Source: Erythrobacter sp. (GTDB lineage Bacteria; Pseudomonadota; Alphaproteobacteria; Sphingomonadales; Sphingomonadaceae). Taken from it: a stretch of DNA of 64,000 nt. Where the stretch lies: contig JASBTD010000053.1 in assembly GCA_030148605.1 (NCBI GenBank), forward strand, positions 1 through 64,000, in the 5' to 3' direction. The notes under the pieces were generated by a model that did not search any database, was not told the DNA's origin, and saw only the letters and a list, made by a program, of their open reading frames with translations. The translations under genes and the position numbers were made by a program. Shown here one piece after another: positions 1-64,000 of this stretch; the first letter of the stretch is position 1; the number at the start of each line of letters is the position of its first letter.

Positions 1-2
1 AG

Positions 3-182
3 AACCAGATCGAGGCGTTCGTCGAGCACTACAATCACCAGCGCTACCACGAGAGCCTCGACAACGTCACACCCGCCGATGCCTACTTCGGCAGGGCGCC
101 AGCCATCATCAAACGAAGAGAAAGGATCAAACGAAAGACACACGAACATCGCCGCTTGCAACACCGCAAGCTCGCCGCCTAA
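3..182 (+). mobile_element. IS3-family transposase OrfB, C-terminal end (partial)
   Basis: The frame open from the left edge encodes the last 59 residues of an integrase-type transposase, with EHYNHQRYHESLDNVTPAD followed by a basic tail rich in R and K. The H-Y-N-x-x-R-x-H-x-S-L and T-P-A-D-x-Y-F-G-R pattern is characteristic of the C-terminal end of the DDE catalytic core in IS3-family OrfB proteins, where the protein would act on the element's own ends. The catalytic D, D and E residues lie outside the window. The gene is cut only by the window edge, so the element itself may be intact to the left. Confidence 0.88.
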
Positions 183-256
183 ACATCAAACCCAGACGAG
201 GCCCACACTCCGCAAGCCTACGCCGCGAGTTGTGCCAAATGTTCTGACGACGGACA
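183..256 (+). repeat. probable right terminal region of the IS element
   Basis: This non-coding tail follows the transposase stop and ends at ...GACGACGGACA (246-256). Read on the minus strand the end starts TGTCCGTCGTCAGAAC, which fits the TG...CA termini of IS3-family elements. The boundary is supported by the reading frame of the interrupted SnoaL-like gene: its sequence resembles the family up to residue Thr54 or so, then becomes unrelated exactly here. The matching left inverted repeat and the target-site duplication are outside the window, so the exact end is inferred. Confidence 0.6.
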
Positions 257-417
257 GTTGTCATGAAACCCAGGATTGCCTCGCGTCCGACATGCGTACC
301 CCACACCGGGTCTTCGACCACGGCATCCTCGGCAAAGAGTGGCGCGAGCTTTGTGTAGTCACCTTCGTCCTGGATGCGCCAGAACTGCTCGATCACCTGT
401 TGTGCTTCGCCAGACAT
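257..417 (-). pseudogene. SnoaL-like (NTF2-fold) protein, truncated by IS insertion
   Basis: The start at 417 gives MSGEAQQVIEQFWRIQDEGD, followed by YTKLAPLFAEDAVVEDP and GREAILGFM, a normal N-terminal half of a SnoaL/NTF2-like polyketide-cyclase or dehydratase-type fold. After about 54 residues the frame enters IS sequence and reads on as unrelated, Arg-rich residues to a stop at 127. Family members are usually 120-150 residues, so about half the fold is lost and the gene is very likely inactive. It lies 10 bases downstream of the VOC gene on the same strand and was probably the last gene of that operon. A second, intact SnoaL-like protein is at 3883-4422. Confidence 0.8.
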
Positions 418-427
418 GGCTCTTCTC

Positions 428-961
428 CTAAATGAGTTTGCGGATCAATTCGCTGCCGTCCCAGCCTTGCGCGGCGTCACGCACCATGGCGTAAAACCCG
501 GTAAGCTGCTCAGTCGGCTCGTAAAGCTCGAGCATGTGGCCCAGCGTCGCGGTTGCATCAACAAAGGCATAGCGCGTGTCGGTACTGGTTTCGGATAGCT
601 GGGCCAGCGGCATGTCTTGCGCCGCAAATTGCGCAATTGCTGCATCCAGATCATCCACCCATAGTGCCATATGGTGCAGGCCTTGCTGGCCGCTGCCAGC
701 GGGAAACATGTCATGGAATGCGCTGGGGTGATCTCCGTGTTGCGTGACGAACTCGATCATTACTTCGCCCCATTGGCCATAGGCGCTGGAATGATCATGC
801 GTAACGCGCACGCCGCGATGCTCGCTCCAATTGAGTGGCACGTGCTGCCAGACGAAGAAGGGGCCCGAGCCGAATGTGGCGTGATGCGCGCGCGCTGCGG
901 CCTCGATATCAGGCACAAACCACGCGATCTGCCGCACCGGAAGGCCGCCGGGCGATGTCAT
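428..961 (-). CDS. VOC-superfamily (glyoxalase/bleomycin-resistance fold) protein
   Basis: The 177-residue protein has two paired beta-alpha-beta-beta-beta modules, one starting at VRQIAWFVPDIEAAARA and one at GLHHMALWVDDLDAAIA. The second module keeps the His of the GLHHMAL strand and the Glu of HMLELYEP, both usual metal ligands. In the first module the position usually occupied by His in the I-x-H-x-x-x-x-V strand is Gln (RQIAWFV), so metal binding may be altered. The length and two-module layout recall methylmalonyl-CoA epimerase relatives and extradiol-dioxygenase-like proteins, but no substrate can be named. The ATG at 961 overlaps the stop of the upstream acyl-CoA synthetase by one base (TGATG), which shows translational coupling and favours this start over a TTG one codon earlier. 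Confidence 0.8.
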   Translation of the reverse strand: MTSPGGLPVRQIAWFVPDIEAAARAHHATFGSGPFFVWQHVPLNWSEHRGVRVTHDHSSAYGQWGEVMIEFVTQHGDHPSAFHDMFPAGSGQQGLHHMALWVDDLDAAIAQFAAQDMPLAQLSETSTDTRYAFVDATATLGHMLELYEPTEQLTGFYAMVRDAAQGWDGSELIRKLI

Positions 962-2547
962 CAATTGACTGCCCTATCCTTCCCTTCCCAATAGGGCGCG
1001 CGCAAATCCTTGCGCAGGATCTTGCCGCTGGGATTGCGTGGCAAAGCATCGATGAAGTCGACTGACTTGGGGCATTTGTATCCGGCGATGTGGTCGCGGG
1101 AATGCGCGATCACTTCGGCTTCGGACAGCTCTTCGCCTTCCTTCACCACAACGCAGGCCTTCACCGCTTCGCCCCATTTCTGGTCAGGCACGCCGATCAC
1201 CGCGACGTCGGCGACCTTGGGGTGAGCGTAGATCGCGTTCTCGACTTCAGCCGGATAGACATTCTCACCGCCGGAGATGATCATGTCCTTCACCCGGTCC
1301 TGAATGTAGAGATAGCCATCTTCGTCGAGATATCCGGCATCGCCGGTGCGCAGCCATCCTTCGGCATCGATTGTCTCCGCCGTCGCTTCGGGCCTGTTCC
1401 AGTAACCCTTCATGTTCTTGGGGCTGCGAGTGGCGATCTCGCCGATCGTGCCCGCCGGGACCTCGTTGCCATCCTCGTCGATGATCTTGATTTCGACATC
1501 TTTCAGCGGCGTGCCGACCGAACGCATCTTGCGGCTGCCTTCAGGCACGTGATCCTCTGGATCAAGCGTTACGATGGTGCCGGAGGTTTCCGTCATCCCG
1601 TACATCTGCACAAAGCCGCAACCGAGCACGTCCATGGCCTGTTTCATCAGCTCGAGCGGGATCGGCGATGCGCCATAAGTGATGTATTTGAGGTTGGAAA
1701 AATCAACTTCGTGCACGCGTGGATGGTTGAGCAGGATCTGGATTGCCGCGGGCACCATGAAGATCTTCGAGATATTGTAATTCTCGATCAGGTCGAGCGC
1801 CTGTGTCGGATCGTACTCAGGCAGCACGATCGCTTTCGACCCGTTGAAGATCGTGCCCAGCCCGTAGCCCGTGCCGCTGATATGGAAACACGGCATGGCG
1901 AGCAGCGCGACTTCGCCCTCAATCGTTTTCTGCCAGTCCATCAGCTCGTCTTCATTCACATCATTCATGCGCGAGGAGAAGATCGAACCATGGGTCAGGA
2001 TCGCGCCTTTGGGATGGCCGGTCGTGCCGGAGGTGTAGAGCTGGATCGCGTCATCTTCGACCGCGCAGGGTGCCATCGGGTCGCTATCGCCAAATGTGTC
2101 GCGCCATTCGGGATAGCTTTGAAATTCGCCTTCTTGGCCCTCTGAACCGAAGATCTTCACGACGTGATCCAGATTGCGCTGGATGTCGCCGACCAGCTCG
2201 GCGAAGCCCGGCCCCACGAACAGCACCTTGGCCTGGCAGTCATTGACAACATAGGTCACTTCCGGCCGTGCGAGCCGCCAGTTGACCGGCGTCATCACCG
2301 CGCCCAGCTTGGCCGCGCCTGCGAGGATCTCGAAATAGAGATGCGAATTCTTGCCCAGGTAAGCGATCCGGTCACCCTTGCTGACGCCAAGCGAGGCCAG
2401 CGCATTGGCGGCCATGTTGCTGCGCCGGTCAAGCTCGTCGAATGTCAGCTCATCGCCGCCGAATTCAAACGCGACTTCGCCTTTGCGCTCGCGCCCCTGG
2501 TGGCGGACAATATCACCAATGGTTTGCGGATCGTCGATCGTCGACAT
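961..2547 (-). CDS. long-chain fatty acid--CoA ligase / AMP-dependent acyl-CoA synthetase
   Basis: This 528-residue protein carries the complete adenylate-forming signature: P-loop YTSGTTGHPKG (171-181), YGMTETSG (316-323), the ATP-binding GWLRTGD (397-403), the hinge RVKDMIISGGENVYPAEVE (418-436) and the catalytic lysine motif PRNPSGKIL with K509. It activates a carboxylic acid to the acyl-AMP and then the CoA thioester in the cytoplasm. The substrate cannot be read from sequence. It lies next to a thioesterase, a crotonase-fold protein and Rieske oxygenases, which suggests an acid derived from the substrate of this catabolic region rather than general lipid metabolism. It is the first gene of a minus-strand unit with the VOC gene and the truncated SnoaL gene, and is divergent from the thioesterase at 2657. 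Confidence 0.92.
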   Translation of the reverse strand: MSTIDDPQTIGDIVRHQGRERKGEVAFEFGGDELTFDELDRRSNMAANALASLGVSKGDRIAYLGKNSHLYFEILAGAAKLGAVMTPVNWRLARPEVTYVVNDCQAKVLFVGPGFAELVGDIQRNLDHVVKIFGSEGQEGEFQSYPEWRDTFGDSDPMAPCAVEDDAIQLYTSGTTGHPKGAILTHGSIFSSRMNDVNEDELMDWQKTIEGEVALLAMPCFHISGTGYGLGTIFNGSKAIVLPEYDPTQALDLIENYNISKIFMVPAAIQILLNHPRVHEVDFSNLKYITYGASPIPLELMKQAMDVLGCGFVQMYGMTETSGTIVTLDPEDHVPEGSRKMRSVGTPLKDVEIKIIDEDGNEVPAGTIGEIATRSPKNMKGYWNRPEATAETIDAEGWLRTGDAGYLDEDGYLYIQDRVKDMIISGGENVYPAEVENAIYAHPKVADVAVIGVPDQKWGEAVKACVVVKEGEELSEAEVIAHSRDHIAGYKCPKSVDFIDALPRNPSGKILRKDLRAPYWEGKDRAVN

Positions 2548-2656
2548 GCCTTGCCTCTCGCCTGTTGTGTGGGTCCGGGTTTAGGCGGCGTGTTGCCCGC
2601 GGCCATTGGCACAATTCATAGCGGCGCTTGAGCGCAGCTGCGCTAGGGTCGCTCGC

Positions 2657-3085
2657 ATGAGCGATGCAAACCCGCCCGAAGGCTTTGAACCCGCCGGATT
2701 CTCGCCCGGCTTCCTTGACCATGGCGGGCCATACTTTCTGCGCGTCAATGCGCAGGGGCCGCGCACGGTGGGCCTCAGGATCATGCCGCATCACATCAAT
2801 TATCAGGATGTGGCGCATGGCGGCGTGCTGACGACGCTGGCCGATGTCGCGTTGAGCCATGCGGTTTTTGATGCTGAACGCCCACACCCAGGTGTTGCGA
2901 CGATTTCGCTGACAACCAATTTCCTTAGCGGCGCGAGGCTCAAGGACTGGCTTGAATGTGAAGTCAGAATTGACCGCATGGGCGGCCGCACCGCCTATAC
3001 CAGCGGGCAGATACTGCGGAATGGCGACGCAATCGCGACTATGAGCGGCGTCTTCGCGGTAAAACGCAAGGAGGATACGAAATGA
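2657..3085 (+). CDS. PaaI-type hotdog-fold thioesterase
   Basis: The protein is 142 residues long from the ATG at 2657. The hotdog core is visible as MPHHINYQDVAHGGVLTTLAD, with the conserved N-x-x-D/H-x-x-H-G-G-x-x-x-x-L-A-D pattern of the PaaI/YiiD group, where the Asp or Asn region and the HGG turn line the thioester pocket. Members hydrolyse acyl- or phenylacyl-CoA thioesters. The frame is open upstream to 2606, but the Met at 2657 gives the standard length. The gene ends with a four-base ATGA overlap with the enoyl-CoA hydratase-like gene, so the two are probably translated together, and it would recycle CoA or release stalled intermediates of this pathway. Confidence 0.85.
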   Translation: MSDANPPEGFEPAGFSPGFLDHGGPYFLRVNAQGPRTVGLRIMPHHINYQDVAHGGVLTTLADVALSHAVFDAERPHPGVATISLTTNFLSGARLKDWLECEVRIDRMGGRTAYTSGQILRNGDAIATMSGVFAVKRKEDTK

Positions 3086-3882
3086 GCGATGAATTGCTGG
3101 TCGAAAGCCGCGGGCAAATCGAGATAGTCACGCTCAACCGGCCCGAGAAGCTCAACACCATGAACGCTTCGCTGATTGCGGCGCTCGATGCATACTTTCG
3201 CGGGCTGCAGGAGCGGCTTGATATCCGCATTGTGGTGCTGCGCGGGGCAGGCCGTGCGTTTTGTGCCGGGCTTGACCTGAGCCCCGGTTCGTGGCCCGTC
3301 GATCCGGGCGAAGGCGGCGTGCAGGCTGGCTGGAAGACACAACGCGCGATCGCCACAGTGATGCAATTGATGCGGCAATGCCCGCAACCGGTGATAGCGC
3401 TGGGGCAGGGTGCGGCTTGCGGCGGCGGTTTTTCGCTGCTGCTGTCCAGCGATGTGCGGATTGCCGCGCCGAGCCTCAAGATGAATGCGGCCTATATCAA
3501 GATCGGGCTTGGCGGCTGCGATATGGGTTCAAGCTATTTCCTGCCGCGGCTGGTGGGCGCATCAGTGGCGGCGGAATATATCCTCACCGGCAAGTTCATG
3601 CTTGCCGACAAAGCGCTGGCCTGCGGATTGGTGAGCGAAGTTGTGGAAGAGGAGACGTTGCTCGATACCGCGCTTGCGTTGGCGGAAGAGATGCTGGCGA
3701 CTTCGCCGATGGGGCTCAGGCTCACCAAGGATGCGCTGAACAGGAACATTGACGCACCCAGTTTCGAAGCTGCGCTGGCAATCGAAGACCGTCAGCAAGT
3801 GCTGCTCGCACAGACCGAGGATTTCGGGGAAGCCAAACGCGCCTTCGCCGAGAAACGCGCGCCCGACTACAAGGATCGCTGA
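3082..3882 (+). CDS. enoyl-CoA hydratase/isomerase family (crotonase-fold) protein
   Basis: The 266-residue protein has the crotonase signatures GRAFCAGLDLS, the oxyanion-hole segment GQGAACGGGFSLLLSSDVRIA and the helix AAEYILTGKFMLADKALACGLV. The second catalytic glutamate of enoyl-CoA hydratases (Glu164 in rat crotonase) aligns with the Glu of AAEYILTG. The first (Glu144, normally in F-G-x-P-E-x-x-x-G) aligns with Tyr in AAYIKIGL. By family rules this makes plain hydratase activity doubtful and an isomerase or other crotonase reaction possible; the reaction is therefore unassigned. It is coupled to the upstream thioesterase by ATGA and preceded by a strong AAGGAGG site. It abuts a convergent gene with no spacer. 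Confidence 0.87.
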   Translation: MSDELLVESRGQIEIVTLNRPEKLNTMNASLIAALDAYFRGLQERLDIRIVVLRGAGRAFCAGLDLSPGSWPVDPGEGGVQAGWKTQRAIATVMQLMRQCPQPVIALGQGAACGGGFSLLLSSDVRIAAPSLKMNAAYIKIGLGGCDMGSSYFLPRLVGASVAAEYILTGKFMLADKALACGLVSEVVEEETLLDTALALAEEMLATSPMGLRLTKDALNRNIDAPSFEAALAIEDRQQVLLAQTEDFGEAKRAFAEKRAPDYKDR

Positions 3883-4422
3883 TCAGCCGCGCCAGCGTGC
3901 AACCACCGGTGTCGATGGATCGCGATCATCGTGATAGCCGCAGGACCCCTCTGGCAGGCCGACAAGTTCCACCCCTTCCACTTCGCGGAATTCGCGCCAG
4001 TCATAGAAGCCTTCGCGATGCATGATGCGCCACTCGCCACCACGCTTTTCGAAACGGTCAACATAGCGCCCGGCAATCACCGCTGAGTAGACCTTGCCCT
4101 TGTCCGGAAAGACATCCGGAACAGGATAGCCCGCGGGGATAGTGTGCATCGCAGTCATGTAGGTTTCGGTGTGACACAGGTCATCGCCAGCGAAACCAAA
4201 CTGGACCTGCCCCAGCTGGTGCTGCGTCGCGAGGCAGGGATCGATGATAGCTTTGGCGCCAACAACGAAGTCCTGCCAGCCTCCCCCCACTGTGCCGAAA
4301 CCGAAGGTTGCGTCAGGATGGAAAAGATTCTCCATCATATCCCACCGGCGCCGGTCCACAGCATGGGCATAGGCAGCGATCACATCACGGATGGCTTCGC
4401 GGTCTTCCAGGCGTATGCTCAT
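3883..4422 (-). CDS. SnoaL-like / NTF2-fold protein
   Basis: This 179-residue protein starts with REAIRDVIAAYAHAVDRRRWD and MENLFHPDATFGFG, which is the helix and first strand of SnoaL_4-type NTF2-fold domains. The rest gives the curved sheet including ETYMTAMHTIPAG, GRYVDRFEKRGGEWRI and a closing MHREGFYDWRE. Relatives near Rieske oxygenases act as dehydratases, isomerases or small hydroxylase subunits. The fold is that of a ring-hydroxylating dioxygenase beta subunit, so pairing with one of the oxygenase alpha subunits nearby is a possibility but not shown. Its start overlaps the stop of the oxidoreductase upstream by four bases (4419-4422), so the two form one unit. Confidence 0.8.
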   Translation of the reverse strand: MSIRLEDREAIRDVIAAYAHAVDRRRWDMMENLFHPDATFGFGTVGGGWQDFVVGAKAIIDPCLATQHQLGQVQFGFAGDDLCHTETYMTAMHTIPAGYPVPDVFPDKGKVYSAVIAGRYVDRFEKRGGEWRIMHREGFYDWREFREVEGVELVGLPEGSCGYHDDRDPSTPVVARWRG

Positions 4423-5420
4423 TGTTCCAGCTCCACGATAACCTTGCCGATATTGGCACCGGTGAACAGCTTGGCATAGGCTTGCAAGGTGTTCTCCAAC
4501 CCCCTGGTCACATCATAAGGCATGGCCAGCGCCTTGCTGTCGACCCATTGCTTGAGTTGCGCGGTCAATCGCTCCCCCTGATCCATGAAATCAGGCGAAA
4601 AGAAACCTTCGATCCGCAGCCGCCGCATCAGCACCTGGTCGAAATTCGCCGGACTGGTGCGCGTGCCGCTGGAATAATCGGAGACCAACCCGCACACCGC
4701 GACACGGCCATAGTGGTTCATCCGGGTGAGGACTTCATCCAGCATCGGACCGCCGGTATTGTCGAAATAGACATCGATCCCGCCAATACCATCCATCTGC
4801 GCGCTGACATCCGCGGTCTTGTAATCCACCGCACCATCGATCCCGATGACATCGGTAAGGAAGCGGCATTTCTCCTTGCCGCCGGCAATGCCCCAGGCCT
4901 TGCAGCCGAGCAATCCGGCGATCTGAACTGCCAGAATGCCGGTGGCACCGGCCGCGGCAGATACGACAACGGTTTCACCTTCTTTCGCTGCACCGGTCTG
5001 TTCGATACCCCACAGCGCAGTCCAGCCATTCATGCCCAGCGGGCCGAACCATGCGCGCTTGTCCTTGACGGACGGATCGAGCTTGACTGCACCCGCCCAA
5101 ACCGGATCGACCAGGCTGTAATCAGCCCATTGGCCGAATGCGCGCACCAGCGTGCCGTCCGGAAAATCAGGATGCCGCGACGCAGCAACTTCGCCGATAA
5201 CCAGCCCTGTCATGGGCGTACCGGTTTCCAGCGGCGGCTGGTAGCCATCGGTGCGATCGGTCAGCCACATGCGCGTGCCGGCATCCATTGACAGCATGGC
5301 GTTGCGGATCACGATCTCGCCGTCGCCGGGATCGGGAAGAGGCGCTTCGACAAGCGTCAAGGCTTCGCTAAATTCGGTGCCCTCAGGGCGCGCATCAATG
5401 CGCCAGAAACGGTTTGTCAT
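4419..5420 (-). CDS. NADP-dependent medium-chain dehydrogenase/reductase
   Basis: From the ATG at 5420 the protein has 333 residues. It contains a GroES-like N-terminal domain with SMDAGTRMWL, then the Rossmann entry VVVSAAAGATGILAVQIAGLLG and GIDVYFDNTGG. This is the zinc-independent CurA/YncB/leukotriene B4 12-hydroxydehydrogenase branch, with none of the zinc-ligand Cys clusters of alcohol dehydrogenases. Such enzymes reduce the C=C bond of enones or acyl compounds with NADPH. The frame is open 48 codons further upstream, but that extension lacks domain similarity and would run into the promoter of the divergent NmrA-like gene. It is co-transcribed with the SnoaL-like gene that overlaps its 3' end. 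Confidence 0.88.
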   Translation of the reverse strand: MTNRFWRIDARPEGTEFSEALTLVEAPLPDPGDGEIVIRNAMLSMDAGTRMWLTDRTDGYQPPLETGTPMTGLVIGEVAASRHPDFPDGTLVRAFGQWADYSLVDPVWAGAVKLDPSVKDKRAWFGPLGMNGWTALWGIEQTGAAKEGETVVVSAAAGATGILAVQIAGLLGCKAWGIAGGKEKCRFLTDVIGIDGAVDYKTADVSAQMDGIGGIDVYFDNTGGPMLDEVLTRMNHYGRVAVCGLVSDYSSGTRTSPANFDQVLMRRLRIEGFFSPDFMDQGERLTAQLKQWVDSKALAMPYDVTRGLENTLQAYAKLFTGANIGKVIVELEQ

Positions 5421-5477
5421 GATAGCCTTGTCAGTCGGGTGAGACGCTACGGCAACGGATGCTTTTGCTAGTATTCC

Positions 5478-5491
5478 TGATAGGGCTATCA
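5478..5491. promoter_or_regulatory. palindrome TGATAGggCTATCA between divergent genes
   Basis: A perfect 6-base inverted repeat with a two-base spacer lies 57 bases before the oxidoreductase start (5420) and 66 bases before the NmrA-like start (5558). Its position in a 137-base divergent promoter region makes it a candidate operator serving both units. No regulator is encoded nearby. Chance occurrence of such a short palindrome is not excluded. Confidence 0.35.
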
Positions 5492-5557
5492 CTTTGGCGT
5501 GGTGCGTGCCCGCGGTGCAATTCCTAGTCTCCCGGCAAAAGATAGGGAGAGTGACAA

Positions 5558-6505
5558 ATGGCATTGATCACGGTTATCGGCGCATCAGGTCGGCAAGGCA
5601 TGGCGCAGGTGAAACAGGCGCTCGCGGCAGGCTATGATGTGCGGGCAATTTCGCGCCAGCCAGAGCCCTTTGCAGGCGCGAAGATCGACGGTATCGACCG
5701 GGTCGAGGTTCGCCCGATGGACCTTTATGATCCTGCGTCGTATCGCGCTGCGCTCGAAGGCAGCGATTACATCTTCTACACTCACCCGCTCCAAGCGCGC
5801 GCTGACCGCGCGGTGCTGGTCGGCGATGTTGGAAAGGCGGCAGCTGAGCTGGGCGTAAAGCGCGTGGTGTGGAACACCTCGAGCTGGATTCCGGACAAGC
5901 CGGGCGACGCTTTCACCTATGCCGGCAACACGGCGGGCATCAATGCGCTGTGGCGTTCGGGCGCACCGGGCACGGTGTTCGGCTCGGTTCTGTTTATGGA
6001 CAATCTGCTGACCAATTGGGCGCGCCCCTTCATCGTCAACGAAGGTCGCTATGTCTATCCGCATGCGCCGCATCTGGAAGCGAACTGGATCAGCCTGGAT
6101 GACGTGGCGAAGTTCATGCTCGCCTCGCTCGAACGGCCTGACATGGAAGGCGCTTGGCTCAATATCGGCGGGCCCAAGCGGATGCGCGGGCCGGAAGTGG
6201 CTCAAGTGCTGACTGACACACTTGGCAAGCCGGTGAAATACGATCCCTGCACGCCGCAGGAGTTTGGCGATTATCTCGTGCGTGCTGCAGGTGACAGCAT
6301 GCCAGAAGAAGTGCGGACGGAATTTGCAGCCGGGATTGCCGCCTTCTACGAATACAACAACACCGCGCCGACCAAACCCTTCGCGGTGGATATGGACCAT
6401 GTCTACGAGCGTTTCCCTGAGTTGGAGGGCAAGCTGGAAGATATGGCTGAATGGGCACCCAAGCAGGATTGGGGCGAAAGCAATTTCCGCCCCGCCTTTG
6501 GCTAG
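5558..6505 (+). CDS. NmrA-like NAD(P)-binding protein
   Basis: The 315-residue protein opens with a Rossmann fold, ITVIGASGRQGMAQVKQALAAG, where G-A-S-G-R-Q-G is the variant glycine motif of NmrA-like atypical SDRs. It lacks a Y-x-x-x-K catalytic pair in the usual place. NmrA-like members are either redox sensors or reductases for quinones and aromatic intermediates, so both roles stay open. It is preceded by a good AGGGAGAG ribosome-binding site. The SDR gene follows after 12 bases on the same strand, so these two probably form an operon divergent from the medium-chain oxidoreductase. Confidence 0.83.
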   Translation: MALITVIGASGRQGMAQVKQALAAGYDVRAISRQPEPFAGAKIDGIDRVEVRPMDLYDPASYRAALEGSDYIFYTHPLQARADRAVLVGDVGKAAAELGVKRVVWNTSSWIPDKPGDAFTYAGNTAGINALWRSGAPGTVFGSVLFMDNLLTNWARPFIVNEGRYVYPHAPHLEANWISLDDVAKFMLASLERPDMEGAWLNIGGPKRMRGPEVAQVLTDTLGKPVKYDPCTPQEFGDYLVRAAGDSMPEEVRTEFAAGIAAFYEYNNTAPTKPFAVDMDHVYERFPELEGKLEDMAEWAPKQDWGESNFRPAFG

Positions 6506-6517
6506 GCGGGCACAGCG

Positions 6518-7285
6518 GTGAGGCGTTTAGAAGGCAAGGTGGCGCTGGTCACCGGCGGGGCCTCGCGTCCAGGCATCGGTTTTGCGATAGCAAAGCGTCT
6601 TGCAGAGGAAGGCGCGCAAGTCATCCTGACCGATGTCGATACGTCAGGGGTCGAGGAAAGCGCGGCCATGATCCGCGAGATGAATCTTTCCGCGACGGCT
6701 ATGCGGCAGGATGTCTCCTTGCAGGCGGACTGGGATCAGGTGATCGAACGCATCCTGACAGACTTTGGCCGGATCGATATTCTGGTCAACAATGCAGGCA
6801 TTCTCGACGTTGGCGAGATTGATTCAGACGGTGCGGTCGCTGGTTTGAAGCGTCAATTGAGTGTGAATGTCGAAGGCGTCTTCATGGGCACGCAAGCCGC
6901 CGTGAAAGCAATGCGCGCAGCATCTCAAGGCGGCTCGATCGTCAATATCTCTTCGGTTGCGGGCAAGGTTGGGTTCAGAGGCAGCGCTTCCTATGCTGCT
7001 ACCAAGGGCGCAGTGAAGCTGATGACCAAATCGGTCGCCTTGGAGACTGCAGCTGAGGGCATTCGCGTCAATTCAGTCCACCCTGGCATCATCCGAACCA
7101 ACATGGCCGCCGAGGGGCTGGAAGAGAACGCAGATAATTACGCTGCTATCGAGGCAGTCATCCCGATGGGCCGGCTGGGCGAACCGGAAGATATCGCCAA
7201 TTGCGTGCTCTTCCTTGCCTCGGACGAAGCCGGTTATGTCACAGGTGCGGAATTCGTTGTCGACGGTGGCTATATCGCGCAATAG
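6518..7285 (+). CDS. short-chain dehydrogenase/reductase (SDR)
   Basis: The 255-residue protein starts at a GTG (6518) with MRRLEGKVALVTGG. It has the classical SDR features: cofactor glycine motif TGGASRPGIG (with the two-residue R-P variant in place of the usual single residue), D-V after strand 3, NNAG, Ser of NISSVAG, YAATK active-site pair and the C-terminal GAEFVVDGGY. It should interconvert a secondary alcohol and ketone using NAD(P). It follows the NmrA-like gene by 12 bases and would handle an alcohol made by the Rieske oxygenases or hydratase-like enzymes. The substrate is unknown. Confidence 0.9.
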   Translation: MRRLEGKVALVTGGASRPGIGFAIAKRLAEEGAQVILTDVDTSGVEESAAMIREMNLSATAMRQDVSLQADWDQVIERILTDFGRIDILVNNAGILDVGEIDSDGAVAGLKRQLSVNVEGVFMGTQAAVKAMRAASQGGSIVNISSVAGKVGFRGSASYAATKGAVKLMTKSVALETAAEGIRVNSVHPGIIRTNMAAEGLEENADNYAAIEAVIPMGRLGEPEDIANCVLFLASDEAGYVTGAEFVVDGGYIAQ

Positions 7286-7300
7286 GCTGCGCGCCTGGTT

Positions 7301-8530
7301 TTACTCCGCTGCTTGCCTTTGTTCCGCAGCGAAGATTGCCAGCAAGTCCTCATCGCTCGCGTCAGCCAGCTTTTCCACCCATTGGTGGAAGACTTGTCCG
7401 CCGCGTTCGTTCTTGCCGAACAGCACCTCTTTCAGTAGCCCTGACTGCAGTGCTTCATGCTGGCGCTTGCCAGTTTTGTAGTCTTCGTCGCGCACGACGA
7501 TCTCGAGGAAGTCAAACTGCTCATGCGCTGACTTTACGTCAGCCTCAGTCTCAGGCTTGTTTTCCATCACATAGAACTGCGTGGTGTAGCTTTCGCCCAC
7601 ACTCTTGCCGGGGAACAGCTGGCTGATCATCGCGCCGCGCTGACCGCCGCCGTAGAAGCTGGCGATCGAGATATGCGGGAAGATCGTCCAAACGCCCTGG
7701 ACCAGCACTTCCTGCGGGATTTCGTCATCCGCAAGCGCTTCAAGATCGAGCTGCTGGTCGTCTTCGCCCGATACCTTGATCGCGAATTTCGACGGGGTAG
7801 ACAGGCGCTGGTGCGGGCCGAATGCGAAATAGTTGGCGCGGTTATAGAAATCCGCGCCAAAGGTGTTCGCATGCAGTACCGGCAAATGGTAGAAATCGAG
7901 ATAGCCGTCGTAGGCTGTCTTCCAGTTCGGCCCGGGCAAGGTGCGCTGGCTGAAAAGCGTCCAGCCGTCGAATTCGAAGGCTTTCAAAAGCTCGTCATAG
8001 CCGCACAGGTAATCGGCAATATCGAGCTTTGAATCGGGATCCAGCGTCGCCCAGATCAAACCGGCGTTCTCGTAAACCGGAAAGCGGGTCAGGCAAAATT
8101 CGGCCTTGTCGATCGCACCGAAATCCTGCGGGCTGGCGACACCCACCAGCTGGCCGTCGTTCTTGTAGGTCCAACCGTGATAGCCGCACATCAGGCGTGT
8201 CGCATTGCCGGTGCCTTCAGCCAGCGGATTGCCGCGGTGCTTGCACATGTTGAGGAAAGCCCCGACTGTCCCATCTTTCTTGCGGGTGAGCAGCAGCGGC
8301 ACACCGCAGATGTCCATCGCTTTGTAATCGCCGGGATTGGGGATCTCGCAACTGGGCGCGACCATCAATGGCAAGCGGCGGAAAATCTGCTGCTTCTCGC
8401 GCTCGAACAGCGCTTCGTCGGTATAGGCCGAGGCAGGCACGCGTACCACTTCATCGGCATATTCCATCGTATCGGCTGCGCCATGCGCCACCAGATTGCG
8501 GGTCATTTCGATCAATTGTTCGCGTGACAC
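7301..8530 (-). CDS. Rieske [2Fe-2S] ring-hydroxylating oxygenase, alpha subunit (first copy)
   Basis: The 409-residue protein has an N-terminal Rieske domain with CKH (C96, H98) and CGYH (C115, H118) as cluster ligands, and a catalytic domain whose non-heme iron site is marked by D-F-Y-H-x-x-x-x-H (H215, H220). It would insert one or two oxygen atoms into a ring or methyl group, taking electrons from a reductase and ferredoxin that are not encoded in this window. The start is a GTG at 8530, preceded by GGAGGG at a good distance. It lies convergent to the SDR (15 bases between stops) and downstream of the TonB-dependent receptor on the same strand, but a terminator separates the two. Confidence 0.92.
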   Translation of the reverse strand: MSREQLIEMTRNLVAHGAADTMEYADEVVRVPASAYTDEALFEREKQQIFRRLPLMVAPSCEIPNPGDYKAMDICGVPLLLTRKKDGTVGAFLNMCKHRGNPLAEGTGNATRLMCGYHGWTYKNDGQLVGVASPQDFGAIDKAEFCLTRFPVYENAGLIWATLDPDSKLDIADYLCGYDELLKAFEFDGWTLFSQRTLPGPNWKTAYDGYLDFYHLPVLHANTFGADFYNRANYFAFGPHQRLSTPSKFAIKVSGEDDQQLDLEALADDEIPQEVLVQGVWTIFPHISIASFYGGGQRGAMISQLFPGKSVGESYTTQFYVMENKPETEADVKSAHEQFDFLEIVVRDEDYKTGKRQHEALQSGLLKEVLFGKNERGGQVFHQWVEKLADASDEDLLAIFAAEQRQAAE

Positions 8531-8632
8531 TGAGTTATCCCTCCGGTTGCATCACCTGTTCCGGCCCATTGTGTCGGGTCTGGCAGCTGCGCACAATTCG
8601 CGTTTTTGGATAGGGCGCGCGTTATGGCTCGC

Positions 8633-8665
8633 AAAAAAGGAAAGGGCAGACCTTGCGGCCCGCCC
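8633..8665 (-). terminator. rho-independent terminator of the TonB-dependent receptor gene
   Basis: On the minus strand a nine-pair stem GGGCGGGCC/GGTCTGCCC closed by a GCAA tetraloop is fully paired with two G-U wobbles. It is followed by TTTCCTTTTTT. It begins 28 bases past the receptor stop codon and precedes the Rieske gene, so receptor transcription should end before the oxygenase. Confidence 0.8.
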
Positions 8666-8692
8666 CCCTGTCCCCCCTTGGACAGTTTCCGA

Positions 8693-11260
8693 TCAGAATT
8701 TGAAGCTGGCTTCTACATAGACCTGCCGCCCGCGGTTCTGAGTGACCACCAGGTCGTCACCTACTGGAATGCCAAAATCATTTGGACCGGGCAGGAATGG
8801 CCGCCCACCTGAAGTGTTGACCCAGATTTCGTCTGTCAGGTTTACGCCGATCAGCGACAGCTTCCACTTGCCATCCTGATCACCGATCGAGACCGTCGCA
8901 TCCAGCGTAATGTAATCATCCTGGTTAAACACGCCGAGGTCTTCTTCATCGGTCAGATAGCTGTCTGAATAAGTGGCGTTTCCGCTGAGCCCGAATTCCA
9001 GCGAGTCGCCCACTGGAACGAACCAGTCAAAGGCGAAGTTACCGGCCCATTTCGGCGCGCGGGCCACGTCGCGACCGTCAAGGTCTACATCGTCTGCTGT
9101 TCCCGGAACGCCGTCAGCGCCAGAGACCAGGAACGTGTCAGAGAAGGCCCCATCGAGGTAGGAGATATTGCCGGAGAACTGGAGGCCTTCGACCGGCGTG
9201 TTCCAACCCCAGCCGACATCGACACCCTTGGTCGTCACTTCACCGGCATTGAGTGTGATGAACTGGATCGTAGTAGCGTTGAAGTTCTGGATCTGCAGGT
9301 CGTCGAACACATAATAATATGCGGTTACGTTCAAGGTGATGTCGCGATTGTTAAACTGCGATTTCACCCCGACTTCACCACCGATTGCAGTCTCCGATTT
9401 AAAGATCAGTGAATCCGCAGTGGCTTGGCGGACTGCCGGATCACTGCTGCCGAAGCCAAGCAGCGAGAAGCTAGGCAATGCAGAGTTGTCGACACCGCCC
9501 GATTTGAAGCCGGTTTTGAACGAAGCGAAGATGTTCACATCATCGGTCGCCTGATACTTGATCGTTGCTTCAGGGGACCAGTTGGTATCGCTGAAATCAA
9601 TCGGTCCAGAGAAGAATCCACTGCTGACAAATGCTGGGCCAGAAGACAGCAAGCTGTGGACGTAAGGAATGTCAATAAAGCTTGTCTTAGACTCGTCTGT
9701 GTAGCGAACACCGCCAGACAGCTCGAGTTTTTCGGTCAGGTCAATGGCCACGCTGCCAAAGACTGACCACGTTTCTGTTTTCGTGGTCTGGATCTTGTCC
9801 CAATCGAAGGTGTTGCCGGTGACCGGATCGGGTGCAATCAGCGAGATGTTCACGCCTTGTTGTGCTGTATCGAACACAAATTTGCGCCATTCATAGAGAC
9901 CGCCGACCATAAAGTTGATCGCGCTATCGAAGTCGCTGGCAAGCCGGAATTCCTGACTGAACTGTTTCAGCGTGTTGCGCGGGTCTGATGTGCCAACGCC
10001 CATAGGAACGCCAGGACCATTGACTGCTGCCAACGCGAATGCGCTCACATCAGTTAATTCCCCTAATGGTGAGAAGGCGGGCCCTACGCCCACATAGGAA
10101 TAGTTGTCGACATCAATCGCGTCGAGATCGACATAGCCACTGATAGAGGTCAGCGTCAGGCTGTCAGTCAGGTCAAGGTCCCAGCGTAGCCGCGAGAACC
10201 ACAGGTCGGTCTTGCCAAACGGCACGCCGCCGAAACCAACCGCGTCTGACGGACCCGGGACGCCGCCTGCCAACGCGGGGTTGGTGTCAGGGAGGAAATA
10301 TTTGCCGTCATTGATGTCGCAATCATTGCCAGCCGGAATCACAACGGTGAACGGGGCGACCCCGGGGACACCGAGCAATGCCACCGGATCGGCAATGCCA
10401 TTCGGTCCACAATAAATGTCGGAGTGGCCGATCGCACCGTCATTTTCGTTCCTGACATATTGAACCTTCAGGTTGGCGCTGAAGTTATCGAATGGATCAC
10501 AAGCCAATGTAGCGCGGCCGACGAAATTCTTCTGCCCGCGGTTCTGGTTCACTGCGGGAGTGCCGTCCTGAAGCTCAACATATTTGTCGATATCGTTGAA
10601 CTGCGCCGCCAGACGGATCCCCAGCGTGTCGCTGATGGGTCCAGAGATATAGCCACCGATAGTGTAGCCTTCTTCTTCGAATTCATAAGAGCCCTTGGCC
10701 CCGATTTCCCAGGTTGATGTAGGGTTGGCAGAGCGGATCGAAAACACGCCGGCAGATGCGCTCTTGCCGAAGAAAAGCGACTGCGGGCCCTTAAGCACGT
10801 CGATCTGTTGTGTGTCGAAGAAACCGGCCTGGACCATGCGCATGGTCGAAACCTGCACCCCGTCAAAGTCGAATGCGACGGCGGAGTCGAAAGCCGCAGA
10901 AATGTTGGATGAGCCCACACCGCGCAAGGAGAGCTGGCCGCCCGAGCCGGAACCACCAACCTGCACGTTCAGGGTCGGTACGCGGCTGACCACGTCCGCA
11001 ACCTGGTCAACGCCGTATTTGTCCAGCAGTTCGCCGCTCACACTTGTAATCGTAACGGGCACTTCCTGCAGCGTTTCGGTCTGCTTGCGGGCCTGCACCA
11101 GGATCACATTGTCGCCGAACTCGTCATCGGCATCGGCTCCGTCGCCGCCAACATCCTGTGCCATGGCTCCGGTATGGATGCCGGCAAATGCAAACATGGC
11201 CGCGCCGCCCAGCAAGGCGGTGCGAACCGAAAACGGATTCCGAGTGTAAAGCTTGGTCAT
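8693..11260 (-). CDS. TonB-dependent outer-membrane receptor
   Basis: The 855-residue protein has a signal peptide with a hydrophobic core (ALLGGAAMFAFAGIHTGAMA, cleavage near residue 34), a TonB-box-like segment DNVILVQARK, the plug domain (LQEVPVTITSVSGELLDKYG, LSLRGVGSSN, IDVLKGPQSLFFGKSA) and a long C-terminal barrel ending in aromatic VYVEASFKF. It moves a large or scarce substrate across the outer membrane using the TonB-ExbB-ExbD motor, an example of which is encoded at 44914-47500. In sphingomonads such receptors often accompany catabolic genes for hydrophobic compounds, and here it sits between two Rieske oxygenase genes, so it probably imports their substrate rather than iron. No siderophore genes are close. 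Confidence 0.93.
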   Translation of the reverse strand: MTKLYTRNPFSVRTALLGGAAMFAFAGIHTGAMAQDVGGDGADADDEFGDNVILVQARKQTETLQEVPVTITSVSGELLDKYGVDQVADVVSRVPTLNVQVGGSGSGGQLSLRGVGSSNISAAFDSAVAFDFDGVQVSTMRMVQAGFFDTQQIDVLKGPQSLFFGKSASAGVFSIRSANPTSTWEIGAKGSYEFEEEGYTIGGYISGPISDTLGIRLAAQFNDIDKYVELQDGTPAVNQNRGQKNFVGRATLACDPFDNFSANLKVQYVRNENDGAIGHSDIYCGPNGIADPVALLGVPGVAPFTVVIPAGNDCDINDGKYFLPDTNPALAGGVPGPSDAVGFGGVPFGKTDLWFSRLRWDLDLTDSLTLTSISGYVDLDAIDVDNYSYVGVGPAFSPLGELTDVSAFALAAVNGPGVPMGVGTSDPRNTLKQFSQEFRLASDFDSAINFMVGGLYEWRKFVFDTAQQGVNISLIAPDPVTGNTFDWDKIQTTKTETWSVFGSVAIDLTEKLELSGGVRYTDESKTSFIDIPYVHSLLSSGPAFVSSGFFSGPIDFSDTNWSPEATIKYQATDDVNIFASFKTGFKSGGVDNSALPSFSLLGFGSSDPAVRQATADSLIFKSETAIGGEVGVKSQFNNRDITLNVTAYYYVFDDLQIQNFNATTIQFITLNAGEVTTKGVDVGWGWNTPVEGLQFSGNISYLDGAFSDTFLVSGADGVPGTADDVDLDGRDVARAPKWAGNFAFDWFVPVGDSLEFGLSGNATYSDSYLTDEEDLGVFNQDDYITLDATVSIGDQDGKWKLSLIGVNLTDEIWVNTSGGRPFLPGPNDFGIPVGDDLVVTQNRGRQVYVEASFKF

Positions 11261-11282
11261 TGTCGCTCTCTCCCTAGTCAGC

Positions 11283-11300
11283 CGGATGTTCCAACATCCG
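11283..11300. promoter_or_regulatory. palindrome CGGATGTTccAACATCCG before the receptor gene
   Basis: An 18-base perfect inverted repeat, two 8-base arms around CC, lies 23 bases upstream of the receptor start codon, between the promoter region and the ribosome-binding site AGGGAGAGAG. It could be an operator or a 5' UTR hairpin that protects or represses the mRNA. The receptor is the gene most likely to need substrate induction in this region. The call rests on symmetry and position only. Confidence 0.5.
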
Positions 11301-11449
11301 TGCCTTTCGCCCCTTGGCCCGACGGATTCATTCTAACTCGCCGGAATTATCTGAAATTCTATGGCGCACCCCTGAGCGAGGCACTTGGCAAAAGGGATAG
11401 GCAAAAATTGCCAGTGCGGCATTCATGCCACACGCCCTGCGCCGTAGCG

Positions 11450-12763
11450 TCATTCCGCTGCTTCGCGCGCGCCGCCTTGCTCGCGCTGCATCTGCGCAAT
11501 GCGCGGATCATTGGGCCAGGTCCACTCCTCACCGATCACTTGCTTGACCCGCAAGTGCTCCGGCACGTTTTCGATCCCGATCATCTTGTCGCAGGTCTGG
11601 TGGAAGCTGTAGATGCGCGCTTCCTGATAGCTCAGCGGCACGCTCTTGAAGCCCTGGCTTTGCATCGAGTGCTGGATCGCTTCGCCGAACTGCGTGTCTT
11701 CTTTGATCAGGTCAGCCATGTCGCGGCCATTCGGCTTGCTATCGTCCGGCACCGTCCAAAGATCCGGTGCGGGCCCATCTCCCCAATCGAGCGCAAAGGT
11801 GACAAGTTCGAGCCGCGTGGTGTTGAGCGATGTTGGCCAGAATACCAATGGCGGGATGAAATAGTTCGAGACTGGCGAAACCCAGTTAGGGAATACGAAA
11901 TAGCTTTGCGTGGCTGTGCGGCCCAACTCGCCAACCGTATCGATTGTTTGCCATTCAGGCGGATGCTCGATCGCGCGCACACTTTCGCGATTGAAATCGC
12001 GCGGGGCGGGCGCCAGCATGCGGCCGTGCCCGCCGGGATAGATGGTGTTCACATTGCGCTTGGCATCAACCAGCGGCGCGACGGTTTCAGGATGAATGAA
12101 AGGGACATGATAGACTTCCATGTTGGCTTCCATCGCCACCTTCCAGTTGCACTTGAGATCGAAGCTGTGCCGCGCGGCAAGCTTGATCCGGTCGAAAGCA
12201 AACTCTTCCCATTCGTCCGCAATCGGCCCCAGCCATTCGCGCAGTGCAGGTGCCCCGTCATCGAAATTCACGAAGATGACATTGCCCAGCATTTCGCAGC
12301 GCACCGGGATCAGCCCGCGGCAGCTCATGTCGAAATCGGCCGGGAAATCCTGCCGCTCCGGAACGCCAACCAAGGTGCCATCGGTCTTGTAGGTCCAGTG
12401 ATGGTATCCGCACATCAGGCGCGAAGACTTGCCGAAATCTTCGGTAACGACAGGCGCACCGCGGTGGCGGCAGGTGTTGTAGAAGGCGCGCACCACCCCA
12501 TCCATGCCGTGCACGACAATGATCGGATCACCCGCATTGTGCCAACGCATGTAGCAGCCGGGCTCTGGGATCTCGTCAATATGGCCTGCAAACAGCCAGC
12601 TCTTGCGGAAGATGTGTTCTTGCTCGAGCGCGTAATATTCCTCGCTGGTATAGCGCGCGGCGGGCATATCCGGCAGCTTCGGAAACCCTTCCGGCGGGCC
12701 GCGGCGCTGCCCCTCCCATTCCATCAGGGCCTTGAGCTGATCGACTTCATCCTGGCTGAACAT
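11450..12763 (-). CDS. Rieske [2Fe-2S] ring-hydroxylating oxygenase, alpha subunit (second copy)
   Basis: The 437-residue protein has Rieske ligands in CRH (C98, H100) and CGYHH (C118, H121), and a catalytic iron site in N-M-E-V-Y-H-x-x-x-x-H-P (H219, H224). This E-x-Y-H form is the standard one of aromatic-ring dioxygenase alpha subunits and of O-demethylase relatives, and differs from the D-F-Y-H form of the copy at 7301-8530, so the two are distinct enzymes rather than a recent duplication. No beta subunit is adjacent. The Met at 12763 fits the usual N-terminus and is preceded by GAGGAGTG. It has its own promoter space because 189 bases separate its stop from the receptor start and the MITE-like element lies upstream. 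Confidence 0.92.
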   Translation of the reverse strand: MFSQDEVDQLKALMEWEGQRRGPPEGFPKLPDMPAARYTSEEYYALEQEHIFRKSWLFAGHIDEIPEPGCYMRWHNAGDPIIVVHGMDGVVRAFYNTCRHRGAPVVTEDFGKSSRLMCGYHHWTYKTDGTLVGVPERQDFPADFDMSCRGLIPVRCEMLGNVIFVNFDDGAPALREWLGPIADEWEEFAFDRIKLAARHSFDLKCNWKVAMEANMEVYHVPFIHPETVAPLVDAKRNVNTIYPGGHGRMLAPAPRDFNRESVRAIEHPPEWQTIDTVGELGRTATQSYFVFPNWVSPVSNYFIPPLVFWPTSLNTTRLELVTFALDWGDGPAPDLWTVPDDSKPNGRDMADLIKEDTQFGEAIQHSMQSQGFKSVPLSYQEARIYSFHQTCDKMIGIENVPEHLRVKQVIGEEWTWPNDPRIAQMQREQGGAREAAE

Positions 12764-12834
12764 TCCTACACTCCTCAGCGTTGCAGACTAGCGGGCCAAG
12801 CAAACAAGGCGACTGACACTTTGACGCAAAACTA

Positions 12835-13138
12835 GGGTCAGGACTCATTAAGCCCATGGCCGTGACTTGATTCAGAAAGCCGAAGGGCAAAAAGCGAGCG
12901 AGGCGAAATAGTGGTGCTATTGCACGAACGAGCGACGTGACCCTGCGGCTTTCTGGTCATGCCCATCGGGTGGCCGTTTGCGGGCGATCTGCTGCGTCAC
13001 CGGCCTTATGAACAGAATAACTCTTCATTTCAGCGGCTCCTGTGCCGCCTTGCCCCCAGCATGGCTTGCTCGTCGCCTCCTTGCATCTCATCCCGCAAAC
13101 GAGCCATCACGGTTCATGCGATTAATGAGTCCTGACCC
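12835..13138. mobile_element. MITE-like element with 17-base terminal inverted repeats and TA flanks
   Basis: The left end GGGTCAGGACTCATTAA (12835-12851) is the exact reverse complement of the right end (13122-13138). Weaker inverted similarity continues inward for about 20 bases (GCCCATGGCCGTGA against TCGCATGAACCGTGA). TA flanks both ends (12833-12834 and 13139-13140). The 304-base interior has no credible gene. This is the layout of a non-autonomous element moved by a transposase that duplicates TA, such as IS630 or the IS427 group of IS5; which one cannot be told here. It fills most of the 450-base gap between the second Rieske gene and the next SDR, and the remaining 70 bases on each side hold their promoters. 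Confidence 0.82.
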
Positions 13139-13213
13139 TAAGCGCTTCTGACAGTGGTGCGCGCAATTGCCGCCGATAGTCTGCGCGCCAGAAAACACAT
13201 TGGGGAGAGAAGG

Positions 13214-13981
13214 ATGGCTGGCAGAGTCGAGGGTAAGATTGCCCTGGTCACAGGCGGCGCAATGGGGCTGGGCAAGGCCGATTGCCTGCGCCTGGCCGAA
13301 GAGGGCGCGCATGTGATCGTGACAGATCGGGAGATCGATCTGGCACATGAGGTTGCGCATGAAATCCAAGGTGACGCGTTCGAACTTGATGTAACCGATC
13401 CTGAGCAGTGGCAGCACGTGATCGATGCGGTGGAAGAGCGCCACGGCGGCCTCGATATCCTTGTCAACAATGCCGGCAATGTGATCTTCGAAAGTATCGA
13501 GGAATGCTCGCTGGAGCATTTCCGCCTGCACATGGCGATCCATGTCGAAGGCACATTCCTTGGCTGCAAGACAGCCTTGCCGCTGATGAAGAATCGCCCG
13601 GGAGCAGGCGCTTCGATCATCAATATGGCTTCGACCGCGGCCTTGATGGGGTATGGCAATATCCCGGCCTATACCGCTGCCAAAGGCGCGATCCGTGCCA
13701 TGACCCGGTCGATTGCGATCGATTGCCAGGACAAGGGCTATGGCATTCGCTGCAATGCCATTGCACCGGGCGGAATTGAAACGCCGATGGTGCGCGATGT
13801 GTCAGGCCGTGCGGGCGAAGAGCTGATGGATATTCCGGACGGCCCGCTGCCGATGGATGCGCTGGGTGCGCCGAGAGACGTGGCCAATGCCATGCTCTAT
13901 CTCGCGAGCGACGATTCTCGCTTCATAAATGGCATCGTGCTGCCGGTGGATAATGGCCTCGATGCCCGACCTCACCACTGA
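13214..13981 (+). CDS. short-chain dehydrogenase/reductase (SDR)
   Basis: This 255-residue classical SDR shows TGGAMGLG for cofactor binding, ELDVTDP, NNAGNVIFE, the catalytic Ser in NMASTAALM, the YTAAK pair and an IAPGGIETPM segment before the C-terminal VLPVDNG. It is expected to oxidise a hydroxyl on a ring or side chain with NAD(P). The Met at 13214 is preceded by GGGGAGAGAAGG at good spacing; the frame is open 20 codons upstream but without domain similarity. The gene overlaps the MFS transporter start by 20 bases, so the pair forms an operon that may be driven from the edge of the MITE-like element. Confidence 0.9.
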   Translation: MAGRVEGKIALVTGGAMGLGKADCLRLAEEGAHVIVTDREIDLAHEVAHEIQGDAFELDVTDPEQWQHVIDAVEERHGGLDILVNNAGNVIFESIEECSLEHFRLHMAIHVEGTFLGCKTALPLMKNRPGAGASIINMASTAALMGYGNIPAYTAAKGAIRAMTRSIAIDCQDKGYGIRCNAIAPGGIETPMVRDVSGRAGEELMDIPDGPLPMDALGAPRDVANAMLYLASDDSRFINGIVLPVDNGLDARPHH

Positions 13982-15272
13982 CGGGCAGCACCCGCAAGCA
14001 GACAACCCCGGTAAATATCGCTGGTATGTCCTGTCGCTGCTGATCCTCACGCTGCTGTTCAGCGTGGCGGACCGGCTGGTGTTCTCGATCCTGCTAGAGG
14101 ATATCAAGGCTGAGTTTGACTTCAGCGACACGCAATTGGGCCTGCTCGGAGGAGTCGCCTTTACCGCGACCTATGTGATCATCGGCTTTCCCGCTGCGCG
14201 GCTGGCGGATCGTTCGGTGCGCAAGAATATCGTTGCCGGCGCGATCAGCTTCTGGAGCTTCATGACCGCATTATGCGGCATGGCGGTGGGTTTCTGGACC
14301 TTGTTCTTCGCCCGCACCGGAGTGGGCGTGGGTGAAGGCTGCTCTGGCCCCGCCTCGCAATCGATGCTGGCTGATTACTTCCCGCGCAAGGAGCTAGCCC
14401 GCGCGATGGGATTCCTGACTCTGGGCTCGACGCTTGGCACAGTCACCGGGCTGATGGCCGGTGGCCTGCTGGCGGAGCATTTTGGCTGGCGCAATGCCTT
14501 TATCCTGATGGCGATACCCGGCTTTATCATCGGCGGATTTCTCTATTTCACCGTGCGCGAGCCGCAGCGCGGACGCTACGCGCCCAAGGGCGCGCGGGTC
14601 GAGCAATTGCCCTTGGGCGAAACGGTCCGCACGCTTCTGGCGAACAAGGTATTCCTTGGCTTGGCATTCGGTTGGGCGGTGCAAATCATGATCGGATACG
14701 GCATGGCCTTCTGGCTCGCTCCGGCGATGATCCGCCTGTTCGAGATATCGGTGGGCGATGTCGCGCTTTATCTTGGGCTGGCCTTCCTGATTGGCGGCAT
14801 TCCCGGGCCGATACTGGGCGGTGTAATCACCGATTGGCTTGTCAAACGCGATGAACGCTGGCGCGCTTGGCTTCCCGGCATTGTCAGCCTGGGCGCGATC
14901 CTGCCGCTTTGGATCGCGTTTGAAAGCGGCAGCTTCGCACTCTTCCTTGGCCTCTTCGCCTTTGCATACGGGATCTATGTTGCAAGTCAGGCACCCATCA
15001 TGTCCGGCATCCAGGCAGCAGTTGAACCTTCGCAGCGCGGCTTTGCTGTCGCCTTCGCGCTGTTCTTCAACAATCTGATCGGGCAGGCATTCGGGCTGGG
15101 CGTGATCGGCTGGCTTAGCGACACGCTGGAGCCGACGCGCGGCAATGCGGCACTGGGCGATGCGGTATTGTTTGTCAGTCTTGCAGCGGGTGTGGTGGCG
15201 CTGGCGATCTTCGCATGGACCGCGCGGCAGATGCGTGTGACCGGTTATCTTGAGCGGATCGCGAATTCCTAG
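13962..15272 (+). CDS. MFS transporter
   Basis: The 436-residue protein has about twelve hydrophobic helices with an N-terminal half starting at YRWYVLSLLILTLLFSVADR. The loop between helices 2 and 3 carries the family signature in the form GFPAARLADRSVRKN, close to the MFS motif A G-x-x-x-D-R-x-x-R-R/K. The ADR segment in helix 1 is typical of spinster-like and aromatic-acid MFS members found in sphingomonad catabolic clusters. It probably takes up or exports a small organic compound across the inner membrane, complementing the outer-membrane receptor at 8693-11260. The ATG at 13962 overlaps the SDR gene. Confidence 0.88.
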   Translation: MPDLTTDGQHPQADNPGKYRWYVLSLLILTLLFSVADRLVFSILLEDIKAEFDFSDTQLGLLGGVAFTATYVIIGFPAARLADRSVRKNIVAGAISFWSFMTALCGMAVGFWTLFFARTGVGVGEGCSGPASQSMLADYFPRKELARAMGFLTLGSTLGTVTGLMAGGLLAEHFGWRNAFILMAIPGFIIGGFLYFTVREPQRGRYAPKGARVEQLPLGETVRTLLANKVFLGLAFGWAVQIMIGYGMAFWLAPAMIRLFEISVGDVALYLGLAFLIGGIPGPILGGVITDWLVKRDERWRAWLPGIVSLGAILPLWIAFESGSFALFLGLFAFAYGIYVASQAPIMSGIQAAVEPSQRGFAVAFALFFNNLIGQAFGLGVIGWLSDTLEPTRGNAALGDAVLFVSLAAGVVALAIFAWTARQMRVTGYLERIANS

Positions 15273-15281
15273 AAATCGGGC

Positions 15282-16061
15282 CTAAAATCCGGGGTGAATG
15301 CTTAGCGCTCCACCATCCACCAGCATGTCTGCGCCGGTCATGAAAGGGCATTCATCGCTGGCCAGGAAGGCAATCGCGGCTGCGGTTTCCGCCGGATCCG
15401 CGAGCCGGTTCATGGGAGAGGTTGCGGCTACCGCCGCTTTGAACCCTGGCAATTCCTTTTCCGTCGCATCGAGAATGCCCGTTTCCGTTGCGCCGGGGAT
15501 CACCGCATTGCAGCGGATCGCATGGCCCTGCTTGGCGCACCATGTCGCGACCGACTTGGTCAGCGCCCGCACCCCGGCCTTGCTGGCGGAGTAGCCGACA
15601 TCTGTGGGGAGCGGTGTAATCGCGGTAGTCGAAGCGATATTGATGATAGAGCCCGATGCACCGCCGGGATTATCAACCATCGCTGATATAGCTGCGCGGC
15701 AGCCCGCCATGGTCCCGGTCAAATTGACCGCGATCACATGGTCCCATGCAGCGAACATTTCCTCGTCTGAACCCTCGCCAATGCTGGCACCTGACACCAG
15801 GCCGGCATTGTTGACCAGAATATCGAGCCGCCCGAACGTGTCGATTGCGTGAGTGACCACTTCGCTCCAACGCGAACGATCAGACACATCCTGTTGCAGG
15901 AATTCTGCGCCAATTTCGCGGCACAGTTCCTGCCCCGCTTCGGCGTTGATATCGGTCCCCAATACCTGCGCGTCATCAGCGACCAGCCGCCGCACCGCAG
16001 CCGCACCAATCCCGCTGGCGCAGCCGGTGACGATGGCGACCTTTCCTGACAGGTCTGGCAC
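15282..16061 (-). CDS. short-chain dehydrogenase/reductase (SDR)
   Basis: From a GTG at 16061 the protein has 259 residues and begins MPDLSGKVAIVTG. It shows the SDR cofactor motif TGCASGIG, NNAGLVSGAS, the catalytic Ser in NIASTTAIT, a GYSASK pair and a C-terminal GADMLVDGGALSIHPGF tail. The GTG overlaps the last base of the upstream GST stop codon (TAGTG), which decides this start over the ATG ten codons further up. The protein acts as an NAD(P)-dependent alcohol dehydrogenase or ketoreductase of unknown substrate. It is the third SDR in this region and is distinct from the other two in sequence. Confidence 0.9.
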   Translation of the reverse strand: MPDLSGKVAIVTGCASGIGAAAVRRLVADDAQVLGTDINAEAGQELCREIGAEFLQQDVSDRSRWSEVVTHAIDTFGRLDILVNNAGLVSGASIGEGSDEEMFAAWDHVIAVNLTGTMAGCRAAISAMVDNPGGASGSIINIASTTAITPLPTDVGYSASKAGVRALTKSVATWCAKQGHAIRCNAVIPGATETGILDATEKELPGFKAAVAATSPMNRLADPAETAAAIAFLASDECPFMTGADMLVDGGALSIHPGF

Positions 16062-16708
16062 TATTCCGCCTGTTGCCAGATGCCTGCGCATTCCCGGCTG
16101 TTATGCGTTTCGACAAACCGCGCGAGATTGTCTGTCCCTTCGGGCAGTTTCCAGCCGATGGTGAAGCCGAAATGGGCGAAGGCGAACATCAGCAGATCCG
16201 CGAATGTGAACCGGCCCAGCGCCAGATGGTTGCTGCTGCCCAGCTTTTGATCGAACCAGCGCCATTTGGCATCGGACATGGCGGTAAGTTCTAAGCCAGC
16301 GCTTTCGCTGACGACAGCCATGCGCGGCTCAAACATCGGGCGCCCGCTGGTGGCGCGGAAACCCATCGTCATCGGTACTACCACTTCCTGGTCAAACAGC
16401 CGCGCCCATTTGCGCACTTCGGCCCGCTCCAGCGCAGTTTCGCCAAACATATTGGGCGCAGGATGCTCTTCTTCGATGAATTCGCAGATCGGCCAGCTTT
16501 CGGTCAGGCAAGTGCCGTCATCCAGTTCCAGCACTGGCAGAGTTTGCAGCTCGTTCTTTCCGGTCAGGCTGTCGCTCTGGCGGTTCTCGCCCGCGATGAT
16601 GTCATAGTGAACCCGGTCGAAGTCTGCGCCTTCCTTCAGGCCTTTCTCGACCAGGAACATGCGCACCAGGCGCGGATTGGGGCCGAGGCTTGAGTGAAGC
16701 TTTGTCAT
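16061..16708 (-). CDS. glutathione S-transferase family protein
   Basis: The 215-residue protein has an N-terminal thioredoxin-like domain with TLPVLELDDGTCLTESWPIC, whose cis-proline (LPVL) and glutathione-contacting E-S pair are standard for bacterial GSTs, followed by an all-helical domain from about residue 90. In the first helix the segment SSLGPNPRLVRMFLVEKG has Ser and Asn-Pro in the place of the catalytic Ser/Cys region. Bacterial GSTs in catabolic clusters open epoxides, remove halides or cleave ether bonds, or isomerise ring-cleavage products. Its stop overlaps the SDR start, so the two are coupled. Confidence 0.87.
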   Translation of the reverse strand: MTKLHSSLGPNPRLVRMFLVEKGLKEGADFDRVHYDIIAGENRQSDSLTGKNELQTLPVLELDDGTCLTESWPICEFIEEEHPAPNMFGETALERAEVRKWARLFDQEVVVPMTMGFRATSGRPMFEPRMAVVSESAGLELTAMSDAKWRWFDQKLGSSNHLALGRFTFADLLMFAFAHFGFTIGWKLPEGTDNLARFVETHNSRECAGIWQQAE

Positions 16709-16717
16709 GCGAATTCT

Positions 16718-16813
16718 CCTAGCGCATCTGTGTTTGAAGCGACCCTATGCGAGAGTGCGTTTCAGGCAACCCTCACAAATGCGCTAGGCAAATGGGGGCC
16801 GAGATGCGCTAGG
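16718..16813. promoter_or_regulatory. three copies of ATGCGCTAGG in a divergent promoter region
   Basis: The 139 bases between the GST gene and the acyl-CoA dehydrogenase gene contain CCTAGCGCATCT (16718-16729, inverted), AATGCGCTAGG (16778-16788) and AGATGCGCTAGG (16802-16813). The first and third are perfect reverse complements over 12 bases. This arrangement suggests a regulator or sigma-factor site used in both directions. A caution is that GCGCTAGGG-like strings also occur just upstream of other genes in the window (near 2641 and 48772), so the unit may be a promoter element rather than an operator. Confidence 0.5.
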
Positions 16814-16847
16814 GGTATTCGAAAGCAAATACAGCAGGACCTACGCC

Positions 16848-18017
16848 ATGGATTTCCGCCTCACTGATGAACAACGCGAATTGCAGGATGCCGCGCGCAA
16901 ATTTGCCCGCGCCGAATTGCCAGAGCTGGCGCGCGACATGGAAGAGAAGGACTACTCTGTCCCCGCAGACATGCTGCGCAAATATGGCGAGCTGGGGTTT
17001 CTCGGGGTTAACCTGCCGACCGAATATGGCGGGCTGGGGCTGGGCCATGTCGAGGCGTTGTTGGTGCTGGAGGAATTCGCGCAGATCTCGAACGCGGTGG
17101 CTTTTCCGGTGTTCGAAGCGCTGGTTGGCCCGGTGCGCACGATCGAGCGCTTCGGCTCCGACGAGATGAAAGCGCGCATCCTGCCGGAAGTGATCAAAGG
17201 CGAGAGAATCGTCGCGGTCTCGATGTCGGAACCTGATGCGGGAACCGCGCTGACAGACTTGAAGACCCGCGCCGTTGCAGATGGCGATGACTATGTCGTC
17301 AATGGCTACAAGCGCTGGACATCGGGCGGTGGCCATTCGGACTATTATGTTACCTATTGCCGCTACAATGATGAGCCGGGTGCCAAGGGCATCGGTGCGA
17401 TCCTGCTCGAACGCGATGCGCCGGGTATGCAGTTCGGCAAGCGCGAGCAGTTGATGGGTTTTCGCGGGATCGACACTGCCGATTTCGCAATCGAGGATGT
17501 GCGTGTGCCCAAGGAGAATGTGATCGTGGGCGCAGGCGGTTTCGGCAAGCTCATGAGCGCGTTCGGGCTCGAGCGCTGCGGCAATGCCACGCAAAGCCTG
17601 GGGGTTGCCGCCGCCGCGCTGGAACAAGCAACGCAATATGTGCAAGAGCGGCAGGCCTTCGGCAAACCCATCGTCGAATTCCAGGCAGTGCAATTGAAGC
17701 TCGCGGAAATGGCGATGAAGGTTGAGGCTTCGCGGTTGCTGATCCACCGCGCTGCCGCCAATGCCGCGCATCAGGCGGATGGCTTGCCCACGGTTTACGA
17801 AAGCTCGGTCGCCAAATGTTACGCCAATGAAATCGTGCGCGAAGTGACCGCGATGGGCCTGCAAGTGATGGGCGGCTATGGCTATCACAAGGATTACGGG
17901 ATGGAGCAACGCGTGCGCGACGGTTTCGCCTGGGGTATCGCAGGCGGCACCACCGATGTGCAAAAGACCAATATCGCTGCAGCATTGATCGGGCGAAGGT
18001 TTGATCAGCGACGGTAA
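16848..18017 (+). CDS. acyl-CoA dehydrogenase
   Basis: The 389-residue protein has the three-domain acyl-CoA dehydrogenase layout: N-terminal helices (DFRLTDEQRELQDAARKFA), the FAD-binding middle sheet (AVSMSEPDAGTALTDLKTRA, RWTSGGGHSDYYV) and C-terminal helices with the LGVAAAALEQATQYVQERQAFGKP stretch, here split as LGVAAAALEQA and RQAFGKPI. Glu in YGYHKDYGMEQRVRD is positioned as the catalytic base. It forms a trans-2-enoyl-CoA and passes electrons to ETF. It is divergent from the GST-SDR unit and is the right-hand end of the catabolic region, consistent with beta-oxidation of the CoA ester produced by the ligase at 961-2547. Confidence 0.91.
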   Translation: MDFRLTDEQRELQDAARKFARAELPELARDMEEKDYSVPADMLRKYGELGFLGVNLPTEYGGLGLGHVEALLVLEEFAQISNAVAFPVFEALVGPVRTIERFGSDEMKARILPEVIKGERIVAVSMSEPDAGTALTDLKTRAVADGDDYVVNGYKRWTSGGGHSDYYVTYCRYNDEPGAKGIGAILLERDAPGMQFGKREQLMGFRGIDTADFAIEDVRVPKENVIVGAGGFGKLMSAFGLERCGNATQSLGVAAAALEQATQYVQERQAFGKPIVEFQAVQLKLAEMAMKVEASRLLIHRAAANAAHQADGLPTVYESSVAKCYANEIVREVTAMGLQVMGGYGYHKDYGMEQRVRDGFAWGIAGGTTDVQKTNIAAALIGRRFDQRR

Positions 18018-18057
18018 GTGATTGACCTTCCGAACCGTATTGCCCATCTAAGGCACT

Positions 18058-18597
18058 ATGGATGAGAACACTGATGCGGCGCCCCCTGCCGCCGATCCCG
18101 CCGCTGTGCAGACACCCGTGGTCGAAACCCATGGCGACGATCAGGCGCTGACTGAACTGCACCCCAATTACAAATCCGCGCTGCGTGTGGAAGCGACGCT
18201 GGCTTCGATCCCCTTCCTGATCGGCGCATTCGTGCTTGAAGTGCAGGCGATCCTGCCGCCCGCGGTGATCATGGCTCCGGTCGCCTTGCTGGCACTCGCT
18301 TTCATTATCCGCCTGCCTTCGCGCCGGTTTTACGCGCGTGGCTATGCGATGAGCACAGACCGGCTGCGCGTGGTGCGTGGTTTGCTGTTCCGGCATGACA
18401 CAGTGGTGCCGTTTGGCCGCGTGCAGCATATTGACGTAAATCAGGGGCCGATCGACCGTTTCTTCGGCATCGCCACGCTCACCTTGCATACCGCAGGATC
18501 GCATAATGCCTCTGTCAACCTGTCGGGGCTGGGCGAACAGCTGGCGCGCGACATGCGTGAGGAGATCCGCAGCCATATCAAGCGCGAGGCCCTGTGA
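18058..18597 (+). CDS. PH domain-containing membrane protein (YdbS-like)
   Basis: The 179-residue protein has an acidic, proline- and alanine-rich N-terminus, two adjacent transmembrane segments (LASIPFLIGAFVLEVQAI and VIMAPVALLALAFIIRL) and a C-terminal bacterial PH (bPH2) domain with YAMSTDRLRVVRGLLFRHD and GRVQHIDVNQGPIDRFFG. This is the small partner of a conserved two-gene unit, YdbS-YdbT in Bacillus, whose role is only partly known and linked to envelope stress and bacteriocin resistance there. Its 3' end overlaps the larger PH protein by four bases (GTGA), so the two are made together. Confidence 0.85.
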   Translation: MDENTDAAPPAADPAAVQTPVVETHGDDQALTELHPNYKSALRVEATLASIPFLIGAFVLEVQAILPPAVIMAPVALLALAFIIRLPSRRFYARGYAMSTDRLRVVRGLLFRHDTVVPFGRVQHIDVNQGPIDRFFGIATLTLHTAGSHNASVNLSGLGEQLARDMREEIRSHIKREAL

Positions 18598-20195
18598 CAG
18601 ACGAGGTTGGCAAGGATATCCAGGCCAGCGCCTCGGGCGTTCCGCGCACGGCGGCTGCGGCCAAGGCTAATGCGACCAAGGCTGATGCGGCCAAGGCTGA
18701 TGCAACGGATGAGCCGCGCCGCACAGCGCCCATCGGCCTTGTTGTCAGCGCTATCGGTGCATTGCGACAAACGATCGTGCCGCTGGTTATCGGCGGATTC
18801 GCCTTTCGCGAAGAACTGGGCGCGCTGGGCGGGCTCGCTTTCCTTTTGCTGGCGATCATCGCGGTCAATATGGGGGTCGCTTACCTGCGCTGGCTGCGCC
18901 TCACCTACACCACCGGGGCAGAAGATATCCGCGTTGAAAGCGGCATCGTCAGCCGCGCCGCGCGTTCTGTCCCCTATGAACGGATTCAGGATGTCAGCCT
19001 GGAGCAGAAACTGTTGCCGCGGCTGTTCGGGCTGGTGGAAGTCAAGTTCGAGACCGGGGCAGGCGGGGCAGACGATCTCAAGCTTGCCTACCTGACAGAA
19101 AGCGAGGGCGAAGCGCTGCGTCACCTGATCCGCGAGCGCCGCGATGAAGAGGCCGCAAAAACCACTGATCTTGCTGGCGAAGCCGAGATTGAAGAGAGTG
19201 GCGAAGTCCTCTTCTCAATGGATAGTCGGCGGCTTTTCACCTTCGGTCTGTTCGAATTCTCCTTGGCGGTGTTCGCGGTCCTCGGCGGTCTCTTGCAATA
19301 TGTCGACACCATTGTCGGGATCGAGCTTTGGGACCCCGATCTGTGGCAGGGCTGGATCGAAAGCCAGAGCGGCTGGCTTTCCAGCTTTGGCTTTGTTGCG
19401 CAGATCGCCGGCGTGGTCGCGGGGGTTATCGCGCTTTTGATCGTGGGTTCGGCAACCGGCCTTGTGCGCACCTTCCTGCGCGATTGGGAATTCGTGCTGG
19501 AAAAGACCGCGCGCGGGTTCCGCCGCCGCCGCGGCATGTTCACCCGCACTGATGTCGTGATGCCGGTGCACCGCGTGCAAGCGCTGGTGCTGGGCACGGG
19601 CTGGCTGCGCTACCGCTTTGGCTGGCATGGCTTGAAGTTCGTCAGCCTGGCGCAGGATGCCGGGGCGCAGAACCACGATGTTGCGCCTTTTGCGCAGCTC
19701 GAAGAAATCAATCCGATCGTTCGTGCTGCTGGTTTCGAGCCGCCTAGCGAAAGCCTCGACTGGCATCATGCGAGCCGCAAATACCGCTTTGACAGCGCGG
19801 CGATCGAAGGCGGCTTCTTCGCTTTGGCCGCGATTCCGGTGGCGATTTTTGCCCCTCTGCCGTTTGCGCTGATTCCGCTTGGACTGGCGATCTTCTTTGC
19901 TGCAGCAAACCTTTATGCCTGGCAGTTCCATCGCCACGCCTTGAGCGCCAACCAGGTGTTCGGGCGCAAGGGCCTGCTCTCTCCGACAACGCGGATCGCC
20001 TCGCGGGTGAAGCTGCATTCGGTCGAGATCGTGCAAGGCCCGATTGCCCAGCGGCGCGGCTATGCCACGCTGGCGCTAGGCCTTGCCGGCGGGGCTTTCG
20101 CAATCCCCGGACTGCCGCTCGCCCGCGCGCGCGAACTCAGGGCTGCGATCCTTGACAGTATCGCCGCGCGCGATTTTTCAGAGCTGGCGCGATAG
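18594..20195 (+). CDS. PH domain-containing membrane protein (YdbT-like)
   Basis: The 533-residue protein starts at a GTG overlapping the preceding stop. It has three bPH2 modules, each marked by an R-x-x-x-V-P/M-x-x-R-x-Q pattern (SVPYERIQDVSLEQ, VVMPVHRVQALVLG, SRVKLHSVEIVQGP), separated by pairs of transmembrane helices, as in YdbT. The first 45 residues contain an imperfect five-residue repeat rich in K-A-D/N-A, encoded by three tandem 15-base units at about 18655-18705, which looks like a flexible linker before the first membrane helix. It is expected to work with the small PH protein in the inner membrane. Confidence 0.86.
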   Translation: MTDEVGKDIQASASGVPRTAAAAKANATKADAAKADATDEPRRTAPIGLVVSAIGALRQTIVPLVIGGFAFREELGALGGLAFLLLAIIAVNMGVAYLRWLRLTYTTGAEDIRVESGIVSRAARSVPYERIQDVSLEQKLLPRLFGLVEVKFETGAGGADDLKLAYLTESEGEALRHLIRERRDEEAAKTTDLAGEAEIEESGEVLFSMDSRRLFTFGLFEFSLAVFAVLGGLLQYVDTIVGIELWDPDLWQGWIESQSGWLSSFGFVAQIAGVVAGVIALLIVGSATGLVRTFLRDWEFVLEKTARGFRRRRGMFTRTDVVMPVHRVQALVLGTGWLRYRFGWHGLKFVSLAQDAGAQNHDVAPFAQLEEINPIVRAAGFEPPSESLDWHHASRKYRFDSAAIEGGFFALAAIPVAIFAPLPFALIPLGLAIFFAAANLYAWQFHRHALSANQVFGRKGLLSPTTRIASRVKLHSVEIVQGPIAQRRGYATLALGLAGGAFAIPGLPLARARELRAAILDSIAARDFSELAR

Positions 20196-20198
20196 AGC

Positions 20199-20507
20199 CT
20201 ATTCCGCGCGCAGATCGGCCCATTCGGGGTTCGTGCGAAATTTCGCTTCTACATAGGAGCATTGCGGCACGATCTTGAAGCCTTGTTCCCGCGCGTCGGA
20301 AACCAGCCGGTCGACCAGTTGTGCGGCGATCCCGCGCCCGCCAATCTCGCTGGGAACGACGGTGTGCGTCGCAACCCGCACATTGTCGCCGCGCGGCTCC
20401 CACTCAAGATAGCCGGTCGCGTTCTCGCCTTCAGGCTGTGCGATATATTTCCCGCCTTCATGCAAAGCATGATGGGTAATCGTCACAGGGGCGCGGCGGT
20501 CAGTCAT
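20199..20507 (-). CDS. GNAT-type N-acetyltransferase (YjdJ/GTNAT-like)
   Basis: The 102-residue protein is a short one-domain acetyltransferase fold with ATGYLEWE, HTVVPSEIGGRGIAAQLVDR (the acetyl-CoA pyrophosphate loop G-G-x-G-x-A is GGRGIA) and IVPQCSYVEAKF. The C-x-Y...F-x-x-N/H-P-E ending is typical of the small Yjdj-like GNAT group. Two in-frame ATGs lie at 20513 and 20507; the second has AAGGAG at a seven-base spacing, while the first is almost on top of it, so 20507 is chosen. The acceptor is unknown. It is convergent with the PH protein gene (three bases between stops) and divergent from the aldolase. Confidence 0.85.
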   Translation of the reverse strand: MTDRRAPVTITHHALHEGGKYIAQPEGENATGYLEWEPRGDNVRVATHTVVPSEIGGRGIAAQLVDRLVSDAREQGFKIVPQCSYVEAKFRTNPEWADLRAE

Positions 20508-20558
20508 CTGCATGCTCCTTCTTGCCATCAACGCGAGACCGGCTAGAGGCGTTCCGTG

Positions 20559-21557
20559 ATGAGCAAATTCCTGTCTGACAACGCCGCCACAGTCCATCCC
20601 AAACTTTGGGATGCGATGCGCGCGGCGGACAGTCCGGACTTGCCGTATGATGGCGATGCCCTGAGCCAGACGCTGGACGATCGCTTTTCCGAAGTGTTCG
20701 GGCGCGAATGCGCAGCGATCTGGATCGCGACCGGGACTGCTGCCAATTGCCTTGCGCTTGCGACGATGTGCCAGCCGCATGGCGGCGTGGTGTGCCATGA
20801 AGAAGCGCATATCGAAGTGGATGAAGGCGGCGCACCGGGATTCTACCTGCATGGCGCAAAGCTGATGCTGGCTGAGGGGAAAAGCGCCAAGCTGACCCCT
20901 GCCGATATTGCTGCGGTTCTCGACCCGATCCGCGACGATGTGCATCAGGTGCAAGCGCATGCGATCTCGATCACGCAAGCGAGCGAGTATGGCTGTTCCT
21001 ACCGGCCCGGCGAGCTTGCGGCGCTGGGTGAGTTCGCAAAGGCGCGCGGGCTAGGCCTGCATATGGACGGCGCGCGGTTCGCCAATGCGGTGGCATTCCT
21101 GGGCGGTTCGCCAGCGGATGCAGTGGGCCCGTGCGACACGCTCGCATTCGGCTGCATCAAGAATGGCGGGATGAGCGCGGAAGCGCTGGTGATGTTCGAT
21201 CCCGCGCAGGCCGACCTCGTCAAGTATCGCCGCAAGCGTGGTGGGCATTTGCAATGCAAGGGCCGCTATCAGGCAGCGCAAATTCTCGCGATGCTCGATG
21301 GCGATCTGTGGCTGGAAAATGCGCGTGCGGCCAATGCGGCGGCGGCAGAGATCGCTGCAGCATGCGGCGAACGGCTGATGCATCCGGTTGAAGCGAATGA
21401 GTTGTTCGTGCGGCTTTCAGCGGCGGAACGCGCGGTGCTGCGTAGCCAGGGCTTCGAGTTTTACGATTGGGGCGATGATGCCGCGCGGTTCGTTACCGCC
21501 TGGAACACGCCTCAGGAACACGCTGTGGCGCTGGCAAAAGCGATTGCATCCTTATGA
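20559..21557 (+). CDS. low-specificity threonine aldolase family (beta-eliminating lyase fold)
   Basis: The 332-residue protein is a fold-type I PLP enzyme with the GTAANCLAL cofactor phosphate loop, the HEEAHIEVDE segment that stacks on the ring, HMDGARFANAV carrying the Asp that contacts the pyridine nitrogen, and the Schiff-base lysine in FGCIKNGGM. It would cleave L-threonine or L-allo-threonine to glycine and acetaldehyde, or a related beta-hydroxy amino acid. A GTG one codon upstream is the alternative start. It is coupled to the following transporter by an ATGA overlap. Confidence 0.9.
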   Translation: MSKFLSDNAATVHPKLWDAMRAADSPDLPYDGDALSQTLDDRFSEVFGRECAAIWIATGTAANCLALATMCQPHGGVVCHEEAHIEVDEGGAPGFYLHGAKLMLAEGKSAKLTPADIAAVLDPIRDDVHQVQAHAISITQASEYGCSYRPGELAALGEFAKARGLGLHMDGARFANAVAFLGGSPADAVGPCDTLAFGCIKNGGMSAEALVMFDPAQADLVKYRRKRGGHLQCKGRYQAAQILAMLDGDLWLENARAANAAAAEIAAACGERLMHPVEANELFVRLSAAERAVLRSQGFEFYDWGDDAARFVTAWNTPQEHAVALAKAIASL

Positions 21558-22522
21558 GCGGCACTGACGCGCAGAGCATGCTGCGCCCCGCTGTCATTCT
21601 CCCGTTCCTGCTGACCGGCACGATCTGGGGCTCGACCTGGCTGGTGATCACCGGGCAGATCGACGGCGTGCCTGCGGCATGGTCTGTGTTTTACCGTTTC
21701 GCGCTGGCGACTCCGGCGCTGTTTCTGGTCGCGCTATTGATGAAGCGGCGGCTCAAGCTGACGCGGCCTGAACATGTGCTGGCGGCCATCGTCGGCCTGT
21801 TCCAGTTCAGCGGCAACTTCCTGTTCGTCTATCACTCGGAGCTTTACGTCACTTCCGGCATCGTCGCGATGATGTTCGCGCTGCTGATGGTGCCCAATGC
21901 CTTTTTCGCGCGCATATTCCTGGGCGAACGGGTGCAAACGGGGTTCGTCATCGGCAGCCTTGTGGCGATTATCGGCGTGTCATTCCTGCTAGTGCACGAA
22001 TGGCGCGCAAACCCCGATGCGGGCGTGGTCGGCGGCAATGTAGCGCTTGGCATCTTTCTGGCGATGCTGGGCATCCTCTCGGCTTCAGTGGCGAATGTGA
22101 TTCAGGCGAACCCGACCGGGCGCGCCGTGCCGATGGTCAGCCTGCTGGCCTGGGCCATGCTCTATGGCACGCTGTTTGATCTGGGTTTTGCGTTTGTGAC
22201 GGCAGGTCCGCCGCCGTTCCCAAACAATCCCGATTACTGGCTGGGAATTGTCTATCTGGCGCTGATCGGTTCCGTCATCACTTTCCCGCTGCATTACAAT
22301 CTCGTGCGAGAGATTGGCGCGGGGCGCACCGCCTATAATTCGATCCTGACGATCTCTGTCGCCATGCTGCTGTCGACCATCTTCGAAGGCTATAAATGGA
22401 CCGGACTGACCATTGCCGGGATGGTGCTGGCGGTGCTGGGCATGCTGATTGCCTTGAAGGCGCGCCGGCAGAAAGCAATCCAAGTTCAGCAATCCGCCGC
22501 CCTGAGGCATGATGTCGACTAA
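21554..22522 (+). CDS. EamA/DMT-family transporter
   Basis: This 322-residue protein has ten hydrophobic helices in two EamA repeats, starting at PFLLTGTIWGSTWLVITGQ (the G-S-T-W-x-x-x motif of helix 1) and again around residue 160. Members export or import amino acids and small metabolites across the inner membrane. The four-base overlap with the aldolase gene suggests an amino-acid-related substrate, for instance an exported amino acid, but this is inference from context only. Confidence 0.85.
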   Translation: MSGTDAQSMLRPAVILPFLLTGTIWGSTWLVITGQIDGVPAAWSVFYRFALATPALFLVALLMKRRLKLTRPEHVLAAIVGLFQFSGNFLFVYHSELYVTSGIVAMMFALLMVPNAFFARIFLGERVQTGFVIGSLVAIIGVSFLLVHEWRANPDAGVVGGNVALGIFLAMLGILSASVANVIQANPTGRAVPMVSLLAWAMLYGTLFDLGFAFVTAGPPPFPNNPDYWLGIVYLALIGSVITFPLHYNLVREIGAGRTAYNSILTISVAMLLSTIFEGYKWTGLTIAGMVLAVLGMLIALKARRQKAIQVQQSAALRHDVD

Positions 22523-22534
22523 TCTGTTCTGACC

Positions 22535-23329
22535 TCAAGCCAGGCTGAGCAAGCCTTCCTTGTAGGTAGGATACTTCGGTTCCCAGCCTAGAATGCGCTT
22601 CGCCTTGCCATTCGCCACCCGCCGGTTCTCGGCATAAAATCCGCGCGCCATTTCACTAAGGTTTGCTTCCTCCAGCGTTTGCATCGCCGGCGGATCAAGG
22701 CCCTGCAACCGACATGCCTCTTCTGTCACGGCGTTGCCGCTGGCAGGCAGGTTGTCGCCCAGATTATATGCGCCGGCAGGAGCTCCTGTCTCGATTGCAG
22801 CGATCACGCCGGAGACGATGTCCTCCACATGCACGCGGCTGAAGACTTGCCCCGGAATATCGATCCGCCTTGCCTTGCCTTCGCGCACCCGGTCGAGCGC
22901 GCTTCGCCCCGGCCCGTAGATGCCGGGCAAGCGGAACACTCTTGCGCCCAGCTCGATCCACTTCGCATCGGCTTCTGCGCGGGCATTGCGGCGGCCTTCG
23001 CTGCTCTCGGCAATTGTCGGCGTGCTTTCATCCACCCATGCGCCTTGCTGGTCGCCATAGACCCCGGTTGACGACAGATAGCCGATCCATTGGCCAGCCA
23101 GCGCGTCGCCATAGCGCGCCAGCACAGGATCTTCGCCCGCTGCACGATCAGGCGGAACGGAGGAAAGCACATGGCTGGCCTCGCGCAAGGCGGCGCGCAC
23201 TGCGTGCTCATCGTCGAATTCGAGATTGCCTTGGCTGCCTGTCGCATCGATGGCCCATCCGCGCGCTTTCAGCGCATCGGCCACACGGCCCGCCGTGTAA
23301 CCCAGCCCGAAGATCAGCATTTGCTTCAT
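22535..23329 (-). CDS. NAD(P)-binding SDR/epimerase (YeeZ-like)
   Basis: The 264-residue protein begins MKQMLIFGLGYTAGRVADAL, where G-L-G-Y-T-A-G is the glycine-rich loop of the YeeZ-type extended SDRs. YLSSTGVYG and FRLPGIYGPGR follow, as in nucleoside-sugar epimerase relatives. The Tyr-x-x-x-Lys pair is not clearly present: the segment after YG is DQQGAWV. The substrate is unknown. The Met at 23329 is preferred to a start 11 codons upstream because the glycine loop then lies at residues 8-14. It is divergent from pepN with a 53-base gap. Confidence 0.82.
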   Translation of the reverse strand: MKQMLIFGLGYTAGRVADALKARGWAIDATGSQGNLEFDDEHAVRAALREASHVLSSVPPDRAAGEDPVLARYGDALAGQWIGYLSSTGVYGDQQGAWVDESTPTIAESSEGRRNARAEADAKWIELGARVFRLPGIYGPGRSALDRVREGKARRIDIPGQVFSRVHVEDIVSGVIAAIETGAPAGAYNLGDNLPASGNAVTEEACRLQGLDPPAMQTLEEANLSEMARGFYAENRRVANGKAKRILGWEPKYPTYKEGLLSLA

Positions 23330-23382
23330 TGCAAGCCATCTAAGCGTTGGACAGCGGCGCAAAGCAACCTAAATCGGCAGCC

Positions 23383-26028
23383 ATGGATATTGCACACGAC
23401 CCCGACCTTGGGCCAGAAATGGCAGACGCTGCCCCCACTCCGCACGAACCGCCGGTGATCCGGCGCGAGGATTACAAACCCTTTCCCTGGCTGGTGCCAG
23501 AGATCGATTTGCAATTCGATTTGGGGCTGGAAGCGACCCGCGTGGTCTCGAAGCTGACTGTTGCGCGCAACGCCAGAGCAGCCGCTTCGCCCACGATCCG
23601 CCTGGATGGAGACGGGCTCGAGCTGTTGTCAGTCAAGGTCGATGGCGAAGTGCGCAATGACTGGTCACGCGATGGCGGTGACCTGATCATTCCCTTGAAC
23701 GCCGATGCGCATGAAATCGAGATCGCAACGGAAATTTCGCCTGCTGCGAATACGCAGCTGGAAGGGCTCTATGCCTCGAACGGCATGCTCTGCACCCAGT
23801 GCGAAGCGGAGGGCTTCCGCCGGATCACTTTCTTCCCTGACCGACCCGATGTGCTTTCGACCTATCGGGTAAGGATGAGCGGTTCGAAAGAGCAGTTCCC
23901 GATCCTGCTGTGCAATGGCAACCGCGTTGCCGAAGGCGAGAATGGGGACGGAACCCACTGGGCCGAATGGTATGATCCCTGGCCCAAGCCGAGCTATCTC
24001 TTCGCGCTGGTGGCGGGTGATCTGGTCGCGAACAGCGGCACCTTCACCACGATGAACGGCCGCGAGGTCGAGCTCAATGTCTGGGTTCGCGCGGAAGACC
24101 TGCCGCGGACCGACCATGCAGTCGAGAGCTTGCGCAAATCGATGCAATGGGATGAGGAAGTGTTCGGGCGCGAATACGATCTCGATCTCTACAACATCGT
24201 TGCTGTCAGCGACTTCAACATGGGCGCGATGGAGAACAAGGGCCTCAACGTCTTCAACACCAAATATGTGCTGGCCGATGCCGACACCGCGACCGATGCC
24301 GATTTCGACGCGGTCGAAGGCGTGATCGCGCATGAATATTTCCACAATTGGTCGGGCAATCGCGTGACTTGCCGTGACTGGTTCCAGCTGAGCCTGAAGG
24401 AAGGTTTCACTGTGCTGCGTGACCAGCTGTTCAGCCAGGATATGCAGGGCGAAGCGGTCAAGCGGATTGAAGACGTGCGCATACTGCGCGCCGCGCAATT
24501 CCCGGAAGACTCCGGGCCTTTGGCGCATCCGATCCGGCCAGACAGCTACCGCGAGATCTCGAATTTCTACACCGCCACGGTCTATAACAAGGGTGCAGAA
24601 GTGATCCGCATGATGCGCACCATGGCTGGCGCAGAGCGGTTCCGCAAAGGCACAGACCTCTATTTCGATCGCCATGATGGCGAAGCTGCGACATGCGAGG
24701 ATTTCGTCCGCGCAATTGAGGAGGGTGCGGAGCTCGATCTGTCGCAATTCCGCCTGTGGTATCGCCAGGCTGGCACGCCGAGGGTCAAGGTTGCGCTGGA
24801 GCATGCGGGCGATGCTGTAACGCTCACACTCAGGCAGAGCGTGCCACTTACGCCCGGCCAGGCTGACAAGCAGCCCATGGTGATTCCACTCAAGATCGCG
24901 CTGCTCGATGCGGAGACTGGCCAGCACAATGGCGAACAGCTGATCGTGCTTGATGAAGCGGAGAAGAGCTTCTCTTTCCAAGGCTTCGCCAAGCGGCCGG
25001 CGCTGTCAATCAACCGCGGATTTACTGCGCCGGTGATGATCGAGCGGCAGGCTTCGCTGGAAGAGCTGATGCTGCTCGCAGCGCATGATGATGACAGCTT
25101 CGCCCGTTTCGAAGCGATGCAGGAGCTGATGGTTGGCCATTTGGTGGCGGCCAGCAAAGGCGAACTAAGCGATTCGGATCGCGTTGCAGGCGAAAGCGCC
25201 ATCACCACGGCGATGGGCGCGGTGTTGCGCGACGAAGCGCTCGATGATTCGATGCGCGGCGAGCTGATGTCGTTGCCGACGCAAAGCTATCTCTTCGAAC
25301 AGATCAACGAAGCCGATCCGGACGTGATCCATCGCGCGCGCGAAGGGTTGAAAGCGCTGCTGGGCCGCGAGCTGGCGGATGATTTGCACGCGCTTTATGA
25401 GCGTGCGTCAAGCGTGCCATATGACGGCGAAGGCGCGCGCAGCGCGCGCAAGGTGAAGACCGCGGCGCTCGCCTATCTTGCCGCGAGCGAACCGGAAAGG
25501 GCGGCGGAGCTGGCCGCCGCGCAATATGATGCAGCTGACAATATGACAGACCGACAGGGCGCGCTGATGGTTCTGTGCGGCCTCGAACACCCGGCCCGCG
25601 ATGAAAAGCTGGCAGCATTCTACCAGCGATACCAGGGCAATGCGCTGGTGATCGACAAGTGGTTCACACTGCAAGCGCTTTCGCTGCACCCGCAAGTGCT
25701 CGATCATGTCGAAGCGTTAAGCCAGCATCCCGATTTCACGCTCAGGAATCCCAACCGTGTGCGGTCGCTCTACATGGCGCTGGCAGGCAATCCGCCCGCT
25801 TTCCATGCGGCGAGCGGCGCAGGCTATCGCATGATTGCGGACCTGATCCTGGCGCTTGATCCGATCAATGCGCAGACTGCAGCGCGTTTCGTTCCGGCAC
25901 TGGGGCGCTGGCGCAAGCTTGAGCCAAAGCGGGCGGCACTGATGCGTGCCGAGCTGGAACGGATCAAAGCGGCGGAGAAACTGTCGCGCGATACATTCGA
26001 GCAAGTTACCCGCAGTCTGGATGGCTAA
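23383..26028 (+). CDS. pepN: aminopeptidase N (M1 family)
   Basis: The 881-residue protein carries the M1 exopeptidase signature GAMENKG (near residue 282) and the zinc site HEYFHNW with H317, E318 and H321, and the third ligand E340 in LKEGF, 18 residues on. The C-terminal half is the long helical superhelix of the Escherichia coli PepN type, as opposed to the shorter eukaryotic-like M1 enzymes. It removes N-terminal residues from peptides in the cytoplasm. A Met 12 codons earlier is in frame and not excluded. The stop overlaps the next gene by eight bases. Confidence 0.94.
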   Translation: MDIAHDPDLGPEMADAAPTPHEPPVIRREDYKPFPWLVPEIDLQFDLGLEATRVVSKLTVARNARAAASPTIRLDGDGLELLSVKVDGEVRNDWSRDGGDLIIPLNADAHEIEIATEISPAANTQLEGLYASNGMLCTQCEAEGFRRITFFPDRPDVLSTYRVRMSGSKEQFPILLCNGNRVAEGENGDGTHWAEWYDPWPKPSYLFALVAGDLVANSGTFTTMNGREVELNVWVRAEDLPRTDHAVESLRKSMQWDEEVFGREYDLDLYNIVAVSDFNMGAMENKGLNVFNTKYVLADADTATDADFDAVEGVIAHEYFHNWSGNRVTCRDWFQLSLKEGFTVLRDQLFSQDMQGEAVKRIEDVRILRAAQFPEDSGPLAHPIRPDSYREISNFYTATVYNKGAEVIRMMRTMAGAERFRKGTDLYFDRHDGEAATCEDFVRAIEEGAELDLSQFRLWYRQAGTPRVKVALEHAGDAVTLTLRQSVPLTPGQADKQPMVIPLKIALLDAETGQHNGEQLIVLDEAEKSFSFQGFAKRPALSINRGFTAPVMIERQASLEELMLLAAHDDDSFARFEAMQELMVGHLVAASKGELSDSDRVAGESAITTAMGAVLRDEALDDSMRGELMSLPTQSYLFEQINEADPDVIHRAREGLKALLGRELADDLHALYERASSVPYDGEGARSARKVKTAALAYLAASEPERAAELAAAQYDAADNMTDRQGALMVLCGLEHPARDEKLAAFYQRYQGNALVIDKWFTLQALSLHPQVLDHVEALSQHPDFTLRNPNRVRSLYMALAGNPPAFHAASGAGYRMIADLILALDPINAQTAARFVPALGRWRKLEPKRAALMRAELERIKAAEKLSRDTFEQVTRSLDG

Positions 26029-26770
26029 CGTCTCCGCCTTCGAGATTGCCACATCCCAAGCGCTGGCAGGCGTGCCGCACGGCTTCCTTGGCCACAGCAA
26101 GGGCGCGCATCAGTTCGGCTATGGCGGCGAAGGCGAAGAGCAGGCGATCCGCGATGCGCGCGCGGCGGCGGCGCAAGCGATCCTGCCCGGCGGCACGCTT
26201 GTAGCGCCGCATCAGGTGCATTCGCCCGATGTCCTGACAATCAAAGAAGCTTGGGGCGATCCGGCCTCAGGCAGGCCTCAGGCAGACGCATTGGTCACAG
26301 CCACCGCAGGCCTGGTGCTGGGCATTGTCACGGCTGACTGCGCGCCCGTTCTTTTTGCAGACCCACATGCCGGTGTTATCGGCGCGGCGCATGCGGGATG
26401 GCGCGGCGCGCATTCCGGCGTGCTGGAAAACACCATAGCGGCCATGGAATCGCTTGGCGCGAAGCGTTCAGATATCGCAGCTGTTATCGGGCCGACAATC
26501 GCGCAGGCCAGCTATGAAGTGGATGCGCGCTTCCGCGACAATTTCACCGTCGGGGATTCGCGCTTCTTCGCCGCAGGCCGCGAAGATCACTGGCAGTTTG
26601 ATTTGCCCGGCTATGTCAGCGCGCGGCTGGAAGCATCTGGCGTGCATTCTGTGACTGACCTTGGGCTCGATACCTACGCGCTTGAAAGCAGCTATTATTC
26701 CTATCGCCGCGCGACGCACCGTGCCGAGCCCAACTACGGCCGGCAGCTCAGCCTCATCGCATTGCGCTAA
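26021..26770 (+). CDS. pgeF: laccase-domain protein, peptidoglycan editing factor PgeF family (YfiH)
   Basis: The 249-residue protein shows the three metal-binding landmarks of the YfiH/PgeF family: the histidine of APHQVHSPDV, GIVTADCAPVLFADP, and AAHAGWRGAHSGVLENT with the H-A-G-W-R-G motif. The Escherichia coli member hydrolyses mis-incorporated L-Ser from UDP-MurNAc, and others act on purine nucleosides, so the exact role is uncertain. It overlaps pepN by eight bases. Confidence 0.88.
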   Translation: MANVSAFEIATSQALAGVPHGFLGHSKGAHQFGYGGEGEEQAIRDARAAAAQAILPGGTLVAPHQVHSPDVLTIKEAWGDPASGRPQADALVTATAGLVLGIVTADCAPVLFADPHAGVIGAAHAGWRGAHSGVLENTIAAMESLGAKRSDIAAVIGPTIAQASYEVDARFRDNFTVGDSRFFAAGREDHWQFDLPGYVSARLEASGVHSVTDLGLDTYALESSYYSYRRATHRAEPNYGRQLSLIALR

Positions 26771-26934
26771 ATCCATCCACACCAGCTTGCACCAAACCGA
26801 ACAATTGGTGCCTAAAACACGGTTGGCATCGCCGAGCTTTGCGTCTATCAGCGCCGCCAAATGGGCGTATCCCGCATGCAGGGGTTCGCGCCAGCGGGGC
26901 CTTATCGGGAAACGAATCGTCTTCAGGCGGTTAG

Positions 26935-26960
26935 TGGAACGGGTTCCATTCGAAACGAAT
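26935..26960. promoter_or_regulatory. palindrome and direct repeat upstream of petA
   Basis: The 237-base gap before petA contains the 6-base inverted repeat TGGAACggGTTCCA (26935-26948) and a 9-base direct repeat GAAACGAAT at 26909-26917 and 26952-26960, 43 bases apart. The arrangement is compatible with a regulator dimer or with promoter elements of the bc1 operon. Support is limited to the symmetry, and no -35/-10 pair is convincing. Confidence 0.25.
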
Positions 26961-27007
26961 ACTGCGTGCTGTTCCGCGCGTGGAGAACAAAAGCAGGGTT
27001 AAAGCTA

Positions 27008-27583
27008 ATGGCTGATACGACTGGCACTGCGACACCCGATGCCGCCACCATGGCGGCTGAGGACGGGGTCCGGCGGCGCGATTTCATCCACATTGCTGCG
27101 GTCAGCGCCGCAGGCATCGGCGGGGCATCCGTGCTCTATCCGCTGGTGAGCCAGATGGCACCGTCGAAAGACGTGCTGGCAGCAAGCAGCACTGAAGTTG
27201 ATGTGTCGGCGATCGAGCCGGGACAGGCGATCAAGGCCGAATTCCGCAAGCAGCCACTGTTTGTGCGCCGCTTGACCCAAGCCGAGATTGACGAAGCCAA
27301 TGCCGTCGATGTCGGCAATTTGCGCGACGCGGAAACGCTGGCAGACCGCACCAAGGCAGGCAATGAAGACCTGCTCGTCACCATGGGCATCTGTACGCAC
27401 CTTGGCTGTGTGCCGCTGGGCGCTGCAGAAGGCGAGAACAAGGGTGAATATGGCGGCTATTTCTGCCCCTGCCATGGCTCGCACTACGACACGGCCGGCC
27501 GCATCCGCAAAGGTCCGGCCCCTTCGAACCTAGTCGTCCCCGAATATGAATTCACGTCCGACAGCGTCATTCGCGTCGGCTAA
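27008..27583 (+). CDS. petA: ubiquinol-cytochrome c reductase, Rieske iron-sulfur subunit
   Basis: The 191-residue protein has an N-terminal [20 protein letters not shown] segment, a Tat-type twin-arginine signal that stays as the membrane anchor, as is usual for this subunit. The Rieske cluster boxes are CTHLGC (C129, H131, C134) and CPCHGS (C153, H156). It takes electrons from ubiquinol in the bc1 complex and passes them to cytochrome c1. It is the first gene of petABC, with 17 bases to petB. Confidence 0.95.
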
Positions 27584-27600
27584 AATCTGAGAGATTCGTC

Positions 27601-28911
27601 ATGAGTTTTGCCTGGGCACGCCAGTACGAACCGCAGACCGGCCTTACCAAGTGGCTGGATGAGCGCCTGCCGCTCCCGCGCCTGGTTTATAACGCTGTTG
27701 GGGCCGGATATCCGGTTCCGCGCAACTTGAACTACATGTGGAATTTCGGCGTTCTCGCCGGCTTCTTCCTCGTTCTCCAGATCGTGACCGGTGTGGTCCT
27801 TGCCATGCACTATGCGGCAAACCAGCTGGTCGCTTTCCAGACGGTTGAGCACATCATGCGCAACGTCATCTGGGGCTGGCTGATGCGCTATGCCCACGCC
27901 AACGGGGCCAGCTTCTTCTTCATCGTGGTCTACCTGCACATCTTCCGCGGCTTCTTCTACTCATCGTACAAGGCACCGCGCGAAATGATCTGGCTGTTGG
28001 GCGTTGTCATCTTCCTGCTGATGATGGCGACGGCATTCATGGGTTATGTTCTGCCATGGGGCCAGATGAGCTATTGGGGCGCACAGGTTATTACCGGCCT
28101 GTTCGGCGCAATCCCGATGGTCGGCGAAACGCTGCAGGTGTGGATCCTGGGCGGTTTTGCACCAGATAACGCCGCGCTCAACCGCTTCTTCTCGCTTCAC
28201 TTCCTGCTGCCTTTCGTGATCGCCGGCGTGGTGATCCTGCACATCTGGGCGCTGCACATTCCGGGCTCTTCGAACCCGACCGGTGTGGAAGTGAAGAGCG
28301 AAAGCGACACAGTTCCGTTCCACCCGTACTATACGGCGAAGGACGGTTTCGGGCTTGGCGTGATCCTGATCCTGTTCGGCATCATGGTATTCTTCCTGCC
28401 GAACGCGCTGGGCCACCCGGACAATTATATCGAAGCCAACCCGCTTTCGACGCCGGCGCACATCGTGCCTGAATGGTATTTCTGGCCGTTCTACGCGATC
28501 CTGCGCGCTTTCACGCAAGACCTCACCATTCCGTTCACCGGCGTGGTGCTGATCGAAGCCAAGCTGCTGGGCGTGATCGCAATGTTCGGCTCGATCCTGA
28601 TCTGGTTTATCCTGCCTTGGCTTGACAAGAGCCCGGTGCGTTCGGGCCACTACCGCCCGACCTTCCGCAAGTTCTTCTGGTTCGGCCTGATCCCTGCGAT
28701 GATCGCACTGTTCATCTGCGGCGGTGCCCCGGCGGAAGAGCCCTATGTGATGATCAGCCAGGTCGCGACAGCCTATTACTTCCTGCACTTCCTGGTGATC
28801 CTGCCGCTCCTCAGCTCGATCGAGAAGACCGAGCCTTTGCCCTATTCGATCACAGAATCGGTGCTGGGCAAGGATGGCGCGGGCGCTGCTACGCCGCGGC
28901 CCGCCGAGTGA
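27601..28911 (+). CDS. petB: ubiquinol-cytochrome c reductase, cytochrome b subunit
   Basis: The 436-residue protein has eight hydrophobic helices typical of full-length cytochrome b. The heme-ligand histidines are spaced in two helices ([16 protein letters not shown] and [14 protein letters not shown] for one pair position each), [14 protein letters not shown] follows, and the Qo-site sequence is [12 protein letters not shown]. It oxidises ubiquinol and reduces ubiquinone across the inner membrane. It lies between petA and petC with short gaps of 17 and 32 bases. Confidence 0.96.
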
Positions 28912-28943
28912 AACTGGACGACTGATAAAGAGAGACACGAATC

Positions 28944-29774
28944 ATGATCCGTATCGGTGCAATCGCAGTCGGCCTTTTCTTCGCAGCCGTGGTGTTCCTC
29001 TGGTCATTTGTGCCCGGAGTGATCACCTATTTCACGGAGCCAACCGAGAAGGCGGCGGAATACGCATTCCATGAGAAAGCGCATGGTCCGGAAGGCGGCT
29101 TCAGCTTTGATGGCCCTTTCGGCAAGTGGGACTATGCCCAGCTCCAGCGCGGCTATCAGGTTTACAAGGAAGTGTGCGCGGCCTGCCACAGCATTGAGTA
29201 TGTGGCGTTCCGCAATCTTGAAGAGCTTGGCTACAACGAAGCCGAAGTGAAGCAGGAAGCGTCGACCTTCAACATTCCGGAATACAATGCTGATGTGGCG
29301 GAAGTCACCACGCGTCCGGGCCTGCCGACTGACCATTTCCCGCCGGTGCCTTATTTCGGTGCAGGCGATCCACCTGATCTCTCGCTGATGACCAAGGCGC
29401 GTGCGAACGGATCGAACTATGTCTATTCGCTGCTGACCGGCTATGGCGAACCCGATCCGGAAAAGCTGGCCAAGTATCCTGAATTCGAGACCCCGGCGGG
29501 CCTCTATTTCAACCCGTACTTTGCCAATGTGAACATCTCGATGGCGCCGCCGCTGATGGAAGGCATCGTGACTTACAATGACGGCACGGAAGCGACTGTC
29601 AGCCAGATGGCGCAGGACGTTTCAGCATTCCTGACCTGGACTGCGGAGCCAACGCTGATCAAGCGCAAGCAAACCGGCTGGCCGGTGCTCGGCTTCCTGC
29701 TGTTTGCAACGATCCTGGCCTATCTGTCGAAGAAGCAGATCTGGGCATCGATTAAGCCGCGCAAGAAAGACTGA
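28944..29774 (+). CDS. petC: ubiquinol-cytochrome c reductase, cytochrome c1 subunit
   Basis: The 276-residue protein starts with a signal or anchor helix (IGAIAVGLFFAAVVFLWSF), has a single heme c site CAACH (78-82), the conserved NPYFANVNISMAPPL with a Met as the likely sixth heme ligand, and a C-terminal membrane anchor (WPVLGFLLFATILAYLSK) ending in a positive tail. It takes electrons from the Rieske protein to soluble cytochrome c. It is the last gene of petABC and is followed by a hairpin terminator. Confidence 0.95.
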   Translation: MIRIGAIAVGLFFAAVVFLWSFVPGVITYFTEPTEKAAEYAFHEKAHGPEGGFSFDGPFGKWDYAQLQRGYQVYKEVCAACHSIEYVAFRNLEELGYNEAEVKQEASTFNIPEYNADVAEVTTRPGLPTDHFPPVPYFGAGDPPDLSLMTKARANGSNYVYSLLTGYGEPDPEKLAKYPEFETPAGLYFNPYFANVNISMAPPLMEGIVTYNDGTEATVSQMAQDVSAFLTWTAEPTLIKRKQTGWPVLGFLLFATILAYLSKKQIWASIKPRKKD

Positions 29775-29798
29775 TCTTTCGCGTCATGCGAATTGTTG

Positions 29799-29833
29799 AA
29801 GCGCCCTGCCATCACAGCGATGGTGGGGCGCTT
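29799..29833 (+). terminator. hairpin terminator of petABC
   Basis: A 15-pair stem (AAGCGCCCTGCCATC against GATGGTGGGGCGCTT, two G-U pairs) encloses ACAGC. It is followed by TTGCTATT rather than a strict T run. It lies 24 bases after the petC stop and just before apt. Because apt starts only 18 bases downstream, the stem could also affect apt translation. Confidence 0.6.
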
Positions 29834-29850
29834 TGCTATTGGGGACATCA

Positions 29851-30387
29851 ATGACACCTGAAGAGCTCAAAAGCCTGATCCGCACTGTGCCGGATTTTCC
29901 GCAAGCCGGAATCCAGTTCCGCGATATCACCACGCTGATCAGCCATCCTTTGGGATTGGCGGCGACGGTTCGACATCTGGCTGAACGCGCCAGAGAGTGC
30001 GGCGCAGAGGCGATTGCCGGGATGGAAGCACGCGGCTTTATCTTCGGCGCTGCGGTGGCGGTTGAGCTGGAGCTGGGATTCATTCCCGTGCGCAAACCGG
30101 GCAAGCTACCGGTTGAAGTATTGGGGATCGACTATGCGCTTGAATATGGCACAGACCGGCTGGAGATCGATCCGGGCGCGATCCCGCATGGCCAGACTGT
30201 TGTTATTGTCGATGATCTGATCGCGACCGGCGGCACCGCGCTGGCCGCTGCGCAATTGTTGCGGCAGGCCGGGGCTACCGTCGATGATGCCTTGTTCGTG
30301 ATTGACCTGCCTGACCTTGGCGGCGCGCAAAAGCTGCGCGATGCAAGCGTGGAAGTCAGCACGCTGATGGAATTCGAAGGCGACTAG
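29851..30387 (+). CDS. apt: adenine phosphoribosyltransferase
   Basis: The 178-residue protein has the PRPP-binding motif VVIVDDLIATGGTALAAA, with the D-D-L-x-A-T-G-G-T core, and the MEARGFIFGAAVA and FIPVRKPGKLP segments typical of Apt. It converts adenine and PRPP to AMP for purine salvage. The Met at 29851 is used because the frame upstream runs into the petABC terminator. It is expected to have its own transcript or to arise from read-through. Confidence 0.92.
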   Translation: MTPEELKSLIRTVPDFPQAGIQFRDITTLISHPLGLAATVRHLAERARECGAEAIAGMEARGFIFGAAVAVELELGFIPVRKPGKLPVEVLGIDYALEYGTDRLEIDPGAIPHGQTVVIVDDLIATGGTALAAAQLLRQAGATVDDALFVIDLPDLGGAQKLRDASVEVSTLMEFEGD

Positions 30388-30397
30388 GGGCTGGCGT

Positions 30398-31150
30398 TCA
30401 GCCGAGCTTTCGAACCTCGGCCAGCACTCGCTCGGCCCATTCGGGGCGGCAAATCAGCAGATCGGGCAAATAGGTGTCTGCGTTGTTGTAGACGAGCGGT
30501 GCGCCATCAATCCGCGAGCAATGCAGCCCGAATGCCTGCGCCACGGCCACAGGTGCGCAATTGTCCCACTCATATTGCCCGCCGGAGTGCAGATAGATTT
30601 CCGCTTCACCGCGCACCACCGCCATCGCCTTGGCACCGGCGCTGCCCATCGGAACAAGCTCGCCGCCAATCGCTTCAGCGACTTTGACGGCTTCCTTTGC
30701 CGGGCGTGTGCGACTGACCACAAGCCGCGGGATCGCTGCGGGTTCGGGCAGAGCTGCAGGCTGGTCTGAACGCAGCACTTTGCCGCCATCAAGCCCGGGC
30801 AGTGCCACTGCACCGGTGTGTGCCTGGCCATCGATCGAGAGGCCCACATGCACCGCCCAGTCGCTGCGTTCCTCGCCATATTCGCGTGTGCCATCGACCG
30901 GGTCGATGATCCACACACGGCGCATCGCGCAACGCGCCGTATCGTCTTTCTCTTCTTCGGAAAGCAAGCCGTCGTCAGGGCGTTCGCGGCGCAGCGCATC
31001 ACACAGGAAGGCATTGGCTCGATGATCGCCCTCCCGGCCGAGCTCCTTGCCAACAAACTCGCCCGATGCGCGCACGTCGAGCAGGATGCGCCCGGCTTCC
31101 TGCGCCAGTTGTGCGGCGAGTTCTGCGTCGGTCATTCCAGCCTCACTCAC
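30398..31150 (-). CDS. cysQ: 3'(2'),5'-bisphosphate nucleotidase CysQ
   Basis: This 250-residue inositol-monophosphatase-fold protein has the metal-binding motifs SEEEKDD and [14 protein letters not shown] (D-P-x-D-G-T), and a C-terminal [12 protein letters not shown]. The R-E-Y-G-E after DGT is the CysQ form. It hydrolyses the PAP formed from PAPS during sulfate assimilation. Its start overlaps the stop of cysNC by four bases, which confirms both the reading frame and the sulfate role. Confidence 0.92.
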
Positions 31151-33054
31151 TTCAACGGCATGATCTGTTCGATGATGTAATCGGCGGCTTCGGCGGGTGT
31201 CATATGCACGGTGTTGACCCGGATTTCGGCGGTTTCCGGTTCTTCATAGGGGCTGTCGATCCCGGTGAAGTTCTTGAGCTCGCCCGAGCGCGCTTTCTTG
31301 TAGAGGCCTTTCACATCGCGCTGTTCGGCAACTTCCAGCGGGGTGTCGACAAAGATCTCGATGAATTCGCCTTCAGGCAGCATCTCGCGCACCATGCGGC
31401 GCTCTGCCTTGAACGGGCTGATAAAGGCGGTGAGCACGATCAGGCCCGCATCCGCCATCAGCCTGGCGACTTCGCCGATCCGGCGGATGTTCTCGATCCG
31501 GTCAGCCTCGGTAAAGCCCAGATCCTTGTTCAGCCCGTGGCGGACATTGTCGCCATCGAGCAGGAATGTGTGGCGGTTCATCAGGTTCAGCCGCTTTTCG
31601 ACTTCATTGGCGATGGTCGACTTGCCTGAGCCGGAAAGCCCGGTGAACCACAGCACGCGCGGCTGCTGGTTCTTGAGCGCAGCATGATCCTCGCGCGTGA
31701 TCTCGGTCGGTTGCCAATGGACATTTTGCGCGCGGCGCAGGCTGAAATGGATCATGCCCGCGGCAACGGTGGCATTGGTATACTTGTCGATCAGGATGAA
31801 CCCGCCCAGCTGGCGGCTTTTGGCATAGGGTTCGAAAGTGATCGGCCTGTCCGTGCGCAGCTCGGCCACGCCGATCCCGTTCAGCTCCAGCGTTTTAGCA
31901 GCCAGATGCTCGAATGTGTTGACGCAAATCTCGTATTTGGGCGGCTGCACATTGGCCGTGACCATTTGCGTGCTAAGCTTGAGCCAGTATCCGCGTCCGG
32001 GCTTCATCGCCTCTTCATCCATCCACACGATGGTGGCTTCGAACTGGTCAGAGGCTTCTGGCGGGTCGCCCGCTGCCGCGATCACATCGCCGCGGCTGCA
32101 ATCAATCTCGTCTTCAAGCGTAAGCGTGACAGATTGCCCGGCCACCGCTTCGTCAAGCTCGCCGTCGAATGTCACGATGCTCTTGATCGTGCTGGTCTTG
32201 CCGGAAGGCACGATCCGCACCGGATCACCCGGCCTGGCGGTGCCGCCCGAGACGAGACCGGAGAACCCGCGGAAGTCGAGGTTGGGGCGGTTGACCCATT
32301 GCACCGGCATGCGGAAGGCGCGTTCCTGCGCGCGCGTATTGGCCAGCTCGACCGTTTCGAGATGTTGGATCAGGCTGATGCCCGCATACCACGGCGTGTT
32401 CGCGGAGGGCGCGGTGGTTATATTGTCGCCCTTGAAGCCCGAGATCGGGATGGCGGTGAATTCCTCCACCCCGATCTCTTCGGCAAAGTCCTGATAATCA
32501 GCAACGATGCTGTCAAAAGTCGCTTGATCATATCCGACCAGGTCCATCTTGTTCACTGCCAGCACCAGATGCCTGATGCCGATCAGGTGGACCAGAAAGC
32601 TGTGCCGCTTGGTCTGTTCCAGCACGCCCTTGCGTGCATCCACCAGGATCACAGCCAAGTCAGCGGTGGACGCGCCGGTCACCATATTGCGAGTGTATTG
32701 CTCATGCCCCGGCGTATCCGCGACAATGAACTTGCGTTTCTCTGTCGCGAAGAAACGATAGGCGACATCGATGGTGATGCCTTGCTCGCGCTCTGCCGCC
32801 AGCCCGTCAACCAGCAACGCGAAATCGATCTCGTCGCCTTGCGTGCCTTGCTTCTTGCTGTCGCTTTCAAGCGCGGCAAGCTGGTCTTCGAAGATCATCT
32901 TCGAATCGTACAGCAAGCGCCCGATCAGCGTGCTCTTGCCATCATCTCCACTGCCGCAGGTGATGAAGCGCAGCATTTCCTTGTGTTGCTGCGCATCGAG
33001 ATAGGCCGCGATGTCCTCCGCGATCAGCGCTTCAGGGGTGTAGCCTTGCGACAT
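31147..33054 (-). CDS. cysNC: bifunctional sulfate adenylyltransferase subunit 1 / adenylylsulfate kinase
   Basis: The 635-residue protein is a fusion. The N-terminal GTPase (CysN) has GSGDDGKST (34-42), DTPGHEQY, and NKMDLVGYD, and is followed by EF-Tu-like beta-barrel domains. The C-terminal APS kinase (CysC) has P-loop GLSGSGKST (about 472-480) and DNVRHGLN. It drives sulfate activation to APS with CysD using GTP hydrolysis and then phosphorylates APS to PAPS. It shares one base with the cysD stop and four bases with cysQ, so cysD-cysNC-cysQ is one operon. Confidence 0.95.
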
Positions 33055-33956
33055 CAGAAGTACCCCTCCTGCTTCTTCGCTTCCATCGATGCGCTTTCGC
33101 CCTTGTCGATTGCGCGGCCCTGTCGCTCTGATCCGGTTGCAAGCAGCATTTCCTGGATGATGTCGGAAAGGTCGGTCGCTTCGCTTTCCGTGGCGCCGGT
33201 GAGCGGATAGCAGCCCAGCGTGCGGAACCGGACCGAACGTTCCACCACTTCTTCGCCATCTTCGAAACGGAAGCGTTCGTCATCGACCACCAGGATCAGC
33301 CCGTCACGCTCCACAGTCGGGCGTTTGGCCGAATAGTAAAGCGGCACGATATCGATCTTCTCAGCCAGGATATATTGCCAGATGTCGAGCTCGGTCCAGT
33401 TGGAGAGCGGGAACACGCGGATGCTTTCGCCATCCCTCTTCTTGGCGTTGTAGAGGTTCCAGAGTTCGGGCCGCTGGTTCTTCGGGTCCCACCGGTGGGC
33501 TTCATTGCGGAAGCTGAACACACGCTCTTTCGCGCGCGCCTTTTCCTCGTCGCGCCGCCCGCCGCCAAATGCCGCGTCAAAGCCGTGCTCGCTCAATGCC
33601 CGCTTCAATGGATCAGTCAGCTGCGCTTGCGAGTAAAGCGCGCTGCCGGTGTCGAAGGGGTTGATCCCTTGCGCTTCCGCCTCTTCATTTTCCGCTACGA
33701 TCAGCTTCAAGCCATATGCCGCAACGGTCTTGTCGCGATGGGTGAGCAGGTCCTGGAAGTCCCACCCGCTGGCGACATGCAGCATCGGGAAAGGCGGCGG
33801 TGAGGGATAGAATGCCTTGCGCGCCAGATGCAGCATCACAGAGCTGTCCTTGCCCACCGAATAAAGCATCACCGGGTTTGTGGCTTCGGCCACAACCTCG
33901 CGCATGATGTGGATCGCTTCGGCTTCCAGCCGTTCAAGATGGGTCAGGCTTCGCAT
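33054..33956 (-). CDS. cysD: sulfate adenylyltransferase subunit 2
   Basis: The 300-residue protein shows the adenine nucleotide alpha-hydrolase (PP-loop) motif [14 protein letters not shown] near residue 36, the [19 protein letters not shown] loop and the [10 protein letters not shown] helix. It transfers AMP from ATP to sulfate, forming APS, together with the GTPase CysN part of the fusion downstream. It is the first gene of the minus-strand cys operon, with the stop overlapping cysNC by one base. The promoter should lie in the 165 bases before 34122. Confidence 0.95.
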
Positions 33957-34094
33957 GGCGCGTCACTTAGGCTTTCGTCGGCTTTGGAGTAAGCCCCAAG
34001 CTGCCATTGGCAAGGATAGAATTGATTTGCACCCTGCAAGCGGGCTCAACATGCGGGGCTTGCCAGCGCGCGGCCAGCGAGACACAAGGCCAGC

Positions 34095-34108
34095 TGCGAT
34101 GCATCGCA
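34095..34108. promoter_or_regulatory. 14-base perfect palindrome TGCGATGCATCGCA
   Basis: The palindrome has no spacer and lies 13 bases before the TTG start of the membrane protein gene and 138 bases before cysD. Its place in the divergent region could make it an operator for either direction, for example in sulfur control, but no known consensus is matched by eye. Confidence 0.35.
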
Positions 34109-34121
34109 TGAGGGGGCAGAT

Positions 34122-35162
34122 TTGGGGAAGTTTGCGAAATGGTTGTTGGCGCTGTGCCTGCTGATGGCGGGTGCGGGCGTGCATGCCGCTTCGCCAGTTC
34201 CCGCCACTGTTACTCCAGCAGAAACTGCTGGCGCGCCAACCCGCGACGTGGTGCTCTATCGCGATATCGTCAGCCGGATGGAGCAGGGCGAAAGCTACTA
34301 TCAAGCAGCAACTTCGCTCCACCGTGCGCGCGATTATCCGCTCTCCCCTTTCTATACAGTCCGCCCGCCAACGCTGGCGCTGATCACCTCTGCAATCGGG
34401 CCAGGTGGTTTGACGATGCTTGCGTGGTTGCTGGTGGTTGCATCACTGCTCGTATGGTTGCGGCGCGATCCCGCTGCGAACCTGCTGGAGAAAGTGCTGC
34501 TGGCAGGCATCCTGGCTCTATCCGGCGCGTCAATGATTGGACCTGCGCAGATCACCATGCACGAGACCTGGGCGGGCCTGTGCCTCACACTGGCGCTTGG
34601 CCTCTATCTCAGCGGTTACTGGTGGTGGGCCTTGGCCTTGGGCATGGCGGCGCTGGCGTTCCGCGAATTCGCTCTGATGTTCCTCGGGCTGATGGGTCTG
34701 TTGGCCCTGTTGAGCCGGAATTGGCTGCGCGCGCTGGGCGCAGCTGGCGCGGGCGCAGCTTTCGCGCTGGCGATGGCGCTGCATTGGAAAGCGGTCTCCG
34801 CGTGGCGTTTGCCCGGGGATTTGCCTTCGCCGCCCTGGCAGGGGATGCGCGGGCCCAATGGAGTGATCGCGGATATGTCGACTTTGAGCTTCCTGCAGTT
34901 CGTGCCGCAGTGGTTGGCGGCGCTGATGGTTTTCCTGTCATTCGCGGGATGGGCCTATCTCGTGCGAACCAATCGCGATGCACTGTTGCCGCTGCTGTGG
35001 TTTGCGGGCTTCAGCATGGTCATCGGCCTGTTCGCGCGTGAGAACAATTTCTACTGGGTCATGGTGATGCTGCCCGGCTTCCTGCTGGGGCTCGCATTCC
35101 TCCCGCGCGCGATCACGCAAAACCGCCGCAATGCAAGCAATCGGTTGACGAATCCGGAGTGA
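34122..35162 (+). CDS. multi-pass membrane protein of unknown function
   Basis: The 346-residue protein begins at a TTG preceded by GAGGGGG at five bases. It has an N-terminal signal-like helix (WLLALCLLMAGAGVHA) and then a periplasmic stretch with YRDIVSRMEQGESYYQAATSLHRA, DYPLSPFYTVRPPTLA, and about eight more helices with several Trp-rich loops. An early periplasmic loop with acidic and basic residues before many helices is reminiscent of GT-C glycosyltransferases (GT87/DUF2029 type), where such a loop holds the catalytic acid, but no diagnostic motif is recognised. It is divergent from the cys operon and followed by tRNA-Gly. Confidence 0.7.
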   Translation: MGKFAKWLLALCLLMAGAGVHAASPVPATVTPAETAGAPTRDVVLYRDIVSRMEQGESYYQAATSLHRARDYPLSPFYTVRPPTLALITSAIGPGGLTMLAWLLVVASLLVWLRRDPAANLLEKVLLAGILALSGASMIGPAQITMHETWAGLCLTLALGLYLSGYWWWALALGMAALAFREFALMFLGLMGLLALLSRNWLRALGAAGAGAAFALAMALHWKAVSAWRLPGDLPSPPWQGMRGPNGVIADMSTLSFLQFVPQWLAALMVFLSFAGWAYLVRTNRDALLPLLWFAGFSMVIGLFARENNFYWVMVMLPGFLLGLAFLPRAITQNRRNASNRLTNPE

Positions 35163-35205
35163 TCGTGGCAATGGCGCGCGGCCTGAAATATTGGGCCATG
35201 AGCGG

Positions 35206-35279
35206 GCGGGTATAGCTTAGTGGTAAAGCCCTAGCCTTCCAAGCTAGTTATGCGGGTTCGATTCCCGCTACCCGCTCCA
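35206..35279 (+). tRNA. tRNA-Gly (anticodon TCC)
   Basis: The 74-base sequence folds as a full cloverleaf: acceptor GCGGGTA with TACCCGC, D arm AGCTTAGTGGTAAAGC, anticodon stem CTAGC/GCTAG around CTTCCAA (anticodon TCC), T arm GCGGG-TTCGATT-CCCGC, and an encoded TCCA 3' end. It reads GGA and, by wobble, possibly GGG. It follows the membrane protein gene and no other tRNA is nearby. Confidence 0.97.
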
Positions 35280-35302
35280 GCCTCCATGATCAGTCGCCTG
35301 CC

Positions 35303-35369
35303 GCTAGAATGCGGGTTCGATTGTCATCGTTGCACTCGTTCAGCTGTGCTTCCCCGCTACCCGCTCCAG
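35303..35369 (+). repeat. interrupted duplicate of the 3' half of tRNA-Gly
   Basis: GCTAG-AATGCGGGTTCGATT (35303-35322) repeats the tRNA from the 3' anticodon stem through the T loop. CCCGCTACCCGCTCCAG (35353-35369) then repeats the T stem, acceptor and CCA end exactly. A 30-base insert (35323-35352) splits the two parts. The copy lacks a 5' half, so it cannot be a working tRNA. Such a 3'-end copy is what an integrative element leaves at a tRNA attachment site, or it is a decayed second tRNA gene. The rest of the 321-base gap before 35601 holds only a small hairpin (AATCCG-GTT-CGGATT, 35406-35420) and the luxR terminator. Confidence 0.75.
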
Positions 35370-35490
35370 CGATCCATCCCTCCAAAAGACTGCAAACGGG
35401 CCGCGAATCCGGTTCGGATTGCGCGATCGGGCGCTGTCGCCTGCAATCGAATGTGAGCGCTATCGGGCCAACTCATTGAAGCGGCACATG

Positions 35491-35529
35491 AAAAAGCCGG
35501 GTGCCCCAATTATTTGGTGGCAGCCCGGC
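35491..35529 (-). terminator. rho-independent terminator of the luxR-type gene
   Basis: On the minus strand GCCGGGCTGCCACC folds on GGGGCACCCGGC with an AAATAATT loop and small internal mismatch, followed by TTTTTC. It lies 72 bases past the stop of the luxR-type gene, on the right strand to end its transcript before the tRNA region. Confidence 0.82.
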
Positions 35530-35600
35530 CAGAAACCCGAAAGGCTCTTCTGAAACCTTCCCTAACCCCTTAACAAACTGGGATTTATTTGGCTTGTCCC

Positions 35601-36389
35601 TCAATTGAGTGTCAACTGCGAGTCGCTTAAGTCAACCAGCGCGGGCGATGCGCCGCTTCGCGGAAGTGCTTGCCCGGTGCGATCAGGCCCAGCGAGACTG
35701 CGCGCACCGCTGCGATCGGACACATCAAGCTTTGCAAATATGCGCTTCACATAGCTGTCGACGGAGTTCTTCGAGATACCAAGGATTTCGGCAATCACCG
35801 CATTGCTTTTGCCTTCGCCGATCCAGCGGATCACGTCGAGCTCGCGCTGAGACAGGTCTGGCACTTCTTCCTTGAACGCGCCCACCAGCTCGCAATAGCG
35901 CTGGAAACATAGCTGGGCTGCGACCTGCACCTGCCGCACAGCGGCTTCATCCAGACTGTCCGGATCTTCCGGCATTCCCACACCAACAAAGCCAGAGCGT
36001 GCGTAAGGCCCGGTGCAATGCACCGCCACACCTTCACCCATGCCGGCTTGTTCCAGCCGCTCCAGATAGCTTGCTTCCCGCTCGTCCAGGCGCGCCAGTC
36101 GGCTGGCTTGCGACCAGCGGAACGCATCGCCGCGGTTCAGGGAGATATTGGGCAAGGGATCTTCCCAGCGCCCGTTCTGGCGATAGGCGATCTCCCAATC
36201 CTTGGGAAAGCCGACATTCCAGAATACGCGCCCGACCCGGCGATCAGCCACCACGGGGGCAAGGAAATAGACACCGCCAAAACGGATCGCTTTCAGCGAT
36301 TCATCGATGGCGCGCCTGAAAGTGACAAGCGTCCGCGCATGCGCAATCAGCGCCATCGCGTCCCAATATGCCAACCGATCCTGCGCCAT
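35601..36389 (-). CDS. LuxR-family transcriptional regulator (AHL-binding-like domain, solo)
   Basis: The 262-residue protein has an N-terminal autoinducer-binding-like domain with DWEIAYRQNGRWEDPLP, in which W, Y, D and P recall the conserved acyl-homoserine lactone contacts, and a C-terminal LuxR HTH (about 186-235) with LSQRELDVIRWIGEGKSNAV and ISKNSVDSYVKRIFAKLDV. It should bind DNA in response to a small signal. The ATG at 36389 is preferred to a GTG eight codons earlier because the domain starts soon after it. No luxI-type synthase is encoded in the window. Confidence 0.86.
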   Translation of the reverse strand: MAQDRLAYWDAMALIAHARTLVTFRRAIDESLKAIRFGGVYFLAPVVADRRVGRVFWNVGFPKDWEIAYRQNGRWEDPLPNISLNRGDAFRWSQASRLARLDEREASYLERLEQAGMGEGVAVHCTGPYARSGFVGVGMPEDPDSLDEAAVRQVQVAAQLCFQRYCELVGAFKEEVPDLSQRELDVIRWIGEGKSNAVIAEILGISKNSVDSYVKRIFAKLDVSDRSGARSLAGPDRTGQALPRSGASPALVDLSDSQLTLN

Positions 36390-36494
36390 GATTTCCCGTC
36401 CTAGCGCTCCCACCAGAACAAGAGCTTAGCCGGAAAGCTTTCTAAAATCCAAACATGTCGTTGACCACAAGGCTTATCCACGCGTGGCAAGAGA

Positions 36495-37352
36495 TCATTC
36501 AGACACAGCCATGTTGTCGATCAGCCGCGTCCCCCCGATGCGTGCCGCGACCAGCAACCGGGCGGGTTGGCCAGCAAGTTCACCAAGCGGCGTTAACGAT
36601 TGTGCGTCGGCCAAGGCAGCGTAGTCGACCGAGGAAAATCCGCCATCGATCAGCGCGGCTTCGAGCGCGGCCAAGGCTTCGGCCACATCGCCGCCAGCTT
36701 CGATATGGGCAATGGCTCGTTTCATTGCTTCAGGCAGGGTCGCCGCGGCCGCGCGGTCATCGCTTGAGAGGTAGCGATTGCGGCTGCTCATCGCCAAGCC
36801 ATCGGCTTCGCGCACGGTCGGCACACCGATGATGTCGCGCACATGCGGGCGCGTGAGGTCTAGATCGCGCGCCATTGCGCGGATCACCGCCAGCTGCTGG
36901 AAATCCTTCTCGCCGAAGAATGCCTTGTCCGGCATGACCTGGTTGAACAGCTTGCACACCACCGTGGCCACACCGTCGAAATGGCCGGGCCGGGAAGCGC
37001 CGCAGAACCCTTCGCTCACCCCGCTGACAGAGATGTTGGTGACAAAACCTTGCGGATACATCGCGTCGACTGTGGGTGCCCACAGCAGCGCCACGCCTTC
37101 GGCCTCCAGCATCGCCGAATCTTCCGCCAGCTGGCGCGGATAGGCGTCGAGATCCTCGTTCGGGCCGAATTGCGTGGGATTGACGAAGATCGACGCGACT
37201 ACGTGGTCACACTGAGCTTTGGCTTCGCGCACCAGCGTGAGATGCCCTTCGTGGAGCGCGCCCATGGTGGGGACGAGGCCTACCGAGCCACCGCCACGGC
37301 GCAGTTCTGCAAGCGCATTTCTCAACATGTCGAGCGTATTGGCGGTTTGCAC
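36495..37352 (-). CDS. panC: pantoate--beta-alanine ligase (pantothenate synthetase)
   Basis: The 285-residue protein has the class I nucleotidyltransferase motif PTMGALHEGH (28-37), SIFVNPTQFGP, and SSRNRYLS (the S-S-R-N-x-x-L loop), along with the pantoate-binding GHFDGVATVV. It condenses pantoate with beta-alanine in an ATP-dependent reaction for coenzyme A synthesis. It is divergent from mipZ with an 87-base gap. Neither panB nor panD is adjacent. Confidence 0.95.
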   Translation of the reverse strand: MQTANTLDMLRNALAELRRGGGSVGLVPTMGALHEGHLTLVREAKAQCDHVVASIFVNPTQFGPNEDLDAYPRQLAEDSAMLEAEGVALLWAPTVDAMYPQGFVTNISVSGVSEGFCGASRPGHFDGVATVVCKLFNQVMPDKAFFGEKDFQQLAVIRAMARDLDLTRPHVRDIIGVPTVREADGLAMSSRNRYLSSDDRAAAATLPEAMKRAIAHIEAGGDVAEALAALEAALIDGGFSSVDYAALADAQSLTPLGELAGQPARLLVAARIGGTRLIDNMAVSE

Positions 37353-37439
37353 GCGGTCACCCCCTCGGATATGAATTTCTGCACTCCTAGCGCCTGAATA
37401 AGAGGCGCGACAAGTTTAGTCGAAAGGCCTGTATCGCTT

Positions 37440-38249
37440 ATGTCCGCACCTGCCCCGCACCGGATCGTTTTCGCCAATGAGAAAGGCGGCACGGGCAAGT
37501 CCACCACGGCGGTGCACATCGCAATTGCGCTGGCCTATCGCGGGGCGAAGGTGGTTGCGATCGATCTCGATCAGCGCCAGCGGACCATGGCGCGCTATCT
37601 GGAAAATCGCGCGGAAACAGCGGCCAAGCGCCATGTCGCGCTGCCGACCGCGGAATGCCGGGTTTATGAAGGCGATGTCGAAGGGCTTGAAGCCTTGAGC
37701 CGCGAGTTGGGCGCTGGCGCGGACTACATTGTTTACGATACGCCGGGCCGCGATGATGAACTCGCGCGTCATGCCGCGACAGAGGCAGACACGCTGGTCA
37801 CACCGATGAATGACAGCTTTGTCGATTTCGACCTGATCGGTCAGGTCGAAGGCGAAACCTTCAAGGTCAAGAAGCTGTCTTTCTATGCCGAGCTGATCTG
37901 GGAAGCGCGGATCAAGCGCAGCCGTGCGACGCTTGAGCAGCAACGCCGCGAGATGGATTGGGTGGTGGTGCGCAACCGCACCGGCCATGTCGAAGCGCGC
38001 AATATGGCACGTATCGAGCAAGCGCTGACGGAGCTTTCGAAGCGTGTCGGTTTCCGTGTGGCACAGGGCCTGTCCGAACGCGTGATCTATCGCGAGCTGT
38101 TCCCGTCTGGCCTGACCTTGCTTGACAAGGGGCACTTGGGCGAGCTCGGCACCAGCCATCTGGTCGCGCGGCAGGAACTGCGCGAGCTGGTAAAATCGCT
38201 TGCCTTGCCCGAATTCATGCCGCCGCAACCCAAGCTGGAGCTGGCATAG
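37440..38249 (+). CDS. mipZ: division plane positioning ATPase MipZ (ParA/MinD-type)
   Basis: The 269-residue protein has the deviant Walker A NEKGGTGKST (13-22), VVAIDLDQRQRTMARYLENR and DYIVYDTPGRDD (Walker B with D), which together are the MipZ pattern of alphaproteobacteria rather than chromosomal ParA. MipZ forms gradients away from the poles with ParB and inhibits FtsZ polymerisation so that division occurs at midcell. No parB or ftsZ is in the window. It is followed after three bases by the J-domain gene. Confidence 0.92.
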   Translation: MSAPAPHRIVFANEKGGTGKSTTAVHIAIALAYRGAKVVAIDLDQRQRTMARYLENRAETAAKRHVALPTAECRVYEGDVEGLEALSRELGAGADYIVYDTPGRDDELARHAATEADTLVTPMNDSFVDFDLIGQVEGETFKVKKLSFYAELIWEARIKRSRATLEQQRREMDWVVVRNRTGHVEARNMARIEQALTELSKRVGFRVAQGLSERVIYRELFPSGLTLLDKGHLGELGTSHLVARQELRELVKSLALPEFMPPQPKLELA

Positions 38250-38252
38250 CGC

Positions 38253-38552
38253 ATGCTGCGTTTGCTGGTCATCGCGGCGATCGCATGTATAGCGGTGAAG
38301 CTCGTCTTCGGGCGCTGGCCGTGGGAATATCTGCGCGGGCAATCGACCCGCGACCGTGCACTGGAACGTGCGCGGCAATTGCTGGGTGTTGCGCCCGGTG
38401 CCAACCGCCAGCAGGTGGTTGAAGCGCACAAGCGGCTGGTGGCGATGGTCCACCCCGATCGTGGCGGAACCAATGAGCAGGTGCATGAAGCCAATGCCGC
38501 GCGTGATCTGCTTTTGGCCAATCTTCCGCCTGAAGTGTCTTCGAAACAGTGA
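38253..38552 (+). CDS. membrane-anchored J-domain protein
   Basis: The 99-residue protein has a single N-terminal transmembrane helix (LRLLVIAAIACIAVKLVFG) and a C-terminal J domain with AHKRLVAMVHPDRGGTNEQV, keeping the HPD motif that stimulates DnaK ATPase. The small size is like TIM14/Pam18-type J proteins of membranes. It follows mipZ by three bases, and it may recruit DnaK to a membrane or division-related target, which is inference from context. Confidence 0.88.
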   Translation: MLRLLVIAAIACIAVKLVFGRWPWEYLRGQSTRDRALERARQLLGVAPGANRQQVVEAHKRLVAMVHPDRGGTNEQVHEANAARDLLLANLPPEVSSKQ

Positions 38553-38615
38553 CAATCGCGCGCTCGCTGCGCTAAGCTCTAGCCAAACGTTTCATTTCCA
38601 AGCGGGTTTCCTCTC

Positions 38616-40019
38616 ATGCCTCACCAATTCCATTCGACTGTCCTGCGCGAATACGATATTCGCGGGATCATCGGCGAAACGCTGGGGCCGGACGATGCAC
38701 GCGCGATCGGCCGCAGCTTTGGCAGCATGCTGCGCGAAGCAGGCGGCAAAAAAGTTGCGGTGGGCTATGATGGCCGGGTCAGCTCGCCCATGCTCGAGCA
38801 CGCGCTGGTCGAAGGGCTGACATCAAGCGGGTGCGATGTAGTGCGCGTGGGAATGGGGCCGACCCCGATGCTCTATTATGCCGAAGCGTCAGCCGATGAT
38901 GTGGACGGCGGCATTCAGATAACCGGCAGCCATAATCCCGCCAATTACAATGGCTTCAAGATGGTATTCCAAGGGCGCCCGTTCTTTGGCGCGGATATCC
39001 AGCGGTTGGGCGAAGTCGCCGCGGCTGGTGACTGGCTGGATGGAACGGGCAGCGCTGAAAGCAAGGATATTCTCGACGAGTATATTGATCGCATGCTCCA
39101 GGGTCTGGACGGGATCGACGCGGGCGCGCTTGCCGGGCTTAAGGTGGGTTGGGACGCTGGCAATGGCGCGGCCGGCCCCGCGCTGGAAAAGCTCGCCACG
39201 CGGCTGCCGGGCGAGCATCACTTGCTCTACACTGAGGTCGACGGAAATTTTCCCAATCATCATCCTGATCCCACGGTCGAAGCCAATCTGGCGGATCTGA
39301 AAGCGCTCGTCGCTCAGAAGAAGCTCGATTTTGGAGTGGCTTTTGACGGTGATGGGGACCGGATCGGTGCGATCGACGGTGAAGGCCGGGTGATCTGGGG
39401 CGATCAGTTGCTGATGATCTATGCCGAAGATGTGCTGAAGAGCCATCAGGGCGCGACGGTGATCGCCGATGTGAAAGCCAGCCGTGCGCTGTTTGATCAT
39501 GTCGCGAAATGCGGCGGAGAACCGCTGATGTGGAAGACCGGCCACTCGCTGATCAAGTCCAAAATGAAGGAAACTGGTTCGCCGCTGGCAGGCGAAATGA
39601 GCGGGCATGTGTTCTTTGCAGACACTTATTACGGTTTTGATGACGCGCTTTATGCCGGGATTCGGCTGATTGCGGCGTCCGCGCGACTGGACAAATCGAT
39701 CACTGAGCTGCGCGGCACGATGCCGGACATGCTCAACACGCCGGAAATGCGTTTCCAGGTCGATGAAAGCCGCAAGTTTGCTGCGATCGACGAAGTCAGC
39801 GCGCGGCTGGCGGATAGCCCGGCAGATGTGAACGCCACCGATGGCGTGCGGGTCACCACCGAAGATGGCTGGTGGTTGCTGCGCGCTTCGAACACGCAGG
39901 ATGTGCTGGTTGCGCGTGCCGAAAGCGACAGCGAAGCAGGGCTTGAGCGCTTGCTGGCGCAAATTGACGAACAGTTAGCATTGAGCGGGTTAGAACGCGG
40001 CGAGAGCGTGGGGCATTAA
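38616..40019 (+). CDS. phosphomannomutase/phosphoglucomutase
   Basis: The 467-residue alpha-phosphohexomutase has the phosphoserine loop [17 protein letters not shown], the metal loop [10 protein letters not shown], the sugar-binding GEMSGH, and a C-terminal phosphate-binding segment RASNTQD. This is the AlgC/PgmG type that interconverts hexose-1- and hexose-6-phosphates for both glucose and mannose and feeds LPS and exopolysaccharide precursors. A 63-base gap separates it from the J-domain gene; it may be read from the same operon. Confidence 0.93.
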
Positions 40020-40041
40020 CTCGGATACGGAGAAATCACTC

Positions 40042-40851
40042 ATGAAAATCAGCAGGATAGCTTTCCTGGTGTCTGCACCCATGGCGCTGACCCTTGCAGC
40101 GCCTGCTGCGGCGCAAGACAGCGCGGAAGACGCACAGATGGCTGAAGTGATGGAGAAGATGCAGGCTGCCTTCGCTGCTGAGCCGCTGACTGAGGCGCAG
40201 GAAGCGCGTTTGCCCGCCGCGCAGCAAGCCGTTGCCAGCGTAATGCCTGCGGGCATCTATTCGGATATCATGCGCGATACGATGACCAGCGTGCTCGATC
40301 CGATCTTTTCCGAGATGGGCGGAACAATGGGGCGCGGTGATATGGCGCCGATCCTGGGCCTTGCCTCGTCCGAGCTGAACGAGCTGGAAGACGAGCAGAT
40401 GGCGGAACTCTCAGCAATTCTCGACCCGGTTTTCGCTGACCGCACGCGGTTGGGAATTGCGGCCATGAGCGATGCCATGGGTGAGCTGTTTGGCGAGATG
40501 GAGCCGACCATTCGCGAAGGATTGGCACGCGCATATGCCGTCCGTTTTGACGCGCAGCAGCTTGACGACATCAACGCCTTCTTTGCGACAGAAAGCGGCG
40601 CCGCCTACGCTTCGGAATCGATGCGTATTTTCACTGATCCGCAAGCGATGAGCGGCATGATGCAAGGCATGCCGATGATGATGGAGCGCATGCCCGACAT
40701 GATCGGCGAGATGGAAAAGGCGACCGCCGAACTGCCTGCGCCAGCCAGCTGGGATACGCTGAGCCCAGCGCAGCGAAGCCGCGTGGCGGAAATTCTCGGC
40801 ATCAGCGTAAGCGAGCTTCAGGAAAGCATGGAATACGCGGCGCCGGAATGA
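40042..40851 (+). CDS. DUF2059-like secreted protein
   Basis: The 269-residue protein has a signal peptide (FLVSAPMALTLAAPAAAQDS; cleavage after AAA-Q or similar), a helical, acidic and Met-rich body and a segment RFDAQQLDDINAFFATESGA that fits DUF2059-type domains (Y-x-x-x-F-x-x-x-E-L-x-x-L-x-x-F-Y-x-x-P-x-G-x-x). The function of the family is unknown. It starts at the ATG at 40042 with CGGAGAAA upstream, 22 bases after the mutase stop. Confidence 0.75.
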   Translation: MKISRIAFLVSAPMALTLAAPAAAQDSAEDAQMAEVMEKMQAAFAAEPLTEAQEARLPAAQQAVASVMPAGIYSDIMRDTMTSVLDPIFSEMGGTMGRGDMAPILGLASSELNELEDEQMAELSAILDPVFADRTRLGIAAMSDAMGELFGEMEPTIREGLARAYAVRFDAQQLDDINAFFATESGAAYASESMRIFTDPQAMSGMMQGMPMMMERMPDMIGEMEKATAELPAPASWDTLSPAQRSRVAEILGISVSELQESMEYAAPE

Positions 40852-40976
40852 GGCAAAAAACTCGCTGATTCTCCTGTAAAAACTCGCGAAAGTGTCGCCT
40901 CTATACAATGTAGTGGCGATTGCGCCCGATAGCTTGATGCCATCACCCTTGAGGGTCGCGCCTGGGGGCAATTTTG

Positions 40977-42332
40977 ATGGCAACGCTGGCAAGCGCGCGC
41001 GGTGACTTGATTCTCACACAGAGTAAATGGCTGCGCTTGCTCACACTTTTCCTGTTCTATTTCACGCAAGGCGCGCCTTTGGGTGTTTTCGTATACGCGA
41101 TCCCTTCTTGGATGGCGGGCAATGGCGCGAGTGCCGCTGACACCGCATGGGTGGTTGGTATTGTCTTCCTTCCATGGACGCTCAAGCTCATCAACGGCTT
41201 CCTGATCGATCGGTATACATTCCTTGCCATGGGGCGCAGGCGGGCATGGATTATCGGCGCCCAATTGCTGGTTGCGGGTTCCATGCTGACCGGCGCTGCG
41301 CTCAATCCTGCCTCAAGCGACATTGTCACAATCGCGGCGATCGGCTTTGTCGCCAATGTCGCAATCACTTTTCAGGATGTCGGGATTGACAGTCTGGCGG
41401 TCGACATCATGCAAGAGGAAGAGCGCGCCCGCGCCAGCAGTATCATGTTTGGCGCGCAAGTGCTGGGCATTGCCGCGACCACGGGAATGGTCGGCTTCCT
41501 GCTCGACAATTTCGGCTTCCGTGAAGCACTATTGGCTGCGGCGCTGGTGCCTTTCATGGTCGCTATGTTCGGCATGGTCATCCGGGAACGCGAAGGTGAG
41601 CGCAGGCTACCTTGGTCAAAGGGAAGCTCGCATCCGCGCAATATCGATATTCAGGTCGATGCCTGGTCGCCGCTTCTCAAGAACTCGTTTCTCGCATTGG
41701 TTGCGCCATTGAGCCTGGCGCTATTGCCCATCCTGTTCTTGCGCGCGTTGCCATTTGGGGGCGGCGAATCCTACCATCCGATCCTTGCGCAGCAGGTCGC
41801 GGGCTGGACCATCTCGGAATACACGTCGCTTATCTCCACCGCGCAGTTCAGTGCTGGCGTTGGCGCCTTACTGGTGGCCTGGTGGATTGTCGACAAGCTT
41901 GGCCCGCAGAGGTCCTTCATGATCCTCGTCTCGATCGGCATCGCCGCCTTTGTTGCGATGGGGCTGAATCAGGCGCTTTGGACCAACACCTCAGTTCTGG
42001 TGAGCCTGTTCTACCTGATGGAATTTCTCGCCACATTTGGTGCGGCGGCTCTGATCCCGATCTGCATGCGGATGTGCAACCCCGCCGTCGCGGCGACACA
42101 GTTCACGATCTATATGGCATGTGCGAATTTCGGTCGGCCACTGGGTGCGTCGCTGTCTGGAATGACCGCAGGCTTGGGAAACCCGACCTATCTCTATTTC
42201 GGCATGGCGGCCGGTTGGGCAGTCATCCTGGCTATCCTGTTCATGGTCCGCTTTCCCAAAGGGAGTGAGGGTCTGCACGATGTTGCCGAAGAGCTTGCCC
42301 AAGGCGAAGGGATTGCGCCGCGAGTTGATTAA
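40977..42332 (+). CDS. MFS transporter, AmpG/PAT-like
   Basis: The 451-residue protein has twelve hydrophobic segments and starts with a helix LLTLFLFYFTQGAPLGVFVY that is typical of the PAT/AmpG group, followed by a motif like KLINGFLIDRYTFLAMGRRRAW in which D-R-x-x-x-x-x-x-R-R is the loop between helices 2 and 3. AmpG imports muropeptides; other members carry acetyl-CoA or unknown anhydro-compounds. A TTG one codon earlier is in frame; the ATG at 40977 is used. Confidence 0.83.
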   Translation: MATLASARGDLILTQSKWLRLLTLFLFYFTQGAPLGVFVYAIPSWMAGNGASAADTAWVVGIVFLPWTLKLINGFLIDRYTFLAMGRRRAWIIGAQLLVAGSMLTGAALNPASSDIVTIAAIGFVANVAITFQDVGIDSLAVDIMQEEERARASSIMFGAQVLGIAATTGMVGFLLDNFGFREALLAAALVPFMVAMFGMVIREREGERRLPWSKGSSHPRNIDIQVDAWSPLLKNSFLALVAPLSLALLPILFLRALPFGGGESYHPILAQQVAGWTISEYTSLISTAQFSAGVGALLVAWWIVDKLGPQRSFMILVSIGIAAFVAMGLNQALWTNTSVLVSLFYLMEFLATFGAAALIPICMRMCNPAVAATQFTIYMACANFGRPLGASLSGMTAGLGNPTYLYFGMAAGWAVILAILFMVRFPKGSEGLHDVAEELAQGEGIAPRVD

Positions 42333-42388
42333 TGCGCGGCGATTTCCGGCATTGACGTGCCGGGTACGGCGCGCGAACGCTTGCCATT

Positions 42389-44851
42389 GTGAGTGATCCT
42401 GCTTTCCCGCCTGAAATCAATGCCTGGTTTGCCGGGCGCGGGTGGCGTGTGCGGCGGCACCAGGCGGAAATGCTGGCGGCGTCCGATGCAGGCAAGCATG
42501 CGCTGCTGGTCGCGGATACAGGTGCGGGCAAGACGCTGGCCGGCTTCCTGCCGACGCTGGCCGATTTCGCACCGTCGCGGCTCAACGGGGCAAAGCCACC
42601 AGAGGGAATGCACACGCTCTACGTCTCGCCGTTGAAGGCGCTGGCGCATGATGTGCAGCGTAACCTCATCGCGCCGATAGACGAGATCGGGCTGCCGATC
42701 CGGGTCGAGACGCGCAGCGGCGATACTCCGTCGGACCGCAAGAAACGCCAGCGGGTCAAGCCGCCGCATGTCCTGCTGACCACGCCAGAGAACCTCTCGC
42801 TGCTGCTTTCCTATCCTGACAGTTTCGAGATGTTTCGCGGGCTGAAACGGGTCGTGATCGACGAAGTTCACGCCTTCGCAACCGGAAAACGCGGTGATCT
42901 GCTGGCGCTTGCGCTCAGCCGTTTGCAGGCGATCGCGCCCGATATGCAGCGCGTGGCACTCTCCGCCACGGTCGCCGATCCGCAAGGCTTCCTCGGCTGG
43001 CTCGCGCCATGGGGGAAGGTGGATGCGGTCCAGCTCGTCCAGGGCGAGAAAGGTGCGGAGCCAGACGTCGAAATCCTGCTGCCCTTCGAAGAGCGCGTGC
43101 CGTGGGGCGGGCACGCCGGGCGCTGGGCGATCCCGCAGCTGATGGAAGAGATCAAACGCAACCGCACCACGCTGGTCTTCACCAATACGCGCTTCCTCGC
43201 CGAATTCATCTTCCAGCTGCTGTGGGATGTGAATGAGGACAATCTGCCTATCGGCATCCATCACGGATCGCTTGCGGTCGAGGCGCGGCGCAAGGTCGAA
43301 GGCGCAATGGCGCGCGGCGAATTGCGCGCACTGGTGTGCACGGCGAGCCTCGATCTGGGGATCGACTGGGGCGATATCGATTGCGTGGTGCAGATGGGCG
43401 CGCCCAAGGGAAGCTCGCGCCTGTTGCAGCGGATCGGGCGAGCCAACCACCGGCTGGACATGCCCAGCCGCGCGATCCTGGTGCCGGGCAACCGCTTCGA
43501 ATTCCTGGAGGCGACGGCGGCGAAGGATGCGGTCGACGAGGGCCAGCGCGACGGCGAGGATTTCCGCCCCGGCGGGCTCGATGTGCTCGCGCAGCATGTC
43601 ATGGCCTGCGCCTGCGCGGGCCCGTTTCACGAGAATGAGCTGCTCGGCGAAGTGCGTTCCACGCTGGCCTATAGCTGGGTCACACCGGAGGATTGGCAGC
43701 GTGTGCTCGGCTTTGTCGAGAATGGCGGATACGCCTTGCGCGCCTATGACAAGTTCAAGCGGATCGTGCGCGAAATCGACCAGGATGGGCAGGGCGTGTG
43801 GCGGCTGACCCATCCCGAACATGCCCAGCGGCACCGCATGAATGCCGGGATCATCATCGACAGCGAAATGCTGACTGTGCGATTCAGGAACGGGCGCAAT
43901 CTGGGGCGGGTGGAAGAACGCTTCGCCGCGACACTGTCACCCGGTGACACCTTTTTCTTCGCCGGGCTCAGCCTGGAGGTCGAGCAGCTCAAGGATATGG
44001 ACGTGATTGTCCGCGCAGCAAAGAAAAGCGCGACGATCCCCAGCTATGGCGGCGCGCGCATGCCGCTGACCACGCATCTGTCAGCGCGGGTGCGCGAGAT
44101 GCTGGTCGATCGCGCAGGTTGGGCACGTTTCCCAGACGATGTGCGCGAATGGCTGGAAGTGCAGGATTGGCGCAGCGAAATGCCGGGGCCGGGCATGCTG
44201 CTGGTGGAAAGTTTCCCGCACCAGAAGAAGCATTACAGCGTCTATTACACTTTCGAAGGCTGGAACGCGAACCAGAGTCTCGGCATGCTGATAACGCGGC
44301 GGATGGAGGATCGCGGGCTGCAGCCGGGCGGCTTTGTGGCGAATGATTATTCGCTGGCGGTGTGGGGGCTCAAACCGGTGGCTGATCCCGCGCCGTTGCT
44401 GTCGCCCGATATTCTGGAGCATGAGTTCGTGGAATGGATTCAGGAATCGCACTTGCTGCGCCGCGCTTTCCGCGAAGTGGCGGTGATCAGCGGGCTGGTG
44501 GAGCGGCAACATCCGGGCAAGCGCAAAACCGGTAAACAGGTCACATTCTCGACCGACCTCATCTATGACGTGCTGCGCAAATACGAGCCCGATCACGTGC
44601 TGCTTGAGGCCGCCTGGGCCGACGCCAGGGCGCGCATGACCGATGTCGGGCGGCTTGCCGATCTGCTCGAGCGGTCAGAACGCGAATTGCGCCACGTCGA
44701 GCTTGACCGGGTCAGCCCGCTGGCGGTCCCGGTGATGACGATGATCGGGCGCGAAGCCGTGCCGCAAGGCGCGATTGACGAGGAACTGCTGCTTGAAGCG
44801 GAAACGCTCGCAGGTGAAGCAATGCGGGTTGACGCGGAGGACAATGATTAG
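42389..44851 (+). CDS. Lhr-like DEXH-box helicase (ligase-associated type)
   Basis: The 820-residue protein has Walker A ADTGAGKT (42-49), DEVH (near 158), SATVADP and motif VI QRIGRANHR, followed by the large C-terminal DEAD/DEAH-associated region of Lhr core proteins. In many bacteria this short Lhr form lies beside an ATP-dependent DNA ligase, a beta-CASP nuclease and a PdeM phosphoesterase as a DNA repair unit. None of those partners is present here, so this may be a separated member. The start is GTG at 42389. It may act in ssDNA translocation and strand separation during repair. Confidence 0.88.
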   Translation: MSDPAFPPEINAWFAGRGWRVRRHQAEMLAASDAGKHALLVADTGAGKTLAGFLPTLADFAPSRLNGAKPPEGMHTLYVSPLKALAHDVQRNLIAPIDEIGLPIRVETRSGDTPSDRKKRQRVKPPHVLLTTPENLSLLLSYPDSFEMFRGLKRVVIDEVHAFATGKRGDLLALALSRLQAIAPDMQRVALSATVADPQGFLGWLAPWGKVDAVQLVQGEKGAEPDVEILLPFEERVPWGGHAGRWAIPQLMEEIKRNRTTLVFTNTRFLAEFIFQLLWDVNEDNLPIGIHHGSLAVEARRKVEGAMARGELRALVCTASLDLGIDWGDIDCVVQMGAPKGSSRLLQRIGRANHRLDMPSRAILVPGNRFEFLEATAAKDAVDEGQRDGEDFRPGGLDVLAQHVMACACAGPFHENELLGEVRSTLAYSWVTPEDWQRVLGFVENGGYALRAYDKFKRIVREIDQDGQGVWRLTHPEHAQRHRMNAGIIIDSEMLTVRFRNGRNLGRVEERFAATLSPGDTFFFAGLSLEVEQLKDMDVIVRAAKKSATIPSYGGARMPLTTHLSARVREMLVDRAGWARFPDDVREWLEVQDWRSEMPGPGMLLVESFPHQKKHYSVYYTFEGWNANQSLGMLITRRMEDRGLQPGGFVANDYSLAVWGLKPVADPAPLLSPDILEHEFVEWIQESHLLRRAFREVAVISGLVERQHPGKRKTGKQVTFSTDLIYDVLRKYEPDHVLLEAAWADARARMTDVGRLADLLERSERELRHVELDRVSPLAVPVMTMIGREAVPQGAIDEELLLEAETLAGEAMRVDAEDND

Positions 44852-44863
44852 AAGACAACAAAA

Positions 44864-44887
44864 AAGGGGCGGATCGCTCCGCCCCTT
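44864..44887. terminator. bidirectional hairpin terminator between helicase and exbD genes
   Basis: A perfect stem AAGGGGCGGA/TCCGCCCCTT encloses TCGC. On the minus strand it is followed by TTTTTTGTTG, a strong end signal for the tonB-exbBDD operon; on the plus strand the tail is weaker (CTCGTG). It lies between two convergent genes and can end both. Confidence 0.85.
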
Positions 44888-44913
44888 CTCGTGTCTTGTG
44901 CCGGCTCGCAGGT

Positions 44914-45360
44914 TTACTGCTGCCCGCCTACGCTCCCGAAAGTGCGATACTTCTCGTTGCCGACGAAGCCGAACTTGGTCACGCCTGATTGCTTGATCAC
45001 GCGCAGCACATTGGCCGACAGCTCATAGCTGGCGAGCGCTTCGGGCTCGAACTGCAGCTCGGGCTCGGGCTGGATTGTGAGCGTTTCCTGAAGCAGCGTG
45101 ACAAGCTGCCCCATCGTGATCGGCTCTGCGTTCCACAGGATCTCGTTACCCTGCGTCAACACCAGCTTGTTCTTGATCGGATCAATCGGCGGAGGATTGT
45201 CGATCGGGCTTGGTTGCGGCAGGTCGATATCAACCGAGTGCGTTGCGACGGGGATCGTGATGATGAACATGATCAGGAGAACGAGCAAGACGTCGATCAA
45301 CGGCGTCATGTTCATTTCCATCATCGGCGAACCGTCGTCTTTGCCGCCTGACATTGCCAT
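44914..45360 (-). CDS. exbD: ExbD/TolR family biopolymer transporter (second copy)
   Basis: The 148-residue protein has one N-terminal transmembrane helix MTPLIDVLLVLLIMFIITIP with the membrane-embedded Asp needed for proton use, and a periplasmic domain. It is distinct from its upstream paralogue in length and sequence. It is the last gene of the tonB operon and probably forms a mixed ExbD assembly or serves a different TonB partner. Confidence 0.9.
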   Translation of the reverse strand: MAMSGGKDDGSPMMEMNMTPLIDVLLVLLIMFIITIPVATHSVDIDLPQPSPIDNPPPIDPIKNKLVLTQGNEILWNAEPITMGQLVTLLQETLTIQPEPELQFEPEALASYELSANVLRVIKQSGVTKFGFVGNEKYRTFGSVGGQQ

Positions 45361-45393
45361 GGGTAAGTACTCCTAAGTCTCTCTCAAGCCGGC

Positions 45394-45924
45394 TCAGATG
45401 CCGGGTTCGACCGGGTTCGAAAGGAAGCCGACAGTCGGATAACCGGCCGCCTGCACATTGTAGATCGCGCCAGCGACGCAGCGCCACGGTGCATTCACGT
45501 CACCGCGAATATGCACCTGCGGGATCTGCTCCGGATCCTGCATGATCGCTTCGGCACCACCTGCACGGGTCACAATCGCGTCAAGGCGGGCAAACGCCTG
45601 GTCGTAAAGTTCCTCTGACGAAACCGGGGTGATATTGTTGAAATACACACGGCATTCGCCGTTGCGTGATGCACCTTCAAAACCAGGTTCGCCTGCGCTG
45701 CGACCGGAAGCATCCGTGGTGCTTACTGTCAGCAGCAGGTTCTCAACCTTGTTCTTCGATTCGATCGATTCCATCACCGGTATTTCGAGCTTCTCGATCG
45801 TCTGGATCGCCACCGGAACCGCGATAAGGAAGATGATCAGCAGCACCAGCATCACGTCCACCAGCGGCGTGGTGTTGATGTCTGACATCGGGGTCTCGGC
45901 CCCTCCTGACATCGAAATCGCCAT
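45394..45924 (-). CDS. exbD: ExbD/TolR family biopolymer transporter (first copy)
   Basis: The 176-residue protein has TPLVDVMLVLLIIFLIAVP as its membrane helix with the conserved Asp, and a longer periplasmic part containing a Gly/Ser-rich insert and RGDVNAPWRCVAGAIYNVQA. It is 33 bases upstream of the second exbD and lies downstream of exbB. It is part of the TonB motor that drives receptors like the one at 8693. Confidence 0.92.
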   Translation of the reverse strand: MAISMSGGAETPMSDINTTPLVDVMLVLLIIFLIAVPVAIQTIEKLEIPVMESIESKNKVENLLLTVSTTDASGRSAGEPGFEGASRNGECRVYFNNITPVSSEELYDQAFARLDAIVTRAGGAEAIMQDPEQIPQVHIRGDVNAPWRCVAGAIYNVQAAGYPTVGFLSNPVEPGI

Positions 45925-46008
45925 TATTCAGTCCTATCGTTGTTCTACGCAAAAGGTTGTGAGTGGCCGGGGAGGCGCGGCGCGTCCCCCCGGCTAATCA
46001 CTTTGGCG

Positions 46009-46788
46009 TTACGAGCGCGGAGCGGTCTGCGCGCCACCAGCGGTGGTAGCCGGCTTGGCCGCAGCGCGAGCCGGAGCCTTGGTTGCCGGACGGACAGCAC
46101 CGTTCGAGCTGATGTTCGCGAGGATATCGGTCGAGAAAGCAGAAAGCTTCTCGGCGATACGGCGGTTGCGGCTCTGCAGCCAGTTGTATGCGAACACCGC
46201 AGGCACAGCCACGAACAGACCGATCGCGGTCATGATCAAGGCTTCACCCACCGGGCCAGCGACCTTGTCGATCGATGCCGAACCGGCGATGCCGATGTTG
46301 ATCAGCGCGCGGTAGATACCGATAACTGTACCCAGCAGGCCGACGAACGGCGCGGTTGCACCAACCGTTGCAAGGAACGGCAGACCGCCTGCAAGCTTGG
46401 CGTTGATGGCGTCAGTCGAACGCTCCAGCGAACCGTGCATCCAGTCATGCGCTTCGAGCTTGTCAGTCATCTTGCCGTGCTCGTCTTCTGCCTTGAGGGC
46501 GTCGTCGATCACCTGGCGCCATGCGCTGTTCTTTTCTAGCTTGGTTGCCCCTTCCTTAAGGCTGCTGGCCTGCCAGAACTTGCCAACCACATCGCGGTTG
46601 AATTGCTTGTTGATCTTGTTTTGCTCGAACAGCTTGGTGATCAGAATGTAGAATGAGCCAACGCTCATGATGATCATGATGGCAAGGATGAACCAGGCGA
46701 CCGGGCCGCCCTGTTCCATCGCTTCCATGAAGCCAAACTTGTTCTCCGGAGCTGCCTCGGTTCCTGCAGCAAGAAGTTCAATAATCAT
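46009..46788 (-). CDS. exbB: MotA/TolQ/ExbB proton channel protein
   Basis: The 259-residue protein has a first helix VAWFILAIMIIMSVGSFYIL and the two conserved helices FLATVGATAPFVGLLGTVIG and GEALIMTAIGLFVAVPAVFAY, which are characteristic of ExbB/TolQ. A 30-residue Ala- and Pro-rich C-terminal tail follows. With ExbD it forms the inner-membrane proton-driven complex for TonB. An ATG 13 codons earlier is possible, but 46788 places the first helix normally. Confidence 0.92.
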   Translation of the reverse strand: MIIELLAAGTEAAPENKFGFMEAMEQGGPVAWFILAIMIIMSVGSFYILITKLFEQNKINKQFNRDVVGKFWQASSLKEGATKLEKNSAWRQVIDDALKAEDEHGKMTDKLEAHDWMHGSLERSTDAINAKLAGGLPFLATVGATAPFVGLLGTVIGIYRALINIGIAGSASIDKVAGPVGEALIMTAIGLFVAVPAVFAYNWLQSRNRRIAEKLSAFSTDILANISSNGAVRPATKAPARAAAKPATTAGGAQTAPRS

Positions 46789-46849
46789 TGCGAAAAGTCC
46801 TCTTAAAAAATTCCCCAAAGAGCTCAACTGAGCCCAGGCGGCCGACGGC

Positions 46850-47500
46850 CTAATTCAAGCGATAGGTAATCCGGGTTGCCCAGTTACCAGAAGTTGGATT
46901 GCCGGCGGCATCAAGCGCCGGATCAAACCGCGCATAGCGCTGCATCCCGGCACAGGCAGCTTCGTCAAGGATGCTCGAGCCGCTTGACGCGGTCACGCTA
47001 CAGGCACTGACGCGGCCATCGGCATTGACTGTTACCCGAACACCCACAGTACCCTGGATCTCTTCACGCAGAGCACGCGAAGGATAGTTTTCCTGAATAC
47101 GGGCAGCCCAGCGGTTTTGCCCGCGAGGCGAAACGCCACGTGCCTGCGAAGGCGGTGCAGGCGGGGCCGGCGGCGGGATTACCAGCGCAGGCGGAGCCGG
47201 CGGCGGAATCGTGGGCTGGGTTTGAATCGGTGGCGGCGCCGGTGCGATATTGATCGGTGGCGGCGGAGCCACAGGCGGCGGCGGTGCCGTGTCCTGCGGT
47301 TCAGGCGGCGGCGGCTCGTCTTCCGGTTCAGGTGGAGGCGGCTCTTCGATATCAATGGTGGTGACACGTTCGACGACTTTCTTCGCCGCTTCGATCGCCA
47401 AGCCACTGATAAACAGATAGCCGACAAACACGTGAATAATCGCCACTATGATAATGGCGGCTATGCGGTTGCCGCTTGTTTGTTGGTCAGCGTAAGCCAT
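46850..47500 (-). CDS. tonB: energy-transducing protein TonB
   Basis: The 216-residue protein has an N-terminal membrane anchor (AAIIIVAIIHVFVGYLFISG), a long proline-rich linker (residues about 48-130, many PPPPE and PPAPP stretches) and a C-terminal TonB domain with GTVGVRVTVNADGRVSACSV and the closing YARFDPALDAAGNP. It spans the periplasm and transmits proton-motive force to outer-membrane receptors. It is the first gene of tonB-exbB-exbD-exbD. The 364-base gap upstream (47501-47864) separates it from a divergent secreted-protein gene. Confidence 0.93.
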   Translation of the reverse strand: MAYADQQTSGNRIAAIIIVAIIHVFVGYLFISGLAIEAAKKVVERVTTIDIEEPPPPEPEDEPPPPEPQDTAPPPPVAPPPPINIAPAPPPIQTQPTIPPPAPPALVIPPPAPPAPPSQARGVSPRGQNRWAARIQENYPSRALREEIQGTVGVRVTVNADGRVSACSVTASSGSSILDEAACAGMQRYARFDPALDAAGNPTSGNWATRITYRLN

Positions 47501-47864
47501 CCAGTCGCTTTCTCTCCATTCGTTTGCCAGACAAAGTCCGACATTGAGGCGGCTGCAAACGATTACCGTTTAGCAGAACCCCACACTCCATTTCGTCTCT
47601 GACCGGGAAGCCCAAAACGACCCGGTAGTATCACAGGATGCCACAGCGCTCCCCGCGATTTGCCTCAGGCTTGTTAGTCCCCAACTAAGCCCGAGCCAGA
47701 ACTCGCGCTTTAACGGGCAAGCCAAGCTCAGGCAAACGCTTTATCGGTTAATTCGCGATTCAGCGCGTCTCGTCTGATATGAGAATGCTCCGCAATGGCA
47801 GTTGGCGCGCGTGACCGTTCCCACTAAGATCGTTTTCGATTTCTATTCAGCACAGGCAAATTTC
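47501..47864. promoter_or_regulatory. divergent intergenic region between tonB and a secreted-protein gene
   Basis: The 364-base stretch has no credible gene on either strand. It must hold the promoters of the tonB operon and of the gene at 47865. An imperfect inverted pair, TTTGCCTCAGGCTTG (about 47659) and CAAGCTCAGGCAAA (about 47726), is the only symmetry that stands out. No Fur-box-like sequence was recognised by eye. Confidence 0.35.
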
Positions 47865-48707
47865 ATGCTCAAATTCAAAACCTTAGTTCTAGGCCTCGCT
47901 GCATTGCCGCTCGCGTCCGCGTTGCAGGCCCAAGATATGGTGGAGCCTGATACCAGCGGCCTGACCTATGCTGATCTTGTCGCGATGGCAGAAGAAGCCG
48001 ACCTTGTGCTGCGCGCAGAGATTCGCCGTCAGGCGGCTCTGGAGCCAGAGCGTGCACCCGGAATCGAGCCGGGATTCGTGCGGCTTTATATAGAGGCAGA
48101 GACGATTGCGCTGATCGCGGGCAATGCGCCGGTGGGCGAAGCGCTGCGTTATCTTGTCGACATGCCACTCGATTCGCGCGGGCGCGCGCCCAAGCTCAAG
48201 AACCGGGAAGTCCTGCTGCTTGCGCGCAGCGTCCCTGGCAGGCCGGGAGAGCTGCAGCTGGTCAGCGAATCGGCGCAGCAGGATTATTCGCCTGCGCTGG
48301 TGCAGCGGCTGCGCCCGGTGTTGACTGCGCTGGCCGATCCGGCAGCACCGCCGATAGTCACGGGGGTTCGCGATGCATTGTCCGTCAAAGGCAATCTTGT
48401 TGGCGAATCCGAAACGCAGATTTTCCTCGATACGCAAAGCGGCAAGCCGGTTTCGATCACAGTGCTGCGCCGCCCCGGCAGGCAGCCTGCCTGGGGTGTC
48501 TCATGGGGTGAGATCATCGATCAGTCGGCTCGCCCGCCGGCGCCCGAATCGCTTGAGTGGTACCGCCTGGCTTGCGCCTTGCCCGCGCGCTTGCCCGATG
48601 AAGCCAATCTGTCGAATGACAGCTCTGCCCGCACGCTGGCGGAAACGGACTATGCGCTGGTGATGGGCGCGCTCGGCCCTTGCGCGCGGAGCGAAATCCC
48701 GGGCTAG
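47865..48707 (+). CDS. secreted protein of unknown function
   Basis: The 280-residue protein starts MLKFKTLVLGLAALPLASAL, a clear signal peptide with AQD cleavage. The mature part is acidic in front and has LVDMPLDSRGRAPKLKNREVLLLARS and later SITVLRRPGRQPAWGVSWGE, and about two cysteines near the C-terminus. No family was recognised. The start is at 47865 because upstream codons lack a signal. It is divergent from tonB and followed by the thioesterase gene after 87 bases. Confidence 0.7.
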   Translation: MLKFKTLVLGLAALPLASALQAQDMVEPDTSGLTYADLVAMAEEADLVLRAEIRRQAALEPERAPGIEPGFVRLYIEAETIALIAGNAPVGEALRYLVDMPLDSRGRAPKLKNREVLLLARSVPGRPGELQLVSESAQQDYSPALVQRLRPVLTALADPAAPPIVTGVRDALSVKGNLVGESETQIFLDTQSGKPVSITVLRRPGRQPAWGVSWGEIIDQSARPPAPESLEWYRLACALPARLPDEANLSNDSSARTLAETDYALVMGALGPCARSEIPG

Positions 48708-48794
48708 GTTTCGCCGGGGCCAAGCGGTTCTAGACCAGCCCCAAGACAAATTGGTTCCCTAGATGCGGCAAGCCGCGCTAGGGGCTGCTCCGAT

Positions 48795-49214
48795 ATGACA
48801 GAACCATTCCGCCACACCTTTCGCGTGCGCTATGCCGAAGTCGACCCGCAAGCGGTCGTCTTCAATTCGCGCTACCTTGAATATGCCGACATACTGGTCA
48901 CGGAATATTTCCGCGACTGCCGCGATCGCGGCATGCCGGACGACCTTGAATTCCATGTTCGCCGGGCCGAGGTCGACTATCTAGCTCCGATCCGGGTTGA
49001 CGAATTGATCGAAGGGCGGATCAGCGTGCCACGCATCGGCAATTCGAGTGTGGAGCAGCTGATCACGCTGCATGGTGCGAAGGACGACTCGCTCAGAGCG
49101 GAGATCAGGCTGGTTGCGGTTATGGTCGATTTGCCCACCGGCAAGCCTGAACGAATTCCGGATTCGGTCCGTGCGGCTTTCGGCCACCCTGTAGGGGAGG
49201 CAGCCAATGTCTGA
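48795..49214 (+). CDS. acyl-CoA thioesterase of the YbgC/4HBT hotdog family
   Basis: The 139-residue protein begins FRHTFRVRYAEVDPQAVVFN, followed by SRYLEYADILVTEYF, where Y-A-E-V-D-x-x-x-x-V-x-N-x-x-Y is the 4HBT catalytic motif with Asp as the nucleophile or base. It hydrolyses acyl-CoA or acyl-ACP thioesters. YbgC genes often sit with tolQ-type genes; here it is downstream of the secreted-protein gene and overlaps hom by eight bases. Confidence 0.88.
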   Translation: MTEPFRHTFRVRYAEVDPQAVVFNSRYLEYADILVTEYFRDCRDRGMPDDLEFHVRRAEVDYLAPIRVDELIEGRISVPRIGNSSVEQLITLHGAKDDSLRAEIRLVAVMVDLPTGKPERIPDSVRAAFGHPVGEAANV

Positions 49215-50517
49215 GCCGCTGCGCATTGGCCTCGCCGGTCTTGGCACTGTCGGGGTCGGGGTCATCCGCTTGATCGAGACCAATCATGCCTTGCTCAGCG
49301 CGCGCGCCGGGCGCGAACTTCAAGTGGTGGCTGTGAGCGCGCGTGATCGGTCGCGCGATCGTGGCATCGATCTGTCAGCCTATGGCTGGGAAGACGATAT
49401 GGCTGCGCTTGCCAGTCGTGACGATGTCGATGTGGTGGTAGAGCTGGTCGGCGGGTCAGACGGGCCGGCGCTGGAGCTTGCCAATGCGGCGCTGGAAGCC
49501 GGCAAGCCGCTGGTCACCGCCAACAAGGCGATGATTGCGCATCACGGATTGGCGCTGGCAGAGAAAGCCGAAGCGCGCGACGTTGCGCTGAAGTTCGAAG
49601 CCGCGGTTGCAGGCGGCATTCCGGTGGTCAAGGGGCTGCGCGAAGGCACATCGGCCAATGCGCTCGAGCGGATCTACGGCATCCTCAACGGCACTTGCAA
49701 TTACATCCTCTCGACCATGGAAGACACTGGCGCAGATTTCGCCGAAGTGCTCGCTGAAGCGCAGGCCAAGGGCTATGCCGAAGCTGATCCCACCTTCGAT
49801 ATCGAGGGGGTGGATGCTGCGCACAAGCTTGCCATCCTTGCAGCGATCGGTTTCGGCGCGCGGCTCGATTTCGATTCGGTGCGCGCCACCGGGATCACGC
49901 AGGTCAAAGCTGCCGACATCGCGCAAGCTGATACGCTGGGCTATGTCATCCGGCTGATCGCCATGACCGATGTCGAGCAAGGCAGCGACGGTGCGCCTGC
50001 CCTGCTCCAGCGCGTGCGACCTTGCCTTGTGCCCAAGGCGCATCCGCTGGCGAGCGTCGATGGCCCGACCAATGCGGTGGTGGCGGAAGGCAATTTCTCG
50101 GGCCGCTTGCTGTTCCAGGGCGCAGGCGCAGGCGAAGGGCCGACTGCCAGCGCCGTGGTGGCAGATCTGATCGATATCGCGCGCGATGAAGTGGGCGCGC
50201 CGTTCTCGATTCCCGTCGCGCGGCTCACGGCAATGGCACCTACTGAACCGGGACACCGGATGGAGCGGACTTACCTGCGCTTCACGGTTGCGGATCGCCC
50301 GGGCGTGCTGGCGGAAATCACCGCCGCCATGCGCGATGCGGGTGTGTCGATTGAAAGCCTGATCCAGCAGGGCCGCCCTGATGAAGGGCGCGAGGTACTG
50401 GTGGCGATGGTCACGCATGAAGGGCCGGAACGCAGCGTTAGCGAAGCGCTCAAGCTGCTCGAAGGATCGGAAAGCCTTACCGCTCCGCCGCTGGTTCTGC
50501 CGATTCTTCCGGCTTAG
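49207..50517 (+). CDS. hom: homoserine dehydrogenase
   Basis: The 436-residue protein has the NAD(P) loop GLAGLGTVGVGV (8-19), the catalytic region KFEAAVAGGIPVVKGLREG and GILNGTCNYILSTME, which are characteristic of homoserine dehydrogenase, and a C-terminal ACT domain (PGVLAEITAAMRDAGVSIES) for allosteric control, probably by threonine. It reduces aspartate semialdehyde to homoserine for threonine and methionine synthesis. Its last 41 bases overlap the convergent secreted-protein gene. Confidence 0.95.
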   Translation: MSEPLRIGLAGLGTVGVGVIRLIETNHALLSARAGRELQVVAVSARDRSRDRGIDLSAYGWEDDMAALASRDDVDVVVELVGGSDGPALELANAALEAGKPLVTANKAMIAHHGLALAEKAEARDVALKFEAAVAGGIPVVKGLREGTSANALERIYGILNGTCNYILSTMEDTGADFAEVLAEAQAKGYAEADPTFDIEGVDAAHKLAILAAIGFGARLDFDSVRATGITQVKAADIAQADTLGYVIRLIAMTDVEQGSDGAPALLQRVRPCLVPKAHPLASVDGPTNAVVAEGNFSGRLLFQGAGAGEGPTASAVVADLIDIARDEVGAPFSIPVARLTAMAPTEPGHRMERTYLRFTVADRPGVLAEITAAMRDAGVSIESLIQQGRPDEGREVLVAMVTHEGPERSVSEALKLLEGSESLTAPPLVLPILPA

Positions 50518-51133
50518 GGTCTTCGCTGGCAGCAGCGGCTGCTTCCTCATCGGGCTGCTTCGGCAATCCCGGCAGGTCTTGCGCGTTCGGTTCAGTACCG
50601 GTGTCATTGCCGATTGGCGGCAGGCCGCGCGCAATGCGGTCTGCGTCTGATCCGGGCGGCGCTTCCGGCAGAGCCGTGATGTCGAAGATCAGCGCAGGCG
50701 GCGGCGGGCATTTCTGCAGGCCGGGTATGCACAACCCGCCGACCGTCGGCGGACCAGTGAAGATTCCGCACATGGGTCCGCAAGGATTTGGGGTAGCCGG
50801 ATCATCGCGAAAGGCGGTTTCCTCTGCATAGCGCCGCTGCGCCGCTTCACGGTCACCGCTATAGTATTGCGCAGTGTCTTCCACGATCTCGCGGCACACC
50901 ACGATCTCGCCGGATATTGTCGCAGCATCGTTCTGGCGTTCGCACTCCTCGATCCGGCGTTGGTCAATCTCGCTCAGGCCGGGCTCTGCCAGAATGTCGA
51001 TTGTGCCATTGTCAGGCGCGCTGGTTTCGCTTGCCACCTCTGGGATGCTTTCGCGGGTCTGCGCAAGCAGCGGGACACTGCCCGCGCACAACATCGTGGC
51101 AGCCAGCAATCGAACGCTTGTGCGGAAATGCAT
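50477..51133 (-). CDS. secreted, low-complexity protein of unknown function
   Basis: From the ATG at 51133 the protein has 218 residues: signal peptide (VRLLAATMLCAGSVPLLAQT), an acidic stretch, ECERQNDAATISGEIVVCRE, a Cys- and Pro-rich middle (NPCGPMCGIFTGPP, GLCIPGLQKCPPPP) and an Ala/Glu/Pro-rich tail. Four to six cysteines suggest disulfides in the periplasm. Family members with the E-C-x(12-14)-I-V-V-C motif are found in sphingomonads as uncharacterised proteins. Its 3' end overlaps hom by 41 bases on the opposite strand. Confidence 0.7.
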   Translation of the reverse strand: MHFRTSVRLLAATMLCAGSVPLLAQTRESIPEVASETSAPDNGTIDILAEPGLSEIDQRRIEECERQNDAATISGEIVVCREIVEDTAQYYSGDREAAQRRYAEETAFRDDPATPNPCGPMCGIFTGPPTVGGLCIPGLQKCPPPPALIFDITALPEAPPGSDADRIARGLPPIGNDTGTEPNAQDLPGLPKQPDEEAAAAASEDPKPEESAEPAAER

Positions 51134-51207
51134 TGCAGCTGTGCTCGACAAGCAGGCTTCCTTTTGTTTAGGGCACCGCCACACTCACATGAGGGACTGA
51201 ATTCTCC

Positions 51208-52203
51208 ATGAACACCGATATCCTTGCCAAGAAGCCTGCCGGCGAAAACGCGCTTGATCGCGTGCTCGTGATGGAAATGGTCCGTGTGACTGAAGCAGCC
51301 GCGGTGGCAGCCTCGCAATTGATCGGGCGGGGGGACGAGAAAGCGGCCGACGCCGCAGCAGTCGAAGCGATGCGGCGCGCCTTCGATACGCTCTATATGG
51401 ATGGCACAGTAGTGATCGGCGAAGGCGAGCGTGACGAAGCGCCGATGCTCTATATTGGCGAGAAAGTGGGCGGCGCGCCCGGCAAAGGCCCCAAGATCGA
51501 TATCGCGCTCGATCCGCTTGAAGGCACGACGATCACTGCCAAGGCCGGGCCCAATGCTCTGGCTGTGCTGGCAGCAGCGGAAGAGGGCAATCTCCTGAAC
51601 GCGCCTGACACCTACATGGACAAGATCGCGGTTGGTCCGGGCTATCCGCCCGATGTGATCGACCTGGCCAAGACCCCGACAGAGAATGTGCAGTCAGTCG
51701 CCGCAGCCAAAGGAGTTGAGCCGCATGAAATCATCGTGTGCGTGCTCGACCGGCCGCGCCATGCCGATCTGATCGCTGAGCTGCGCGGGATCGGCTGCGG
51801 GGTTGTGCTGATCGGCGATGGCGATGTCGCAGGTGTGATCGCCACCACTGATGAAGACACCACGATAGACATGTATATGGGGCAGGGCGGTGCGCCCGAA
51901 GGCGTGCTGGCAGCCGCAGCCTTGCGCTGCGTCGGCGGGCAGTTCAACGGGCGGCTGGTGTTCCGCAATGAAGACGAGAAATCGCGCGCGCGCCGGCTCG
52001 GCATCACCGATTTTGACCGCATCTACAAGCTCGAAGACCTGGCCAAGGGGGACTGCATCTTTGCCGCCACCGGCGTCACTTCAGGCTCGTTGCTGGACGG
52101 CGTGAAGCGGCTGCGCGGCGGCAAGATGACCACGCATAGCGTGGTGATGCGCGCCTCCAGCGGCACGGTGCGATGGATCCGCGGCGAACACCGCATCAAA
52201 TAG
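51208..52203 (+). CDS. glpX: class II fructose-1,6-bisphosphatase
   Basis: The 331-residue protein has GEGERDEAPMLYIGEKVG and IDIALDPLEGT, the metal and phosphate sites of GlpX-type FBPases, and ends with RASSGTVRWIRGEH. It converts fructose-1,6-bisphosphate to fructose-6-phosphate in gluconeogenesis. The next gene, prs, consumes ribose-5-phosphate, so both serve pentose and hexose phosphate balance; a 97-base gap separates them. Confidence 0.95.
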   Translation: MNTDILAKKPAGENALDRVLVMEMVRVTEAAAVAASQLIGRGDEKAADAAAVEAMRRAFDTLYMDGTVVIGEGERDEAPMLYIGEKVGGAPGKGPKIDIALDPLEGTTITAKAGPNALAVLAAAEEGNLLNAPDTYMDKIAVGPGYPPDVIDLAKTPTENVQSVAAAKGVEPHEIIVCVLDRPRHADLIAELRGIGCGVVLIGDGDVAGVIATTDEDTTIDMYMGQGGAPEGVLAAAALRCVGGQFNGRLVFRNEDEKSRARRLGITDFDRIYKLEDLAKGDCIFAATGVTSGSLLDGVKRLRGGKMTTHSVVMRASSGTVRWIRGEHRIK

Positions 52204-52300
52204 CGGCTGCGCTGGGTAAAACCGCGCGCTTCGCTCTGTTGCATTTGCACGCTTCTCGGCTAGGCGGGAGAGACCAGCTGCTCTCGGGGATTCGCAACTC

Positions 52301-53236
52301 ATGAAGATCATGTCCGGCAATTCGAACTTGCCGCTCGCGCGGGCCATCGCGGCCTATCTCGAAATTCCGTTGACCGATGCCAGCGTGCGCCGTTTCGCGG
52401 ATGAAGAGATCTTCGTGGAGATCCATGAGAATGTGCGCGGCGAAGACGTGTTCCTGATCCAGCCGACCAGCTTCCCGGCGAATGACAATCTGATGGAATT
52501 GCTGATCTGTATCGATGCGCTCAAGCGCGCCTCGGCCAAGCGGATCACCGCAGTGGTGCCTTACTTCGGCTATGCGCGGCAAGATCGCAAACCCGGCCCG
52601 CGTACGCCGATATCTGCCAAGCTGGTGGCAGATCTGATTACCCGTGCCGGCGCTGACCGTGTGCTCGCGGTCGATCTGCACGCAGGGCAGATCCAGGGCT
52701 TCTTCGATATCCCGACTGACAATCTCTATGCCGCCCCGGTGATGGCCGCCGATATTCAGGCGCGTTACGGTGACAAGGAGCTGATGGTGGTCTCGCCTGA
52801 CGTTGGCGGTGTGGTGCGCGCACGCGCGCTGGCCAAGCGGCTCGACAATGCCCCGCTGGCCATCGTTGACAAGCGCCGCGATCGCCCCGGCGAAAGCGAA
52901 GTGATGAATATCATCGGCGAGGTGAAGGGCCGCCACTGCATCATGATTGACGATATCGTCGATTCAGGCGGCACACTGTGCAATGCCGCGCAGGCCTTGC
53001 TCGATCAAGGCGCCGCCAGCGTGGCCGCCTATATTACGCACGGCGTTCTGTCGGGCGGTGCGGTGGCGCGGGTCGACGGCTCTGCGCTGAAAGAGCTGGT
53101 GATCACTGACACGATCCGCCCAACCGAAGCGGCGGAAAAGTCCGAGCGTATCCGTGTGCTGACGATCGCGCCGCTGATCGGTGAAGCCGTGCGCCGGATT
53201 GCAGATGAAAGCTCGGTCAGCTCGCTGTTCGACTAA
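52301..53236 (+). CDS. prs: ribose-phosphate pyrophosphokinase (PRPP synthetase)
   Basis: The 311-residue protein has the N-terminal [11 protein letters not shown], the flexible-loop region [18 protein letters not shown], the [19 protein letters not shown] loop and the PRPP-binding [10 protein letters not shown]. It makes PRPP from ribose-5-phosphate and ATP for purine, pyrimidine, histidine and NAD synthesis, and supplies apt at 29851. Met4 is an alternative start. Confidence 0.96.
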
Positions 53237-53253
53237 GCCCCGGAGTCAGCGCC

Positions 53254-54210
53254 CTAATGCCCGTTGGTCCAGGGCCGGTGCTGGCCCGGTTTGAGCCGCT
53301 GCAGCTCTTCCAGCCTGCGCGCCTGGCGGGTTTCGACATTGATCGTCATCAACGGGCGCGGCGCAGAGCGGAACGAGCTGGGTGTAGTGCCGAAGAAAGC
53401 GGCAAATTCGCGGATCAGATGCGATTGATCGAAATAGCGCAGCATCAGCTGTTCGGCTTCGTCTTCGTCCGCCACGCCGCATAATTGCGCGGCTATATCG
53501 AGCGCGCGCGCCCGGCGCAACACTTGCTTGGGCGTGAGGCCGAAATCGCGCTTCACCAGCCGCTCCAGCTTGCGCAGGCTTACCCCCTGTCGCTTGGAAA
53601 ACTCCGTCAGCGTGAGATTGGGATCGGCAAAACCGGCCAATTCGAATGCGGTGGTGATGGGATCGGGATGCAGCGGGTCCAGCTCGGCAATCCGCCGCCG
53701 CAGTGCCGCCTCCAGTGTTTCGAGCCACTCTTCCGGCTCGCCATCAGGGGGGTATTGCTGCTTCAGATCGCCTGTGATCAGCCCCAATGCATCTTCGCGC
53801 TCGATCCGGTCGACCAGCGGTTCGACCGGCTTGCCGGTCAACAGTTCCAGCGCGCCCGGCCTCAAGCCCACACCGATTGCGATGACAGAGCCGGAACAGC
53901 TCAACGGCATATAGCGCGAATGCGGGCCGAACAGCAGCGTTTCGTCGCGATAGTGACCGGTGCCGTCAGCTGAAGTCGCAGTCCAGTCTCCATTGATGAC
54001 AATACGCTGATAGACCAGATCATTGCACATGCCACAGCGGATCAGCGATTGCGGACCGGCTTCAATCTTGGCGGCCACCAGCCGCGCGATCCACGGCCGC
54101 AAATCTTCTGCTGGCGGGCGATTGACAGACAGCGGCATGCCTTCGCGCGATTCGCCCGACATCGGCGCGACATTGTGGCGCCAGTGCTCGCCTTCCCAGT
54201 CGTCTGACAT
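53254..54210 (-). CDS. AraC-type transcriptional regulator (first of tandem pair)
   Basis: The 318-residue protein has an N-terminal domain with PLSVNRPPAEDLRPWIARLV and IRCGMCNDLVYQR, and a C-terminal AraC double-helix-turn-helix domain with LTLTEFSKRQGVSLRKLERL and DFGLTPKQVLRRARALDIA, closing with YFDQSHLIREFAAFFG. The N-terminal pattern with C-G-x-C-x-D is shared with the neighbour at 54285-55310, so they are paralogues. Ligand and targets are unknown. The start at ATG 54210 has a GAGG-type site upstream; the frame is open further but without similarity. Confidence 0.85.
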   Translation of the reverse strand: MSDDWEGEHWRHNVAPMSGESREGMPLSVNRPPAEDLRPWIARLVAAKIEAGPQSLIRCGMCNDLVYQRIVINGDWTATSADGTGHYRDETLLFGPHSRYMPLSCSGSVIAIGVGLRPGALELLTGKPVEPLVDRIEREDALGLITGDLKQQYPPDGEPEEWLETLEAALRRRIAELDPLHPDPITTAFELAGFADPNLTLTEFSKRQGVSLRKLERLVKRDFGLTPKQVLRRARALDIAAQLCGVADEDEAEQLMLRYFDQSHLIREFAAFFGTTPSSFRSAPRPLMTINVETRQARRLEELQRLKPGQHRPWTNGH

Positions 54211-54284
54211 TGTTGCGACCTCTATCTGTCCCAGCGGTTTATATGAAATTCCGGTTCCAGTCGATTCAGGGCAGAATGGGGTGG

Positions 54285-55310
54285 CTAGTCGCCGCGCCGC
54301 CAAGGATAACGGTCAGCCGGGTCATGGCGTCCAAGCGCTTCCAGCCGCCTTTCCTGCCGGGCTTCCAAAGCCTGCGTCAACAGGGGCTGCGGCGTACGCA
54401 CGAACTGGCGCGGTGTCATCCCGAAGAACGCGGTGAATTCGCGGATCATGTGCGATTGATCGTAATACCGCAGCGCGAGTTCTTCTGCTTCATTGTCATC
54501 CGCCACGCCGCGAAGGTTTGCCGCGATGTCCAGCGCCCGCGCGCGCCGCAGAACCTGCTTCGGAGTCTGGCCATAGGCTTTCTTGATCAGGCGTTCCAAC
54601 CGCCGGCGTTCCACCCCGTGCAACTCGGCAAATTCGCCGATTGCCATATTGGGATCGGCAAAGGCTGCCTTGTCGAATGCTTCGATCAGCGGATCGGGTT
54701 TCTTTCCGCCCGCGCGCTCGACCAGCTGTTGCACCAGGATCTCCGCCACTCTCAACCAGCGCTTCGGAGGGCCTTCGGTGCCGAACCATTCGAGCAAGCG
54801 CTCGCTGGTTCCCCACTCTTGATTGCCATAGATATGGTCGTAAAGGATGATGCGATCGAGCGTGTCCGATACGTTCGGGCCCTTGAGCGCGGCCACAGCC
54901 CCCGGCTTCAGCGCAACACCCACCGTCGCGAAGCTCCCCTTCACTGTAATCGACATGCGCTTGGTCTGTGGCCCGAAAAACAGCGCGGCGCTCTGGTATC
55001 GCCCGTGGCCATCGCGCGTTTCCGCATTCCATTCACCCTTGAAGAGCACCCGCAGGATCGGCGTGTCAGCGCAAAGGCCGCATTCGATCACATGGTCGGG
55101 ATCCGCCTCGACTTGCATGGCATAAACCCGTGCTACCCATGGCGAGAGCTCTTCACATGGCGCACGGTTGAGCGACAGCGGTTCGCCAGCGGCAGTATGT
55201 CCCAGAAGTGATCGCAGCCCAAGGCTGGTATCTGACCGATTGTCTTCATGCCCCGTTTCGGCCACAGCGAACCCCTTGCCCCCCTTTTCGAGGCGACTAA
55301 ACGCGACCAC
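54285..55310 (-). CDS. AraC-type transcriptional regulator (second of tandem pair)
   Basis: The 341-residue protein resembles its downstream neighbour throughout: PLSLNRAPCEELSPWVARVY, IECGLCADTPILRVLF, YGQTPKQVLRRARALDIA, and YYDQSHMIREFTAFFGMTPR. The GTG at 55310 is only 36 bases from the hisN start on the other strand; an internal GTG (near residue 16) could be the true start. The two genes arose by tandem duplication and have since diverged. They may control the same or overlapping genes. Confidence 0.83.
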   Translation of the reverse strand: MVAFSRLEKGGKGFAVAETGHEDNRSDTSLGLRSLLGHTAAGEPLSLNRAPCEELSPWVARVYAMQVEADPDHVIECGLCADTPILRVLFKGEWNAETRDGHGRYQSAALFFGPQTKRMSITVKGSFATVGVALKPGAVAALKGPNVSDTLDRIILYDHIYGNQEWGTSERLLEWFGTEGPPKRWLRVAEILVQQLVERAGGKKPDPLIEAFDKAAFADPNMAIGEFAELHGVERRRLERLIKKAYGQTPKQVLRRARALDIAANLRGVADDNEAEELALRYYDQSHMIREFTAFFGMTPRQFVRTPQPLLTQALEARQERRLEALGRHDPADRYPWRRGD

Positions 55311-55346
55311 TTTGAAGCTGGCATATCCCGAACAAAGGCGAAAGTC

Positions 55347-56129
55347 ATGAATTTAGCAGATATCGAATGCGCCAGGCGCCTGGCCGATGCGGCAGGGGAC
55401 GCAATTCGCCCGCTGTTCCGCGGTGATTGGTCACAAGAACAGAAGGATGATCACACTGCGGTGACCGATGCTGATCGCGCGGCAGAGGCCGCGATGCGCG
55501 CGATCATCGAACGTGAATTTCCTGCCGATGGCATCATTGGCGAGGAATACGGGCTGCGCAATGAAGGGGCCGGGCGGCAATGGGTGCTTGATCCGATTGA
55601 CGGCACGCAAAGCTTCATCGCCGGGCGCCCCATCTTCGGCACGCTGATCGCCTTGCTTGAGGATGGCTGGCCAGTGCTGGGCGTGATTGACCAGCCGATC
55701 CTGCGCGAACGCTGGGTCGGCGCGATTGGCCAGCCTACCACGCTGAACGGCAAGCCGGTGCAGACGCGCCGTTGCCGCTCACTCGAGGGCGCTCAGGTCG
55801 CCACCACTAGCCCGCATTGCTTCGCAGAGGGAGAGGTCGATGCCTATCTGCGCGTGGTGGCGAAGGCCTATCCCAATCGGCCTTACCCGGTATACGGCGG
55901 TGATTGCTACAATTATGCGCTGCTCGCGTCAGGGCATTTGGATATCGTGATCGAAAGCGGGCTCAAGCTGTATGACTATGCTGCGCTGGTGCCGGTGGTC
56001 GAAGGGGCGGGCGGCCAAATGAGCGACTGGCAAGGCAATCCGCTGGACGCTGGCAGCGATGGAACAGTGCTGGCACTGGGAGAACCCGCGCGGCTTGAGG
56101 ATGTGCTCGAAGCGATGGGCGGGGGTTAG
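55347..56129 (+). CDS. hisN: histidinol-phosphatase (inositol-monophosphatase fold)
   Basis: The 260-residue protein has GEEYGLRNEGAGRQWVLDPIDGTQSFI split across the two metal motifs (GEEYG and WVLDPIDGTQSF), and GGDCYNYALLASG and YDYAALVPVVEGAG. The D-P-I-D-G-T-Q/K-S-F form is typical of HisN histidinol-phosphatases rather than SuhB or CysQ. It makes histidinol from histidinol-phosphate. Other his genes are absent from the window. The ATG at 55347 is used because the upstream frame overlaps the divergent regulator. Confidence 0.9.
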   Translation: MNLADIECARRLADAAGDAIRPLFRGDWSQEQKDDHTAVTDADRAAEAAMRAIIEREFPADGIIGEEYGLRNEGAGRQWVLDPIDGTQSFIAGRPIFGTLIALLEDGWPVLGVIDQPILRERWVGAIGQPTTLNGKPVQTRRCRSLEGAQVATTSPHCFAEGEVDAYLRVVAKAYPNRPYPVYGGDCYNYALLASGHLDIVIESGLKLYDYAALVPVVEGAGGQMSDWQGNPLDAGSDGTVLALGEPARLEDVLEAMGGG

Positions 56130-56157
56130 TCAAAGGCGACGTTTGCTTCGTCGCAAT

Positions 56158-56490
56158 TCAGGCGCGAACGGCTTTCTCCATTACCTCTTCGCCCCACTGG
56201 TTGAGGCTCTTGCCTGCGATCTCGGCTGCCCTGACCATAGCAGAGTGCAACTCGGGGCGCACGCGGATCATCACGTTGCCGGAATAAGCTTTCTCAGGGG
56301 CTTTCCCTAAGGCTGCGCAAGTTTCGAGGTAATCATCGAGTGCTTCTGCGAATGCGGTCTTGAGTTCGGCAACACTCTCTCCATGAAAGCCGATAACGTC
56401 ATTCAGGCCGGCAATCCGGCCAACGAAAATTTCGTCTTCGCTGTCAAACTCGACAATCGCGCTATAGCCTTTGTAGGTTAGAGGCTTCAT
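56158..56490 (-). CDS. hicB: HicB-type antitoxin
   Basis: The 110-residue protein has the HicB partial RNase-H-like domain (YKGYSAIVEFDSEDEIFVGR, LNDVIGFHGESVAELKTAF) and a C-terminal ribbon-helix-helix domain with NVMIRVRPELHSAMVRAAE and SLNQWGEEVMEKA. It neutralises HicA and binds the operon's operator. Its start overlaps the hicA stop by four bases, so it is the second gene of the operon, downstream of the toxin. Confidence 0.92.
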   Translation of the reverse strand: MKPLTYKGYSAIVEFDSEDEIFVGRIAGLNDVIGFHGESVAELKTAFAEALDDYLETCAALGKAPEKAYSGNVMIRVRPELHSAMVRAAEIAGKSLNQWGEEVMEKAVRA

Positions 56491-56741
56491 GGTCTCACTC
56501 CGATCTTGATCAGGAACTCTCTCGTGTCTCTGACCTGATAGCGTTTCGCTTCCTTCTCTGGATGCGGGCGGTGAAAGCTGGCGATCACCTTGTCCTTGCG
56601 AAATTTCACTCGCGAACCCTTGCCTTCGATAGCTTCGCATCCAATGGCAATCAGCAGGCGTTCGATACTCTTCCAATCGATTGACCCTGAAACGGGGTCA
56701 GCAAAGATGGCTTCAAGCGTCCGCTTCTGCTTGCCGTTCAT
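56487..56741 (-). CDS. hicA: HicA-family toxin
   Basis: The 84-residue protein starts MNGKQKRTLEAIFADPVSGS and has WKSIERLLIAIGCEAIEGKGSRVKF, HRPHPEKEAKRYQVRDTREF. This is the HicA double-stranded RNA-binding-like fold that cleaves mRNAs. In the classical HicA site G-S-H-x-x-x-F the His is Arg here (GSRVKF), while the downstream HRPHP supplies histidines; a known sub-group shares this form, but the catalytic residue is unverified. It is the first gene of hicAB. Confidence 0.9.
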   Translation of the reverse strand: MNGKQKRTLEAIFADPVSGSIDWKSIERLLIAIGCEAIEGKGSRVKFRKDKVIASFHRPHPEKEAKRYQVRDTREFLIKIGVRP

Positions 56742-56795
56742 GCATGCAACATACGCATGCATTCCGCAATTTGCAAGCATAATATGCATGCATTG
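56742..56795 (-). promoter_or_regulatory. hicAB promoter and operator with repeated GCATGCA units
   Basis: Upstream of hicA the minus strand contains four overlapping or nearby copies of GCATGC/TGCATGCA (about 56741-56748, 56755-56762 as GCATGCA, 56785-56793), with a -10-like TATTAT at 56779-56784 between them. The repeated palindromic units next to the start are consistent with autoregulation by the ribbon-helix-helix domain of HicB. No clear -35 hexamer is visible. Confidence 0.55.
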
Positions 56796-57258
56796 CGAGC
56801 CAGCTTTCCTACTTGCGTCCAAAGGTGCAGGATGGCGCAATGAGTGAAACCGCACACAAGCCATTGCGCAAGTCGCCGGGCGGAAAGTCACAGTTGTCGG
56901 GCTGTGCTTGTGCACAAGGGGCTGGAAAACAACACGTTTTGCGAAAAGGCACACTTTTCAAAAGTCACGTCTGGGTTCCAGTTAACCGTCCTCCGCACGC
57001 CCATCCGGGCGCGCGATATCCTCGCGGCTCGCGGGCAAGCCCGCGCCGCTGCGGACGGGCGCCCAGACGTTTTGACGCCCTTGCGGCGCTTCGCGCCGTT
57101 TTCCAGCGAGCTATACGAGTGTGGAACCATCAAAGACTCCTTGCATTCCGCGCCAGAATCGCTATTTCGCGCGCCTTCACTGACACGTGATTATCTGCCT
57201 GCCTGGCGACAAGGGCTGCCAGGGCCGGTTCGGACGTGTCTCTATACAGGAGATGAAA
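56796..57258 (+). promoter_or_regulatory. leader region of rpmI-rplT with hairpins
   Basis: The 463-base stretch has no credible gene. It contains CGCGGGC-AA-GCCCGCG (57030-57045), a GGCGCCC-type segment (about 57057) that could pair with the following stem, and CGGCGC-TTC-GCGCCG followed by TTTT (57084-57102), which looks like a terminator or attenuator 157 bases ahead of rpmI. In other bacteria L20 or IF3 operon leaders control these genes; here the leader is long and structured and infC is absent. Promoter elements were not identified. Confidence 0.5.
57084..57102 (+). terminator. attenuator-like hairpin in the rpmI leader
   Basis: CGGCGC and GCGCCG form a six-pair stem with a TTC loop, directly followed by TTTT. 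Placed 157 bases ahead of the rpmI start on the same strand, it could terminate transcription early. A GCGCC segment at about 57059 can pair with GGCGC of this stem instead, which gives a possible antiterminator. The stem is short, so the call is tentative. Confidence 0.45.
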
Positions 57259-57462
57259 ATGCCCAAGCTGAAGACCAAAAGCGGTGTGAAGAAACGCTTC
57301 AAGATCACCGCAACCGGCAAGGTCAAGCATGGTGTGGCCGGCAAGCGCCACCGCCTGATCAGCCACAATGCGAAGTATATCCGCACCAACCGCGGCACCA
57401 CTGTCCTGTCGGAAGCCGACACCAAGACAGTGAAGAAATGGGCCCCCTACGGGTTGGATTGA
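57259..57462 (+). CDS. rpmI: 50S ribosomal protein L35
   Basis: The 67-residue basic protein [20 protein letters not shown], followed by [19 protein letters not shown] and ending in KWAPYGLD, is a standard L35. The ATG at 57259 is preceded by AGGAGATG. It lies 130 bases before rplT, an unusually wide gap that holds a strong hairpin; the two are usually adjacent in one transcript. Confidence 0.97.
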
Positions 57463-57496
57463 TTTGAACGGCTAACGCCGAGGCCCTGCCTGCCCG

Positions 57497-57550
57497 CTCC
57501 CCCGCCCTTCCACCCGGAAGGATATCATCAAGGGAGGAAGGGCGGGGGAG
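57497..57550. repeat. 15-base perfect inverted repeat between rpmI and rplT
   Basis: CTCCCCCGCCCTTCC (57497-57511) and its exact reverse complement (57536-57550) form a strong stem with a 24-base loop; GCCC and GGGC outside extend it past a bulge. It may be an L20-binding or RNA-processing structure between the two ribosomal protein genes, a partial terminator, or a mobile REP-type repeat. Confidence 0.75.
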
Positions 57551-57592
57551 AGGGCGGCTCGGCAGCCCGAAACGAAGAGAAGGATATACGAA

Positions 57593-57952
57593 ATGCCTCG
57601 CATCAAACGCGGCGTGACCACTCGCGCCAAGCACAAGCGTCTACTCGATCAAGCCAAGGGCTATCGCGGTCGTCGCAAGAACACCATTCGCATCGCGCGC
57701 CAGGCTGTCGAAAAGGCTGGCCAGTACGCTTACCGCGATCGCAAGATCAAGAAGCGCAACTTCCGCGCTTTGTGGATCCAGCGCATCAACGCGGCTGTTC
57801 GCGCTGAAGGTCTGACCTATTCGCAGTTCATGCACGGCGCAAAGCTCGCCGGTATCGAGCTCGATCGCAAGGCAATGGCTGACCTCGCCATGAACGAGGA
57901 AGGTGCATTCAAGGCAGTGATCGCTCAGGCAAAGGGCGCTCTGCCCGCCTGA
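57593..57952 (+). CDS. rplT: 50S ribosomal protein L20
   Basis: The 119-residue basic protein begins [20 protein letters not shown] and has [20 protein letters not shown] and [20 protein letters not shown], a standard L20 that binds 23S rRNA early in assembly and often represses its own operon. A GAAGGA site precedes the ATG. It ends 97 bases before the AraC-type gene, and a hairpin follows the stop. Confidence 0.98.
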
Positions 57953-57974
57953 ACGGCTTGAGCCTAGCAATTTG

Positions 57975-58006
57975 AAGGGCGCTGGAGGGCAACTTTCGGC
58001 GCCTTT
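57975..58006 (+). terminator. hairpin terminator after rplT
   Basis: AAGGGCGC pairs with GCGCCTTT (one G-T pair) around a 16-base loop, followed by CTGTTTG. It lies 22 bases after the rplT stop and may separate rplT from the downstream regulator. The loop is wide and the T run is broken. Confidence 0.45.
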
Positions 58007-58049
58007 CTGTTTGTAAGAACGCGACAATTGCGCCACACATCGCGGCAAG

Positions 58050-58943
58050 GTGGGGCAAGATGATCGGGGCGAGGGCCAATCGGCCTATCGGGTGGCAAGC
58101 CATTTCCATGCGCCACCGCCTGAATTCAGCGCGCTCATCACGACCTTCTACCGCTTGGAACTTGAAACCGAGCCGGGCGCGGAACTGCACGACCACATGC
58201 AGCCTGAGTGGGGATCGATGCGCTTCTTTTGCGGCAGCACTCCGCGCGCAAGGCTGAACGATCGCGAACTCTCTGGCGTTCGGTTTGGTGTAAGCGGGCC
58301 AAGCTCAAACCCTATCCATTTCTGGCTTGGTTCGGCCAAGGTCTGGGGCATCGGCTTGTTGCCATTGGGCTGGGCAAGACTGGTTGACGCAGATGCAAGC
58401 GAATTTGCCAACACGCTTCACAACGGGGAAACGCATCCGCTGTTCAGCAAATTCGCCGGGCTGTGCGACGTGCTGTGCAACGACAGCTTGAGCGTTGATG
58501 ACCAGCTCGCGGCGATTTGCGACACACTTGCCGCGCTGGACAGACCCCATCGCGATGAAGCCAAGATAATCCGGGCACATCGTGCCTTGCTTGATGAAGA
58601 GCTAGCCAGTGTAGCCGATTTTGCCGAGCAAGCCGAGATGAGCGTCCGCACGCTGGAACGGGTGTGTCTGAGGCACTTCGGTTTTCCGCCCAAGCTGCTG
58701 ATGCGGCGTCAGCGTTTCATGCGGAGCCTGACCGCTTTCATGCTGTCAGGCGGCAAGAACTGGAGCGACGTGATCGACGCGCATTATCATGACCAGTCCC
58801 ATTTCAGCCGCGAGTTTCGCCACTTCATGGGGGTCACGCCGACCGAGTTTGCGGCAGAACCACACCCGTTTCTCGATTCCTTCGTAGAGGCCCGTGCGCG
58901 GCTATGGGGCTCGCCTGCGCTGACTTTGGACAAACCGGACTGA
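58050..58943 (+). CDS. AraC-type transcriptional regulator
   Basis: The 297-residue protein has an N-terminal ligand-type domain and a C-terminal AraC helix-turn-helix region with ASVADFAEQAEMSVRTLERV, LRHFGFPPKLLMRRQRFMRS and DAHYHDQSHFSREFRHFMGV. It resembles the pair at 53254-55310 in the DNA-binding half but lacks their C-G-x-C-x-D motif in the N-terminal half. The GTG/ATG start at 58050 is not certain. It is placed between rplT and pheS, genes that are commonly close together. Confidence 0.83.
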   Translation: MGQDDRGEGQSAYRVASHFHAPPPEFSALITTFYRLELETEPGAELHDHMQPEWGSMRFFCGSTPRARLNDRELSGVRFGVSGPSSNPIHFWLGSAKVWGIGLLPLGWARLVDADASEFANTLHNGETHPLFSKFAGLCDVLCNDSLSVDDQLAAICDTLAALDRPHRDEAKIIRAHRALLDEELASVADFAEQAEMSVRTLERVCLRHFGFPPKLLMRRQRFMRSLTAFMLSGGKNWSDVIDAHYHDQSHFSREFRHFMGVTPTEFAAEPHPFLDSFVEARARLWGSPALTLDKPD

Positions 58944-59006
58944 TTGCACTTTGCCTTGCGCGCCATTTCCCGCTAGCGGAGCGCGCTCGAAAGTGAATCT
59001 GACATC

Positions 59007-60107
59007 ATGACCGACCTGACATCTCAAAAAGACGCGGCACTGGCTGCGATTGGCGAAGCTGCCACGCTTGATGCGCTGGAAGAGCAGCGCGTTGCAGCTT
59101 TGGGCAAGAAGGGCTGGGTTAGCGCAGCTCTCAAATCGCTCGGGCAAATGGAACCGGAAGAGCGCGCCTCCGCTGCGCCAGCGATCCAGGCGGTGCGCGG
59201 CGAAGTGGCCGATGCGATTGCCGCCAAGAAAGACGCGCTCGAGAGCGCAGCGCTGGAAGCGCAGCTGGCCAGCGAAAAACTTGACCTGACGCTGCCCGCG
59301 CCAGACGCGCCACAAGGCTCGGTCCACCCGGTCAGCCAGGTGATGGATGAGCTGGCGGAAATCTTTGCCGATATGGGATTCGCTGTCGCAACCGGGCCGG
59401 AAATTGAAGACGATTGGCACAATTTCACCGCGCTCAACATGGATGAAAGCCATCCCGCGCGCGCGATGCATGACACATTCTATTTCCCGGACAAGTCCGC
59501 TGAAGGCGGCGAGATGCTGCTGCGGACGCACACGAGCCCGGTACAGATCCGCAGCATGAAAGAGCAGGGTGCGCCGATCCGCATCATTGCGCCGGGCCGG
59601 GTCTATCGCAGCGATAGCGACGCAACCCACACGCCGATGTTCCATCAGGTCGAAGGCTTGGTGATCGACAAGGATATCCATCTGGGCCATCTCAAGTGGA
59701 CGCTGGAGACTTTCCTCAAGGCTTTCTTCGAGCGCGACGATATCGTGCTGCGCCTGCGCCCAAGCTACTTCCCTTTCACCGAACCTTCGGTTGAAGTCGA
59801 TGTCGGCTATGCCAATGAAGGGGGCCGCCGTGTGGTCGGCAGTTCAGGCGACGATGAAGGGCATGACTGGATGGAGCTGCTCGGCAGCGGCATGGTCAAC
59901 CGCCGCGTGATCGAGATGGGCGGGCTCGATCCTGACCAATGGCAAGGCTTTGCCTTTGGTGTCGGCGTCGACCGGCTCGCCATGCTCAAATATGGCATGA
60001 ATGATCTGCGCGCTTTCTTCGATGGCGATGTGCGCTGGCTCAAGCATTATGGCTTTTCGCCGTTCGATCAGCCGACGCTTTCTGCAGGTGTGGGAGCGAA
60101 AGCATGA
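59007..60107 (+). CDS. pheS: phenylalanine--tRNA ligase alpha subunit
   Basis: The 366-residue protein has an N-terminal coiled coil with Ala- and Glu-rich helices and the class II catalytic core: [40 protein letters not shown] (motif 2 region), [18 protein letters not shown] and the motif 3 segment [14 protein letters not shown]. It charges tRNA-Phe as part of the alpha2-beta2 enzyme with pheT. The next gene starts after a 121-base repeat-containing gap. Confidence 0.97.
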
Positions 60108-60118
60108 CCTACACCAAT

Positions 60119-60218
60119 CGTTCGCCCCGAGCAGCATCGAGCGTGTCGAGATGCGCCGGTCGAGGGGTGTCTCGACTTCGATTCTCGGCTGCGCTCGAAC
60201 CTGCGCTCGACACGAACG
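60119..60218. repeat. repeat block between pheS and pheT
   Basis: The 121-base gap is built of related units: CGTTCGCCCCGAG near the left edge, several CTCGA/TCGAG pairs, and CTCGACACGAACG at the right edge, which is partly inverted to the first. TCTCGACTTCGATTCTCGG and GTCGAGATGCG can pair to form a stem. The outer CGTTCG...CGAACG symmetry resembles the repeat after pheT and suggests the same repeat family. Confidence 0.6.
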
Positions 60219-60228
60219 GAGAGGTGGC

Positions 60229-62622
60229 ATGAAGTTCTCGCTCACATGGCTAAAAGACCATCTCGAAACCACCGCTTCGGTGAAGGAGATTGTCGACACG
60301 CTGAACGCTATCGGGCTTGAGGTCGAAGGCGTCGAAGATCCGGCTGAGCGGCTGGCGGGTTTCCGCGTGGCCGAAGTGTTGACCGCCGCACCGCACCCCG
60401 ATGCCGACAAGCTGCAGGTGCTGACCGTCACCACCGGCGAAGGCGATCCGCTGCAGGTTGTGTGCGGCGCGCCCAATGCGCGCGCGGGGATGAAAGGCGT
60501 GTTGGGCCTGCCCGGTGCAGTTGTGCCTGCAAACGGCATGGAGCTGCGCAAGAGTGCAATTCGCGGTGTCGAATCGAATGGCATGATGTGTTCGGTGCGC
60601 GAGCTCGAATTGGGCGATGAGCACGATGGCATCATCGAATTGCCCGAAGATGCGCCAGTTGGTGCAAGCTTTGCTGACTATCATGGCGCATCGCCGGTGA
60701 TCGATGTCGCAATCACGCCCAACCGGCCCGATTGCATGGGTGTTTACGGGATTGCGCGCGACCTTGCCGCGGCTGGCCTTGGCACACTCAAGCCGATCGC
60801 GATCCCGAGCTTCGATGCAAGTGGGGCCTGCCCGATCGAAATCCGCACCGACGATCCCGAAGGCTGCCCGGCGTTCTTTGGTCGCGCGGTCAAAGGCGTG
60901 ACCAATGGCGCATCGCCAGACTGGCTCCAGCAGCGGCTGATCAGCGCAGGCCAGCGCCCGATTTCGCTCCTGGTTGACCTCACAAACTATGTGATGCTCG
61001 CCTATGGCCGTCCGGCGCACGCTTATGACATGGCTAAACTGACCGGCGCGGTTGTGGCTCGCCGCGCGACAAATGGCGAGCAGGTGCTGGCGCTGAACGA
61101 AAAGACTTACACGCTCGATGACAGCATGACCGTTATCGCAGACGATGCGGGTGTGCATGACATCGCCGGAATCATGGGGGGCGAGGATTCTGGCGTGAGC
61201 GAGTCTACCACCGACGTTCTGCTTGAGATTGCCTATTTCAATCCGGCCCGCATCGGCGTGACGGGGCGCAAGTTGGGCCTGGCATCGGATGCGCGCATCC
61301 GCTTCGAACGCGGCGTGGATCCGGCGTTCCTAAATGACGGGCTGGACCTGCTCACCGGGCTGATTGTCGAGCTGGCAGGCGGTCAGGCGAGCGAGAAAGT
61401 GCACGCCGGCTCGCCGCCGAGCGAACCGAAGGTGATCGGCTTCGACACCGCCCTCACCGCGCGGCTAGGCGGTGTGGACGTGCCTGCCGAGGAGCAGAAG
61501 CGCATCCTTGAGAGCCTGGACTTCACTGTGGGCGCAGACTGGAATGTCACATGCCCGCTGCGCCGCCATGATATCGAAGGCGCGGCGGACCTCGTCGAAG
61601 AAGTCGTGCGCATTCACGGGCTCGACAAGGTCGAGAGTGTCGCGCTGCCCCGCGCAGACGGTGTTGCCAAGCCGACAGCGACGCGCGAGCAAGTGATCGA
61701 GCGCAAGCTGCGCCGTGCCGCTGCGGCGCGCGGGCTCAACGAAGCGATCACATGGTCCTTCATTCCCGAAGGCGAAGCGGCGCATTTCGCGGAAGGCAAC
61801 CAGGTGCCCTGGGCGCTCGAAAATCCGATCAGCGAAGACATGAAGGTGATGCGGCCATCGATGCTTCCGGGTCTGATCAGCGCGGCCAAGCGCAACCTTG
61901 ATCGCGGCGCGGACGGCCTGCGCCTGTTCGAGATTGGTCGCCGCTATTTCCGCGGGGACAATGGCGCTAGCGATGAGCATGCCACGGTTGGCGTTGTGTT
62001 GGCTGGCGAGAAAACCCCGCGCGGCTGGGCGTCTGGCAAAGCCACCCTGTTCGATGGTTATGATGCCAAGGCTGAGGCGATTGCATTGCTCGAAGCGGCA
62101 GGCGCGCCGGTCGACAATCTTATGGTGATGCAGGAAGCGGGAGAGCAATTCCATCCCGGCCAATCGGCAACCTTGCGGCTCGGCCCCAAGAATGTGCTCG
62201 CGCGATTCGGCATGCTGCACCCAAATACCTGCAAGGCCTTCGATATCGACGGGCCGGTCGCAGCGGTCGAAATATTCCTCGATGCGATCCCTGCGCGCAA
62301 AGGTGGGGGCAGCTTTGCCCGCACGCCTTATGCGCCACCCGCTCTGCAAGCGGTGACGCGCGACTTTGCCTTCCTTGTGCCGGTAGATCTTGCGGCAAAC
62401 GAGCTGGTTCGAGCGGTCAAGGGTGCGGACAAAGCGAATATCGTCGATGCGCGTGTGTTCGATGTGTTTGCGGGGCAGGGCGTGCCCGAAGGCAAGAAAT
62501 CGGTCGCGGTCGAAGTGACGCTGCAACCGCAAGACAAGAGCTACAAGGACGCCGATCTGAAAGCGATTTCGGATGCGATTGTGGCCGCGGCGGCCAAGCA
62601 GGGGGCGGAACTGAGGGGATAG
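60229..62622 (+). CDS. pheT: phenylalanine--tRNA ligase beta subunit
   Basis: From the ATG at 60229 the protein has 797 residues: the start MKFSLTWLKDHLETT, an N-terminal tRNA-binding OB domain (EVLTAAPHPDADKLQVLTV), B3/B4 editing domain (LVDLTNYVMLAYGRPAHAYD), B5 domain, catalytic-like core and C-terminal FDX-ACB anticodon-binding domain (PPALQAVTRDFAFLVP). It recognises tRNA-Phe and edits mischarged tRNA. An in-frame extension into pheS from 60001 is not real, because the standard start is here and GGAGAGG precedes it. Confidence 0.96.
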   Translation: MKFSLTWLKDHLETTASVKEIVDTLNAIGLEVEGVEDPAERLAGFRVAEVLTAAPHPDADKLQVLTVTTGEGDPLQVVCGAPNARAGMKGVLGLPGAVVPANGMELRKSAIRGVESNGMMCSVRELELGDEHDGIIELPEDAPVGASFADYHGASPVIDVAITPNRPDCMGVYGIARDLAAAGLGTLKPIAIPSFDASGACPIEIRTDDPEGCPAFFGRAVKGVTNGASPDWLQQRLISAGQRPISLLVDLTNYVMLAYGRPAHAYDMAKLTGAVVARRATNGEQVLALNEKTYTLDDSMTVIADDAGVHDIAGIMGGEDSGVSESTTDVLLEIAYFNPARIGVTGRKLGLASDARIRFERGVDPAFLNDGLDLLTGLIVELAGGQASEKVHAGSPPSEPKVIGFDTALTARLGGVDVPAEEQKRILESLDFTVGADWNVTCPLRRHDIEGAADLVEEVVRIHGLDKVESVALPRADGVAKPTATREQVIERKLRRAAAARGLNEAITWSFIPEGEAAHFAEGNQVPWALENPISEDMKVMRPSMLPGLISAAKRNLDRGADGLRLFEIGRRYFRGDNGASDEHATVGVVLAGEKTPRGWASGKATLFDGYDAKAEAIALLEAAGAPVDNLMVMQEAGEQFHPGQSATLRLGPKNVLARFGMLHPNTCKAFDIDGPVAAVEIFLDAIPARKGGGSFARTPYAPPALQAVTRDFAFLVPVDLAANELVRAVKGADKANIVDARVFDVFAGQGVPEGKKSVAVEVTLQPQDKSYKDADLKAISDAIVAAAAKQGAELRG

Positions 62623-62634
62623 GTTCTAGACAGC

Positions 62635-62706
62635 CCGTTCGCCCTGAGCTTGTCGAAGGGTCATCCGAACGGGCCGTTCATACTTCGACAGGCTCAGCAC
62701 GAACGG
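62635..62706. repeat. REP-like inverted repeat between pheT and prfC
   Basis: CCGTTCGCCCTGAGCTTGTCGAAG (62635-62658, split here as CCGTTCGCCCTG and AGCTTGTCGAAG) is a near-perfect inverted copy of 62683-62706, with 21 of 24 positions matching. The loop itself contains GAACGG-GCCGTTC. The CGTTCG...CTGAGC.TGTCGAAG unit is a familiar intergenic repeat of GC-rich proteobacteria and sphingomonads. It ends five bases before the prfC start, so it must also shape the 5' leader of prfC. Confidence 0.85.
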
Positions 62707-62711
62707 CTTTC

Positions 62712-64000
62712 ATGACATCGAACAGACGCACCTTCGCGATCATCTCGCACCCTGACGCTGGTAAGACCACGCTGACGGAAAAGCTGCTGCTGCAAGGCGG
62801 CGCGATCCATCTCGCGGGCGAGGTAAAAGCACGCGGGCAGGCCCGCCGGGCGCGCTCGGACTGGATGAAGATCGAGCAGCAGCGCGGTATCTCGGTCACG
62901 TCTTCGGTCATGACTTTCGAGAAGGAATATGACGGTGAAACGATCACCTTCAACCTGCTCGACACGCCGGGTCACGAGGATTTTTCCGAAGACACCTATC
63001 GCACGCTGACCGCGGTCGACAGCGCGATCATGGTGATTGACGCGGCGAAAGGCATCGAGCCGCAAACGCGCAAGCTGTTCGAAGTCTGCCGCTTGCGCAG
63101 CGTGCCGATCATCACTTTCGTCAACAAGGTCGATCGCGAAGGCAGGCCGGTATTCGAATTGCTCGACGAGATTGCGGATATGCTCGCGCTCGATGTGAGC
63201 CCACAGATGTATCCGGTGGGGATGGGCGGGCAATTTGAAGGCATTCTGGATTTTGCCAGCGGCGAAGTGGCGCGGCCTGAAGGCCCGTCAAAGGAATTCC
63301 ACGGCAAGCGCGATGCCGATGTGACGCTACCCGATGAGATCGCGGAGAATGTCGAGCTGGCGCAGATCGGCTATCCCGAGTTCGATCTGGAAGCCTATCG
63401 CAATGGCGACCTGACCCCGGTCTATTTCGGCTCTGCTCTCAAGAATTTCGGCGTTGAGGAACTGATCGATGCGATTGCGAAATACGCGCCTCCGCCGCGC
63501 CCGCAACCCGCAGGGGACGAGCAGATCCCGCCGACGCGCGATGAAGTGACCGGCTTCATCTTCAAGGTTCAGGCCAATATGGACCCCAACCACCGTGACC
63601 GGATTGCGTTCATGCGGCAGGTGTCGGGCACGTTCAAACGCGGGATGAAGCTGACGCCTTCAGGGCTGGGCAAGCCAATCGCAGTGCACTCGCCGATCCT
63701 GTTCTTCGCGCAGGACCGCGAGATTGCCGACACCGCCGAAGCGGGCGACATCATCGGCATTCCCAACCACGGCACTTTGCGTGTGGGCGATACGCTGAGC
63801 GAGAAGAACGCGATCCGCTTTACCGGCCTGCCGAACTTCGCGCCGGAAATCCTGCGCCGCGTCCAGCTGAGGGATCCGACCAAGACCAAGCAGCTGCGCA
63901 AGGCGCTGGATGACCTTTCCGAGGAAGGTGTGATCCAGGTCTTCTATCCCGAACTCGGCGCGCAGCATATTGTCGGCGTGGTGGGCCAGCTGCAGCTGGA
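62712..64000 (+). CDS. prfC: peptide chain release factor 3 (RF3), partial
   Basis: The frame is open from the ATG at 62712 to the right edge (429 codons). It reads MTSNRRTFAIISHPDAGKTT, with P-loop SHPDAGKTT (12-20), an effector region with QQRGISVTSS, DTPGHEDF and FVNKVDR, and then domain II beta-barrel sequence. A-H/S-P-D-A-G-K-T-T and the R-x-S-D-W-M segment fit RF3 rather than EF-G. RF3 recycles RF1 and RF2 from the ribosome after termination. Full-length RF3 is about 525-530 residues, so roughly 100 residues are missing beyond the window. Confidence 0.95.
   Translation, partial: MTSNRRTFAIISHPDAGKTTLTEKLLLQGGAIHLAGEVKARGQARRARSDWMKIEQQRGISVTSSVMTFEKEYDGETITFNLLDTPGHEDFSEDTYRTLTAVDSAIMVIDAAKGIEPQTRKLFEVCRLRSVPIITFVNKVDREGRPVFELLDEIADMLALDVSPQMYPVGMGGQFEGILDFASGEVARPEGPSKEFHGKRDADVTLPDEIAENVELAQIGYPEFDLEAYRNGDLTPVYFGSALKNFGVEELIDAIAKYAPPPRPQPAGDEQIPPTRDEVTGFIFKVQANMDPNHRDRIAFMRQVSGTFKRGMKLTPSGLGKPIAVHSPILFFAQDREIADTAEAGDIIGIPNHGTLRVGDTLSEKNAIRFTGLPNFAPEILRRVQLRDPTKTKQLRKALDDLSEEGVIQVFYPELGAQHIVGVVGQLQL

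Follow-up and report, generated by a model that had tools for sequence, protein, structure and literature searches.

We found that the gene cluster at positions 428 to 18017 of the window, the whole 64,000-nucleotide stretch of Erythrobacter sp. DNA that was analyzed, corresponds to the right third of an island of about 50 kb that is collinear in genome G642, of the same genus, and in Erythrobacter dokdonensis. The gene content suggests that this conserved island serves the catabolism of a polycyclic isoprenoid, that is, a steroid- or terpenoid-like compound, with the cluster as its right-hand module. We hold this reading with moderate confidence, and we infer the substrate class and every reaction from the genes. 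The original prediction for this DNA was an undescribed gene cluster that breaks down a cyclic, hydrophobic compound. That idea fits, and the literature searched gave no description of the island or its substrate. The claim that the cluster is a near-complete set is unsupported, as its 17.6 kb make up about one third, at one end, of the island. Taken as a whole, the prediction was partly supported.

Pfam/NCBIfam scanning confirmed the predicted TonB receptor, MFS transporter, three short-chain dehydrogenases (SDRs), MDR reductase, glutathione S-transferase (GST), coenzyme A (CoA) ligase, crotonase, thioesterase, and acyl-CoA dehydrogenase (ACAD). The module begins on the minus strand with g01, a VOC/glyoxalase-fold protein (428 to 964; Glyoxalase_4, 7.1e-13), and g02, an acyl-CoA ligase of the PRK06187 type (961 to 2547; AMP-binding; NF004837, 621 bits, above the cut-off of 476). 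These are followed on the plus strand by g03, a hotdog-fold thioesterase (2657 to 3085; 4HBT; longer open reading frame [ORF] from 2606), and g04, a facultative enoyl-CoA hydratase/isomerase (crotonase) (3082 to 3882; ECH_1). The minus strand then carries g05, a SnoaL_4 NTF2-fold protein (3883 to 4422; 7.8e-25), and g06, an MDR ene-reductase-like protein (4419 to 5420; ADH_N_2; ORF extending to 5564) that scored 266 bits against the NCBIfam curcumin reductase model NF058644, under its cut-off of 440. On the plus strand lie g07, an NmrA-like atypical SDR (5558 to 6505; NmrA, 9.6e-22), and g08, the first, facultative SDR (6518 to 7285; adh_short_C2). Three minus-strand genes come next: g09, Rieske oxygenase alpha subunit A (7301 to 8530; Rieske and Ring_hydroxyl_A), g10, the TonB-dependent receptor (8693 to 11260; Plug and barrel), and g11, Rieske oxygenase alpha subunit B (11450 to 12763; Rieske and Ring_hydroxyl_A). 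The second SDR, g12 (13214 to 13981; adh_short_C2; longer ORF from 13154), and the MFS transporter, g13 (13953 to 15272; MFS_1), are on the plus strand, while the third SDR, g14 (15282 to 16091; adh_short_C2), and the GST-like g15 (16061 to 16708; GST_N_3 and GST_C), which marks the right end of the conserved island, are on the minus strand. A facultative neighbor, the acyl-CoA dehydrogenase g16 (16848 to 18017, plus strand; Acyl-CoA_dh domains), precedes two PH-domain (bPH_2) genes of the right flank (18058 to 20195, plus strand). Genes were called with a simple codon-usage script that gives approximate starts and misses genes below 80 codons; its starts are used where the longest ORF differs. 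The NmrA-like and VOC genes had been overlooked in the predicted inventory. Only one of its two NTF2-fold genes lies within the cluster, as the other is a cut remnant at about 256 to 427.

The two Rieske proteins are as dissimilar as predicted, with 35% identity over 223 residues and no good alignment thereafter. Both carry the C-X-H...C-X2-H motif and two metal-site histidines of Rieske nonheme iron oxygenase alpha subunits. The ligands were invariant in 24 of 24 aligned rows for each protein (C96, H98, C115, H118, H215, and H220 in Rieske A; C98, H100, C118, H121, H219, and H224 in Rieske B), and the third, carboxylate iron ligand of both was assigned by position. At the bridging position, Rieske A has Asp212, unlike group V enzymes, whereas Rieske B has Glu216. 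The bridging Glu corresponds to E205 of CntA, a group V (quaternary ammonium) Rieske monooxygenase (PMC7948474). E216 was present in 24/24 rows and aligned with the CntA residue that precedes C-Y-H, so that Rieske B resembles CntA and stachydrine demethylase in this respect. CntA was also its top sequence match. However, some group V members are described as having Cys-X-X-Cys beside the iron (PMC10952381), and this motif is not in Rieske B, which reads E-V-Y-H-V at 216 to 220 (V220 invariant and V217 nearly so in the 24 rows). Its nearest fold matches were CntA, salicylate 5-hydroxylase, and terephthalate dioxygenase, which tied; none is a steroid enzyme, which counts against the isoprenoid reading.

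The left part of the intact island adds a third Rieske protein, P450s (at least two in the island), a KstD-like flavoprotein, an Ltp-type thiolase with a ChsH2-type OB protein, acyl-CoA dehydrogenases, a molybdopterin oxidoreductase, and a LuxR regulator. Thus, the statement that no regulator is present holds for the window piece but not for the intact island. ThuA proteins and a 2-oxoacid-processing enzyme of the E1 alpha/beta type are also encoded. The Pfam/NCBIfam scan covered part of the island genes, and some names come from BLAST similarity to scanned ones. The best solved relatives of a left-part P450 include CYP125, CYP142, and CYP124. Those of the KstD-like protein include 3-oxosteroid 1-dehydrogenase; in the intact islands it matched the KstD family below the NCBIfam cut-offs. 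Its top NCBIfam match, likewise below cut-off, was 4-oxocyclohexanecarboxylate 2-dehydrogenase, which would fit a monocyclic substrate and counts against the isoprenoid reading. The relatives of the thiolase-like protein are SCP2 thiolases and, lower down, a lipid-transfer protein, and its partner has an OB_ChsH2_C domain. Both flanks are common to the collinear islands of G642, G199, G204, and G180, and G612, where the right side was covered, has the right flank in common with them; the bPH_2 flank of the window recurs in all five. From the sequence, we read the flank genes as gpmA, purE, purK, folA, ribF, and ileS. The island is split over two loci in G033.

Gene order in relatives had been named as one check on the original prediction, and we observed that it is conserved in the Erythrobacteraceae and retained in 37 loci; the idea that the order is conserved in no relative clearly fails. 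Of the 37 loci, 15 have g16, 6 have g08, and 1 has g04, with g04 also found in G642 (91%), G096 (83%), and G033 (79%). The absences of g04 and g08 are real on L061 and L063, where g08 was matched only by SDR paralogues at 36 to 40%. The dN/dS of g01 to g16 against G642 and G199 was 0.01 to 0.12 where computable, with dS of about 0.8 to 1.9, near saturation. The retained order and low dN/dS indicate that the cluster is more than a chance assembly. Rieske A orthologues (at least 65% identity) occur in 14 of 199 family genomes and Rieske B orthologues (at least 70%) in 11, all of them among those 14, compared with 0.77 expected when relatedness is ignored. In G089 and G153, both are present and not adjacent. 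Within the genus, 44 of the 61 genomes sampled have Rieske A. The third Rieske protein (at least 78% identity) accompanied it in 19 of 22 Rieske A genomes selected out of 80 loci, the other three being two Novosphingobium (61%) and a Parasphingorhabdus (37%).

We propose that the TonB receptor would carry a hydrophobic compound across the outer membrane and that the MFS carrier would transport this compound, or an acidic intermediate, through the inner membrane. The alpha-only Rieske proteins A and B may then introduce hydroxyl groups into the ring system, drawing electrons from a reductase whose gene lies elsewhere. The SDRs and the NmrA protein could act on alcohols and ketones, the MDR protein could reduce enones, and the SnoaL and VOC proteins could isomerize or hydrolyze intermediates. 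The CoA ligase would activate carboxyls for steps of the β-oxidation type. In intact islands, the P450s, KstD-like protein, ACADs, and Ltp-type thiolase with its ChsH2-type OB protein may oxidize and remove side-chain or ring fragments. The P450, SDR, and MDR families are promiscuous, which counts against the isoprenoid reading.

Among the closest known systems is the edc estrogen cluster of Caenibius (Novosphingobium) tardaugens, which includes P450, chsH2-like, lipid-transfer, ACAD, and TonB receptor genes and in which loss of the TonB receptor slows growth on estradiol (PMC7793797). Compared by gene description, edc and the island have in common a sphingomonad host, a P450, a chsH2-like gene, a lipid-transfer protein, an ACAD, a VOC protein, a TonB receptor, and a 2-oxoacid-processing enzyme, which is EdcC in edc and of the E1 alpha/beta type in the island. 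However, edc has the 4,5-dioxygenase EdcB (PMC7793797), whereas no such enzyme was recognized in the island. The island, in turn, differs in its three Rieske oxygenases, KstD-like enzyme, molybdopterin oxidoreductase, and ThuA proteins. Bile-salt degradation in Sphingobium sp. Chol11 and C. tardaugens is reported to cleave the nucleus via KshAB by the 9,10-seco route (PMC8399759, PMC12882949), and these clusters share with the island a CoA ligase, an ACAD pair, SDRs, and TonB receptors. In contrast to the island with its Ltp-type protein, Chol11 is reported to have no Sal2/Ltp2 homologue (PMC8399759). The steroid-type relatives of the P450, KstD-like, and thiolase-like/OB_ChsH2_C proteins, together with the edc parallels, favor the isoprenoid reading.

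These same parallels, with the CYP125/142-like and Ltp/ChsH2-like proteins and the paired ACAD genes, could mean that the island is a standard steroid cluster (9,10-seco, for androgens, bile acids, or sterols) or an edc-type estrogen cluster, which we consider unlikely. KshA_C (PF19298) matched 4 of 17 genomes with E ≤ 0.001; the matches in G116 and G033 were over cut-off, and that in G030 marginally so. There was none in the window's genome (G000) or in five of the six island genomes tested (G180, G054, G096, G018, and G127); G033, with its divided island, has it over cut-off twice. We took PF22632 (BphC_D1) as a marker of type-I extradiol dioxygenases of the BphC/HsaC/OecC kind. It had no match in 7 of 9 island genomes (G642, G180, G612, G018, G054, G096, and G204), one below cut-off in G127, and one over cut-off, outside the island, in each of G199 and G000 (on contig C50). 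No ring-cleavage dioxygenase was recognized among the island genes scanned. Since KshA is absent from 5/6 and the BphC-type marker from 7/9 island genomes, the standard 9,10-seco route is unlikely, and we rejected a classical cluster of this kind, with G033, G199, and G000 as the exceptions. The scarcity of both markers in the genomes tested also counts against the isoprenoid reading. A more specific version of that reading, which we put forward tentatively, is an undescribed aerobic route that would be a common trait of the Erythrobacteraceae and would involve neither KshA nor a classical extradiol ring-cleavage dioxygenase. A polycyclic isoprenoid (e.g., an algal sterol, triterpenoid, or apocarotenoid) might be dismantled in it through a KstD-like step together with three alpha-only Rieske oxygenases and two or more P450s.

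Rieske alpha subunits, GSTs, VOC proteins, and TonB receptors are frequent in sphingomonad aromatic pathways. With the 4-oxocyclohexanecarboxylate match, this content could point to Rieske oxygenation of an aromatic or monocyclic compound (a plant phenolic dimer, an alkylcyclohexane, or a pollutant). We regard this as improbable: among the scanned part of the island genes, no beta subunit, ferredoxin, reductase, or catechol dioxygenase was recognized. We also rejected a recent plasmid-borne pollutant pathway. All relatives on plasmid records were below 60% identity (0/18 and 0/10 matching records at ≥60%) and chromosomal copies of the cluster are widespread, which is unlike such a pathway. NmrA, SnoaL, ABM, and P450 families, all present in the island, are known in biosynthesis too, so the island might instead make or modify a compound, as in carotenoid or terpenoid tailoring. 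However, no backbone synthase or cyclase was recognized among the genes scanned, and the TonB receptor, CoA ligases, ACADs, and thiolase-like gene are more in keeping with uptake and β-oxidation, which makes this very improbable.

In the window's genome, the island is broken. Homology to it begins at base 256; bases 1 to 255 (plus strand) are the 3' end of an integrase-core (rve) transposase (rve_3 at 3 to 179) with an insertion-sequence terminus, which forms the left breakpoint at the contig end. Contig C18 starts with these same 255 bp, at 99% identity. The insertion lies inside a SnoaL_2 (NTF2-fold) gene, of which the 5' part remains (256 to 427, minus strand; tblastx to G199_056, about 80% over 59 codons) and whose intact orthologues are SnoaL_2. 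An ORF at 79 to 435 (plus strand) was dropped as a gene because it spans the transposase end and adjoining sequence antisense to this remnant. No orthologues of Rieske C or the molybdopterin oxidoreductase were found in this genome, nor was DNA of the KstD-like gene. In searches where 40 out of 106 and 40 out of 131 first-look candidates were scored, long DNA matches to the left part were limited to the outer ACAD pair (C39) and a cytochrome c match (C34). The left part would thus be mostly missing from this assembly, with the insertion sequence at the edge.

These losses, the low-GC DNA of the left flank, and a second genome, G058, that likewise holds the right part only raise a real possibility, to which we give somewhat less than an even chance, that the cluster is a stranded remnant in this organism, which would not grow on the original substrate. 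This is compatible with our preferred explanation for the intact island. Against it, the retained genes are open and have low dN/dS, but dS is near saturation, and a loss that occurred recently would not be visible in these values. Moreover, the break coincides with the end of a contig, and the assembly is rated 97.8% complete, so that some sequence may be missing. The window copy may no longer run the whole pathway, a further point against the isoprenoid reading. Together with G058, it suggests that the island can erode from its left side.

Many Erythrobacter-like water bacteria carry the island, probably for degrading a steroid- or terpene-like molecule. A catabolic trait of about 50 kb that is this common bears on the diet of these bacteria. 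The cultured strain Erythrobacter dokdonensis DSW-74 carries the island, and the trait can therefore be tested in culture.

The cluster at window 428-18017 is the right third of a larger collinear catabolic block. In G642, a 99% complete genome of the same genus assembled in one contig, the window cluster runs on leftwards without interruption, giving an island of ~50 kb (G642_018 to G642_067). Its left boundary is the flank that adjoins L182_002 on contig C32 of the source genome, G000, and on its right lie the PH-domain genes found next to the window cluster too. Altererythrobacter sp. XM-24bin4 (G199) and Erythrobacter dokdonensis DSW-74 (G204) keep the overall order, with minor differences: the crotonase gene (g04) and an SDR gene (g08) are missing from both, and G204 is without the outer pair of acyl-CoA dehydrogenase (ACAD) genes. 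Only G642, G199, G096 and G000 have that pair, in G000 on another contig. G180 and G018 carry close variants. The island forms two loci in G033 and is rearranged in G054, G096 and G127.

Pfam and NCBIfam scans bore out the gene list of the original prediction for 428-18017, with corrections. Two NTF2-fold genes had been claimed and we found a single SnoaL/NTF2 gene (g05); an NmrA-like reductase (g07) and a VOC/glyoxalase protein (g01) are present that had gone unnamed, and several genes start at positions making them shorter than the longest ORF. The only RNA gene in the window is a tRNA-Gly(TCC) at 35206-35279 (ARAGORN; Rfam at gathering thresholds). In the left part of the island, Pfam or NCBIfam matches on one or another of the island genomes give second members of the NmrA, VOC and CoA ligase families, a third Rieske protein (Rieske C), two further MDRs, several SDRs, ACADs and SnoaL/LEH proteins. 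They also identify E1 alpha and beta subunits of 2-oxoacid dehydrogenase type, a LuxR-type regulator, a pair of ThuA proteins, two P450s or, in some genomes, three, a KstD-like flavoprotein, a molybdopterin oxidoreductase, an ABM protein, and a thiolase-like protein of lipid-transfer kind whose partner is an OB_ChsH2_C protein. G199 has a cytochrome c there as well, and G642 a TetR-C domain ORF. Between two island genes of G199 lies an element of ~88 bases (L151:15814-15904) that matches several places, on both strands, in C8, C16 and C22 of G000; it is a palindrome-like interspersed repeat.

A Rieske A search of one-genome-per-species contigs confirmed 239 relatives, and we analyzed the best 80 loci, whose records are mostly Erythrobacter, Porphyrobacter and Altererythrobacter, with a Parerythrobacter and some MAGs. 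Both g07 and the TonB receptor gene (g10) were found in 36 of the 49 loci of ~21 kb with full flanks among these 80. We chose 37 of the 80 for carrying the CoA ligase gene (g02), g07, g10 and the SDR gene g14, so that these four are present by selection. All 37 have g05, Rieske A (g09), the SDR gene g12, the MFS gene (g13) and the GST gene (g15); the MDR gene (g06) is in 36, the thioesterase gene (g03) and right-flank gene g17 each in 34, Rieske B (g11) in 33 and g01 in 29. Lower counts were obtained for right-flank gene g18 (20/37), the ACAD gene g16 (15/37), g08 (6/37) and g04 (1/37), the counts of edge genes being lowered by loci that end early. Of the window genes, Rieske A alone passed the filter in the listed Novosphingobium and Parasphingorhabdus loci. 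In Novosphingobium fuchskuhlense, the gene caller places next to Rieske A a 911-residue ORF, part of which resembles a Rieske oxygenase (L099:7121-9856), possibly a fusion.

Rieske A orthologues (at least 65% identity) occur in 14 of 199 family genomes and Rieske B orthologues (at least 70%) in 11, all among those 14, where 0.77 co-occurrences would be expected (P about 1e-15, relatedness ignored). Rieske A is without B in G030, G113 and G082. The two lie on different contigs in G153 and >100 kb apart in G089, where one of two B copies is near a 46% paralogue of A. Within the genus, Rieske A was found at E<=1e-150 in 44 of 61 genomes. One of these, the one-contig genome G612, has Rieske A split over two overlapping frames (L196 8046-9276) and one ACAD read as a 209-residue piece (L195 3370-3999), reflecting either real decay or sequence errors. 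Across a sample of the class, Rieske B was found at E<=1e-120 in 9 of 385 genomes: G000 and eight of other families, at 49-62% identity. Of 22 Rieske A genomes hand-chosen from the 80 loci, 19 have Rieske C at 78% identity or more; the remaining three are two Novosphingobium (61%) and a Parasphingorhabdus (37%).

The break in G000 falls at the window's left edge, base 1 being the first base of contig C51. Window 1-255 holds an insertion-sequence terminus and the 3' end of a transposase gene with an integrase core, and the same 255 bases, 99% identical, open contig C18 (G000:C18:1-255). Because one insertion-sequence end starts two contigs, a repeated element breaks the assembly here. From base 256, the match to G199 begins inside a G199 SnoaL_2 gene. 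When the left-part DNA of G199 was searched against G000 (40/106 and 40/131 first-look candidates scored), the hits were to the left flank (C32), the outer ACAD pair (C39), a cytochrome c stretch of 289 bases (C34) and the window's own edge; other matches among the scored candidates were of 566 bases or less. G000 has no orthologue of Rieske C or the molybdopterin oxidoreductase. Beside the left flank on C32, GC falls from ~60% to ~50%. In the ~8 kb of lower-GC DNA where relatives carry the island's left end (L182:1-8000), the gene caller finds a single gene, an AAA ATPase-like ORF.

The simplest reading is that the left part was deleted from G000. It is possible that a contig is missing instead; the 66-contig assembly has a completeness rating of 97.8%. 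The window genes are still open, with dN/dS of 0.01-0.12 for g01-g16 against G642 and G199 (dS about 0.8-1.9; the TonB receptor value against G199 was not computable). G058 likewise has the right part alone (g03, g05-g07 and g09-g15, with g03 read by the gene caller as 98 residues), with a ParB-type gene ~6 kb to its left and no orthologue of Rieske C or the molybdopterin oxidoreductase. Both are also missing from G116, a MAG of about 360 contigs.

The two Rieske proteins are indeed dissimilar, as originally predicted: A and B are 35% identical over 223 residues and align poorly thereafter. Each keeps the Rieske motif and two metal histidines in 24/24 aligned relatives. The bridging position is Asp212 in Rieske A versus Glu216 in Rieske B, and a bridging glutamate is described for CntA (PMC7948474); the Cys-X-X-Cys of some group V enzymes (PMC10952381) is missing from Rieske B. 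Neither the window piece nor the scanned island genes yielded a recognizable ferredoxin or reductase, and the electron donor is likely a shared reductase encoded elsewhere. The TonB receptor and Rieske B (window 8693-12763) match G642 at 70% and 81%, below their neighbors g09 and g12-g15 (87-95%). This lower similarity suggests fast change or replacement of the segment.

We then considered the substrate. For the left-part P450 at L151:5909-7147, the best solved relatives include CYP125, CYP142 and CYP124. That of the KstD-like protein is a 3-oxosteroid 1-dehydrogenase, although its first-ranked NCBIfam family is 4-oxocyclohexanecarboxylate dehydrogenase, below cut-off. For the thiolase-like protein, SCP2 thiolases rank best and a lipid-transfer protein lower. 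The island also resembles in gene content the sphingomonad oestrogen-degradation (edc) cluster (PMC7793797). Together, these likenesses suggest an isoprenoid bearing a branched side chain. The distribution of two families counts against a standard steroid route. KshA_C occurs in 4 of 17 genomes, a set with six island genomes (G180, G054, G096, G018, G127 and G033). It is over cut-off in G116, G033 (twice) and, marginally, G030, and was not found in G000 or in island genomes G180, G054, G096, G018 and G127. Of 10 genomes, three have a BphC_D1 match, which is over cut-off and outside the island in G199 and G000 and below cut-off in G127; none was found in G642, G180, G612, G018, G054, G096 and G204.

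Topical searches of open-access papers listed no description of this island, which belongs among the sphingomonad catabolic islands. We infer each of its reactions, and on balance we lean toward the view that it would serve the catabolism of a polycyclic isoprenoid.
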